A stretch of DNA of 64,000 nucleotides. It comes from Branchiostoma floridae (Eukaryota; Chordata; Leptocardii; Amphioxiformes; Branchiostomatidae). Positions 1 to 64,000 of the stretch are shown here, piece after piece. Made by a program: the position numbers and the translations under genes. Position 1 is the first letter of the stretch, and every line of letters begins with the position of its first letter. The notes beneath the pieces are model-generated. The model was given only the letters and a program-made list of their open reading frames with translations. It was not told the origin of the DNA and did not search any database. The stretch spans positions 15,401,569 to 15,465,568 of the forward strand of contig NC_049986.1 of assembly GCF_000003815.2 (NCBI RefSeq), in the 5' to 3' direction.

Positions 1-3000
1 CTTTACTGGTGGAGGTGAAGATGGTAAGATGTTAACCGATAATTCAAATCGACATACTCTGCAAATGAAGCAATTCATAGTTCACAGCATATCGAAAACA
101 AAGGCCAACCGAGTTGATGGCCTGTGTACTGTTCCTGGGACACTTTCCTATCGCTTTGACTCTGAAGTAGTGTGGAAGTTGGTCTTATTATAACGATGGC
201 GTTTACGAAAGGAACTAATCAATTTAGTATAGGCTAGCTGTTACTTTTCTTTAACTGATCTCAAAATGATTGAAATACAACTTCTCTCCCCAGACGAGCT
301 CTCGAGGTTGTCCACAGACATGCTGCCCCGCAAGGCTACCTTCATCACCCAGCGGTACCGGAGGGGGCACGAGGGGTGCGACAAGTTCTTCCTCTTCTAC
401 TACCCTGTAGCAGACGTCAGCGAACTCAACCTGGTACCTTGTAGTTTCCCTTTCAATCCTTAACAAACCATAAACACACTGCTTTGCTTAAGACATGGCT
501 AATTCTAGGGCATGATCTTATAATGTTGTATTAATGTTGTATCTATGAAGAATTTTGATATTTGTTTATTTGCAAATACACACGCAAGGGCTAATCGCAA
601 GTACATGTAGCATGGAATAATGATAATTGCCGTGATATTAACAGATGATGCCACTATATGCCAAGTTACTAGTTAACAAAAGTTTGAAATATCGACAAAC
701 AGGTCAACTTTCATGCGAATTTAAGCGGACGTTTTTGTCTCGTTTAGAAAAGAGCCCTCCTCCTAAAGCGCTTTGATTACCTGGACACGTACGTCAGATG
801 CTTCACCGGTTACGTCAGTCCTGACGTCACCATGGACCAGGCGCGTTACCTTAGCGACCAGCTCCATGACAACGGGCTGTGTCGTGTGCGGGACAGGGTG
901 ACGGTGGCGGAGTACGACAGCCAATCACGACTGTTCGATCGTCATAACGAAGTAAGTTTAAACTTTATGCCAGAATAAAAGAAAGTAGATATTTACTTTT
1001 AGTGACCTTCGCCCAGAAGGTTATGTTTTTGGTAGCGTTTGTATTTGTGTATGCATGTTTGCACGTATGTGAAATGGACAGCATAACTCGAGAAGGATGG
1101 ATTGTATTGATATTTGGTATGGGGGCAGGTCTTGATGACGCCTTGACATGATTAGATGTTGGGCCACCTAGCGGCTTGTAACGGAATCTCAGCGGAACTC
1201 CCGTTTTATCTCGTGTTCTGGACATGTAATGATGTGAGTTTGGGGATGTAAATATAGCTCTTGAGACAGACCGTGTATGCTGCAGGTTTCTTTGAACTGC
1301 TGGAGCCGGTTTACTTTCAAACTTTGAAAGATAGCAACCCAAGAACGGGCTGGTGATTGATTTTTGTCTGCACATGAGTTTGAAATGTCGGGCAGGTAAT
1401 TAGCATCATCAAGCGACAATGGAAGAAAAAATTATTTATATTTTGCAATTACTTGCTATGGACAAATCTTGTAAAACAAATGTTCTCGAGTCAGTGAAAT
1501 GTTACTTGTATTTATCAATTTCCCTTCGAAGATCTTCTACTAGATCCTTTCTCTGCTATTCGTACTACAGATCCTTTTTGACGCAGCGGATTGCAAGAAG
1601 ACCCAGGAGCGCGCACCGGAGTTTGTCTTCAGTCTGCCTGTCAGGTCAGATGGCGTTAACGTCCATTAGCCGTATCGTCACACTTATTCATTTCATGTCA
1701 ATTANNNNNNNNNNNNNNNNNNNNNNNNNNNNNNNNNNNNNNNNNNNNNNNNNNNNNNNNNNNNNNNNNNNNNNNNNNNNNNNNNNNNNNNNNNNNNNNN
1801 NNNNNNNNNNNNNNNNNNNNNNNNNNNNNNNNNNNNNNNNNNNNNNNNNNNNNNNNNNNNNNNNNNNNNNNNNNNNNNNNNNNNNNNNNNNNNNNNNNNN
1901 NGGGGGGGGGGGGGGGGCTGATCTTATAAATCCCCTTTTCCAGGGCCCAGATTTCTGTCCCGCAAACGGTCGTTGCCATTTGCAACGGTCGATGCCCGTC
2001 AACACGGGGATACGTGCGGGGGGGGGTTTAAAGGATTGGGTTTTGGATTAAACTTTTTGCCCCTGGTTCGGATCCAAAATATTGCCGTTTCATTGATTTC
2101 TTGGCCACGTTTGAAAAGTTGTTTTTCAAACATTATTTCCTCTTGTCAGACACCCCCACCCACCCACACACAGCATTTTGATACGCTCGGATATGACAAC
2201 ACCTGTTGGTCTTGACCGTCTCAAATGGTCTTGACCGTGTCAAATGGCCTTCACCGTTTCAAAGGACTGTTTCCGAGTTGTACGATTCAAAGGGCGCTAT
2301 CAAGAGAGGGTGGCCCAATGTAGAATGCTTATATGTCACATGTCTGTCTGTGCGCCAGTCTCATCTCTTTATCGTCAGCAGACACCAAGAGCAAACAAGG
2401 GGTACAAACAAGAACATGCCGTAAAGGACGAGGCACCGCGAGATCCCTCGAGAAAAGCCGAGATCGTGTACGTCCCGATGCCGCCTAGATGCAAGACGAC
2501 CGAATGCATGCCGATCAGGAAGACCAAGGACTTCGGCGACTTCTGGGAGATAACTGTAACAGATTGTGAGTATACGTCTGACTTTAGTTCTTAACTTGAA
2601 TGAAATAAGACCCGTCATTATGATAACTTCAACCATCCATATTTGCTATGCCCTGTTCATGATGCAAAAATAAATTCAATTCGGCTTAGCAATTAAGTCG
2701 TATTAAGTCGACTTGTTATTTGCGTTCATGATGCAAATTTGCACCGACACATAAACCTCCTCTCTTTTAAGAACACAGATGAACTTCCGAGATAAGGTTG
2801 TACTGTTGTAAGTACTGTTGTTCGATGTGTCGTTCATTTTGTGAATCTTTTCAGACAAGGGTGTGTGCCACTTTGAAGTTGGTTGTGGTGCTCATCACTC
2901 AGGAAGGAAGGTTTTTCGCCCCCTTCTAAAGTACTTCGCCGGAGACAATGTCGAGGGAATTTCCCTTGGCGGTATTACGGCACCTTTGTTCTTCAATGTG

Positions 3001-4157
3001 AGTATGATGTGCATATCTTGTAGTATCTCTTTTGATATGTCTCATTATTCTCCTTATAATGGGCGACAGCTTTGTCTAAAAGCACAGTGCATGGGCATGT
3101 CACACGTATCATTACTCGATAACATCTACAGAAGACAAGCTACGTCGGGCCTTTGTTTTTTCTCATTATACATTTCATAAGGTGTTCTTGCAGCTACCGT
3201 GACCTGATGGCTCCCAGTTTAACAACATTTCGTGGTCATTGGCGATTTTCAGCCGGGAAGGTTCTGATGCTTAGAAATAGATATATCCGGGAAGCTTGTA
3301 GCCTGCCCACAGCTGTTTCCCGGTTGAAAATCGCGACCACCTCCCCCCAGCCGCTTTCGCCAATGCCCATAGATAGGCCAGTGAAGGAGGCTAAGTATAC
3401 TCCTATAGAAGCTAGTTATTCGCAGTCCCAGTGAGTACGTAAGGCTTTCCCAGAGAATAAAACCGCTTTCACATGATCCCCACAATGCACTCATTCTCCA
3501 GTACCAAGGCGTTGTACTGATGGAGTCCGGTGAAGAAGGGAGCTGCAGCTTACCATATGAAGTTTGTCTTCCGCTGCCAAAGGCTTTCCGGCACAGAGAG
3601 AAGATTGCAACTCTGAATAACCACGTGAGTAAATCCAAAACAAACAAACAACCAGACAAACGTGCTTTATCATGCGTAAAAGATTGTGTGACCTTCTTGA
3701 ATTCGTTATGATTTTTTTAATGAAAATAAAAATTTGCAAATACATTTGTGTTGGCATACAGACAAACTTGTATACTCGAGCGGAGGTCAAGGCGTACATC
3801 ACGAGAGTTCACGAGTACCCACTTCTCGCGAGAACGATCCGAGAACACGGGCTGCATCTCATGGGTCGTCTTGACGAGGAAGGAGTCAGATACGACAAGG
3901 TAATACTGCCATCATCACCACTGCCATAGTGTACCCAAGCCATCGTACTACATGTCTCTCTCTACTGTGCTACCGTTATATAATCTGTAATATTTGAATG
4001 AATTTTTATAACAATTACAACTGCATTTATCTACTTATTGTCATCTTTCTAGGAGGCGCTGTTAGCCTTCACATATGACGACTACTTCACACCGCCGAGC
4101 CAGAGAGTCAGCTATGTAGGCTTCGGCAACCCCATCACCGGGAATAAGCAGACTTAA
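1..4157 (+). CDS. Gene A: multi-unit SOUL/HEBP-like protein, 3' part
   Basis: This is the 3' part of a divergent member of the array. Exons seen by GT..AG borders and frame: 1-23 (tail of an exon, tentative), 294-433, 748-951, 1571-1644, 2379-2565, 2855-2997, 3502-3624, 3762-3899 and 4053-4157 (TAA). They match exons 8 to 20 of gene B. The exon at 748-951 ends with SRLFDRHNE, as in unit 2 of B. The exon at 2379 carries the C-x4-C motif (CKTTEC), and those from 2855 encode a SOUL-like unit 4 with LLKYFAGDN and YDDYFTPPSQRVSY. Two things differ from B: the counterparts of exons 9 and 10 are fused into one 204-nt exon, and no acidic last exon exists. Exons 12 to 15 are not visible between 1645 and 2378, where a gap lies. 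The 74-nt exon ends in phase 2 while the exon at 2379 begins in phase 0, so material is missing. Low similarity to B makes the unit assignment an inference. Confidence 0.7.
1705..1901. other. Assembly gap
   Basis: A run of 197 N is followed directly by 16 G. It falls where gene A should carry the exons for its third SOUL-like unit. The flanking 1902-2240 shows only G-rich low-complexity sequence and a CAAATGG/TTGACCGT-type short repeat, with no exon. Confidence 0.98.
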
Positions 4158-4746
4158 GACTGGCTCCGCCCCTTAGGCGTCGCCAAAAAGCCAAGCACTA
4201 TAATAGATTAAGGACATCATCTGTTGTGCGAAAGGTCAATTAGAAGGTTAGGCCTCAGTGTCAAGGCCTAAGAAGCACTTCAAGGTTGCAGAATCATTGT
4301 ACATACAGTATAAACATCTACAAACTTGTGATGTTGAAACAACAGAACGAAGTGTGCTTAAGGAGATTGTTTAAAGTCTCTACAAGCTCTGGCATACAAC
4401 AGAGTGCTGTTGAACAATGCATGTGTTACTGAAATAATCCTGTAGTATAACGTTACATGTAGCTATCTCTAAGCAGTTAAGCAGTTAAAGTTCTTCTCAT
4501 ACTTTGACTTTTTTATGACTCCATGTAAACGTGTATAAACTTGTATAGATATACTCGGTACGTATTGTTATTGAATATTCTACATGGGGAAATTATACCA
4601 TCTGACAAGGAATTCGGCATACCGTACTTTCCCCGATACCCTGTAATAGACTTATAGTATCAACAGGTAACTGCGGTTTGAAAAGTATCTGCTAGGGGCT
4701 CAAGAACATCAATGACGGTCCTGCCCAGAATACCTCTCGGTAATTC

Positions 4747-4752
4747 AATAAA
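4747..4752 (+). terminator. Polyadenylation signal, gene A
   Basis: AATAAA about 590 bases after the TAA of gene A, with a second AATAAA a few bases on and T/G-rich sequence (about 4770-4780) downstream. Confidence 0.5.
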
Positions 4753-7700
4753 GATCAATAAAAATTTACAGTTTGTTTGACTCAGTTAAGGTCACCCGTG
4801 GGTCATAACAGCCCACATGTGGACTTTGTGATGGGGCCGAAAACTTGATCAAAGAAATAAGAATGAAGCACAGAAAACGTCGTCATCTTTTCAGAGATAA
4901 AACACAGTGCAATGCGACTATCAACAGAGAGGGAAGCAACTGTTGGTTGTTTTATGATCCATAGAGGTCATAATGAAAACTCGGTCACCTAACCTGGATA
5001 CCGTCTTAGTTAGTTTATTCCAATAGTCGCTATCCACCACAGGAGCACGCATAAACTAACAAGGAATGCCCAGATGCCCTACCGACAAACATCCACCGGC
5101 ACCTGACATCAACTGACTTCGAAGAGCAACAAGTCGTCAATCAGCAGCCCGGATTGCCACTCTGTTCACGGTGACCGTTCAGCCGCCCTGATGTCACAAC
5201 TAATCTTACTGTTTGGCAGCATTACGAATCCCTTACTTAGTGTTATTCATTTCGATGCGTTCAGACAGCAGGTTATCATCGCATTTATCAATGTTATGAT
5301 CGCATTTTGTGGGTCTGGTAGCAAAATAGCCTTCTTTGTCTCTCGGGAAGTAAAGCAGTGTCATGGAAGATAAGAATAGATAACCTGATGCCAGACTGTT
5401 TCCAGGGCCTGCATAGGCCAGTTCCTTGGCTCTGTAGCAAACGTGCTACAAGAAAAATGTAACACAGCCCATCATAACTTTCAGGAAAATGTTTCCCGGG
5501 GAAACAATTTTAGGAAAATGCCAGGATGGGTTGTGGTAAAATTTCCAGGTCCGTTGGCTCCGGAGCCAAGGATCTGGTCTGTACAGTCTAGCATCCAGGT
5601 TAAAAAAAATCTGTTGTTGCTTGTTTACCTCTTCGCCCAAGATTTATAGCGTGAGGTTCAGCTTCCGGACGGCTTTCGTGATAACCTGGCACTGCTCAGA
5701 GTTCGGGTGAACGGCAATCAAGCAGATGTTTGGCAGGACATGTGTAAAGTTTTCTAACGGTTAGCTTTGAATATCCCTGGATTAAAGATTTTCTCAGTTG
5801 GTCATTTTGGGAGGAGAATTGTAAGTGTTTTAACCGTTAGGAATTTGTTTTGCAGACCTCATAAGGGATTGTCAGAGAAGCCAGTCGGTAAGAAAACTTT
5901 ACCCCACTGACATTCTATTTCCTAGTTAGTTGGCCTGGCACTCTACAGCCTATTCCGAATGATGATAAGACTTTTTGTGACAATTGGTCACTAGAACCGG
6001 TCATGTTTCTGATATCGGGTCACAGAGCCGACTATCAGGAGAGACCAGCCGTCGCAGACGACCAGTTATCAGTTGCGCCTGGCGGTGCAAGGTTCCGTCT
6101 GTCCGAGCTAACGGTACCAACTTGATTCCAATACTGTTTGGGTCTTTAACGTGCAAATTATGACCGTAGAATGGACATAAAATTATAAACGGTCTCCTTC
6201 TGGAGTCTAAAGAAAGCAAAAATAAATAGATAAATAAAAAAGCTGACAGAAATATGCTGACCGACGGTTTGCTAGCATGCTCGTGGCGTAAGAAAAATTG
6301 TAACAATATTATTTTACTCCCTTCATCCTTTCCGGTTATTACTCAACGTGATTTCCGCTCCAGAGCAAACTGATGAATCAGGCAAATTTCCAGTGACGGA
6401 GGAAATCTGGAACCGTGTTGTTTATCTGCAAGCAGACCTGTTTTCCGTTAAACTGTGCTGATCTGGGCAACATTCAGCTGCGGGGTGGCCCTGTCGGTCG
6501 ACCTTGCCATCCCCACAAGGCGTGATACTAGATCAATCACTCAACAAGTAAGTTAGTCGCGTTTATCTGACACGCCTTGTCGTGTGGCGGGGCAGGCGTC
6601 TCTGGATTCTCTTCGGAAAACAAGATAACGAGGAAAATGCTAAAACTTCAGAGTTTTCGATGTCAGCAAAAACATGATGGAAGCCACAGAGTTTGGTCTT
6701 TTAACCGATACCAAGGGGATAGGGGTAGCGGTTGTACATTCAAGTTAACGTGACATCGATTGGGCTCTGATTTCTGAATGTTTTGTCCTCATCTTGCTGA
6801 CACCGTCGTCTGAAGAAAATATTTCTTTTATATGAAGAGCAAAGCATAGAATTGATGCCAAGTCATCACGAGACAAAATATTTTTCGAAGCTACTGATAG
6901 AGGATTTCATTGGGGAAATACAAATTTCAAGGTCATTCGTTCACAATTCGAACTAAGGTTTACTACGGCCGCCATTTTGTGTGTGAAAAATTATGGACAC
7001 TTGATATTACATAATTGTTGAATAGTGTTTTGGTCTGTACAGTTACACTAGAAACTGGGCGACCATTTACGTACATGTACTATACCGGCTACGCTGTATG
7101 ACATCTCCTAGAAGAGAGTTAAGTTGATCCTTTCAACAAACTCACGCCACAGGAAGCTGTCAATCAAATTGTGACCTTTAACCTCACGCCTGTTTTCATG
7201 ACTTCGCCACTTGTGCAAAACAGACACTTAAGACAACATCCTAGTGTCAATTGTGACCAAAGTAAAGACCCACAGTGCAGAATTTTGTTTTGGAACACAG
7301 CCTACCATTTCTGAGAAACACCCCAGGACAAGGTCGAACAACAGGTGGTGGGGAGGGGGGCGACATGCCGCAGTGTTCTGCAGACTAGAATTCAATCCTG
7401 TTATTATAGAAACCACGTTTATCTTTTTTTTAAGAATCGTTAAGAAAAGTGTTGTCAAAAGTACAAAAACGCAAGAAATAATCTAAGTGCTGTCACGTTA
7501 TAAAACTTTTTATTGAGGAAGGGAGTGTCCGTCTCAAAGAAGAGAAGATACGAACAGTCTATTGTAATGCACCATTTTCTCCCCTCTCTCTTTATTTATA
7601 TCATATATATGTATATGTCATCAACGAAATCGTGTGCTACGTTCTATTTCCTCTTCTGACGTTTCGTTTTTGTGTGCAAAAATGGTTCACACGAGTCAGA

Positions 7701-7989
7701 CGTCATGTCAGATGCCCGGTCACCATACTGTTGATGTTTTCCATCTGTTTTACATTCTACAGTCGTCATTGCTGACAAGATACTTTACTGATTTTTTTTC
7801 TGCGAGGATGTCGTTACTTTACAAATTAGACCAATGTGATCTAGGTCTACGCCTGACACGTGCCTCTCTGACATTTGGTGCCTGGAGAGAAAAGCGTTTG
7901 CTTCCTCTGATAAATGAGTTACCCGTGTGTGCGTAAGGTCATGTTAGGACTGCCCAAAAAAAAACAACGATCGCTGGCCGATCACACCA

Positions 7990-8230
7990 CCTTAAGGTGG
8001 TATCTCACTGCACTTGGGGCACTGGTGTGGCACTTCGGGGTTCGAACTCCAGAGATTAAGAACGAATTTTCTTCCTTTCTGTGTATTTTGCTGTCTTTTA
8101 AGTAATACTTTTACGTCTTACGCAATGTATAAGTTATAAAAAAACGGAGAAAATAACAAAACAGTGCCACAGTGAACGAAACCCGCAGTGCCGCACTGGT
8201 GCCCCAAGTGCAGTGAGAGTCCACCTTTGG
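7990..8230. mobile_element. Foldback/MITE-like element next to the gene B promoter
   Basis: Two arms of about 55 bases (7990-8045 and 8177-8230) are imperfect reverse complements, both containing TCACTGCACTTGGGGCA or its complement. A spacer of about 130 bases separates them. It codes for nothing and ends about 27 bases before the TATA box of gene B. The paralogous C promoter has no such element, which points to an insertion. Confidence 0.7.
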
Positions 8231-8256
8231 CGTCCCCCGTAAACAATCGCCTGTCC

Positions 8257-8264
8257 TTTATAAG
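8257..8264 (+). promoter_or_regulatory. TATA box of gene B
   Basis: TTTATAAG stands in a block of about 125 bases (8241-8370) that is closely matched upstream of gene C (22812-22938). Sequence shared just upstream of both genes, ending in a splice donor, supports a duplicated core promoter plus non-coding exon 1. Confidence 0.65.
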
Positions 8265-8287
8265 GGGGAGCTTGATTGTTGTGAGCC

Positions 8288-8365
8288 AGTTAGAACCGAC
8301 CTTCAGCCGGACGCACACCTCTGCAGTGGTGGCGAATTCTTGACAAGAAAGTTAGTCGCAGCAAC
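8288..8365 (+). other. Non-coding exon 1 of gene B (5' UTR)
   Basis: It begins about 30 bases after the TATA box (start estimated) and ends at a strong donor, CAAC|GTGAGT, conserved in gene C. It would splice over a 1.6-kb intron to the acceptor at 9978, seven bases before the start codon. No coding potential is needed. Confidence 0.55.
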
Positions 8366-9984
8366 GTGAGTTGCTCTTTGTTTTTCTCTTGTCTAACCAT
8401 AGTATGGAAATAGAATTATGTCATTTTCGTAGAATTCCTTTTTGTTAATTAAAAAGTCTTTTATAAATGTAAAGCATTTTCTTTCCACTTTGGATATCAA
8501 AAAAGCACTAGTTGTAAAGTGTTCTTTTAATGTGCTTTCTTAGAACACTATATTGGGACACCTGCGTTATCACTTGTTACCAGTGCCCACAGTAGTAGTA
8601 CTGTGACCAATGCTAGTACGGCAGAGCATTGCGCAGTAAGTCCAGGGCTCGAAAGGCCTACCTGAAACGTCAAATTTACAGGAAAATAATGAGATTACAA
8701 AAAGAAAACGACAGAAAAATGTGCAATTTGGCAAGCTAGATTAATGCTGGCCAGTAATCAAGCACCACATGTTGTAGAGATTAGGAATTAAGTATTTCGA
8801 GCCCGAGACACTATTTCAATCAGATTGTTTTCTTCGATATGCTAGAGTAGTTGTTCTTTTGTTGTAGCGTATATCTAAGAACTTGAAACATTCATTTTCA
8901 TTATGTAGTCTTTATTTCAACATAGTCACAAATTAGTTAACCTCTAGACACGTAAATCATTCCAACAGACTGCATCGTCACAATAGCTAATAGCTGTGTG
9001 TTTGCAAATATTTGCCAAGTGAGGGTAGAGATTATCACTTTTACATGTAGGCATGGGGGACTTTAGACAGCTATTGTTGGTCTCTGGTCACTGGGCGCTC
9101 GAACGTTCACTTCTCATCGCCAAGCAGATGTAGGGTTAGGTGTAATTTTTTAAAAAGGTTGGGGTTGGTTTAGGGTTAGGTTTAGATTTAGCCTCTACAA
9201 GTGTAGCCGCTCCTCCTAAAATCCACCCAGAACTCTGTTTGAAAATTATCAGGTGCCAGGAGTGTGACGTAGTACTCTCCCCTCGTGTACACTGGAAATT
9301 CCCAAGCAGTGTTGCGGCAGATATTTATCAGGAGCAGAAATTTGGCTTGACACCGGGTCAGTGGTTTATGCGTGTTTTGTGGGATTTTTGTATCTTTTTC
9401 TAGTGTAAGTGGAGCACGTTTTTATCTCTTTGCCTGTTACCAGAAAGCGAAGAGCAATGAAGGCACGGTAATATTAAGAAGACGCAAACCAGGCATAAAA
9501 CTGTAACGCTGAAAATCGTGCGATCAAAAACATCGACGATGTGCATCCTCTGTGGGCATCCTCTCGTAACTTGGCTGCCATAGCCAGTTCACAACTTAGG
9601 CTGACAATGCGTTTTGTGGTGTTATTGTGAGCAAGGTCCAGCCAAACACACCTGCCGGACCTGTTTACATACTGGGATAAAAGATATCATTTGGATAACT
9701 GATAAATCATGTCAACAGTTTCTGCTGATAAGTGCTAACACTTGATCATTTTTGTCATGAGATTTATGTTAAGCAAAGACGTAGCATGAGAATACATTTG
9801 TAAGATGTTAATGGTTTCCTCATTCTTTTTAAACGAGGTTAAGTTAAGTTGAAGAGCAAAACTGCAATGTGCAATACTTAAAGGAGTGAACAATCCCCAA
9901 AGATAATTAAATCAACAGACTGAGAACATATTTAAGAAGAACAAATGGAGTTCTTTGAATGATTTCTGTCTATTCCAGGAGACC

Positions 9985-10253
9985 ATGAATCCCAGGCTCG
10001 TATGGGCGCTATTTCTCCTGGTGCTTGTGGCGGTGTGTCACGCCGAGCACCCCGGGCACGACAGCGGTGAGCACGACGAGCACGAGCACAGCAAGCACGA
10101 GGACCACGACCACAGCGATCACCACGAGCACGGCAGCTCCCACCAGCACGAAGATGAGCACAGCTCACATGAGCACGAAGAGCACCACGACTCGCACGAG
10201 CACACCTCAAAACAGCACGAAGAGCACGAGCACGGCCCGGACCACGAGCATGG
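9985..10253 (+). other. Signal peptide and His-rich exon of gene B
   Basis: The exon encodes MNPRLVWALFLLVLVAVCHA, then about 70 residues in which roughly one in three is His, alternating with Glu, Asp and Ser (units such as HEHEH, HDHSDHHEH). The DNA is an imperfect CACGAG-type repeat, so length variation between alleles is likely. The equivalent exons of C, D and E have only short His clusters. The ATG at 9985 was chosen over the in-frame ATG at 9955 because the acceptor TATTCCAG ends at 9978. Confidence 0.85.
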
Positions 10254-11422
10254 GTACGTCATACACGCTATTACAGCCTGTGGTCAAATCAGGGCTTTGG
10301 AATGTTTCTACTTTGTTAAACTAGTTAAGATGTTTTCTCGGTCATTGTCCAAGAGAAATGCGACTTTGGGGACTTTTTTTCATTCTTAAATGCTTACATT
10401 TCTTGGTTACGTCTTACATGTATATCTTATGTTAGATAACGCTAGAAGATCTTGTCACTGTATTTCACACACTTGTCTTTTCGACTTCAATACATACGAT
10501 GACTGATGGNNNNNNNNNNNNNNNNNNNNNNNNNNNNNNNNNNNNNNNNNNNNNNNNNNNNNNNNNNNNNNNNNNNNNNNNNNNNNNNNNNNNNNNNNNN
10601 NNNNNNNNNNNNNNNNNNNNNNNNNNNNNNNNNNNNNNNNNNNNNNNNNNNNNNNNNNNNNNNNNNNNNNNNNNNNNNNNNNNNNNNNNNNNNNNNNNNN
10701 NNNNNNNNNNNNNNNNNNNNNNNNNNNNNNNNNNNNNNNNNNNNNNNNNNNNNNNNNNNNNNNNNNNNNNNNNNNNNNNNNNNNNNNNNNNNNNNNNNNN
10801 NNNNNNNNNNNNNNNNNNNNNNNNNNNNNNNNNNNNNNNNNNNNNNNNNNNNNNNNNNNNNNNNNNNNNNNNNNNNNNNNNNNNNNNNNNNNNNNNNNNN
10901 NNNNNNNNNNNNNNNNNNNNNNNNNNNNNNNNNNNNNNNNNNNNNNNNNNNNNNNNNNNNNNNNNNNNNNNNNNNNNNNNNNNNNNNNNNNNNNNNNNNN
11001 NNNNNNNNNNNNNNNNNNNNNNNNNNNNNNNNNNNNNNNNNNNNNNNNNNNNNNNNNNNNNNNNNNNNNNNNNNNNNNNNNNNNNNNNNNNNNNNNNNNN
11101 NNNNNNNNNNNNNNNNNNNNNTGGGCGACAAAAATGGTGTATAAACACCTCTCAACAACATGTTCTAACATGACAAGACCTTATTTTTGGTAGTGCCCCC
11201 CCCCCCCCCCCCCCCTTGATGATGCCGTGTTAATGTGTTCCTTGGGAGATACTAGCTATTGGCGCTGTTACAAAAGTCTCTTGTATATAATTTAGAAGCC
11301 TGCAAGAACTCGTCAACAAATTCCAGACCTGCCACGGGGCCAGTGTCAGTGTGGCAGCCGTGCCTTTTGGGAAAGATTTGCATGGTTGCCAAATCCCTCC
11401 CCCTCTGCCCTCTTCACACACA

Positions 11423-11469
<47 letters not shown>

Positions 11470-14400
11470 GCTCGCACGCAGACAGGTAACAGCATTTGTT
11501 TTGGAATGAAAGCTCATCTGTGTTGAAAACAAAATAAATCGTTAGGTTCTCATTAGACATAAACTCACAATGTGTCACAGATCTAGATATTTGTTGAAGA
11601 CCATTGTGCCAGGCGGAAAGTGTGACAATAGGCATGTCTGTTTGTATAATGAGATCCCTGAAGACCAATGTTTGTGTTTGAACAGCTTGGTTTATTTTGA
11701 AATGTAATGGACGACTGTTTACGTTGCGCACTGGTACAGATAACGGCCTCACCGGATCAAAGGTGAAGGACGGAGAAAATACATCTACAGTAGGGCTGGG
11801 TATCGGTACAGAAAATTGAGGTCCAGGTCCGGTTCAGGTCCAGAGGATCAGGTCCAGGTCCGGACCTGAACCTGGACCTGATTCAGTATGACTCATACCA
11901 ATGGTCCATTTCACTACAAAGAAATCTGTTTGGTGGAGTATGAGACTTACACTGGCGTTTTAAAATCCTACAACGCTAACTGCACCTGTACGATTGACTG
12001 TAAACCTTGGTAGAAATTACTATAAACTCTACTCTACTTCACTCTTGTTATTTTCTTCCAACTGCAAGCGCCAAAACGTGTGAATGCCTGATAAAATAAT
12101 ATGTTAATTTTCTAATCGGTCCAACATCCGGTCCACCTAATGTTTTCAGGTTCGGTTTTTCTGGACCGGTCCAATAAGAAAAACCGGTTTTGTACCGGTA
12201 CGCTGTACCGATACCCAGCCCTAATGTACATCAATAGTTAGGGACGAACCAAACAGTGAGTATGGGGGGTGCCACGTTGTTGACATTCTTCCTTGGATGG
12301 ATACCAAGCGCAATTGTATATTGCTTTTATTACGTCTTTCTTAAAACATTTTTTTTCTTCAAATATATCCTTTCCATAAGTTCCCGATATGCTTCAGGGC
12401 TTAATGTGTTTTGCAAATCCTCCTCAAATAAGATATCTTCTTGGTTCAGAAATATAATCCTCTTGCAAAAAAAGTTTACGCTTCACTGGTAAGACGGAAA
12501 TGAGTAGTGCCAAGTCATCATTTACAATAATTGTGAACTGTTAGTTCCTTCGCCGATCTCTAAATTTTCTTGTTTGTTATTTTCTATTCTCAGTGACAGC
12601 CATGAACGTCATGGTTCCCACGAAAGTGAGCTGAAAGAGTTCTGTCGTGGAGAGTGCCCTGAGTACGAGGTGCTGTGCCACAACCATGAATACGATGTGA
12701 GACGGTACAAAAGCGCCCTCTGGATCTCCACCACGGTATCGGACCCGTCTCTGTACCAGGGTCACGTACGCGGCTGGAACCGCCTGCACAAGTATATCAG
12801 AGGAGGGAACAAGGAAGGTACGTAAAATGTTAACGTTATGGTATCGCACTAACGCTAAAAAACGTTGCGAATTTCCCCTGTACTTTTGACATGAGGGTAT
12901 ATGATATAGCACTATACATATATGATGTCGTATTTCTTGGCGACACCACAGGGGTGGAGCTAATATATTCCTGTGATCGATATGAAAATGGTTCAAATTT
13001 CCTTGCATGCTTTTACTGTGAGGGGATAATACTGTTTTAGGCACAGGCCATATACTAAAAGATCGATAATTAGGACACAGCAAATTGCACATTCGAACCA
13101 TGTTGAATGCTACATGGTTGTTTTGTAACATTTCCAGGAGTGAAGATGCCGTACACCGCACCCCTGGTGACACAAACCCGGGAACCCCAGGAGAGCCCCT
13201 TCCACGAGGTCACCGTGTCCATGCCGCTTCCCAAGGACATGGCTAAGAACCCTCCCACACCGATCGACCCTCATGTATGTTAACCGTAATTCTTATCTTC
13301 ATGAAGTATCTATTTTCACTAGCGTTTGTCTGCTGGCCATGGATGGATTGGTTTCATACTCGATGTGTTGGTAGGGTGTGGCAAAATTGGTTAGATTTTG
13401 CCCCCCCCCCCGCCCCTGGCGGCTTCGCTTGGTACTGCAACGGAACTTCCAATTTTGATATCTCGCTATATATTTTGGTGATAGAAATCTCTTGACGTAA
13501 ATTTAGACACCCTAGCGGCTAGTTTTGTAATTGCAGGAGCTTTTCTGTAAAAATGTCCGTAGAGGATAATTGAAGAAAAGTTTGATTTTTGGGTTTATAA
13601 GTAGCTTAGACAAAGATATAAAAAAAATGAAATAAAAATTATGCAACTATGCAAAATAGGAGGACAGTTTTTCAATGTCCTGGGCATGATATGATGTTGA
13701 CATTTGGTTCAGAGCTATAAAGATAGTTTTTGACGTCAGCACAAGGTGGCGCAGGTTTGAGCCCCCTTACATTTACTTTTTGAACTGCACGGGCATTTTA
13801 TGAAAACATTCCAATGAGGATAACTGAAGAAAGGAACGATAGATTCCAAAATTTTAAGCATACAGGTAGCTTATGCAAAGATGTATACATGAAATGCATA
13901 TTATGCAAATGAGGACTTAATTTGTTCCAGGTGGTGATTGATCTCGTACCCGAGTCTATCGTGTACGTGAAGAAGTACCGAGGCCGTGCCGCCCGTGTCG
14001 GGTTTGTGGCAGAGCGGGAGGCCAAGAAGTTTTTCACCACCCTGGAGCACCACCATGAACCCTTCCATGGCAAGAACGACTATTTCTACATCGCTCAATA
14101 CGACAGGTAAGCATTTTGTTACTCTGTGACGGAGGGTAACCTCCGACGACAGAGTATTGTTGTTGTCCGGTGTGATGAGTGTTCGCATCAGTATCTCTAT
14201 AATATGTTCACGTTGCAGCATTCGTATGTAGCTTGGCATCTCGCCTGCACGCACGTTTTTTTTTCTATAGCTGTTTTTATCATCGATGTAACATTTTCAG
14301 AAGTCACCCCTATATTCCTGGTATTGTAGAACAGGCCATGTGGTTTGGGGCTTTGGTAATTAGCTTATCTCCAAGCAGATATGGGGTTATGTGTTCTCTA

Positions 14401-17400
14401 ACGTAGAGAACAGCTGTCGCGGCAGAGGAATCCCTAAACAGATGTTAGACTCTGGCTTTCTAGCACATTGCATTGGTCAGTGCCAGTGTTACGCCGATGG
14501 GCGGTTATACCGGCTATATAGATACAAATACAGATAGTTCTATTTTTCTGGTCTCACTACAGCAGTCGTGCTGGATCTTCTGACCCGAAAATGTACAACG
14601 AGATTTGGGTTTTCGCCATGAACGAGAGGACGTTCAAGTGGCTAGAGTTCAACGACCTCAACGGCCACGGAGAGGGACTGCCCCACTGCCTCCATCACGA
14701 CAACAGAGTCGGTTCGTGGCACAAGATGAACCAGGAGGACATCCCTGTAGAGGCCCTGGCCAGGAGGCAGTGCTCTGAGACGTTCTGTGAAGGTACGACA
14801 GCCAATATTTGCCTGAAAAGGTAGAATATATAGTTTCCAGATGTGTTGTTCCTTCACCACCGCATCTACGTATATCTCTTTCAGCACCGAAGAAGTGTCC
14901 CAAGTATTCGGCAAAGGCGGTGAAAGAGGTGGACGACGAGACCATCCAAATTAGAGAGGAGAAGGACCTGAAGGCTGTCGGTGTCGTCCCTCTCACCTGT
15001 AACTTCGACACGGCCATGCACTCGTCTACAGGACCCCTGATGCAGTATTTGAACGAAACAGGTGACGGAAACTTTATATTTATCATGGAAATCGTGTTTT
15101 TTGTACGTCAAGTGCCAATGTTGGTCTGATCTGAAGAGGTTATCAGGACATTTTGATGATGACTAAACTGGTGAGTCAAAGCTGCCCGGAAGTCTGCACT
15201 TACACTAGAATTGCCAAGTACTTCTAGTAAATCATTGTATTTTCCCCCTCTTTATAGGAGTGCCTTTGTCAGACGTCGCGGCTACTATGACTGCTGTCGT
15301 AGAGAAGCGAGATGATGAGGATGGAAAGGAGGGCTGTGGAAAATTCTACAAAGTCTACTTCGGCATGGGCGGCGGAAGTGGCAAACCGGAAGATGTAGGT
15401 TTATCTTTCTAATGCGTGACTCAGTATGCGACTCTTCTACTGCTGTATCCGTCTTCATGTCGAGATAGAAAATGTGGAATTCATAATGTTTTATTTTGAC
15501 TATTACCCAGGACTACACCCTGTCTTTGAATGAAGACCTCTTCAAGGCACCGAAGACCATTAAGGTGTTGCACGATGGGAACGCTGCCGGAGGGAAGTAA
15601 GTTGATGACTATTTTTTACGTTCAGAGCCTCGGAGCTGGTAAGTCAGAACGTGTGTACATGTATGGATATGATGAATAATGATAACCAAAGCAAAGGAGC
15701 TTTCATTTTGATGTTGGACGTTACATTTATAATAACAATAGACACACACACACACAGCACTTTTTATCGCCACACAGTAACTTCTACACCAAGTGTTTTG
15801 GTGGCAACGCCTACTACGAACCAACCACTGTCACTACAACGTCGAAGATGACCATGGACAAGTTGAGGGATGCAAAGAAGTGCATGCTGGAAGACCACTT
15901 CACTGTGATCGAGTACCACTCGCAGTCCAGGCTGTTCGACAGGTTTAATGAGGTACATGAGCCATCGTTTTTTATCGATCATCACATATGGTGACTTGGG
16001 AGTTTTCGTATTTTTAATCCACAAAAATGGTGGACCATATTACGTAACTCTCACAAGACTGCAAATACCATATCAGGAATTAGTTCGAAGTTTGTTCGCG
16101 ACAACTTTGGATGAAGGCTTGACAGGGTGTAACGTTACGATGGATGCTCTTTGCTGCTGCTTTGTTCCCAGATCAACATCGATGCCGATCTGGACTGCAG
16201 TGACCAGGAGGGCCGTCCGGAGTTCACCTTCCACCTCCCACTGAGTAAGGGCTACCACCGGGACGAGGCGAAGCCGGTGTTCGGGGACCGCTGCACCACG
16301 TACGAGTGCCCCAACATGTCCATCGCCGTGAGATTTGAGAACAACCTCAGGCTGATGAAACATCCAGCAGGTAACATCAACCCATTGCACCAGTAAATCG
16401 TCTCGGGCGCGTATATTATAACGAGCTAGTGAGTGCTGGTTGCATGAAAGCACAGAAAGAATTGCAAAAAAAAAGCTACGATTGAATTTTGAATTGGGGA
16501 TAAAGCTGGATCCAGAAATTTTCTAATGCTCTTTCTGATTCTACTGTTTCGAGATACATGTAGATCACATGCAACCCCGGTGTAGGTTCACGGTGGCCGG
16601 GTGGTATTTTGCTTCGGCGGCATTACCGGGGAAGGGGACGATGCTGAGCTTGTACTGAATCTTTACAGCATTTTCAACCTTCTTTTTCGCTTGTTCCACA
16701 GGAAAGTGGATCTGCTCCAACAGCACAGGAGTGTCTTGTTCGTACGCACAGGCCTGGGAGAAGGCACTCCAGCCCATCTTGTCATACATCAACGGTAAGA
16801 ACGAGGACAACGTGAGGATGGACATGACGAGACCTCTGTATGGACAGGTGTGGGGCTTTTTCTTACCTTTTAGCAGCGGTAAATTGTTGTTACCACACCC
16901 GTGTCGAAAAAATCGACTGAGAAACATTATGAACATGTACAGATTCCCCCAAAGGAGCTGCTGGTCACTTCTACTGTCCTACTGTCATCTGGTTTTAGAT
17001 AACCAGGACTGTTGTACTTGTAATCATTGAATTGTGCAACAACAACTTTAAATGACGTTTATATAGTTATAATACTGTAATCATTATGGTGTTCCACATT
17101 CTTCCTCTTGATTGTACCTTTGTCACATTTCGTTGTGATACGTAAGTTATGCAAGTGTAGGAATTGCTTTGTACATCTTTAGAAATGAGCCTTCAGTGCT
17201 GAGCATGCTGTGGTGTCTTTGGTACAGTCTGGACAATTTTACTTGCAATGCAATGTAACGTAAACATGCTGCTTGTTTTCTCTTATGGCCAGGGACATAC
17301 AGGAGAGAAGGGAAACGAGTGTGTGAAGACGTTCACGTTGTGCATGTACCTACCAGTAGAACATACAGAGAACCCACCAAAGCCCATCGATGACCATGTA

Positions 17401-20400
17401 CGTACAAGCTGTATTATCCAAGATTGAAATCTAAGCTCTGCTGACTTGACATTGTAATGGATACGATGGAAATTTAATACGTGACTACTTAAGGTGTAAT
17501 GTCGGCCGATGGAGTCCTTTTGTATGTCGTTGTCTTGTACATACACAGCTTTAACAAAGATTACAACGACACGACACATTTTTGTATGAAGCCGAAATCA
17601 CAGGATGTAGTGGTCAAGTAACAGTCATACGTAAACAGAGCAACCCATTCAATTCAATGGCAAATAAGGAATAATGCACACATCTCGGAGAAAGCCATTA
17701 TATTGTACACAATTTGCAAGGAGTCATAAATCAAAATCGCCATTTCAGCTACAACCGTTCAAATACTGAAATATCAGTATTTCCCATTAAATTTCATTAT
17801 ATTTCTTTCAGATTGGCATCCGAACAGCAGACAAAGAAATCTACTGGTTCCAGTCCGTGTTCGTGGGAGAGCCGACTCCGGAGAGGATGTACAAGTCCCT
17901 GACAGACATGACTGAGCAACTTGACGATCTCAAGCCGTTTGGAGTCGATTATTCCATAGATGGAACGGTAAATACATGTTGGAAACTCGCCCTATGAATA
18001 CGCATAGAATGTATCTTGATAACATAGAAGATAACGACTCCCAAATTATTTGTATATACACTTTGTAACACTTATAATCAAAATCCACTGTATTCGATTG
18101 AGGGAAGTTGAAATGACAGTATTACAGTTCGAGGTAATTTTATATCATACGTAATACGTATCAATAGTAGGGTTATCCTTTATCCTCCAAGTAATTCCGG
18201 TTACTAGTAAATGCGTTCATCATGGAATATTTCGATATCATGAATGTACATTGATGATCTGACCTTTTCATATGCACTAGTTTGGAAAATGTATTCTTTC
18301 CTTCTAAGAGATGATCTTTGTACATTGACGTTTTTGTGTTCCAGGAACTTTGGTTCGGAGGGTACGACGAACCTGGGGATGAGCAAGGTCTGCACGAAAT
18401 CATCATTGTAGACCAGCAGCACATCTACTGGAAGGTAAGGACATTTTTAGATTTCTTCGTTAAATCCGCTCGCATCACTTTCCTCTCCTAGGTTCTTAAT
18501 CATCAACATATTCTTTTTAATCATTATCTGTATCCTTTTCCTATATGTAGTCTCACATCGTATCTGTAAGCGTTTTAATTCACAGAAACATAAATGTTTT
18601 AAAAAGTTATCTATCTGGTCGACGTTTTGGTAAACCCTCGGTTACCATCGCCCAGGAAAGAATGTACACTGCTACTCTTTTCCGCATGGTGGCATTGCGG
18701 TCAAGACGCAGTAACAAATGTGACTGAGTCCTTGCCCCTTCTTTATTCTTATTTTTTTTAAATTATCAATAAAACCTTACAGCCAGAAGAAAAGGAGGGA
18801 GAGGAGGAGGAAGAGAAGGAGGAGACGGACGCCCATGATCACGACTGGGTGGACCTTCCCAAGCCGGAAGGCTGCAATGACGAAACTTGTCTAGACATCC
18901 ACGTCACCAAAGAGCACGAAGACTTTATGGAGATCCACTTCCCGAAGAGTAAGTCCATTCTAAGATGTTTCCATCTTCCTTCAATAAGTTGGCATATGTG
19001 CAGATGATATTTCATCCGTGATAGTTGAGGTCATCATACAAGGACTGTCAAAGAATCATCAGAGTCTTCCAACCATCCCTGAACAGTGACGTGGGGTTTT
19101 AGAAGCTTATGAACCACATTAAAGTGTTACTAATTTACAAAATGTGACGTTACATAACCAGTTTTGTATAGAAGGATGAGAACTTGCTGAATTAAAGTAT
19201 TACAGTTCGAGCCCCTTCTATAACTTCCATCAGATTCGAATTCTAAATGGACAAAGATACAGAGGTCAATGGGACTTTGATGGGTTGTCATGTAGTCCGA
19301 TGATGGGTTCATTTCTGACAGTTTGATGTCGTTTCTAGCCAAGGGCGTGTGTCAGTGGGCGAAGGGCTGCAACAAGGGGACGTCCGGACGGTCTTCCTTC
19401 CTGCCGCTCTTCAAGTACTTCAACGGAGACAACGCGGAGAACGAGGTGATTGGAGACATGACGTCACCAATCGTTGTACAGGTGAGTTGTCACACATACT
19501 TGAGCACACGTACACAAAAATAGATTAGAGAGAGATTTATGATATTTACTTATATTTGGGATAAAAATTGTACGTGGGTAAATGACAAATGAGTCGAGGA
19601 ATTTTCCAGCACTTGAATGTAATTTCTTGTTACACAATAAATTCTGAAGGTAAACGCCTCTAGTATACGACAAAAGTTGTCTCTAATTGAATCTGCAATA
19701 ATCTTTAGATCATTGGAAAGGATGTCAGAAATAGTTGCATATGCTCAATGAGTGTTTTCCGTGCTTCAGATCAAGACTCATAGTGGAGAAGAGGAGGGTG
19801 CAGACATGGGTGCGTGTGACCGTGAGTTCCAGACCTGCGCCAGGCTGCCTGATGCCTGGATCGACCAAGGCAAGGACATACCAAAACCGAACGGAGAAGG
19901 GGTGCGTCATTTATATTGTCGTTACAAGTATAAATACTAATTGCTTCGGAAGAAAGGGAAAAGTATGGAACACTTTATCAAATACTACAGACTTGAAGAG
20001 TCTGAGGTTGGGCTGGAGGCAGTTAATAGACACGCGGAATATTCATATTTTCAGAATGGTATAGAACATAGACCTGTTCTTTGTATATCCGTATCCTGTG
20101 TGAAAAATGTTTCTTGTCCCTTTCCATACTCAGTGGCGATACTTATATTTTTAAACTCTCACACAGATGTCAACGTTTGACAACGAAGGTGCGGACGCCT
20201 ACGCCATCTCCCTGAAGGGAGTGACTGACAATTCACTGGAAGGCACATTGGCAGAGCGCATGGAAGAACTCGGACAAAAGTTGCAGGAGGAGGGACTCGA
20301 GTTTGACAAGGTCTGGAAAACTTACTTAAACACCGATGACCACCACCCTGTACATTTCGGACCAGGAAAAATCGTTTTTTAGCAAACCTGTAAGACCACC

Positions 20401-21492
20401 TGCAGATGCAGTCTATAAGTTTGACAATTTATCTATTACATGTCTATTGTTATCAGGATGAGAGGCATGCAACGACCTACAATGTTTTGAATATGTTGTG
20501 TTGCTCCATTCAGCTTACGTCACTAATACTTGATTCAAAATATCTTTGTTTACAATATTTTTTTTTACTCAATCAGCTGGAAAGTGGACACTGCCACATG
20601 TGACATATTTAATTATACGTTTTTCCCTTGCTCGTGCCCCCCTCCCCAGGACTGGGTGCTGGTCTTCGCGTACGACACCCCTTTCACCCCCCCTGAGGAT
20701 AAGGTCACCTACATGGCTTTCCTCAAGCCCTCTGGAGCTAAGGAGGGAGGAGGTAAGGACGTCGATCGGATAGGTGTTAGAATATTGAAGGAAGGAGCTT
20801 CTTGTCGTTGTTTCCATAAAAGACAAGGTTTTCCTAGCAAACGATCTTAAAACAAACAGGAAGGTTTAATTCAATCCGTTTTTATATCCATATATATTTG
20901 ATTATAAGTCGTGTTGATTTGAAGTCATGAATGTCCAGTAGCTGTCTCACACAAAGGGCCTGTCACTGTGGCCTAAAACGGCAAAGTTAGAAAATAAGAA
21001 AAGCAGTTCCACCCGGCATTACGTTCATGGTTACCAGGTATTTCAACTACTAGTAGCCATCTAGGTTATAACAGTCGGTACTTACTGTTTCCTGTTTCTT
21101 TCTGTCCTTTCATGACTCCATATCTGTCCACCTAGGCCAATATATATAATGCTATGCAAAAGAGAAGTAATATTCTAACAATGTGAAATACACTATGCCG
21201 CCATATTTTCTGTTATGTTAGATTAATACATTGTACAAGTTGCAATCGTTGTGAATAAACTTGACTTGACTTGTTTTTCTTCTGTGTCGAACGTGCAGAG
21301 ATGGCAAGTGACGAGGCCAGTGTGGAGAAACCGGCGAGCGACGAGGAGAAACCAGCCGAGGAGAAGGAGGGAGATGATGAGGGAGAGAAAGAAGAGGAAC
21401 CTACGGAGGGAGATGAGGAACCTACGGAGGGAGAAGAGAAATCCGAAGATGAGACAGAGGCACCAGAGGAAGAAGGAGAAGATGAGGAATAG
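9985..21492 (+). CDS. Gene B: secreted four-unit SOUL/HEBP-like protein, His-rich N-terminus
   Basis: Twenty coding exons: 9985-10253, 12594-12817, 13138-13274, 13931-14106, 14563-14792, 14885-15061, 15258-15394, 15511-15596, 15778-15952, 16172-16370, 16702-16847, 17293-17397, 17812-17967, 18345-18434, 18783-18948, 19339-19481, 19770-19901, 20167-20310, 20650-20752, 21299-21492. All borders are GT..AG with matching phases, giving 3189 nt and 1062 residues. Signal peptide at 1-20 (hydrophobic, ending VCHA). Residues 21-89 hold about 25 His among Glu/Asp. Four SOUL-like units follow at about 107-290, 345-545, 575-769 and 795-998, then an acidic tail. Unit 1 shows the HEBP landmarks in order: YDVRRYKSALW, YIRGGNKEG, KMPYTAPL, PPTPIDP, VYVKKYRG, YIAQYD and NEIWVF. 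Animal HEBPs are usually single-domain and cytosolic; here the signal peptide and paired Cys argue for secretion. Heme or porphyrin binding is inferred from the family. A gap in the first coding intron could hide an exon, though gene C has none there. Confidence 0.88.
10510..11121. other. Assembly gap
   Basis: 612 N in the first coding intron of gene B. A run of C follows shortly after (about 11197-11214), typical of a hard-to-sequence stretch. Confidence 0.98.
11419..11465. repeat. (CA)n microsatellite
   Basis: About 23 CA units in an intron of gene B. It generates spurious Val/Cys and Thr/His reading frames on both strands. Confidence 0.95.
11791..12223. mobile_element. MITE with 19-bp terminal inverted repeats
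   Basis: The ends TAGGGCTGGGTATCGGTAC and GTACCGATACCCAGCCCTA are perfect reverse complements, 433 bases apart. The interior has tandem GGTCCAGGTCCGG-type palindromes and no coding frame. No clear target-site duplication was found. It lies in the first coding intron of gene B. Confidence 0.8.
12594..14792 (+). other. Gene B SOUL unit 1 (four exons)
   Basis: The most canonical unit. It starts at the CRGEC motif and runs through EYDVRRYKSALW (exon 12594-12817), KMPYTAPL to PPTPIDPH (13138-13274), VVIDLVPESIVYVKKYRG to YIAQYD (13931-14106) and NEIWVF (14563-14792). The last exon adds a linker ending in CSETFC, which opens unit 2. The order and spacing of these motifs match the HEBP/SOUL fold. 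Confidence 0.85.
13541..13915. repeat. Two diverged direct repeats in a gene B intron
   Basis: 13541-13665 and 13789-13915 share the order GAGGATAA(C/T)TGAAGAAA, TAGCTTA, CAAAGAT and TATGCAA(A/C)T. The second copy ends next to the acceptor of the exon starting at 13931. It is probably part of a dispersed non-coding repeat. Confidence 0.5.
14885..15952 (+). other. Gene B divergent unit 2 (four exons)
   Basis: Exons 14885-15061, 15258-15394, 15511-15596 and 15778-15952. The second exon is 137 nt with 1-0 phases, exactly like the second exon of unit 1. Typical SOUL residues are mostly lost. A strongly kept block, CFGGNAYYEP to SQSRLFDRFNE, aligns with the C-terminal half of unit 1, where NEIWVF sits. 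Assignment as a SOUL relative is inference from position, exon structure and this block. Confidence 0.55.
16172..18434 (+). other. Gene B SOUL unit 3 (five exons)
   Basis: The exon at 16172-16370 holds a linker and then CTTYEC. Following exons give AWEKALQPILSYINGKNED, MTRPLYG, LPVEHTENPPKPIDDH, VFVGEP and ELWFGGYD. These match the YI.GGN, MT.P, PPxPxD and terminal beta-strand landmarks of SOUL domains. Introns fall after MTRPLYGQ, PPKPIDDH and VDYSIDGT, all phase 0. Confidence 0.75.
18783..20752 (+). other. Gene B SOUL unit 4 (five exons)
   Basis: The exon at 18783-18948 begins with an acidic Glu/Lys stretch, then CNDETC. Later exons give FLPLFKYFNGDNAEN, MTSPIVVQ, LPDAWIDQGKDIPKP, AERMEELGQKLQEEGLEFDK and AYDTPFTPPEDKVTYMAFLK. 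The intron positions and phases are those of unit 3, so units 3 and 4 are the more closely related pair. Confidence 0.75.
21299..21492 (+). other. Acidic C-terminal exon of gene B
   Basis: The last exon encodes about 64 residues, mostly Glu, Asp, Lys and Pro, with a repeated EEPTEGDEEPTEG-type motif. Gene C has a similar exon (35601-35791). Genes A and D lack it. It is low complexity and probably disordered. Confidence 0.85.
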
Positions 21493-21585
21493 AATATCGT
21501 GCAATCGTAAACGTGTAGAAAAGTGTACATCAGTTTTTTTCCTACAATGTATTTGTATCGAGAATCTATTGATTGAGAAAATTGA

Positions 21586-21591
21586 AATAAA
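21586..21591 (+). terminator. Polyadenylation signal, gene B
   Basis: AATAAA 94 bases after the stop codon of gene B. Confidence 0.65.
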
Positions 21592-22826
21592 TGATTTAGT
21601 CAAGAAAGTTATTTTAGAGCTTTGTCAGCATAGCCAGCAGCTGCATAATGTTGTTTAAATGAGTAGCGAGAGTCGTCGTGGGTTTTTGTGGCAAACGATC
21701 TGTGCACTTCTGCATGAATTCTTCACCCGATATGCCTCAAATTTCTTTACTATACACATAGACTTCCCTGTAAAGATATAAGATATAAAGTAGATATCTG
21801 AAAACATATCAGATCACGAGGTTGTGGTCAACGTTTGCACTGTTCTTTCTAATGACGACATAGACCAAATCCTATGGTAGATTATAGGCTGTGTGTACTG
21901 AAGTTGTACTAATTTCTATCCTTACACAAAGCAATAAACAAAAGTCAACGTTACAAATAATGTCATGTGGATCATTATCTCGGTTTCTAAAATATCCAGA
22001 GATTATGATGAATGGACATCAACGGACAACAAATGAGCGACCGAATTCCATTACTTCCCTGAAAATGGAGGTATTGTTTTGGTCTGTTTGTTTGTTTGTC
22101 TTGGTGTGTGTGCATGTTTGTTTGTTTGTTTTGGTGTGTGTGCATGTTTCTTCTCGCTCCCGGGTCCAAGTGTGTTTCCATGCTGAGTTGTAGACAACTG
22201 ACAGGATACGTGAAGGCTGGGCTGGCCTGTGGATAAATGACTTCTGCAGGCCGACAGGAGGGGGATGTTAGCACAAGGCCAAACGTCAGGGTGGATGTCA
22301 TGCGCCAGAAAGTGGAGGTTACATGCGTGCAATGGACCCGATTGACCTTAAGACCGTTAAATCAATGGTTGTATTTAATAATAAAGAATACAACCATTCA
22401 TGAAACCCCAAATTGCGTCCTTATTACAAAAGGTTTACTGCAGATTACATAAGGCATCTGCCAGATGTTTGGATCCTCAAGGACCGCCTTTCAGGAATTA
22501 CAACTCTAGTTTTTTCTGCCCAATCGGCGGGCTATTTGAAATACATTTTGTTCTTAGTGTACACAGTATACAATGTAAACCGACAAGAAGGTCACACTGA
22601 ATACATCACGACTTAAGAGGTGATACGATTCCTGTGACAATACTTAAGCAGTGCATCTCTAAGGCGTACAGCTGCAGAAATTTGACTTTTTCTTTAGAGG
22701 CAGTGTCATTGGATAATCAGTTTTTATGATAAGCTGATAATCACCTCGAGGATGTCCTAACCTGGCAAATTGGGCCGGTGTTATTTACCCCCTCCCCCCG
22801 CACACACACATAAACAATCGCCTGTC
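21592..22826. other. Intergenic spacer B-C
   Basis: About 1.2 kb without a supported gene. It has a short TTTGTTTG/GGTGTGTGTGCATG tandem at about 22085-22150, introduced by AAAATGGAGGTAT, a motif also seen at 41656-41670. The small frames here are repeat or chance. Confidence 0.65.
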
Positions 22827-22836
22827 CTTCATAAGG
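22827..22836 (+). promoter_or_regulatory. Core promoter of gene C (degenerate TATA)
   Basis: The block matching the B promoter has CTTCATAAGG where B has CTTTATAAGG, so the TATA core is weakened by one base. The rest of the block up to the donor is well kept. Confidence 0.5.
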
Positions 22837-22856
22837 GGTGAGCTTGTTTGTTGTGA

Positions 22857-22933
22857 CGTAGTTAATACCGACCTACAATCAGACTCGTCTGCAGTGGTGG
22901 CGAACGCTTAACAACAAGCTTAGTCCCAACAAC
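22857..22933 (+). other. Non-coding exon 1 of gene C
   Basis: The counterpart of the gene B 5' UTR exon. It shares CTGCAGTGGTGGCGAA and ends at the donor CAAC|GTGAGT. The start is estimated from the TATA-like element. It would join the acceptor TGTTCCAG ending at 24246. Confidence 0.5.
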
Positions 22934-24252
22934 GTGAGTTACTACTATTTTTCTCTTCTAGAGCCTAGCCTTTATAGTAGAAATAATACCCATAAAATTA
23001 TGTACATTTTTCACGATAAAATTGTCTTTGATTACAATGTTTGTAATACAATGCTACACGAAAATTGGACAGAAGGCATCATTTTTCCTTGTACACCAGT
23101 TGATATTATTAAACTAGAGCTCTAAATGTCAAGTTCATGAAATAAATTCGTTTCATTGTTTTGTAAAGGAACTTGATTGAGGAAATTTGCTGAGGTGAGC
23201 TTAACATCAACAAAAGTGTCCCACAAGTAGGTTAGCACGATTACATAAAGTAAAACCTTATGTAACCTCAAAGGAGATAATTGGACAGAAAATAGTACCA
23301 TTCCTGGCCAAACTTTAGGCGTATTTCAGATTCAGAGAAACGAAAGAGCAGAAGAATTACGACCTCCACTTCCTATGTCTGGATGTAGGTAGAGTATCCT
23401 GGGATGGGTACAGCGAAAATACGACCGCAAACCTAAGTCGTTTCTTTAGATAATCCTGGTTGTGTCGTACACAATTCTGCTGCCATGAGATGTAAATGTT
23501 GTCTCATATTGTAGACGACCAATTCTTCAACAGATCGTGCGATACTAAAACAACATGTACGTCTTCGTGCAACCTGAGCTCGAGAACCCCCTCCCCTTCG
23601 AACTACCGGACTGACAGTGTGAGGTTGTTTTGCTCAAAGTCCAAACAAACGGACTTGTTTGTATACTGGGAGAAAATGTATCCTTCGGATTCAGTCAACA
23701 GCTTCTACCCATATAAGAGCTTTGAAAACATTTGATCACTTAGTCATTGATTTCTTAGGCGGGCTTTGAGATTTACCTACAGTAAAGACAAAACGAATCT
23801 GTCAGATATATACGAATATTTCAGCTCGTGCTCGTGCAGAAAGGAATACAACGTTTATTTACCCATATGTGTAATAGTTCCCTTTGTTACCTACCGTAGA
23901 TTCCACTCGACATAGTCCACTGGCATTGTAGTAACTGACAGTGTTGTAATATAACGTATATGTGTAGTATTAGAATGTAACCATTGCTATCTGTACATTG
24001 CCATACATTGTCACTGATGCAATTGTTGCGCAATAAACCATCATTCATTAAACTCGCTACACTAGTGGCATCACTCAAACCTTTGAGTTAAGTTTAAGTA
24101 CGAACCTTCATACTGAAAAATATTTTGTTTTCAATGTAAATTCATCCCAACAAATTGACAAAGTGTCTTTCAAAAAGAGAACAAAAAGCAAGTTAAAGCA
24201 ATATCCTTTAAATGATTTCCATTTGGATGATTTTTGTTTGTTCCAGAAGACT

Positions 24253-27200
24253 ATGCATCAGTAGAGGCTGACGTGGGCGATAGTTCTCCTGGTGCTTGGG
24301 GTGATGTGTCATAGCGAGAACACTGGGCACGACAGCGGCCAGCACGATTACGTCGGGAACAGCTCACACGAACGTGGGTACGTTATATGGTTCCTTTAAC
24401 AATGTTTGCAGGAGCGGCATATGTTGTGTTAATGACGATTACCATTGACCTTGATGATACGACTGTTATTTAGGTTGGCTTTTTTGGTACATACCACTGC
24501 AATGAAGCTGTTTTTCATTTGTATAATGATGAAAGCTACAAACTCACGTTTGCGCAACTTGATATCTTCTAATGATCTGCAGTTATTAGAAAATGATTGT
24601 TTCCATCTAATTGTTTTCATCTAATAGAAAAAAACAACCTAAATACCTTAAGAGGCATGCGAACGGTTCATTGCTGAATATGATCTTAATTTACTTCTTT
24701 GTATTTTCCACTCTCAATGTCAACCATTAGCAAGGTCACAACTCCTATGAAGATGGGTTTTGAATGCTTGTCTGTGTCGACATAAAATCTATGTTAACTT
24801 TGATCCAACACAAACTCACAGTGTGAATGTGATATATGATGAAGTTCGATGTGCCAGGCTGAAAATGTGAAAATTTTTGTATAATAAAAGGTCAACGTTT
24901 TTTGTTTGTTTGGAGAGCTTGGTTTATTGTTCTAATCTAATGGACGACTAGTCGTCTGATTACGTTGCTCAATGGTGCTGATAATTATAAATTAGTGCCC
25001 ACCCTCTCGAAATTGAGAGAGGGCGGTACAAGAGGCTATCCGTGTGTGAAAGAATGTGCAAACAGTGTACGTCAAACGTGGTGGAAGACGAAACACATTT
25101 TATGTCAAACTGCTCTCTCTATAATCAAGAAAGAAAAGAGCTGTTCGAAGAGACCATCAAATTCCACCCAAACTTCCTCACATTCACTGACAAAAAGAAA
25201 TCAGTTCTCCTGCTAACATCACAAAACCCACACATAATAGAAAATGTGGGATCTTTCGTCTTCCACTGTCTTCGAAAAAGGAGTCGAACCCAATAACCCA
25301 GGATCTAGAGTTAGATTTTACTACCTTTAGACTAGAGTAGACACTTGTGATTTTGTATCTTACATTGTTTGAATCTTTTTATGTTAACTGCAATTAGCCC
25401 ACGGGCAAGAATTTGCAATAAACTTATTACTTATAAAAGCCTCACTGTGTCAAAGGTAAAGGGCGAACAAAGCATATCACTAGTTAGCCAGTGTGTCCAC
25501 ATTTTCCTTGCATGGATACTTCGCGAAATCTCGTACTGGTTTAAATGCTTCGTTCCAAACCACTTCTTTCAAAATGTAACTCTATACTTTTCATAAGTTT
25601 AAGATATGCACATGGCTTAAGGATATCTTAGAAATCGTCCTCATATGAAAAAACAAATCTTCCTGGTACATTGCAAAAAAGATGTACGCTTCACACCTAA
25701 CATTTACACGAGTCATCATTTGCAAGAATTGTGAAATATTCATTCCTGGATATCTAAATTCCCTTGTTGTTTATTTCCCTTTGTCAGTGACAGCCATGAA
25801 GGTGAGCTGAAAGACTTTTGTCGTGGAGAGTGCCCCGAGTACGAGGTGCTGTGCCACACCGATGAATACGATGTGAGGCGGTACAAAAGCGCCCTCTGGA
25901 TCTCCACCACGGTATCGGACCCGTCTCTGTACCAGGGCCACGCGCGCGGCTGGAACCGCCTGCACAAGTACATCAGAGGAGGGAACAAGGAAGGTACGGT
26001 TACTACGGTAAAATCTAACTGTATATATGTTGAAGGTGAATCGAGGGTTTGAATTTTGGCTGTTTTGCTCTCCCGACTTCAACGGCACTGGAGATGTACA
26101 TGTAACTCTCTGACAAGGTTTAATCCATGTTGCAAATTGTCCTTTAAACCTATATTTTAGACAAAGGTTGTTCGTTTTGCCGGCGGCAGTGAAAGATAAG
26201 CACCCATTTTTTGCAACGCCCTAAGGACGGGGCTGATATAGTATTGAACGTATCGAATTGATTGACTTCGGCCGATGCTGGCCACTTTGAATTGAGACTA
26301 ACATGACTATCTATGGTGCTGGATATTTGTACAGAATTACAGTTGTATACTGTAGTTATTATCTCGTAACATTTCCAGGAGTGAAGATGCCGTACACCGC
26401 GCCCCTGGTGACGCAAACCCGGGAACCCCAGGAGAGCCCCTTCCACGAGGTCACCGTGTCCATGCCGCTTCCGAAGGACATGGCTAAGAACCCTCCCACA
26501 CCGATCGACCCTCATGTATGTTTATCATAATTATTTCTGGTTGTGTCCTAGAGTTAGGTTAAGTAGGAAGAAGGAAGAAGGTTCACTTACTGTCACTGAA
26601 TTGAAGTAGAGGGTATTACGTGGTACTAAACCATATTAGGTTGAGGACGCGGGCACTGAGGGAGAAGATCATCATCTTGGTGCAGGTGCAGGTGCAGGTG
26701 CAGGTGCAGATGCAGGTGCAGGTGCAGGTGCAGGTGGTTTGTGGTTGGCTGGCTGGTGGCTTTTGGCTCCTCTGTAGGCAGGGGCGCCGCTCCCTGACCG
26801 CCACTCTGCTGTGCGGCGACGAGTACCCGTAATAAAAGATTCATAGTATCATAGACTTCAACTAAAGGTTGGAATTGGATATCTATCACTATCATATGAC
26901 TCTAAAAAACAACAGTCATGCCTGACTTTCTTCATCGCCTTACCAACTGTGCCCTCTGTCCCAGGTGGTGATCGATCTCGTACCCGAGTCTATCATGTAC
27001 GTGAAGAATTACACAGGCCGTGCCGCCCGTGTCGGGTTTGTGGCAGAGCGGGAGGCCAAGAAGTTTTTCACCACCCTGGAGAACAACCATGAACCTTTCC
27101 TCGGCAAGAACGACTATTTCTACATCGCTCAATACAACAGGTAATCATATATATGCCTTTTGTTTGGTTTTTGTTGCTGGTCTAACAAGCAATCAAGGCT

Positions 27201-30200
27201 GCTCTGCAAAACTTGAAAGAATGCAAAGGCTATTTGGTAAGACCTAGCCTGTGATAATTAATGGACCTTACGAATTTGGGTGACAGCTTACAACTTTTAT
27301 GATTTCGTGACATCCACGTAGCTGAGAACGGTGTGACTGAACTCACGCATCCTGGTGTCCTCACAGGCGCAGTCACACTGGGTCCTCTGACCCGAAAACG
27401 TACAACGAGATCTGGGTTTTCGCCATCAATGAGAAGATATTCAAGTGGTTGGAGTTCAACGATCTCAACGGCCGTGGAGAGGGACTCCCCCACTGCCTCC
27501 TTCACAACGACAGAGTCGGCTCGTGGCACAAGATGAACCAGGAGGACATCCCTGTAGAGGCTCTGGCCAGGAGACAGTGCTCTGAGACATTCTGTGAAGG
27601 TACAAAACAGTACATTCGCTTACAAATGTAAAATAGTTCACTTAGCATCACTTGCAAATATGTTATCCCTAGAATCTTAACCACTGCATATTTTGCAGCA
27701 CCTAAGAAGTGTCCTAAGTTTTCGGCAAAGGCGGTGAAAGAGGTGGACGATGAGACCATACAACTTAGACAGGAGGACGACATGAAGGCTCTTGGTGTCG
27801 TCCCTCTCACATGTAACTTCGACACGGCTTTACATTCGACTGTAGGGCCAATGGTACAATATTTGAATAAAAAGGGTAAGTAGAACGTTTTTACTCGGGA
27901 CAAAAATGGCATCTTTCTTAAAATTCTAATTTTATTTCCGAAGAGAAAAGTTTACCTAAAATGAAAAGCCATTTTTGAAAGTGGCATAGAGGGTGTTTTA
28001 TGTAGATGGCGGGTCAAAGCAGCCCAGACGTTTGCACGAACACAATATTTACTATGAAAATCTATTTACTACTTTATTCCTTTTTTCTCTTTATAGGCGT
28101 CCCTTTGTCAGACGTCGCGGCAAGCATGACTTCTATCATAGAGAAGCGAGAGGACGTTGATGGAGAGGAAGGATGCGGCAAATTCTACAAAGTCTATTTC
28201 ATTATGGGCGGCGCCGGCAAAAGTGGCGACCCTGAAGATGTGAGATGGTGTTTAAATGATCTTTGGAATATGGAATATACAAAACTGGTGTTCGTGTCGG
28301 GATAGAAAAATATGATTTACTTGCTGTATTCTCTTTCCACAGGATTATACCCTGATTTTAGACGAGGACCTCTTCAACGCACCGAAAACGTTTGAAGTGT
28401 TGCACGATGCGAACGCAGGAGGGAAGTAAGATGTCCACTTATTTTTACGTAGGGGCTTCAGATCAGACTCGGTAGATCATAATGTGTGTACACACATGGA
28501 TATGAGAAATGATGATAACAAAAGACAAGATACAAGGAAACGCATTTGGTTGGAAAAAGCAGCAGGACCTGCCTAGCCGAAAGGAGATCTTTTATAGCCA
28601 CCCTCTCAAGTATAAGTACTTCAACACTGATTACGTTCATTAGTTCATACGTTCATACAGCTAACAGATATTCTTGCTGGGATCTGTATTCTGACCAGAA
28701 CAAGTACTGGTCGTGACATAATGGGTAATGGACTTGTAGTAAATTAACGAATTAATATCCATGGCAGTAAACACCTTCTCAGTACATCAAATAGTCACAT
28801 TCAGTATATTTCTGGCGTAGTATATTTCTGATCGCTATCCATTTATCAGACACTGGCATCCTTTCAAATTTATGTCACTAAAATATGACGCTGTACTTTT
28901 CATCGTAACACAGTAACTTCTACACCAAATGTTTTGGTGGTAACGCCTACTACGAACCAACCACAGTTACTGCAACGTTCAAGACGACCGTAGACAAGTT
29001 GAGGGAAGTGAAGAAGTGCATGTTGGAAGACCACTTCAGCGTGGTCGAGTACCACACACAGTCCAGGCTGTTCAACAGGTTTAATACGGTAAGAAGTCCT
29101 TGAAAATCATCCATGTTTAAAATCTATTTTCTTCAGAATGGCATTATTGAAGACTATACTAACAGAATTGCTAGCTTAATGTTGTTTGAACTGTTTCCAT
29201 TGATGATGACTTGTAACACATTATTAACCCACAAATATGGTGGACCCTTTACGTCATTGCCTCGTGACAATATAATAGAAAATTCACAAAAAAATCTTGC
29301 CCGTGGACTAATTGCAGGCAACATGAAAGGTACAGACAAACAGTCTTTGACAATGTAACAATGTGTCTACTCTAGTCTAAAATCTAACTCTAAATTCGAA
29401 TGATCCCACCTTTCTGTAATGTGTGGGTTTTGTGATAATGTGATTAAGGAGGAGACTAGTTGTTTCTTTTTGTCATTGAACGTGGTGATATCTAAGAGGA
29501 CTTTAGTAGTGGCCTCTTTAAAGAGGCAGTTTGAAGCAGTTTCTGGACAGTTTCAGCTCATCACTGTAATGTTACGATACTCACAGTTGCTGGTTTGCCT
29601 ACTAGATCCACATCGATGCCGACCTGAACTGCAGGAGTCAAGAAGGCCGTCCTGAGTTCAACCTTAACCTTCCACTGAGTAAGATATACAGCCAGGACGA
29701 GGCGAAGCCTGTGTTCGGGGACCGCTGCACCACGTACGAGTGTCCCAACGAGTCTATTGTCATGAGAATTGAGAACAACCTCAGACTGCTGAAACACCCA
29801 TCAGGTAACATCAAGTAGAAGCACTGCCAATAACGTATCTCTGATGACTATATTATCACAATCGGGATGTAAATTGAAATTGTAGAAAGCTGTGAATGGA
29901 TTGTGATTTGGGAAAAAAGGATGGCACAGAAATATTCTCATAATCTTTCAACTATTTCGCTGGTCTTGGGCGTTTACTCTTCGAATGAATCTTCTCTCTT
30001 GCTAATTCTACAGCAAAGTGGCTCTGCTCCAACAGCACAGGCGTATCCTGTACGTACGAACAGGCCTGGGAGAAGGCACTCCAGCCCATCCTGTCATACA
30101 TCAACGGCAAGAACGAGGGCAACGTTATGATGGACCTGACGAGACCTCTGTATGGACAGGTATGGGACTTATTTCTATATAAGTATTGGTAGATACTGTA

Positions 30201-33200
30201 CGGATTGTTGTGACCACTTTCGCGTAGAATCCTATTCGACAAACTCGATCAAGAAGTACAGTTTGGTCCAGGAGAAGCTGTGGGTCCAACGCTGCAATTG
30301 CAATCTGGTGATAGGGCTGTTGTTTTTAACCGTGATTGTATTAGCAATTTAGAATGACGCACTTATCATCTTACATTCATCGCTCATTTGCCCTGCTCTC
30401 GATTGTACTTTCATCGTGCTTAGGAATTACATATAATTTAGGTCATGTTAGCGGCATCAAGAGGCCTTATAGATATCTCCATAGAAATGACCCTATTTGG
30501 TATGCTTAAGTGTCTATAAAATCTTGGCGCTTTAGTTTAAACAGACCAATTTGGCAGACTGAGTGTGCACATGTGTGATAATAACTAAAAATATGAAGTT
30601 AAAGTACTGCATGGTTCTTTATTTACCCAGGGATACACAGGGGAGAAAGGAAACGAGTGCGTGAAGACGTTCACGTTGTGCATGTTCATGCCAGAGGAAC
30701 ATACAGAGAACCCACCAAAGCCCGTCGATGACCGTGTACGTACACGCTGTATTATCCATGATTGATAATGGACGTTACGCTAGATAGCATGTAGGTTTGA
30801 TTTGTAATTGGCTGAGGTTTAATGTCGACTATTAAATGCAATACACAGTTGCAAGGAAAATTACAATAGCACTGTGTTCATTTTTGTATGAAAACGAGAT
30901 TCAATGACTCTACTCCAACAGGGTGTAGTTTTCAAGTATGACATTGCTACATTTACCAATCACTTAAGTTCTCAATGGTTCATTTCAGATCGGCATCCGG
31001 TCAGGAGACAAAGAAAGTTACTGGTTCCAGTCCGTGTTCGTAGGACGGCCGACCCCGGACAGGCTGTACAAGTCCCTAACAGACATGATTGAGCAACTGG
31101 ACGCTCTCAAGCCGTTCGGAGTCGATTATTCCATAGATGGAACGGTAAAACCATGTTTGCACTTGTCCTAATTATACAATTATTCATCAGAATATACCTT
31201 AATCATATGGAAGACAACGACTAAAATCATTGTATAAGACGTTTATTTGCAAGTTCGTGCCGGAGGGCTAATTGCAAGTACATGATATGAACATAGTAGA
31301 TATACAAGTGACAATTGACAGTCATTAACAATATTCTACTCTAATACTACTGTTGGCTATTTCTAAACAGGTTGGGTTTGACTTCTTTGTATAAACACTT
31401 GTAGCGATGTAATTATGAAGACCTCTTCTGAGTCATCGAATAAATTTGTTACGGAGAGTTAGACATTTTTCTTGGTACGTTGTACTGTCATAATTTTTTT
31501 CAAGTAAGTAAGGTAATCATTTGCTTTCATTCAGAGACACTTGAAGTCCCTTAATGTTTGTATCATTGAATATTTCAGTATTCCTACCTATGAAAGGTGC
31601 GGCAATGATCTGATCATTCTCACCAGGTTGACAAATAGATATAATTTTTTGGATAAACATTTTGACGTTTCTGTGTTCCAGGAACTTTGGTTCGGAGGGT
31701 ACGACCACCCTGGCGATGAGCAAGGTCTGAATGAAATCATCGTTGTACACCAGCAGCACATTTACTGGAAGGTAAGAACATTCTTTATGTTTTGTCATTA
31801 AATCTGTGAGCACGGCTTGTCCTTTTGCAAATTTAATGTCCTAAACATATAAAATCCTTTATTGACTCCAGACTTTAATTCACAGAGCATACTTTTGAAC
31901 GTTTTGGCAGCTCCATAGCTACTTTTCTTGTGGCCAAAATGGCCAACATGTTTCCTTCAAATATTCCTAAATAAATCCTTATACATTCCGAGCAAAAGGA
32001 GGGAGAGGAGGAGGAAGAGAAGGAGGAGACGGACGCCCATGATCACGACTGGGTGGACCTTCCCAAGCCGGAAGGCTGCAATGACGAAACTTGTCTAGAC
32101 ATCCACGTCATTAAAGAGTACGGCGAGGTCATGGAGATACGCTTCCCAAAGAGTAGGTTCTTTTAAAAATGTTTCCAACTTTCTGCCAAAAATGGAAATT
32201 TCCCCCGTGGTGTTTGAAGTCTTGATTTCAAGTCTTATTAAAGAGGCGATATATGCATTGTCCACTAATTACCGTGACAGAAGGTCTTTGATATAGAAGG
32301 TTTTTGATACAAATTTAGAAAGATAAGGACCACCATTGCTTACATTACGTTCCGTTGCTGTATTTGTGTGTACAACAAAGGTATCTAACATTACAGCTTC
32401 TTTCAGATTTGAGTAAAGAGTGTAAAATGACGTGGACGGAGGTGGACGGAACTTTAATGAGTTGTTCTTTATATAGTTCAATGTTTGATTCATTTCTGAC
32501 AACTTGATGTCGTTTCTAGCCAAGAGCGTGTGTCATTGGGTGAAGGGCTGCATGCAGGGGTCGTCCGGGCGGGCTCCTTTCCTGGCTGTCTTTAAGTACT
32601 TCAACGGAGACAACGCGGAGAAGGCGGTGATTGGAGAGATGAAGTCACCAATTGTTGTACAGGTGAGTTGTGAAGTTCGATCCCCAAAATTGAACGAGCC
32701 CAGGAGAGTGCCAATGCTTCCTTGCTTTTATAATAATTATTGAATTACTTTGGATCATAACGAAATTTGGATATGCTAGTATGTATAGTGTTTTCAACCC
32801 CATTTCCCGTGTTTCAGGTGAAAACACCAAGTGAGGAAGAGGAGAGGAAGGACATCAGTGCGTGTGATCTTGAGTATCAGATATGTGTCATTCTGCCCGA
32901 TGCCTGGATCGACCAGGGCAAGGACATTCCAAAACCGAAGAGAGAGGGGGTGCGTCATTTATTTTGTCGTTACAAGCAACACTCATCTATTGATTCTACC
33001 TTTAGAACAAGATAGATCTATCTAACACTCGATGATAGAGTTTGGAGGGTTAGAGATTAGACTGGAGACAAAAATGCGTAAGTGGAATTCACCGAGCAAC
33101 ATGTTTTCATATTATGTTTTCATTTCTACCTTATATCAGAATAATTTATCTACGTATCAGAGTCAGAAAGGTTCTTGCCCCTCTCCATAGTCCCATTTTC

Positions 33201-35791
33201 CCTATCTCTCACACAGATGTCAACGTTTGACAACGAATTTGCGGACGCCTACGTCATTTCTCTGAAGGGAGTGACTGACGCCGTGCTGGAAAGCACCTTG
33301 ACAGAACGTATCGCAGGACTTAGACAAAAGCTGGAGGAGAAGGAACTCGAGTTCAACAAGGTCTGAAAAACTTACGCCAACATAGGGAAATATTTGACGC
33401 TTTGGATCAATACAAAACATTTATATATATATACAAGTGTACTTAGTCTAACACATCTCTGCCTTTTCCGCCCCCCCCCCCCCCAAGGACTGGGTGTTGA
33501 TCTTTAAGTACGACGCCCCTTTCACTCCCCCTGAGGAGACGGTTACCTATATGGCTTTTCTCAAGCCTTCTGCAACAACAGATGAAGGTAATTAAGAACT
33601 TATTTTATACATATTCGTATGTGATTTTAGCCCATTATCAAGAAGTATGTCCGATTTGTCAATGTACCTTTTAATGTACAGAACATGTAATTGAGCCGTC
33701 TGGCTGCTAAGTATTCTTTCAATAAAACCCATTTATTATAAGGCCATAGCAAGTAAATTTTATGGATGACATCAGCGCGCGCATTAATTTTCGCCTCATT
33801 TCAGAAAAACAAACACTGTCAAGATTTTTTTTTCTTCTGCAGGGATGGTCAACATGACGATAAAGTACCAAAATGAGCAAATATGTTGTATTGTAGCATG
33901 ATAATTGTACTTGTAGAAGTGACACTTGCGAGGTACCCAGGGCTGTAGTTGTAGAAATGAAACTTATTGCCATGGATAGTTGTAAAAGTGGCACCAATAT
34001 GGAAGCCATGAGTGTGGTTACCAACTTTGTTGGTGATGCCAGGCTACCACACTAGTGTCACTTCTACCACACCAGTACATGTCTTGAATACAGGAATGAA
34101 TGCCTTGTTGGCTCTGATACCATGTTTTGTCCCTTTAATTTTTGTTACAACATTCATCACAACTTTATGGTGCCTATTTTTGAAAATGTAGCCATCTTGT
34201 TTTTTTTTCTTCACCCATCTTGTTTTTTTCGCCCTATCGCACTATTTTTGCAGTCTGCAGTCAGAGGATGTCATCCATAAAATTTACTTGCTGTGGCCTA
34301 ACTTGATCGCACCGATAAAGGTCTTGCTCTATCGAAGAAAGTCTTTGAGTGAACATCTGCTAAAGAAAGCATTCTTTTTTTACCTTGCCGGGCCATAGCC
34401 CGGCAAGGTAATGAGGCCCGATCTTTACATGGTTCAATCAATGGTTCAATCAATGGTTCAATGTTAACCCAGCCCTTCCAAAGGCCCCTCAAAAGGCCCT
34501 TTTCTCTTTGCCCAATTTTATGGCTTAGTTAGACAAGGGTACATTGCAGGCCAGTATTAAAACTGTATTTTAGACGTATGTGGTCCAGCGTAAATAAAGC
34601 TACGCTTTAACCCATGTTTATCATAAAGATATATCAAAAATTGCATCAGAAGGAATTTATTTTGTAATAAAGAATAATGCATACTCATTGTGGGTCAAAA
34701 AGTTTTACAATACCGGTTTATTGTGCCAATAATTTATCTGACATAGATTATGTTAATGAGGTAAATTTCCCTACACTTGGGGATTTTTGCTGCATTTCAT
34801 ACTACAGTTGCTAGGTGTCGCTCTTTGTACAACAACAAAAAAAAGTACATTGCAACAACATGAAACAAAAAAATAGCCGCAAACTTCGGGGCTAGTAGCC
34901 AGGTAAGTACATTTTAAAGACATTTGTGACTATGAATGTCCTTGATAGAGTTTGTATTGTGTGAAAAATAGATTTGAGACTGGATTGGCAGCTGGAGAAG
35001 TCACTAAAGCTTTCCCGTACAAGAATTGGGGCGGGAGGGGGGCGACATGTGGAACTCTGTGGTTGTCTCTGATTATTTTGATGTGATCCTCATGTTAACT
35101 GATGAACACTGGTGAAGCGCCGAGGTACCTTTTCCTGACGAAATCCCTACTACCCGGCAAGGTACAGCTTTTTTTAAAGCACTTGTTTTCATTTCCAAAA
35201 CTCTTCTCGAGTGCACAACAGTATGATTCCACACACAAGCACAACGATAGAAAACATAACAGCCATCAAATAACTGTCTCACAAAAAATCGTAAGTGTTT
35301 GGACAGGAAAATTAAACGATATTTTATCCGTAATAGCCAACCACTGTGTCTTGATACTCAGAAGCTAGAAACTCGAATGGAAGTTTAATATTGTTTTTTA
35401 ATAATTTTTTAATATTGTTCAATACCAATGGACAGTTATTCTTGCATTCATGTTTCAACCATATATGCACATGGTCACAACGTACTTAAGTTACTTGTAA
35501 CCATTTAGTTTGTAACAGGCAAGCGTCAGTAGTTATTGTTTCCTCTTTTACTCCTCGCTGTCTTTTCATTGTTTTTTTTTCTTTTGTGCTGACCGTCTAG
35601 AGATGTCAAGCTACGAGGCCAGTGTGGCAAGACCGGCTAGCGACGAGGAGAAACCAGCCAAGGAGAAGAGAGAGGGAGGTGATGAGAGCAAGAAAGAAGC
35701 GGAACATATGGAGGGGGAAGAGGAAGTTGAGGACGGTGAAGAAGAGAAAAAGACACCAGAAGCAGGAGGCGATGGAGAAAATGGGGAATAG
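24253..35791 (+). CDS. Gene C: four-unit SOUL/HEBP-like protein, first coding exon interrupted by a stop
   Basis: Close paralog of gene B with the same 20 exons: 24253-24377, 25788-25993, 26379-26515, 26965-27140, 27367-27599, 27699-27875, 28097-28239, 28343-28425, 28914-29088, 29606-29804, 30014-30159, 30631-30735, 30989-31144, 31682-31771, 31993-32152, 32520-32662, 32818-32949, 33217-33360, 33488-33587, 35601-35791. Phases all agree, for 1007 codons including the final stop. Codon 4 of the signal-peptide exon is TAG (24262-24264). The rest of that exon still encodes a hydrophobic stretch (VLLVLGVMCH) and the other 19 exons are open. The N-terminal His-rich repeat is almost gone. The next in-frame ATG (24304) would give no signal peptide. 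The fifth exon could instead start at 27373. It is either a recently inactivated gene, an allele, or one using another 5' exon. Confidence 0.75.
24262..24264 (+). other. In-frame TAG in the gene C signal peptide
   Basis: Read from the ATG at 24253, aligned with that of B, the codons are ATG CAT CAG TAG. The reading then continues in the B frame to the conserved donor at 24378. Relative to B one extra codon is present here. Confidence 0.85.
24985..25420 (+). mobile_element. LINE 3' fragment with C-terminal zinc-knuckle-like coding remnant
   Basis: A frame at about 25042-25296 encodes CERMCKQC, then VEDETHFMSNC and LYNQERKELFEE. This C-x2-C..H..C pattern is found at the C-terminus of many LINE reverse transcriptases. 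The 3' end carries GCCCACGGGCAAGAATTTGC and a tail shared with the minus-strand copy at 29290-29440. It lies in a gene C intron and is inactive. Confidence 0.65.
26681..26737. repeat. (GGTGCA)n hexanucleotide repeat
   Basis: About nine near-perfect units in an intron of gene C, with one GATGCA variant. It gives alternating Val-Gln or His-Leu shadow frames. Confidence 0.95.
29290..29440 (-). mobile_element. LINE 3' fragment, antisense
   Basis: The reverse complement matches the end of the LINE fragment at 24985-25420, including AATTAGTCCACGGGCAAGAT and the block AGAGTTAGATTTTA..ACTAGAGTAGACAC. It sits in an intron of gene C. Shorter tails with GGGCTAAT(T/C)GCAAGTACATG occur at about 31240-31290 and 560-610. 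Confidence 0.65.
33741..34299. mobile_element. MITE with about 33-bp terminal inverted repeats
   Basis: Its ends, 33741-33773 and 34267-34299, are reverse complements with one mismatch, beginning AGGCCATAGCAAGTAAAT. The interior is non-coding and includes repeats of a TTGTAGAA(A/G)TG type. It lies in the last intron of gene C, which is 2 kb against about 0.5 kb in B. Confidence 0.8.
34381..34410. repeat. Perfect 13-bp hairpin
   Basis: TACCTTGCCGGGC and its exact reverse complement are separated by CATA. CCCGGCAAGGTA occurs again at 35153-35164, and three 13-bp TGGTTCAATCAA-type units follow at about 34430-34462. It may be part of another transposon in the gene C last intron. Confidence 0.75.
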
Positions 35792-37017
35792 AATATCGTA
35801 CAACGTGTAGTAAACGGAGTTGTAGTTGCATTAGGATGAAGGTGCCACTGTTTGAATGAAGGTGCCATTTAAGTTTTTTATCATATAATAAAGAATTAAT
35901 ACGTAATGATATAGGTAACTTTGTTAATTGAAATCAAGACGTGCCAAGACTGTAGTTGACTCCTGCACTGCTGTTGACGAAATAAACAAGGAGTATGCGG
36001 GTATGGCTGTGTGTGCTGAAATTGTAGAAATTCTAGACTCACAGAGAGTTATAAAGGAAAGTCCACACTACAGTTATCGTCAGGTAGATTAATCTAGCTA
36101 TCAGAATTGACATATCTAGAAAGATTCTAGATATGGTTATGGAATATTTATATATAGAGAGAGATACCAGTCACAAGTCAAAAATAATACTTTACACTGT
36201 GGGATGAAGTTCATATCAATTTGATCGTGCTTACGTATTTATTAGTTTACTATGAAAGAGACTTCATACTATGTATACGTATATATAGTCATTGTAACGG
36301 TTCGTTTAATCAATTACGATAATAGCAAAGAAGATCACCATGATCACCACAGCTCTATTATCAAAACTTCGAATTCGTCCTTGGTATGAGAGGTAACCTG
36401 AGTTCAACGACCATCTGAAACACGTGACTCATCTATGTAAGGAGCACCGTACGCTCTCCTAGGCTTGTTTTCGGACTTGTTAGAATACGATCTCAGGTAT
36501 CCGAACTTAAGGTGCCAACCTTCGCTGGACGCTGAACAGGAGAGAAGTTGGTCCAAGAAGTGGGTAGACTAATGTTTGTCTTGTTAGATTTGGAGCTCTT
36601 TGTGGAACACCTAGCGATCTTTGCAATCCCTCGTGCGCTTATGGTGTAGATTGAGCCAAAATCGTTTGATGTTTTACTCAAATTGATAGTCCATTAGCTA
36701 CATGTATCATACATAACTTGTAGGTAGTTAATCTTCCTGGATTTCGGGGCATTAAAACATGACTTGCAAATTACATGGATTTAAACAACTCGTATTTACA
36801 GACTATAATACAATTGCTTATTTGCATACATAGGAACTTTACCTCTAGTTTTTGGTGTAATAGTTTAACTACCGAATTTACCCCATGTGGGCAAGAACAT
36901 AAAAATATAGACCATCAATATGCTACTTTATATAATTGTAAATGCTCAATCCACAACGATCAACTTTACGTGACCATGACATTCTCTGATTGACCAGCGA
37001 TTGTTCCAGAGTTGGAC
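35792..37017. other. Intergenic spacer C-D
   Basis: Contains the 3' UTR of gene C (AATAAA at 35887-35892, about 96 bases after the stop). Nothing else supportable was seen. Confidence 0.65.
35887..35892 (+). terminator. Polyadenylation signal, gene C
   Basis: AATAAA 96 bases after the TAG of gene C, the same spacing as in gene B. Confidence 0.65.
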
Positions 37018-37026
37018 TTTATATAG
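37018..37026 (+). promoter_or_regulatory. Candidate TATA box of gene D
   Basis: TTTATATAG stands about 400 bases before the start codon. The B/C promoter block is not conserved here, so this rests on the TATA match and position alone. The 5' UTR exon and its donor were not identified with confidence. Confidence 0.35.
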
Positions 37027-37421
37027 AATATGCCTATATGTTCATAGTCCACCGGCGGCAAAGTGAATAATATTTACCTGCGTATATGTTCAAGGTAGGG
37101 TTTCTTGTTTGACGCAGTCAGAATTTTAGATTAGAGAAAATTTACAAATGAAGGAGAGTCTTGTAGTCAAACGTGTAGTGCATGGTACTTTGATAATGTC
37201 CGCAAGCTCAACATCAGTTGAAAAACAGAACTTACCCTTGCCATATCGGGATCCATTGCTTTGTCACAATTCTTGCCATATACATTTTTTTTAAACCGTC
37301 ACGGTTACCAGCCGTTCCTCTTTTTATCTATTACTATTGAAATACATATGTTTATATCTGAATTTCGTAGTCGTGATTCAACGGTAAAAGAATCATTTAA
37401 AATGTTTCCATCTAGGTTATC

Positions 37422-40400
37422 ATGGCATACAAAGTCCTGTTGGCGACCTTTCTGGTCTGTGTGGGCGTGTGTTATGGTCGACATCATCATAAACAACCTC
37501 AAGGCGACTCAACCAGGTAAACACATCATACTTTTACTCAAGATTAAAGCAGGTATGCCAGAAAATAGTGGAGGGTCACTAAAAGGTACACATGAAGGAC
37601 TGGTTGGGATTTTTCATCTGTGTATATATGTATGAGTAAGTATTATAAGTAAGCACTTTTTTTCGTTTTCAACAATAGTATTGGTTGGCGTTTATGTACA
37701 GTTTGAATTACTGTACTTTTATTTTCTCAGTGGTAACAGTGAACAACTGGAAAAGGCCTGTACCGGAGAGTGCCCTGAGTTCGAGCTGTTGTGCTCGACC
37801 CCAGAGTACGACGTGCGGCGGTACAGGAGCGCCCTCTGGGTGTCCACCACGGTATCGGACCTGTCCCTCTCCCAGGCCAGCGGGCGAACCTGGAGCCGCA
37901 TCCATGTGTATTTCAAAGGCAAAAATGATCAAGGTATGTATTTACCATAGTTATAGACAAAAGTGAAAACGTATGCGTAGTTGTGTGAACGTGTGTGTAT
38001 GTCAGTATGTCTTTGTGTGTGTGTGCTTGCGTGCGCGCTCGCGCGTTTGCATTTTTCATTCAAATGTGTCATACAGTATATACATGTTTTTTTGTATATA
38101 TACATGTCTGCTCCTTGTGTGTGTGTAAGTGTGTAGCCATGAATGAACCCACAAACAAATGTGAGTGTGTTTCCAGGCGTTAAAATGCCGAGCACCGGGC
38201 CGTTGGTAACACAGACTCGCCAGCCGTCCGACAGCCCCATGCGAGAGATCACACTCTCTGTGCCGCTGCCGAGCAAGATGGTGAAACGTCCGCCCATTCC
38301 GAACGATCCAAAAGTTCGTATTCAAAAATGATTCCATTCATTTTCCAGTTTGTAATGTCGTCATAATTCAATATGATGCCATCAAAGTGCTCATAGTGTA
38401 TGATTTTCCAACCATTAGTGATGACATGTAAAAAGAGACGACGGAATGCAGGGCAAGTTGAAGTAAGGCGTTGTAGAAGCTAGATTCAGCAAGTGCTCAT
38501 TTATGGCATAATAATGGCTCTAACGATGAATGGACGAAAAATCTTTATGGTACATTCATGCCTCGGCGGGCTAGGTATAGGTTGTCAATAGAATGACGCG
38601 CTGACATGTGCAGAAAGAAGAAACAATGGACTATGAAGAGACTTATGATATGTTGCGTCAATTTAATTTGTGACAATGTTACCAACCAAACAAGACAAGT
38701 TTTTCTCATCCCAACACTTCGATCTCTGTCCCAGGTGGTGATAGATCTCGTTCCCGAGACTGTCGTGTACGTGAAGAAATTCCGGGGTCATTCACACCGG
38801 GTAGGCTTTGTCGCTGACAGGGAAGCCGACAACTTCTTCCGGACCCTTTCAGACAACAAGGAGCCGTTCTATGGGGACAATGATTACTACTATGTCGCGC
38901 AGTACGACAGGTAAAACAATTAACCAAAGCAAGTCACTATGACAGATGCAATTCCTCTGTGTATGTAAGACACTCCAACTCCTTATGCCACCGGTAGATC
39001 TGCCTGGAGATTAGTAAGAAACTGGCTTATTCTGTAACAATAGGTATGGTGACTTTCTGAATGATTTTTAATTTGGCACAAACATGCAGTCGCTCAGAAG
39101 TTCATTTTTTGGGGAAAAAATGTATCCTTCATACTTACAGTGCACTTGGAGTACCACGCCCAAAACAGACACTGCAGGAGTATTATGGGAGATGCTGTTT
39201 TCCTTCATCCTTGCACTGTATTTTACAGCATTGGTGCCTCCTCCAGTCCACTGACGTACAACGAGATCTGGATCTTCGCTCTGAACGAGAGATTGTTCCG
39301 GGTTCACGATTTCAACGACCACATCGGACAGGCATTCCCTAACTGTCTCCGGAAGGACGACAGGCTGAGGTCGTGGCACAAGATGGACCAGGCCGACATC
39401 CCTGTACAGGCCCTGGCACGGAAGCAGTGTTCCGAGACGTACTGTAAACGTACGTGTATGATGTTGGGTGAAAGTCGACATTCCCGGTTTTGTCTTTATC
39501 ATGTCTTTGGCCATTTGGAAGCAGATACAATGTATCAATAGTTGATGATCCTGATGGAACGTGTTGCCATTTTCTCTCATCCTATTTTTAAGACAACCAA
39601 TTTTGACCTCTGTATGCAAGTTGATGTGTATGCTAATGTTGTGATATGATTTTTTTCATGATGTGGCGGTCTCACGAGGAATGCAACATCGTACATTCGG
39701 CCATCTATTGATGATTGTTTTCATAAAAAGTACTACTAATTGATATGGTATTCACAAGGGAATGGAGAATGTCTTTCATTGGTTAATGACGTTTGTAACC
39801 AACTATTGCAGCACCAAAGCTGTGCCCTGTACCTGAGGTGAAGCAGGTGAAGGGAATTGACGATAAGACCATCACACTTCAGAAGTTCACCGATGTTCAC
39901 GTCACCTCCTACAGCCCGTACACCTGCCACTACGACACCGCCATCATCGCGGCCGCAGAACCACTGGCAAAACACCTCAACAAAACAGGTAGGTCACGAT
40001 GTTCCTCGTTTCCTCATCAGAATATGGTAAGGGGTAATATCAGAATGTGGTAATGGGTAATATCAGGTATAATATTTACCGCGTTATCTGATCTTTTTCA
40101 CGGCTCACAACGTCTCAAATTTAAAAACAAAAATTCTACACCTTGCTTTGACAAAGAATGGGTCGGCCTTTGTTGGAAGTGCCACCATCCTGGTTCAGTG
40201 AAGGTCGGTGGGCACTGAAGTACACAATATCTTCTTTCAACGTTGACGTTCCTCGTTCCAAGAAATTATTTAGGGTGCCTTCCCACCGGGTCCCCAAACA
40301 ACACGTGAGCGACCAAAATTGAATCTGTTCGCGCTTTTGGGTTTCAGATTAGAATATCATCCACGATGTAGAATTGTAAGAATTATAAATACACCAGTAC

Positions 40401-43400
40401 ACACAAAACTTAGAGATGTACGCTCTTTGCCTAAGACATTCATTAAGCTAAGCGTCAAATCTCTGGTTGCTCAGTTCTCTGGATGGAAGGTTGTTTCCAA
40501 CTTTCAAGGCTGACACCATCTTATCTCGTTCTAGGAGTTCCACACTCTGAAGTCGCCTTGATGAGCTTCAGCGCGGTTGAGATTCGAGACGAGTTGGACG
40601 GGAAGGAGGGCTGCCAGAAGTTCTATGACATAACTGTCATACGGGGCGGGGCGAGTGGGACTAAAGTCCAGGTGAGTGAAGATGCAGTTTATATACACCT
40701 TCTATTTACAAGCCAATCTGGTCAGCTTTACAATCATTAAATTTTTAACTAAGCTTTCACTTTATCACGCTATCTTTAAGAAACAATCGTTTTTAGCACA
40801 ATTTTGCACCTTCGTTATTGGCGACACAGTATTACATTTACAAATGTCTGGAAGAACAGTGATTGTGTGACGACCTTTGTTTTTCTCTACCCTTTGTTCT
40901 GCAGGACTTTTTCCATGAACTTACCCCGGATACTGCCGATAGGCATGGGTTAAGGAGTCCAAAGACGAAAGAAGCATATCATCATCGGAAAAACTACCAG
41001 ACTCAGTGAGAGACCACTATGATATAGTAAATTGTACCAAATATATAAGAAATTCTCGTCGTCCTTAGATCTTCTAGAATTGTCTGTAAAATAAAGTATT
41101 AACCCGTTTCGCTAAATTTAGCTCAGATGAAACTTTCGTGGTCATATTCGTAGGACGTCGGGCGATTACGATATCGTCGAATTTTGCTGAGCAGGCTGTG
41201 ACCAAACCAGCCGCCGACAGCCTTTTCTGTTAGTTAAGATACGGTCACACATTCGTATATATTCAAGTCCGTTTGAGGTGCGTATGCACGCGTATGAAGC
41301 TCTTAGTCTCTACCAGGCTCCACAGGTCGCGGGGAAAATAGTACAAATTGGACAAATATAGATGAATAACATGCCAGATGAGTTAGCTGACCGAGAAGTA
41401 TGGTTAGCGACCCAGCTAACTCGTCTGATATGTTACCTGTTTACGTTTGTCCAATTTCTTTTATTTTTCCAACGACCTGTGGGGCCTGGTGGAGGTAAAT
41501 ACTCCCATGCGCGCCTCATACGGACTTAAATATATACGCAGTTGTGCCCCCACCTTGACTTGCTATGGCTCAGAACGCCTTTACTTGGCGGTCATACGGC
41601 GACCGTAATACGATCGTACGGCGAATGTGTCCAGACCTTTTTTTACCTCCATGAAAAATGGAGGTATAGTTTTGAGTGTGTCTGTCTGTCTGTCTGTGTG
41701 TGTGTGTGTTTGTGTTTCTATTATGTCATTTGCATAATCAGAATATTTCATGGAGGTATGAGGTCTCCGAACTCTTGTTTTTTCTATTTTGCTTTCGGAC
41801 TGACGGGGACAATGTGGCACTGCACTCAAGTTTTTGTAACTTATATTAACAGTGCCACATACACGGTACAGACAGAAGGTAAAGGTAGTCTTTTGCCTTC
41901 CCGACCGAAGTCAGGTACCCATATTTACACCAGGGTGAAGTGAGGAAGGTCGTGTAAAGTGCCTTTCCCAAGGGCACAACGTCGGAACGGGGCACGGTGG
42001 GGATCGAACTCAGAACCTCTAGGTTTCGAGCCAAACGCTTTACCAGTTACACCACGCCCGACCTTTTAGCTAAGGGCAGAACCCGCCGTACGTGCAAATA
42101 CGTGCTGTCTACGTTCCAAAACGTGGGCAATCTTTTGGGATCTGTAAGTGGTAAGTACCGCCTCCGTACGTACTTTGTGTGCACCTTGCGCAACCGTGCG
42201 AGTGACGTGCGTTGACGTACTCATTGCCAGTCGCTGCTCTTGCCAGTCGTTCCCCACGTTTTCAGAAATACGTGGCGGACGTGGCCTCCCCAAAACCGTA
42301 CGGACAAATCGCATGTACGGCGGGTTGTGCCCTTAGCTTAATTGAAGGGAATAGACGGTCAATTCTCAAAATCCTTTGCGGTTTTTATGCTAAACGGATT
42401 TCTGTCATATTCTTATCTCTATGTTGGCATACAAGTAGATTATGTTCCAAGATACAAAGATGTTAGTACAGTAGCTTACTTGAAATCATGCTATTTACTG
42501 CGCGTCTCGCAAAAAAGGCATGAAACAAAACAGTTGGTGGAACCAACATTTCACCATTTCACAACGAAATGGAAAACTGGATGGAACGAAAGGAATAGCC
42601 AAAAGCGGCCATTTGCTATAATATGCATTACCATTTTATGCACCACAGTCACTTCTATCACAAGTGCATGGGTGGGAACATCTACTACGAACCAGTCACC
42701 ACCACTAAAGTAGCCAACGTACTCACGGACAGGCTCAAAGAGGAGAAGAAGTGTATTCTGGGAGATCACATAGGGGTGTTCGAACATCATCCACAGTCCA
42801 GGCTGTTTGACCGTTTCAATGAGGTACGATTGTTATCTGTTTCCATTTGTCTTTTTGCCTGTTTATCTATTCTGAATAGCAGTCAGTGACAATCCGACGA
42901 GACCCTAGATAAAGTCAATGGCATCTCTATTTCAGACGGATAGCTTTTATTTCCTTAATTTGCGTCATCAACACAAGTTTTATTAACTACAATTCAAAGT
43001 TAAACTTTTACATCCATATGGTACACTCAAAGGTATTGGCTCATTAGTTGAGATAAAAGACAACTTTGAATCCCCTTTGAGAAAAAAAGTAAGGAAGAGT
43101 GAAAAAGAGAGTGATTAAGAGAAATAACAGGAAAAGCAAAACTATGGCCATTCCAGTTAATATGCACATACTCTGAATCAAATAAAAATCAAATCGAATC
43201 AAACTTTATTTAATCAACTTGGCAGTCATGATCAATCAGACTGAATTGCGTCGAGTGTACAAGGAAATTATAGGAATGAAGCGTATGTTTTTTCAGGTTA
43301 TTCTAGATGCCGACCTGGACTGCAGTGACCAGGAGGGCCGTCCGGAGTTCACCTTCCATCTCCCGCTGAGTAAGAGCTACAGCCAGCACGAGGCGAAGCC

Positions 43401-43764
43401 AGTGGTCGGGGACCGCTGCACCACGTACGAGTGTCCCAACATGTCCGTCGCCGTGAGGTTTGAGAACAACCTCAGGCTGATGAAAACCCCAGCAGGTAAC
43501 CTTGAGGATGATGCTGTGATAATGGAAGAGTCTAGCCCATCTGCCGACACAATGTCTCTATAAGAACTACTACCAGCGGTTTAAATCTGTCAGGGACCAA
43601 TGTATATGTAGTGTCTGACTATTCTGTGAAAAAAACACAAGTTTCAAATATAAACATGTGGCGTCGCCTAGCGTAACACCTCGAGCACGTAAAAGAGCCC
43701 ACCACACTTATCGAAAAGAATCCTTCCAAGTGTGATATATATACTCTATCTATCTATCTATCTA

Positions 43765-43834
<70 letters not shown>

Positions 43835-46800
43835 CTGTGCTGTTCAGTAGAAACCTGGTGTCTTAGGCCATAAACTATGTGATACACACGAACCTTATGA
43901 GATTTGCACGAACCTTATGCGAAATTGAGGCAGTGGTAGCGTCTGTCACGTGACCACTGCCGGGGTCACGTGACAGACGGAGCGGGATTTTCAAGATGGC
44001 GACTTCGATCTTCGGCGACGGAAAATACGATGTAACACGCCGAAATGAAGCAAAACAGTAGCTCACAGGCTATCGAATACGTCTTCGTGATGGTATATGT
44101 CCATTCCATGCATTTAAATATAGATATCACGGGTAGAGACGCTCAAAATCATTCCTTCTCCCCGGCCGCCGTTTTGCATAAGGTTCGTGCAAATGTCATA
44201 AGGTTCGTGTGTATCACATAGTGATTCGTGCGAACTTCATAATATTCGTGCGTTTTCGCATAGTGATTCATGCGATTTTCATAATATTCGTGCGTTTTCG
44301 CATAGTGATTCGTGCGTATCACATAATATTCATACGAATTTCATAGGGTTCGTGCAAATGCTTAGGCACCCCTGATAAAGCGCTTTAACAGGTATGCAAT
44401 ACCAACCGACAAATACACCAGTTAAAATCTGCCTCACCAGTCATCATGGACACGCTAGGCACATTGATATGGCATTAACGTTAGTCTGTTAAGATGGCCT
44501 ATTACCTCCCAGACTTTTGTTGTTCCACAGCCACATGGCTTTGCTCCAATAGCACAGGCAAGTTTTGCACACACAAACAGGCCTGGGAGAAGGCACTCCA
44601 GTCCATTCTGTCTTACATCAATGGCAAGAACGAGGACAACGTGAGGATGGACATAACCAGACCACTGTATTATCAGGTCAGCTAATTTTTGTTGTCTGAA
44701 ACAGAGAATCAGCTGGGATGCACTACATACTTGGTTGCAACTGGTGTTTTATGATTTAATGTTCAAGCTAACCTTCATTGTGTGACAATGGGATTGTTTC
44801 AACAGTTTGTAACAGGCGAGTAGAAACAGTCTCCTGGCTCCCGGGATTTAAACCCGCGCCGAACTCGTTTCAGGGTCAGACCTGTTTCGCATGGTCAGTT
44901 TGGCGGCGTTTGAACCTAACTGGTATAAGTTGATGCTGTATAACATTGTAAGTAAATCACATTTGTTTCCATTGTTAAGGCATTTAGATGTTTCTTTACT
45001 CAGGGTTTCAGAGGAGACCATGAGTGTGATACAGGAATTACGATGTGCATTACACTGCCAAAGAAGTATGAGGACAACCCACCAAAGCCCATCGATGATA
45101 TGGTATGTATTGAGATATCTATTTCATGATTGTTGCGTATTTTTCTTTACTTAGGCCACTAGTGGATGTGTGCTTATATTTTCCTTTAAGACTGATGTCA
45201 TAGCCATCAGTACCAGTACAATTGTTTGCGATAATGTCAGATAGACTCCTACAAATTATGCTTAATGTTGTCAAACTTGGCAGCTCAGACTAGCAGTTTT
45301 CAGGAGGTTCATTGACAAGACCTATTCCGAAGTGCAATAAAATCACCTGACGTATAACGTTTCACAAACCTATTGGTTAGCTCAAAACATTACATACTAT
45401 CAATATATCAGATCTTTCAGAAACTACATACTTATACACCTATTAGACGATTAGATGATCTTTCCATACTCTTGTTTATATTTTCCAGGTTTCCTTCAGA
45501 AGGGGAGATAAGGATAGTTACTGGTATGAGACGGCATTTGTGGGCAAGCCTACCTTAGACGTGCTCACGAAACAGATGACTCGGATGACCAAGCAACTTG
45601 AAGAACTTAAAACGTTTGGGGTAAACTATACGACAGAGGTATGCAGCCATGCTTTCATCTTTCATATATACCATTACGTCGACTATATATATAGGGACAA
45701 AAAAGTGCCCATAATGAGTACAAGTATTCCAAGTTCAAAGATTTTAGACGATCTTCGTATTTCATACTATCTATATTTTTCTTGTTTTAGGACATTTGGG
45801 CTGGGGGCTATGGCTTTGTTAACGACGAGGAAGCTCTTATGACAGTGATAATCGTAGACCAGCAGGTATGTCTGATTGATAGTCACCCAATCGATCATTT
45901 CATCAATCAATCAATGAATTACATTTCGTATTCCAGCAGTATTTAATGTTCAAAAGGCAATTAGATATAGATATGTTATTTACTTGAGACAAATGCAAAA
46001 GGATTATTCACAAAAAAAAAACTTGTATTTCTTTTTTTCAGCACATCTACTGGAAGGTGAGTGCCTGTTTCTTATAACTGTTTCATAACGTTTTATAATG
46101 TTTGCTCCTGCGATTCACACTGTAGATACACTGTGCCAAAATGAATTAGAACGATTATTTCTTTGTTTTAATTCAAACCTGAAACAGGACAGTGAGAAGG
46201 TAGAAGATGCCGAGAATGACAAGACGGAGGAGGAACACCCAGATGAAGAGATCCTGGACCTGATACCAAAGGATTGCCATCTGCCTACCTGTAACCCCGT
46301 CCAAGTGACCAAAGAACACAGCAACTACATGGAAATCTTCTTCCCCACATGTGGGCATTTACATACTATCTATTCTCTGTTTCCCTCCACCACCATCCTT
46401 GTTATTTGCTCAAATTTATTTCTTTCTGCTTTTCGACCTCCTTGTAGTTTTGTTCCATGAGAACAAGTACAGCTCATTTTGCTGAACGAACTAAAGCCAG
46501 CAATTATCAACGAAGGAACTGAAGATAGTGATTAGTCTTTCATTTGAGTTGTCTTCACTAACTTGGGAGTAACGTTTAGCATGACTTGACTTGATTCATG
46601 ACGTGTATGAGATCATGAGACATTTTTGAGAGGACTTTAAAGTCGTATCACGGCTTTCTTTGAGCCTCATTACCTATGCCCTGTGTTGCACAGCGAAGGG
46701 TGTCTGCCAGTACGTCAAAGGATGCGGCCACGGCTCTCCTCGCCGGAGTCTATTCCTCCCCATCTACAAGTATTTCGACGGAGACAATGAAGAGAAGGAG

Positions 46801-49071
46801 AAGATTGGGAATGTCACGGATCCAATTGTTTTTCAGGTAGTTTCCAGATATAAAAAATGAAACTTGTGTTGTATAAAATTGTTTACATTTTGAGCAGTTT
46901 TGTAGCTATCTACGCTGTGGTTTATTTGCTCCCTAGGTATTTGAAAAAGGGCCAATGAGTGGCGGAATTCTCATATCTATGCATGAGTATAGTTGATGCA
47001 ATGCGGAAGTGGTGCGCTTGCATATCACTCTTTTTGTTTTTGTTGACTCAAGGTAAAGCTCTACTCAGCCGAGGAGGAACTGGCCGGTGTTGAGGCATGT
47101 GAGCGAGAGTTCCAACTCTGTGCCTATCTGCCTTCCTCCTACGCGGAAAAGGACATCCCCAAACCAACAGGAGAGAACGTAAGACATCATTTGATGCAAT
47201 GATAGATATAGATTATACCATTATGATCTCTTTCTAGCTAACACTATACTTTCTGCAATCTTTGACAATACACACCAACGTTAGATTTAATGTAAAGGGC
47301 TGTTATGGAATTTTTTTTATAAATACCTTGTATGCAATCCGTATCTTGGTTCAATCTGCACACGAAACCCTGCATTAAATCCCTATTTACATGATTTCAG
47401 TATTGTTTTAGTCAATGATAGCTTTATTGCACAGCAATTGTACGGGGTACAAAGTATGGCATCTACATAACTACAGTTCTATAACTTAACGCTTATCTAA
47501 CTAATACAGAAGTTGTAGTATGGGATAAGTTTCTTACAGTCATTGGAGGCTTTTACAATCATTGAATTAAAACAATCATTTACAAATGTATGGGACTCAA
47601 CAAGTTCAAATGAAACGGAAGAAGATATTTTTATATCAAAACAGTATCCCTACTGTGGGACTGCACACCGTTTGCATACAATCTGCATATTGGTTGAGAC
47701 ATTTATGCCACCTTTCAAAACACAGATGGCTACATTTAATGCCAAGGATGGAGCTCACGGGTACGCCATCGGTGTGAATGGTTCTTTCAACAGTATCGAC
47801 ATTCCTGCCACAACCATCAAGCTGATACAGGCGCTGAACGCAGAGAAGGTCAAGCACAGCCAGGTACAAATTTTAAACTGACCAGTTAACGTTTTATTCA
47901 CTGTCAAAGGCGGGTAATCAATCTATCTATTGGGCACATCCCACATAGTGTAATAGAAACGTAACAGATGCATATCTGTATACTTACATACGTAAAGCAA
48001 TTAAATGTGTTCTTGACATCTAAATGTAGAAGTCTCTACCAACAAGGATGTTTGTTCCAATGCACATACTTTTCATACTAATTAACGTACACATGCACTG
48101 ATTGGTTACCGCTGAAACTGTTCATTTACCCAACTGTACATCTACCACCCATATGTATGTTTCCCCTACTACCACTTTATGTTTCTCCTACTGTATGTTT
48201 CCCCTACTACGTATACCTCTGAATGTTTCCCCTACTGTATGTATCCCCTACTACCTCTGTATGTTTCCCCTGCTGTATGTTTCCCCTACTACCTCTGTAT
48301 GTTCCCCCTACTGTATGTTTCCCCTACTACCTCTGTATGTTCCCCCTACTGTATGTTTCCCCTACTACCTCTGTATGTTCCCTCTACTGTATGTTTCCCC
48401 TACTACCTTTGTATGTTTCCCCTACTGTATGTTTCCCTTACTACCTCTGTATGTTTCCCCTACTGTGTATTTCTCCTAACACCTCTGTCCTCTGTATGTT
48501 GACACATCAGGACTGGCTGCTGATATTCGCGCACACCAACGAGTTCACCAAAGTCGAGCAGGACAAGATGGTTTACTTCGCCCTCCTGAAGGATCAGGAG
48601 ATGTCGGATGGAGGTATATTAAGAAACTTTAAAAGTGTTCCATAAACTTTCAAATTTCCAAATTATCTTATTTGTTTTGATTTCATTAATTGACTTGGTT
48701 GAAGAATTCTAAAGTCAAACGAAAAAAAAAAAAAACACAGCACAATCCTGCTCCTTATTGTGAAACTTGGAGCACCAGTCCTGTCATGTAATAAAGCATG
48801 GTTTATATATAATTGGGACAAAGCGAAAATTACCACATAATGACAATCATTCACTTTGCCTCCATTCGGACTGCCCTCTGGGCCCGTATATTGGTATTTG
48901 TAGCCAGACAGGTGCAGCAAGTACTCTAGCCCAAGGTATGCAAAGGTTAGATTCTAAAAGACAAGGTAAATCTACATAGTGTCTACAGGTGCCCATGCAT
49001 ACATGTATGCTGTTCCACTTATGCGTGAATGTGTCTGTCATCTTACAGTGCAGCCCTCTGATGGCGAGTAG
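37422..49071 (+). CDS. Gene D: secreted four-unit SOUL/HEBP-like protein
   Basis: Twenty-one coding exons: 37422-37516, 37731-37933, 38177-38313, 38735-38910, 39229-39449, 39812-39988, 40535-40671, 40905-41005, 42649-42823, 43297-43495, 44531-44676, 45004-45102, 45489-45638, 45791-45865, 46042-46056, 46188-46350, 46694-46836, 47053-47178, 47726-47863, 48511-48613, 49049-49071. The phases agree, for 2802 nt and 933 residues. Signal peptide MAYKVLLATFLVCVGVCYG is followed by RHHHKQPQ. Unit 1 carries YDVRRYRSALW, KMPSTGPL, PPIPNDP, VYVKKFRG and NEIWIF. Unit 2 keeps CMGGNIYYEP and SRLFDRFNE; units 3 and 4 follow as in gene B. Differences from B: one 90-nt exon is split into 75 + 15 nt, and the protein ends VQPSDGE without the acidic tail. 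Secretion and ligand binding are inferred from sequence and family. Confidence 0.86.
41254..41538. mobile_element. Large imperfect palindrome (foldback element)
   Basis: Arms 41254-41388 and 41414-41538 are imperfect reverse complements over about 125-135 bases, with matched blocks CGTATATATT, CCACAGGTCG, AATTGGACAAA and GAGTTAGCT. The loop is only 25 bases. It lies in the large intron of gene D between the exons at 40905 and 42649. A further pair (GTCACACATTCG near 41244, GAATGTGTCC near 41622) may mark the ends of a bigger element. Confidence 0.7.
41876..42064 (-). mobile_element. tRNA-derived SINE, antisense copy
   Basis: On the minus strand it has an A-box region (GCGTGGTGTAACTGGTAAAG) and a B box (GAGTTCGATCC), followed by the same body as the SINE at 54745-54986: GTTGTGCCCTTGGGA and CACGACCTTCCTCACTTCAC. 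It lies in an intron of gene D. Confidence 0.75.
43746..43832. repeat. (TATC)n(TA)n microsatellite
   Basis: About six TATC units lead into about 32 TA units in an intron of gene D. Confidence 0.95.
43850..44372. mobile_element. Foldback MITE with 45-bp inverted repeats
   Basis: 43877-43921 and 44177-44221 are near-perfect reverse complements, each holding two copies of CGAACCTTATG or its complement. Outer sequence GGTGTCTTAGG (left) and CTTAGGCACC (right) suggests the ends. The right part has tandem CATAATATTCGTGCG/TTTTCGCATAGTGATTC units. GTCACGTGAC palindromes occur inside. Limits are approximate. Confidence 0.65.
46042..46056 (+). other. 15-nt microexon of gene D
   Basis: CTTTTTTTCAG|15 nt|GTGAGT encodes HIYWK. 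In B (18345-18434) and C (31682-31771) the same residues end a single 90-nt exon. The 75-nt exon at 45791-45865 plus this microexon restores those 90 nt. Confidence 0.8.
48153..48480. repeat. Minisatellite, about 38-bp period
   Basis: Alternating TGTATGTTTCCCCTAC and TACCTCTG blocks repeat about eight times, ending about 30 bases before the acceptor of the exon at 48511. The repeat is pyrimidine-rich on the sense strand. It makes long but meaningless open frames rich in Pro, Tyr and Cys. Confidence 0.9.
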
Positions 49072-49419
49072 GCAGAGAACTCAGACTAAGAAGAAGGCAG
49101 AATGGAGCACGACGACAAAGAATGCGCAGGAATAACACAAAGTTGATGATACATGGAACAATAGTTATTTGCATACCAGAAACTGTTTATTCATTTCCAA
49201 CCAGAGACGATCATTGGTTACTAAACCCACTCAGTCATGCAGAAGATGGTCCGGGTATAAGATGGGATAGATAGATGGATAACAATGAGACCCTGGTTTG
49301 GCTACGTCATATGTATCCATTGTACCAGCGACCTTTACCCACTTATAGCTGGCAACTTGGCCACCATTTCACAACCAGGAACGTCCTAATGTACAATTTA
49401 CTTTGATATCTACCTGTTG

Positions 49420-49425
49420 AATAAA
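49420..49425 (+). terminator. Polyadenylation signal, gene D
   Basis: AATAAA about 350 bases after the TAG of gene D. Confidence 0.45.
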
Positions 49426-52239
49426 TGCATGTACTATACATGCATGAATACATACATGAAGTAGGAGTTCTATTATAATATCAGTTATTAATTGATGAAT
49501 AAGTAACGTTAACGTGAAGCAGTTAAAGGAATGCATTCTTCACATATCCTTACTTGGTGAATTCATCGATGCACATCTTATAAAAATGGTTTTGAGCATT
49601 TAAAGACAATGTTGTTGTTTTTTTCTTGAAGCAACTTCGCAAATATTTTGCTTACGCGGTAGATCGACCATCTTATTGGTATAGTGGCCCTTGAACTTGA
49701 TAAATACATTCACTCTCACGGGCGTGCAATTGTTGACAGACTCTGTGTCCTTTCAAGAGGAGGCAATGACCAAAGAGCAATGACTTGTTTTTTTGAGGTC
49801 AGTCAGTTGCCATATATGAACAATAGCGCATGCGCAACGTACCCAGCCTATGGGATGTCGTTTCAAGCAATGACTGTGCAAACAGTCACAAGGTTCTGCA
49901 GAACTTACATTCTTGGCGTCGTTACAGCCCGGACAATATTCCAACACACCGTTACTGACTGGCGGTGCTGAATAGGACTGGAGGTATTTCAAGTAACATC
50001 TTTATTATATGTTGAATTATGCCGCTACTTTTTACTTTTACAAATCTTTACAGCTTAAACGTTGCTGGGCCTATTATGATCTTCCTAATCCTCAATGTGG
50101 CGTGGTTAGGATTTGAATCTGACTGCTGACTCACTCCCAAACACCAACCGAACAGCAGCCAGCCGAACCGAACACTAGCAGACCACTATAGTCGAATGGC
50201 CAATGCTCTAGAACACGCTTATTTTCTAAAACAGCGAAAACGACGCAGCGCGCCTCTCCCGTGAAACTACCCTCTACTTAAATGCTCATAACAGAAAATT
50301 GGTTGACTGTCCATGAAATTTGGCACGCTTAAAGATCAAGCTTTAATGCGTCCAACAATGGTCGAAATAATGACGTTGATTGAATAATACTGTAAGAAAT
50401 TGTCCACTAAACATTGCGTATTTTACGCAATGTTTGTTCGCTTATAGCCTATAGCATTCATGAATACTATCGAAAATCTCCGTGCTGATTTCCAGAAACC
50501 TTACCTTTCATTTGATATATAGTTTATTGTCGACTTGTAAGCAGTGGAGCGCAGTACCCGAATAAAAATGTTCACTCTGTTACAGAGACGAGGCCCCTCG
50601 AGCGTTCTACTGTCGGTCTCTTAGCAAGTAAAATCATGGAACTTGAGTGCAATATTTGTAACGGCGTTGCATTCATGACGAATTCTCTATCCCTCTTGAA
50701 ATCTGTGTATTGGTTCTCAGAAACCTTAGCTTTAATTTGATATAAAACTTAATGTCGACTCTGGTTACTAGCATAGCACTGGCATAGAAAATGTTCACTC
50801 TGTTGAAGACCCTTCGCCCCATACGTTCTTCCGTGGAACGAGGTCACACAGCGTGCTGTCGACGCAGTTTGTTTGGCGTGTAAACTCGTTGCTCCTCATA
50901 TAAACCGGGTGACTTTGGTATAATTACAAAGGCAATGAAATGGACTATCACATTGTGGAATTAGATAATTGGATCTAAATGAATGTTTCAAAAGCCATAG
51001 TCCCAGATGTCATTTTGCAGCGCACAAAATATGTGCATTGTGCTGGAAAAATCCTGTAGATATGAAAAAGTATAAACATCATGTAAGTCAAAGGTCTTTT
51101 TGTTGCACCACAGACAGTTGTTTACACCCATGCCAGGGGATCAAGCCGTGACTCGGCCTGCGCCGTGTCGTGGCGTTCTATGTGATCTGTGTCGTTTTAG
51201 AAAACCCCGGAAGCAAAATAGAATATTCGATGCTTGGCCATTCGACTAACTAGCTAACCCATTCGAGACCTGCCGTGCATAGCCGATTGTTGTAAAAATT
51301 TCAAAACATTCGGCTCATACAGGGGAACACCAGCCAATACAGCCAAACGCCAGCCGACTCCAGCAGTCGACGTCCTAGCTCCCGAATCACTCCTAACCGT
51401 TAGGCATAGCCGGGAGAGAGTCGGGAGCCAAATTCGGCTATGTGTAACGTGTAACATTTCAGTTGTTTTCCAATGAGGTAAAAGAGAGGATTTGTACTCG
51501 TACAGCTCAGATTTGTGGCATTTGATCTAGTATGATATTTCCGCGATCATAATAAATGTGTGAATTTCCAAATGGATGTGGTCCCCTTGAGTCCTTCTCA
51601 ACCTTGATAGGAGTTACTTCGGACGACAACGGACGTACGCATTTTTAACTACTCTATGCGCATGCCCTGACGTTGCCATATGCCTTGCTTATTTACATCC
51701 ACCACGATCAATACGTCTGCTTTGTATTTTTGAACTTGAACTTTTTCATGTCTGTCGCAAAAGCAAACAAATTACACATTTAGAATGCCAATGATCTTGG
51801 ACGACAGAAGATGTACGCAGTCCTGACTACCCTATGCGCATGCCCTGACGTCGCCACATGCTTTGCTTATTTACATCCATCGATAACGACCAATATGTCC
51901 ACATGGTGTTTTTGAACTTGACATTTGTCATTATTCCATTGGTAGAGGTTGAAGTCCAGGAATATTAGTGGCGTGCCCTATATAGGGCAAGTCTCTAATG
52001 TGTTTTCAAATAAATCAAGTCTCAAAGATTGTTTGTCACAAAGTCAAACAAATTACACATTTTGGATACCAATGATCTTCACACTTTTATAAACTTGAAC
52101 CTTATTCAGATGGCAACAGGGAGAATTGACAGGTTCTTTAGTTGGTGCTGCTCGTGTGAGTATGTTCATCACAGTTAGAATTATGCTACAGTCATGATTT
52201 CAGTGACATTGATTCTGATGGATCATTTCGATAATGTAG
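49426..52239. other. Spacer D-E with diverged direct repeats
   Basis: No gene is supported. Two blocks of about 100 bases match (about 50491-50590 and 50717-50810; CAGAAACCTTA, ATTTGATATA, AATGTTCACTCTGTT). Two blocks of about 130 bases match nearer gene E (about 51615-51740 and 51795-51920; CTATGCGCATGCCCTGACGT, GCTTATTTACATCCA), and part of the second recurs at about 52050. The promoter of E was not identified; TATATAG at about 51979 is a weak candidate. Confidence 0.55.
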
Positions 52240-52245
52240 GTAACA

Positions 52246-55200
52246 ATGGCGTCCAAAGTCCTGTTGGCAACATTCGTTCTGGTCTACGTGGGAGTGTGCC
52301 AAGGTCATTTCCACCACTGGCATCTACTGGGCGATTCAACCAGGTACACACTACACACCATACTTAGAATTTTCTAGATTAAATCAGGTATGCTCGAAAA
52401 TGATGCCAAGCTCCCCTGGGTGCCATCCGATTTCCAACGGGGCTCCAAGACTTGCTTTCCTTAAAACACATCATCGCCAAATCTAAATTTTCTGCAATAG
52501 TCTAAGAACCAAGACCTCAGTTGTTTTCCAACAACAGTGTTGTGTATAAACTAAAATCGGATTTTTTTACATAGTTCACAACACACCTATTCTCTCCATG
52601 ACAACAGCGTAGCCCCGGAAACCGTCTGTACTGGAGAGTGCGCTGAGTTCGAGCTGTTGTGCTCGACCCCAGAGTACGACGTGCGGCGGTACAAGAGCGC
52701 CCTCTGGGTGTCCACCACCATGTCGGACCTGTCCCTCTCCCAGGCCAGCGCCAGGGGGCGGAAACGCTTACACGACTACTTCAGGGGTGCAAATGGCAAA
52801 CGTGAGTTTCACGCAGTCAGTGCCAACACATCATTTCACGTCACAAAACGATATGAACAATAAATTGCAGACCTTTTTGAAGATGAACAGATGACTTATG
52901 TCGCTACACATATCTAGTGGGGCCATCTATATGATGCAGCCAGCTTGAATGGATGAGTTTTAGTCACTGTGAAAATGTCTACTGGACAATGTCATAATCT
53001 CAATACTCAACTAGAGTTCGGGGACCACATACCTCCATGAAATATTTATTGCTTTTTTGTGGATGGTATGTATGTTTATGGTCGGTTGTATTTGAGAGTA
53101 ATGGTTATAAATGTTATGGGAAAGAAGTGGTGTATTCATTTAATGACACAGAGAATGTCCATCTGATAAGTAATTATTAAAATGTGACACTTAATTGTGT
53201 AATGTGCGTTTAAGAGGTCGACGGCATATGGTAGCGTGGTGTTCCTGAAGCGTGATGTTTGGCATTTAAACTGTCTAAGGTTGTCAGCATTATGAGGTTA
53301 TACTATGTGCCTCAGAGCGGTGTGGTGGGAGGAAGTTGGGAAAGTTAGAAAGAAGAAGGGATTTGGCAAACTTTAGTCCGAGATCTTTACGTCTTACCTG
53401 CAGAAGTATGCAATTTATAGAAATTAATAGTTGATTAGCATTTATAATGACGATCTCCTACTATTACAATGTGTTCCACAATAGGACCTTGATAAATGTA
53501 AGATATGTTTAGCTGCTGGCTACAACTGTTAGCTGCTGGCTACATGGCCCACGGGTGATTAATTACCTGACCTACATACGTCACCTTGCCCCGGGACATG
53601 CCTGTTCCAATATTTCGCAGATATAGGGGTGATTTCTGATATTATTACATTGATTATAATGACAGATACGGCGCCCAAAATCTCATCGATTCGAGCTTTC
53701 ATCACACCCCACCAACACAACAAGTATGAAACCAATCCATCCAGCCGTTCTTGAGTAATCATCTACACAGACAGAGACACATAACAGAAAATATAACCTC
53801 CATTCCATGACATTTCATGGAGGTAATTAGTATAATACCATCCTGACAGAGCATCTCAGTTAGAATGACATGAAAGAAAAACGCTTTGCTGTTAGGTTCT
53901 TTGTATTCCTGCAGGTGTGATGAGCTATTTCAATATTTTTTCTGAGGAGTACATTAACGATGGGCTTTTTTTCAGGACTGAAAATGTCGTACACCGCACC
54001 CATGGTGACACAGACCCGGGTAGCATCTGAGAGTCCCGTCCGTGAAATCACCGTGTCTGTGCCTCTTCCCGAGAGGGTGGCAAAGAACCCTCCTAAGCCA
54101 ACAGATCCCAGGGTATGTTTCAAGTTTCTCTCAAAGATGGAATTTATTCCTACCATAGGGCTTGTTGTGCTTCGACAGCAATCAATTATCAAATTTGGCC
54201 TATTTCCTTGCCTGCATGAGTGTCGCTATCTTTTCTACTCTCAAAGCAATCTTGTATTTACCTATCTTAGCATTATGAGGATCTTAAGGTATAGTCAAAT
54301 CTACTTCTGGTATCGAGTATCGTAACATCTGTAGTGCTTAAACGTAGGAATGTGAATAACTTATTGCGCAACATATCATACATAGGATACTTCATGACGA
54401 AATGAAATTCATTTTCAATTTGCTTTGGACATAATGGGCAGAACCTACTGTTTCTCAACTGTGTTATGACATGTGCAGGTGGTGATAGATCTCGTCCCAG
54501 AGGCCATCATGTACGTGAAGAAGTTCGAAGGACGTTCTGCGAGGGTCGGCTTTGTCGCTGACCTGGAGGCCAAAAACTTCTTCAAGACCCTGAAGGCGAA
54601 TGATGAACCATTACATGACAACGAAGGCTATTACTACGTCGCGCAGTATAGCAGGTATGATGCCATATACAGCATGTCAATGTAACGTTAGCACTCACAA
54701 GAACTGGTCATGGTACCACAACGCCCTTTATTAAACCACGTAAATGGCGTCGCGTGCGGCGTAACTGGTAGAGCGTTCGACTCGGAATCTAGAGGTCCCG
54801 AGTTCGATACCCGCTGTGCCCCCGGCGTTGTGCCCTTGGGATGGTCACTTTACACGACCTTCCTCACTTCACCCATGTGTAAAAACGTTCCGTACTACGT
54901 ATGTGGCATAAAGCTGCCTGTACTTCTTCTGTTATTTCTGTTTATTTGAAATGCAATAAATATTAAAAAAAAAAAAAAAAAAAAAAGCTAGCGACATGCA
55001 GGAAATCTAAAACAGTAGCAGTCTGTACATAAAGTTGGATGATGCTTCAAAACAACGGTCGTGTTCATGGAAGGCGACAGCTTATGTTGCGAGATGCTCC
55101 ATTGGGTGCTGCACCGTTGCACTTAACGGCCAACGCATTCACGATCAATTTGAGAGATCTCATAGTCAGCACTGTGTGATTGCTTCAACGATAAGTGAGG

Positions 55201-57352
55201 AATAGTAAATATATGAAAGCTGCAAAAAAAAAAAAAAAAAAAAAAAAAGCTGCCTGTACATATGTAAATTTCTTTACGTTTTGTGGCCACATCTACACTG
55301 TGAGCAGCGGCACCTGTCCTGTAGTCAGAATTGCCCTGAAGAAGGTGACAGACAGTCACCAAAACGTCGGTGAGAATAAAACATTGGTTGTGTAAAAAGA
55401 CTCTCTTTATTCAGTGAAGTACCAACCTGATGAAACAAGTCACGAATGTTTGTGACACTGTTAATATGAGTCTCTAACTTGTGTGCAGTTCCACATTGTC
55501 TTCGTCTGTCCAAAAGCAAATAGAAAAGAGAGTGAATAGTTTCCTCGGGTTGAATGTTCTTTATTCAATAATAGATAACGACGTTGTTGACTATACAAAT
55601 CTGCTCCGTTCCATGATAGGGCTATTCAAACATGTGACATATAGAACTGAAAATAAGAAGAACATTAATAATCAAAATTTTGCAAGACTCTACTTTTGCC
55701 CATTTTTCTCCTTTTTTCCTCAATTTGCAATGCAGCTCGGAAAAGTCCAGTGCGCCCATCCGCACAGAGATTGCAATTTTTGCCCTGAACGAGAAGACAC
55801 ACAAGTGGCTGGAGTTCAACGACAGACAGGGACTCCCGAAGTGTATCCGTGGTAAGGGGGAGCACATGACGTGGGAGAAGATGGGCCAGAGCGACATCCC
55901 GCTGGCGTTGTCAACTCGCGAGCAGTGCTCTACGACGTACTGCCAAGGTATGATTGGATATACCTGCTCTTGTTGCTGTCTATGACATAGGCAATATAGC
56001 CAAACCCTCGAAAATGAAAGAAGAACTATTATCGAAAATCGAACCTTTTCAACTCTTGAAAACTGTGTCACTGAGTTCAGTACCATGTCCTGACTGACAG
56101 TAGTGGCTGTGGTGGCAGTGTTATCAGTAGTACTAGCAATATCAGTAGTAGTAGTGTTGGTAGTAGTAGTAGTAGTAGTAGTAATAGTAGTAAACCCTCG
56201 GTAACCGCTATGCAGGCAATGACTGTCTTTCCCAATAAATGGAATGAATCTTTCGTGAATTTTACACGTCCTATCGTTGTTTTAGCCCCCAAGAAGTGTC
56301 CAAAGGTCGAGACAAAGAGTGTGGAGGGTATTGACGACAAGAGCATACAGCTGAAGCACATGAAGGATATCAAGGCATGGGCGTACGTACCACCAACCTG
56401 CTACTACGATACAGCCTTTCCAGCTTCTACGGGTCCACTGCGGGAGTCTCTAAACACATCAGGTAAGATTCTAACACCTGAGAGATATGTTTGTACAGAA
56501 AACAAGTCAATATATGTTATCTGTGTTGTAACGTCATGTTACATGGAATGTTATTTTATTGAGGGAACAACTTTACATGAAGTTCCTGGCATCGGTTGAA
56601 TATAATGGATTCGTATCAAGATTTTGATCAAACATGATCATAAAGATTGCTTCCTATCAGGCTGCAAATGAGTTAATGTTTTGACAATCTACGACTGAAA
56701 TTTAATACTTGATTGTGTATTTGCCTACAGGTGTCACTCTTTCGGAAGCTGCCATGACGATCACAGTTGCCATGGAGAAAAGGGAGGAGTTGGATGGGAA
56801 GAACAGCTGTCAGAAGTTCTTCAAAGTGTTGCTTGCTACAGGTGGTGGAAAAGGGGGCCTAGAGGTACGTTATGACAGAAAGGTCTTGGCAGGAATTGTT
56901 TTAAGAAAAGAAGTAAATAAGGATAATTATTAAAATAGAATTTATCTCTTATTGTTGCACAGGACGTACAGATGAAGGAGGAGGCTGGCTTGCAGATGCC
57001 AAAGACTGCAGAAGCAATACATCAGGGGCATGCGACTATTGCAGGGTAAATCAAATGCTGTGCTGCAATGGTTGCATTTCAATTACTCCAAGTAGACATT
57101 CCCTTATGTATCAATCCGCTATTTCTTACCATCAAAACTATACCAAATTATGTTCATTATTTATTTTCATCACATATTAGACACTACTCCAAGTGTTTCG
57201 GCGGCAATGCCTACTACGAACCGATCATCATCACTTCCACGGCTAAGCTCCTCATGGAACAGCTTAAGGACAAGAAGAAGTGTTTCCTGGGTGACCACAT
57301 CAGTGTGCTCGAATACCATCCGCAGTCCAGGCTGTTTGACCGTCACAACGAG
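52246..57352 (+). CDS. Gene E: secreted multi-unit SOUL/HEBP-like protein, 5' part
   Basis: Nine coding exons are visible: 52246-52343, 52608-52801, 53976-54112, 54479-54654, 55736-55947, 56286-56462, 56731-56864, 56963-57045, 57181-57352. The phases agree throughout. The signal peptide MASKVLLATFVLVYVGVCQG is close to that of D and is followed by HFHHWH. Unit 1 has CTGEC, YDVRRYKSALW, KMSYTAPM, PPKPTDP and MYVKKFEG; the Y-N-E-I-W stretch is replaced by IRTEIAIF. Unit 2 ends CFGGNAYYEP to SRLFDRHNE. By analogy, units 3 and 4 (about 12 exons) should follow. The donor GTTTGT at 57353 opens an intron that holds an antisense BEL/Pao element, so the rest probably lies beyond the window. Whether the gene is still spliced across the insertion cannot be seen. 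Confidence 0.82.
53031..53824. mobile_element. DNA-transposon-like element with short inverted repeats
   Basis: ACCTCCATGAAAT at 53031-53043 and ATTTCATGGAGGT at 53812-53824 are exact reverse complements 794 bases apart, in an intron of gene E. The motif recurs at about 41646-41760 and 22063, so this is a local repeat family. No transposase frame was seen. Confidence 0.6.
54273..54458 (-). mobile_element. LINE coding fragment, antisense
   Basis: The minus-strand frame encodes RFCPLCPKQIENEFHF then a YPMYDMLRNKLF stretch. This is the same C-x2-C..H pattern as the LINE fragment at 24985, with the last Cys replaced. It lies in an intron of gene E, 20 bases before the exon at 54479. Confidence 0.6.
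54745..54986 (+). mobile_element. tRNA-derived SINE with poly(A) tail
   Basis: A tRNA-like head has an A-box region (GCGTAACTGGTAGAGCG) and a B box at about 54794-54812 (GAGTTCGATACC). The body is shared with the antisense copy at 41876-42064. It ends in an A run at 54965-54986. Amphioxus SINEs of this type are known in general, but the family name cannot be assigned here. Confidence 0.8.
55224..55248. repeat. Poly(A) tract
   Basis: A run of 25 A is followed by AGCTGCCTGTAC, which also occurs at about 54911 in the SINE tail. It may be the remnant of a second retroposed copy. Confidence 0.6.
56157..56190. repeat. (TAG)n microsatellite
   Basis: About ten GTA/TAG units in an intron of gene E, with scattered related units upstream from 56100. 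Confidence 0.9.
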
Positions 57353-57478
57353 GTTTGTGGGTTCTACGTTTGGTTTTCTATATTTGAATAATGTTTTGTG
57401 TTTTGGTAACTATACAACGCCCAGGTTCTACATCCATCTGTCTGTCAGTGTCTCCATGGTCATCAATATTCCTTCTTC

Positions 57479-58510
57479 TGTAATAACCTCTCATGCTCCA
57501 ACGCCTTCAGTGATGCAAGAATAATCATATTTGTAAGCGCAGCAACTCTGGATCTTTCAATTACTGCCTCAGCTTGGGTATTGAGTAGCTTTACCGACTC
57601 ACCTTTGAATCCTGAGTTGATAGAGACGAGGGCGGAGACACCAATCTTGACTCGCATATATTGAGTATTTATTCTACGTAGGATTAGTATTACAAACCGC
57701 CATTTGTCTGAAAGTCCTGATGTCCCTAACTGATCTTTGTGTCCGAATACGATGCGTAAGTCCGTGGTGAATCCAACGATGATCAAAGATGAGTCTTGGT
57801 CGTAAAAACTGGTATGGTCCAATACCCAATCTGAGTCCGTTATCCCTTGGTACTCGTATCTTGGAATTCCCTCCAAGCCTAATTCTCCCGAAACTGTCCT
57901 TCAGCTCGGGCCATGAATCGAATCTTGGGGTTTCTTCCAAGCCTGTTTTCCTGGAGCTGTCTTCCAGGCCTAAGTGTCCTAAGACTCCTGGAAATTCCTT
58001 TTCCAGGCCTAAGTGTCCTAAGACTCCTGGAAATTCCTTTTCCAGGCCTTTGATCCTTCTTCTTCTTCCTTCTTGGAGTTTGTTCGTCTCCAAGCCTAAA
58101 TTTCCTGGGGTTGAACTCCAGGCCCAAATTTCCTTCTGTTCTTCCTGAAGTCTTCACCCCAGGCCCAATTGTCCTTCTGTTGCGGTCCTCTGGCTCTACC
58201 CCTATTTATATCTCTCCTCTCCACATCCACCCCAGGGGTCTGGCGTGGGGACGCTATGCATTCAAATTAGCTGGTACCATATCTGGGACACACCACCACC
58301 CCAGGTGTCTGGCGTGGGGACGCTTTGCTTTAACAGCCACCCCAGGGGTCCGGCGTGGGGACGCTTTGCAATCAAATTCCAGCCGCCCCCGGGCTGGCCC
58401 TGCTGGAGTCTCCCTTGGTGAAGTGGCGGGGAGTAACTTCGGCGGGAAAATAACTTATGCTAATCTAAAAGCTAAAGGCGGCAAATTCAAACTGTAAGTT
58501 GGCGATTACA
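57479..58510 (-). mobile_element. Predicted 3' LTR of the BEL/Pao element
   Basis: Read on the minus strand, it starts TGTAATCGCC directly after a purine tract and ends GGTTATTACA. The TGTAAT/ATTACA ends are inverted repeats typical of LTRs. Inside are a TATA box (58203-58211) and AATAAA (57668-57673), both on the minus strand, a 39-bp tandem pair (57962-58039) and GGCGTGGGGACGCT repeats at about 58240-58370. The outer border is a prediction because the second LTR is outside the window; the flanking five bases on the + strand, TCTTC, would be the target duplication. Confidence 0.6.
58203..58211 (-). promoter_or_regulatory. LTR TATA box
   Basis: ATATAAATA on the minus strand, about 300 bases into the LTR, with AATAAA about 530 bases further downstream. 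This is the order expected of an LTR promoter and its RNA end. Confidence 0.55.
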
Positions 58511-58522
58511 CTGGCCCCCAAT
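58511..58522 (-). other. Polypurine tract of the BEL/Pao element
   Basis: TTGGGGGCCAG on the minus strand abuts the LTR start TGTAATC. Such a tract primes plus-strand DNA synthesis in LTR elements. A perfect purine run is broken by CC, so the exact primer is uncertain. Confidence 0.45.
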
Positions 58523-58776
58523 TGTCCGTTCTACGACAATTTTACATTACATACATGTAATAAAGCCAACTTCCTTACACAATGACTATACTGTGTTTCA
58601 AATAGTTGTTAGTAAAAATATCATGCAATAGAAATAAGCTTGGCTGAAGTCCATATAGGGTTGTCTACTTCACTACGTTGCGCATGCATTACATATAAGT
58701 TTCTTAGAATATTAAAGTTCGAACATGACCACGTAATCCTCCTGGAATTCAGGTCCTTGGTTTGCTCTTTGATCAT

Positions 58777-61700
58777 CTATGGCTGTTCCTCTTCTGGCAG
58801 AATACATACTAGTTTGTCAATTGGTCGCTCCAGGACGTTACGCTGCGTCTTGACCTGCACTCGACGCACTAATCCACGTTTGTCGGGCATGACTTGCACG
58901 ATTTTGCCCAGCGGCCATGCGCCTCTCGGTGTTTGATCTTCCTTCATTATCACGATGTCTCCTACTGCAAAGTTTCTTCTAACTTTGCCCCACTTCTGGC
59001 GTTCCTGTAGAGCTGTGAGGTACTCTCTTTTCCACCTCTTCCAGAATTGGTCGGCGAGGTATTGTACTTGCTTCCAGCGCCTTTTAGCGTACAGGTCGCT
59101 CTTGTCTGTCAAGCTTGGTGGCAAGCTTGGTCCCGATCCCATTGTCAACAAATGGTTTGGTGTGAGCGCTTCAACATCGTTGATGTCTGTGCTGACCGCC
59201 GTTATTGGTCTGTCGTTGATGATGTATTCCACTTCACAGAACAGAGTACGCAAACCCTCATCATCTTGTAGTTTCTGTTTGCTTATAGCATTGAGAACTT
59301 GTCTTATGGAGCGTATTTGGCGCTCCCATACTCCTCCAAAGTGTGAGCCTGTAGGTGGGTTGAATCTCCAATCCACATTCTTCTTCAGCATGGTCTCACT
59401 TATCTGGCGCTCGTTCCATTTCTTTATCTCTTTCTCCATCTCGGCCTTGGCTCCTACTAGATTTGTTCCATTATCAGACCATATCTGCTTCACTTGTCCG
59501 CGACGAGCGACGAACCTTCTAAGTGCGCTGATACACGAGTCTGTATCCAGTGAGTCTGCCTTTTCAATATGTACAGCACGAGTCGCCATACACGTGAATA
59601 TTACTCCATAGCGCTTCACGGTGCTGCGGCCTCTCTTGACCTCTATCGGTCCGAAGTAGTCTACACCGACTCTGGTGAATGGTGGTTCATCTGGTGTTAC
59701 ACGGTGTGATGGTAAGTCTGCCATCTTCTGCTCTCCTGGCTTGCCACGCAGTTTGCGACAGACGACACACTTGCTTATCACCTTTCTCACTAAGGAGTTG
59801 ATCTTGGGTATCCAGTACCGTTTTCTTGCCAGGGCTATTACGTATTCCCTTCCCATGTGTCCCACGTTACTGTGGAGCTCTTGAAGCATGAGCTCTGCTG
59901 CTCTTGACTTCTTTGGAAGCAGTATGGGATGTTTTGTTTCCACCGGCAAGGTTGATTTTCCCAGCCTTCCACCCACTCGAAGGATGCCTTTATCATCCAA
60001 CTTGGGATCCAGCTTTCTGATGGTACTGCTCATCCCTTCTTCGGTGTACTTCCTTTGCACATGCTTTATGACAATCAACTCTGCTTGATCCAGATCATAG
60101 CATGTTGGACTCAGTGGCTTCTTCTTTGTCAACAAGGCTTGGCGTACCTTTACTAGCCAAGCTATAGCCTTCTTCAGGCGGTGCCAGCTCGAGTAATGGC
60201 GTAGAAGTTTGTCAACTGGGTTCTCCCGGTCAACTTCCTGTGCCACTATTGCATGCACCTTGATCTCCGGGTCGAGCTGTGGCTCATTAACCCTTATGAT
60301 GTCTGGTTGGCTTGGCCAACGGCCCTCCTCTTGCCACAGGAACTGTGGCCCCTTTATCCATCGTTCATTCTCGATGAACTCTTGTATGGTTTGACCTCTT
60401 GATGCATCATCCGCGGGGTTCAACCCAGACTCAACATAGCGCCACTGTCTCGGACTTGATACCTGTCTTATCGTTGCGAGCCTGTTTGCCACGAAGGTGT
60501 GGAATCTGGACGTCTCATTGTTGATGTACTTGAGGACTGTAGTACTGTCGGTCCAGAAATGCGTTCTGTCCACCTTGAGGTCTAACTCTCTCTTGAGCAT
60601 TGAGTCCACACGGACTGCTACTACTGCCGCATTAAGTTCCAGTCGTGGTATGGTGATCTTCTTTAGCGGAGCGACGCGGGCCTTGCCCATAAGCAGAGCA
60701 CAGTGTACTCTGCCATCTTGGTTCTCCATACGTATGTACGAAGCTGTTCCATACCCTGATTCACTTGCGTCTGCGAAGTGATGTATTTGCACTGAGGCAG
60801 GGTCTCCAAATCCGACCGGTTTCACGCACCTGTCTACCTCAAATCTGTGACTCAGCAACGGTAGTTCTGCCTCCCATTTTTGCCATGACTTGACGTGTTT
60901 CTCTGGGATCCTTTCATCCCATGCCTTCTTTTCCCTGCACAGTTCTTGCAGAATCAGCTTGGGATGCAGTGTGGCAGGAGCGATCAATCCCATTGGGTCA
61001 TACAGCGAGCTTACCGTTGACAGTATTCCTCTCTTTGTTGCAGGCTTGTCTTTGGTGATGTTACGAAAGCTCAACTTGTCTGTCTGCACCTTCCATAACA
61101 TACCCAATGTACGTTCTACTGGCATCTTGTCAAGGTCAAGATCCAGGTCCTTTACTTCCTCCGACATTTCTGATGTTGGGACAGTCTTGAGTACTTCCCT
61201 GCTGTTGCTAACCCATTTGGTGAGCCTCAACCCTCCCGTGGCGCATGCTTCTCGCATCTCATTTGCAAAGCATTGTCCTTGTTTCTCTGTTGGCATAGCC
61301 TTGAGTAGATCATCCACGTAGAAGTCTTCTTTGAGTGCCTTTAGCACTTCTTCGTTGTACTGTCCTTTACAGTCCTCAGCTATCCTCTTCAGAGCATAGT
61401 TTGCACAACTTGGGGATGACGTTGCTCCAAATACGTGTACTGTCATCCTATATTCTTCAGGTGGTTCGTCTAAGTTGCCTTTTGGCCACCAAAGAAATCT
61501 TTGGTAGTCCCTGTACTTCTCTGGTACTTTCACCTGTGAGAACATGGATTCTATATCCGCCATCAAACCCACTGGTTCCTTTCTGAACCGAGTTAACACT
61601 CCCAACAGCGTGCTGGTCAGGTCTGGACCCTGAAGCAGCTCCTTGTTGAGGGAGGTGCCGGCGTATGAGGCGGCGCAGTCAAAGACGACTCGTATCTTTC

Positions 61701-64000
61701 CTTTCTGCGGATGGTACACCCCGTGGTGGGGAACATACCATACCTGTCCAGGCTCGGTCTTCAGTTCCTCTGTTGGTACCCGTTCTGCGTAGCCCTTTTC
61801 TATTATTTTTTGCATGAACTGTGTGTATTCTTCTTGGTACCTTTCATTCTTTGTCATCCGTTTTTTGAGATGATTTGCTCTTTGAAGGGCTACCTGCTTG
61901 TTGTTTGGCAGCTCAGGTGGTCCCCTTTTGAAGGGTAATGGAATCTGATAATGGCCATCTTCCTTCCTTGTGCCTTCTGATACGATTTTCATAAACCTTT
62001 GATCTTCCACTGACATTTCTTTCTTGTCCTCCTTTGTCTCGTTGAAATCGCCGTTGAAATACTCTGTCAGCTGTTGATCCAGACTTATTCTGTTGACAGT
62101 AGCCTTGTCATCGCTGGCCCCCTTGAGGGGACCGTTTACCGACCATCCCAGTAATGATCTCACTGCATAAGGACCATCACCCTGACTGTTGATAACTTGC
62201 CAGGGCTCAACCGCCTTCGGCACGTTGTTACCGATTAACAAGCCTATGTCAGCATTTATCTTGGGCACATCTACTTCTTTGAGATGTGGCCAAGCCTTAA
62301 GGTCCTTCGTCGATACGATATTTTCTTTGGAGGCAGGTATCTTCCCTTGCGTGTATGCTGTAGCTATGGGAATTGTGTTTTCCCCTTTCAAGTCCATGAC
62401 CTCTAGGTCATGCAGGACTTCGCTGTGCACTGCTTTGGTGTCATTAATTGTATTCAGCGTCAACTTCGTTTTCCTGCCACTTGTCTTCAGCTGATCCTTT
62501 AAGGCCTCGGTACAGAATACCACATCGCTTCCCGAGTCCAAGAAAGCATATGTTTCGACCGTGATGTTTGTGGTCTTGCTGCGGACCTTCACAGGAATTA
62601 TAGGTGGCACTCCTTCCCAGCTGCGTCCGTTGCGTAGTACTCGTCCTACTGCAGCCGTCTTCTTGGGTAGCGTTCCAGCATCCCGGTGTAGTACTGTAGG
62701 ATGAGACCTCTGGCACTTCCCACAAGTAGCCCTTTGTTTGCATTCCTTGGCCATGTGGGCCTTCCCCAGGCAACCAAAGCACAGGCCCCGGCCCCTGATG
62801 TATTCTAGACGCTCAGCCACTGGCCTGGCCCCGAGCACTGCACAGTGGCTCAGGCCATGATTGGCCTGAGCACAGTACAGACAGCCACCCGCAGACCCAG
62901 CCTCCGCGCCGCCTGTCGCCACAGCCACCGCCAAACTTGAACCTCGCCTTGGTCCCTGCCCCCGTTTGAAGCCCGAACCCCGGCTCCCCTCTCTGTAGCC
63001 GAGATCGCCAAAGACCTCGTTAGAGACAACGTCTTCTTCCTTCTTTACGAAGCTTACAAAGTCTGAGAATGAAACTGGACGCTCTTTGATTATCTCATGG
63101 GACCGTCTCCTCCAGCGTTCCTTGAGCTTGAACGGTAGCTTGTCCACAAGCAACTTGATGTTGTAATAATTATCCAACTCTCTCAGGTACCTGTCTCCAC
63201 TCATGGCGTTTTTGCATTCCATTAAGAACAAAACGAAATCCTTCAGTGCCGTTTTGTCTTCAGCTTTGATCTCAGGCCACTTAGAGGCTTGCACGGAGTA
63301 CGCCCGAGATATCTTGTGGGGTGTCCCATATCTTTCTTGCAGGGATTCTTTTGCAGTTCTGAATCCTTCTTCTGGTTCCATTAGGAAACAGCTGTCCACA
63401 ATCTTCTTGGCCTCCCCTCTGGTATACTGTTGTAGATATGACAAACGGTCTTCTGCATCTGATGTCTTGTCTTCTATCGCATGTTTGAATGCCCTTACGA
63501 ATGTTGTGTACTTTAGTGGGTCACCATCGAAAACACTAATAGCTCTTGTTGGCAGGCTGGCTTGTTTGTTGTGATCCACCATCAGCTTGGTGACCTCCGC
63601 CTGTGTACTCACTAACCCTTGCAGAAACTCCTCAGGGGTTGGACTTTTTCGCTCATTCCTGTCATGAAGCGTTGGGTGGAAGTCCCTTGCCTCCGGGTTC
63701 AGGTTCCGGGCATCGATAGGTGTTCGTCTAGGCTCTACGGTTTCTGGCTTAACATTTACCGGCACAACCGCTTCTGTTCGCTCAAACTCATCTAGTACCT
63801 GTAACTTAGCCTCCTCTTGAGCCATTTCCATCTTTATTTCCAGCATTTCCCTCTCTTTCTTGATTTGGAATTCTCGTTCCTGAATCTCGTTCTTGATTCG
63901 GAATTCTCGTTCCTGAAGTTTTGCCCTTTCCTCTAGTGCTGCTGCCTTGGCCGCAAGCTCTGCTCTTCGTAGCTTGGCACTTAGTTTTGCGCTTGAAGCG
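58777..64000 (-). mobile_element. BEL/Pao LTR retrotransposon polyprotein (5' end beyond window)
   Basis: One uninterrupted minus-strand frame has an ATG at 63846 (1689 residues), but it stays open to the window edge with an upstream Glu/Arg/Lys coiled coil, so the true start is outside. Residues counted from 63846: Gag-like domain (DUF1759 type) at about 105-260; zinc knuckles near 320-390 (CFGCLGKAHMAKEC); an aspartic protease with DSGS at about 436; reverse transcriptase with YVDD at about 843; the Pao A17-type and RNase H region with FADASESGYG at about 1022; integrase HHCC domain near 1320, then catalytic D (VDYFGP, about 1392), D (SDNGTNL, about 1453) and E (VWERQ, about 1503); a C-terminal domain of the DUF5641 type. 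The frame lacks stops, so the copy is probably young. It is antisense to gene E and lies within its intron. Confidence 0.9.

Follow-up and report, generated by a model that had tools for sequence, protein, structure and literature searches.

Which kind of protein is encoded by a row of similar genes in the lancelet Branchiostoma floridae, and what could it do? The window analysed here was the whole stretch of 64,000 nucleotides; coordinates refer to it, unless C8 or C12 positions are given in Mb. Direct repeats of exon size, ~12–16 kb apart, were found along the window, and the exon translations gave mutual matches with E-values as low as 6e-54. Five genes (A–E) lay wholly or partly inside the window, on the + strand, as do all features given below with window coordinates, and had an exon plan in common. 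At least five head-to-tail genes with a shared exon plan had been claimed in an earlier note on this DNA. This was borne out, and the actual array was larger: eight related genes (A–H) formed a head-to-tail row of ~113 kb on the + strand (C8:15.398–15.511 Mb), with F, G and H located 3′ of E and reaching window coordinate about 109650. A distant ninth gene, I, was found on the minus strand at C8:19.000–18.988 Mb, 3.5 Mb from the array. Chance repeats were rejected based on the recurring exon-sized repeats, the exon translation matches, and unit profiles that scored better than their controls. Ten further open frames scanned in the window had no Pfam matches at E 0.1, and an Rfam scan gave no matches.

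Gene B was resolved as a single model with 20 exons and 1062 residues, whose reading frame stays in phase and open throughout. Its core (12594–20752) consisted of 18 exons, placed by eye, which joined in phase with no stop. Exon 0 (9985..10253) encoded the signal peptide MNPRLVWALFLLVLVAVCHA and a His-rich stretch: of the 70 residues after the signal peptide, 25 are His and 24 are Asp/Glu. This stretch, absent from the earlier note, was encoded by short tandem repeats. Exons 1–4 (12594..14792) encoded SOUL unit 1 (Pfam SOUL 8.8e-35) and a linker with three conserved Cys. They were followed by unit 2 in exons 5–8 (14885..15952), a diverged SOUL-like unit (SOUL 3e-4, 21.3 bits, below the 27-bit cut-off) whose last strand extended into exon 9, and by unit 3 in exons 9–13 (16172..18434; SOUL 5.3e-15). 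An acidic linker and unit 4 were found in exons 14–18 (18783..20752; SOUL 3.3e-15). Exon 19 (21299..21492) carried an acidic tail, with 36 Asp/Glu in the last 70 residues, and the stop codon (21490–21492). Searched at full length against Pfam, B gave a SOUL match of 4.9e-70 and 235.5 bits, spread over four stretches with an E of up to 1 each; SOUL was the only family matched.

Introns divide the exons of each unit, as they would if the units were separate single-domain SOUL genes that had been wrongly joined. We consider this extremely improbable. The last part of unit 2 and the first part of unit 3 sit together in a single open stretch of exon 9, linker sequence is encoded by exons 4 and 14, and the phases fit over the unit borders. 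The linker cysteines (221, 249, 254 and 456) were present in all eight genes B–I. In the tree, every unit was set apart by a branch supported at 100/99 to 100/100. Because exon 9 and the conserved cysteines span unit borders, units 1–4 belong, as read from the gene models, to a single polypeptide; one gene per unit was rejected via exon 9, the phases and the linker cysteines. Since each unit forms its own tree group, the four-unit layout is, judging from this topology, older than the gene duplications, with tandem duplication and divergence of the copies coming after it. Two cysteine pairs were lost together in some genes: the unit-3 pair 518/579 (numbering from exon 1), present in B, C, D and H, was jointly absent from E, F, G and I, and the corresponding unit-4 pair 739/805, among seven genes, was jointly absent in H only. 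This joint loss suggests disulfides, which probably stabilise the protein.

Spliced alignment yielded the same four-unit plan in C, D, F, G, H and I; for E, two steps were needed. In gene C, the homologue of the signal-peptide exon of B (24253..24372) had an in-frame stop after three codons. Units 1–4 followed in 18 exons (25792..33589; spliced alignment), giving 899 stop-free residues with 82% identity to B, and then an acidic tail exon (35600..35791, start approximate). Gene D had a signal-peptide exon (37422..37516) and units 1–4 (37729..48615, last exon 48511–48615; spliced alignment and Pfam). Gene E had a signal-peptide exon (52246..52343), units 1–2 (52573..57352; spliced alignment and unit-profile scan) and, after an 8.8 kb intron, units 3–4 at 66114–70183, outside the window (unit-profile scan). 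With these units found past the window end, E as a truncated copy was rejected. Gene A was cut by the window start, its unit 1 beginning ~2.9 kb upstream (from about −2917). From its 3′ part (787..4124), which has an assembly gap (1705–1901), the spliced model was fragmentary. The unit-profile scan detected the end of unit 2 (787–960) and pieces of unit 4 (2490–2558, 2851–3006 and 4059–4124), and no unit 3.

The fragmentary state of A, the stop in the signal exon of C, and some small and last exons that were hard to define would fit many copies being decaying pseudogenes of one functional gene. Against this stand the spliced models of B, C, D, F, G, H and I, free of in-frame stops over 863–908 residues, and that of E, free of stops over 724 residues, with its last exons located separately; as the aligner penalises stops, their absence carries little weight for tiny exons. 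For whole models, dN/dS was 0.31 (B–C), 0.34 (B–D), 0.48 (E–F and F–G) and 0.53 (E–G), and it was below 1 in every unit comparison made. Decay of many copies is therefore very unlikely in our opinion. By these ratios the array genes are under purifying selection, the constraint on E–G being only moderate (dN/dS near 0.5).

The earlier note had described four SOUL-like units, a reading that it would have given up had units 1, 3 and 4 lacked SOUL matches. In the Pfam search (SOUL, PF04832, cut-off 27 bits) all 18 scanned sequences of these three units were above the cut-off. The description stood for them and not for unit 2, of which one in eight copies was above the cut-off (H, 38.9 bits), four were below it (B, G, E and F, 17.0–24.4 bits) and three had no SOUL match (C, D and I). 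In gene I, unit 3 also gave a match to DUF4279 (7.5e-4, 20.2 bits), below the cut-off.

Profiles built from four (unit 1), seven (unit 3) and six (unit 4) copies were searched against the PDB. HEBP2 was matched by unit 1 (7e-20) and unit 3 (5e-13), and HEBP1 by unit 1 (3e-11), unit 3 (2e-8) and unit 4 (0.002). Compared with each other, the profiles of units 1 and 3 matched at 2.4e-12 and those of units 3 and 4 at 4.3e-10, while all 12 reversed or column-shuffled controls scored 0.011 or worse. The unit 2 profile found no HEBP chain in the PDB, and against units 1 and 4 it was equal to the controls or little better. Together with the three copies having no Pfam SOUL match, this suggests that unit 2 may be without any ligand binding.

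Signal-peptide exons with a fitting donor phase were present in six of the nine genes (B, D, E, F, G and I), as called by a simple hydrophobicity and cleavage rule and not by SignalP. Those of B, D and E, recognized already in the earlier note, agreed with this rule. The signal exons of A and H were doubtful, and that of C was interrupted by its in-frame stop. The proteins are apparently secreted. The terminal segments varied between copies: in D, E and I the signal peptide was followed by short His runs, and B was the only gene in which a strong His-rich segment was found. Of genes B–H, only B and C had an acidic tail, none being found for D–H within 4.5 kb past the last exon.

HEBP2 has one domain of about 200 residues and no known signal peptide. 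Compared with it, gene B encodes four units in one polypeptide of 1062 residues, and, whereas HEBP2 is intracellular, the array has predicted signal exons and cysteine pairs that were lost together. The claim that the architecture is unlike that of mammalian HEBP1 and HEBP2 is thus supported, the predicted proteins being large, multi-unit, apparently secreted and SOUL-related. The likeness to mammalian HEBP2/SOUL (PDB 3r8j, 4ayz and 5gqq) lies in the profiles of units 1 and 3, which match across much of the domain. HEBP1/p22HBP (PDB 2hva, 2gov and 7oon), also a single domain, matches units 1, 3 and 4.

Putative heme contacts of HEBP1 are Arg56 and Lys177. As these two contacts were not found in the accessible part of PMC6739868, they were set aside as a criterion. 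In unit 4, the Arg aligned with the Arg of the HEBP1 motif REAMPKIMKY was kept in all seven genes with letters there. For mouse SOUL, the accessible text of PMC6321638, which also terms HEBP1 cytosolic, reports His42 as heme ligand. In the aligned unit-1 copies the place of HEBP2 His42 is taken by an invariant Arg (R21; RRY in B–H), where equating the His of IRHY with His42 rests on our reading of the chain offset. Mouse HEBP1 is described as intracellular and delivered in extracellular vesicles in the portion available of PMC10266087, in which the term signal peptide is not used.

Single-unit SOUL genes were found in the same genome at C12:21.21–21.23 Mb. They share the SOUL domain with the array. 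In each gene a single unit was found, and the simple rule called no convincing signal exon; in the tree, the three modelled genes fall together with human HEBP2 (95/95). A companion SOUL cluster (C8:18.93–18.985 Mb) contained signal-like exons together with SOUL units resembling units 1 and 3, and the tree placed four of the cluster's units closest to unit 1 (support 94/82). In other animals, HEBP2 is expressed in a sea anemone (PMC9444052, in part) and a Nematostella gene carries one SOUL entry (PMC4877951, likewise in part). Among the open-access papers returned by literature searches, titles and the starts of abstracts named no multi-unit SOUL protein and no animal SOUL protein secreted by a signal peptide.

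We tentatively favour, as quite possible though short of probable, that these four-unit SOUL proteins are secreted and work as extracellular binders of tetrapyrroles or metals. The earlier note had suggested scavenging of heme, porphyrin or metals. The protein would leave the cell and act as a multi-site binder outside it. In the groove of the SOUL fold it would carry heme or a different tetrapyrrole, such as chlorophyll derivatives from the diet of this filter feeder. Metal binding would come in addition from the acidic tails of B and C and from the His-rich stretch at the start of B, and the gene copies would differ by ligand or site of expression. Speaking against this reading are the Arg in place of His42 in unit 1, the weak SOUL likeness of unit 2, the finding of a strong His-rich segment in B alone and of acidic tails in B and C alone, the doubtful or interrupted signal exons of A, H and C, and the moderate constraint on E–G. 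A narrower version, a cephalochordate invention of a secreted multi-pocket tetrapyrrole carrier or detoxifier, with ~nine genes and a putative axial ligand of its own in unit 1, seems to us quite unlikely. The candidate ligand is a unit-1 helix position at which, of eight aligned genes, seven have His and the remaining one, H, has Tyr; gene A has Val there. The same position has Asn in HEBP2 (LNSY) and Met in HEBP1 (IMKY).

The terminal segments could also be the active part, with the SOUL units as a scaffold for an extracellular metal or calcium chelator, in nutritional immunity or mineral handling. The 25 His and 24 acidic residues within 70, the acidic linker before unit 4 and the 36 acidic residues within the 70 of the tail in B point in this direction, as do the acidic tail in C and the short His runs in D, E and I. 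We hold this chelator to be unlikely, as the strong His-rich stretch derives from short tandem repeats and was detected in B only, no acidic tail was seen for D–H within 4.5 kb, and conservation sits in the units rather than the ends.

The divergence of the copies raises another explanation, that the units lost small-molecule binding and serve in protein or glycan recognition (mucus, egg coat, immunity), diversified by tandem duplication and gene conversion. Identity among B–H ranged from 36 to 82%, and some copies were mosaic, with a dS of 0.93 for unit 3 between F and G versus about 0.2 in the remaining units. The loss of the HEBP2 His and the badly diverged unit 2 are in agreement with such a role. 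However, dN/dS was below 1 everywhere compared, so that diversifying selection was not apparent at this resolution, and full-length B had no Pfam family besides SOUL. Recognition therefore deserves some weight, though we think it somewhat unlikely.

One more point against the preferred reading, an extracellular tetrapyrrole or metal binder, is that the functions of HEBP1/SOUL, by the accessible part of PMC7700505, now exceed heme metabolism and are possibly little tied to heme. The cellular role of SOUL is still described as poorly understood in what could be seen of PMC6321638. An extracellular four-unit form in ~nine lancelet genes would be a natural experiment on this role, in which copies that have a given cysteine pair, His position or His-rich end can be compared with copies that lack it.

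Eight genes (A–H) were found head to tail on the plus strand in and around the window (C8:15,401,569–15,465,568), forming an array of ~113 kb. Exon-sized direct repeats recurred at a spacing of ~12–16 kb, and their open frames, once translated, matched from copy to copy. The exons of B were placed by hand. Its core had 18 exons with AG/GT borders, in a single frame and with zero stops, and the full model, with a first exon at 9985–10253 and a last exon at 21299–21492, had 1062 residues. The other loci were modelled with a purpose-written protein-to-DNA spliced aligner, which reproduced the B exons except for a single base at either end of the model and also aligned the seven remaining loci. 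C had 18 exons identical in plan to those of B. The same exon plan was found in D, F, G and H, with some small exons less certain. A minisatellite (48154–48488, 8.7 copies of a 38-bp unit) was located in the last intron of D. For E, the exons of units 3 and 4, the last two of four consecutive SOUL/HEBP-like stretches (Pfam PF04832), were at 66114–70183, showing that its long intron extends past the window edge. The first 6.6 kb of this 8.8 kb intron (57353–64000) had a strong C/T skew from 60 kb, and six open frames from it gave zero Pfam matches. In A, unit 1 lies upstream of the window, units 2 and 4 were recognized by the unit scan only as fragments, and unit 3 gave no signal. An assembly gap (1705–1901) lies within the part of A inside the window (1–4133). 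The modelled loci, including E beyond the window and the partial A, thus make up the eight-gene array. No extra unit was found on the plus strand from −19,998 to A, nor past H up to 123,900. Pairwise identities among B–H ranged from 36% to 82%.

Three of the four units are plainly SOUL by sequence. In a Pfam scan of 26 unit sequences from genes B–I, the SOUL cut-off was passed by every copy scanned of unit 1 (B, D, F, H and I; 5/5), unit 3 (B and D–I; 7/7) and unit 4 (B, D and F–I; 6/6). Unit 2 passed in one of eight (H, 1.2e-9). Four others were below the cut-off (G, 3.4e-5; B, 3e-4; F, 0.004; E, 0.006), the matches of G, F and E covering only the C-terminal part, and no SOUL match was obtained for unit 2 of C, D and I, the last a ninth gene elsewhere on C8. 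In full-length B, four separate stretches matched SOUL, which was the only Pfam family detected. Profile comparison linked units 1–3 (2.4e-12), 3–4 (4.3e-10), 1–4 (1.5e-4) and 2–3 (5.3e-4); pairs 1–2 (0.009) and 2–4 (0.17) were unconvincing beside the best (0.011) of 12 reversed or column-shuffled controls. Searched against the PDB, the profiles of units 1, 3 and 4 retrieved HEBP1/HEBP2 chains, and that of unit 2 retrieved none. Together, these results make a SOUL unit that has diverged badly the best interpretation of unit 2.

The four units are predicted to form one polypeptide. B exon 9 codes for the last strand of unit 2, the linker that follows and the first part of unit 3; exon 4 bridges unit 1 and a linker, and exon 14 bridges an acidic linker and unit 4. 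The linker cysteines 221, 249, 254 and 456 (numbered from B exon 1, without the signal-peptide exon) were conserved in all eight genes from B to I. An unrooted tree built from 41 sequences set off each unit by a single branch (100/100, 100/100, 100/99 and 100/100), indicating that the four-unit layout predates the gene copies. Units 3 and 4 joined in this tree, from which we conclude nothing, because the tree program warned of a possible long-branch effect. The four-unit architecture itself is close to certain.

Whole-model dN/dS (Nei-Gojobori), calculated for five pairs, was 0.31 for B-C, 0.34 for B-D, 0.48 for both E-F and F-G, and 0.53 for E-G. Per unit it ranged from 0.22 to 0.59, setting aside two 26-codon comparisons without amino-acid change. 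Between F and G, dS was ~0.2 in units 1, 2 and 4 and 0.93 in unit 3, pointing to gene conversion or a mosaic copy; the mosaic similarity was in unit 3 of G (~90151–91451, beyond the window). Similarly, one D exon (43297–43495) had 84% protein identity to its B counterpart, versus 55% for D and B overall, again as if the copies had undergone gene conversion.

Upstream of B, D, E, F, G and I, a simple rule, not SignalP, called signal-peptide exons whose donor phase fits. A and H had only doubtful candidates. In C, the counterpart of the B signal exon (24253–24372) had an in-frame stop, yet the 899-residue core of the gene was free of stops and showed constraint. The true start of C may lie elsewhere, or the stop may be a polymorphism or a recent loss. 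B, C, D and H had both of the unit-3 cysteines 518/579, E, F, G and I had neither, and the unit-4 counterparts of this pair, 739/805, were both gone only in H, among seven genes with letters there. Such joint loss is as expected of disulfides, and the pairs lend independent support to secretion. E, F, G and I are closely related in unit 3, so the loss of 518/579 may be a single event. By eye, the four-cysteine pattern of unit 3 was also seen in two unit-3-like units of a second SOUL cluster on C8.

This second cluster (C8:18,927,000–18,985,000; L017–L022) had units resembling unit 1 and units 3/4, together with signal-like exons (18928242, 18946568 and 18953842), and perhaps represents further secreted multi-unit genes with different unit numbers. 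Gene I (C8:19,000,926–18,988,178, minus strand) was likewise a four-unit gene, preceded by a signal exon of its own. Single-unit SOUL genes (L025–L027) were found on C12 (21,210,000–21,233,500, minus strand), and the three modelled clustered with human HEBP2 in the tree.

The array proteins share SOUL/HEBP family membership in their parts, but none of three features of HEBP2 proper: a single domain, no signal peptide and His42. Mammalian HEBP1 is delivered in vesicles, according to one report (PMC10266087), a route different from that of a signal peptide. Among the titles and abstract beginnings listed by searches of mostly open-access literature, no animal SOUL protein was named as multi-unit or signal-peptide-secreted.

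With respect to ligands, heme binding via His42 is reported for mouse SOUL (PMC6321638), and the later functions of the HEBP1/SOUL family perhaps have little connection with heme (PMC7700505). In the alignment, the His42 position was Arg in unit 1, so the SOUL heme ligand is not transferable to this unit. Another helix position in unit 1 was His in seven of eight aligned genes (Tyr in H) and Val in gene A, making this His a candidate ligand-facing residue only. B alone had a His-rich stretch (25 His in the 70 positions that follow the signal peptide), encoded by short tandem repeats, and an acidic tail was detected in each of B and C. Based on the heme background of the SOUL family, the unit-1 His, the His-rich stretch and the acidic tails, a tetrapyrrole or metal ligand is put forward well short of the near certainty of the architecture: the proteins may be extracellular multi-site tetrapyrrole binders, with metals as a possible added or alternative ligand.
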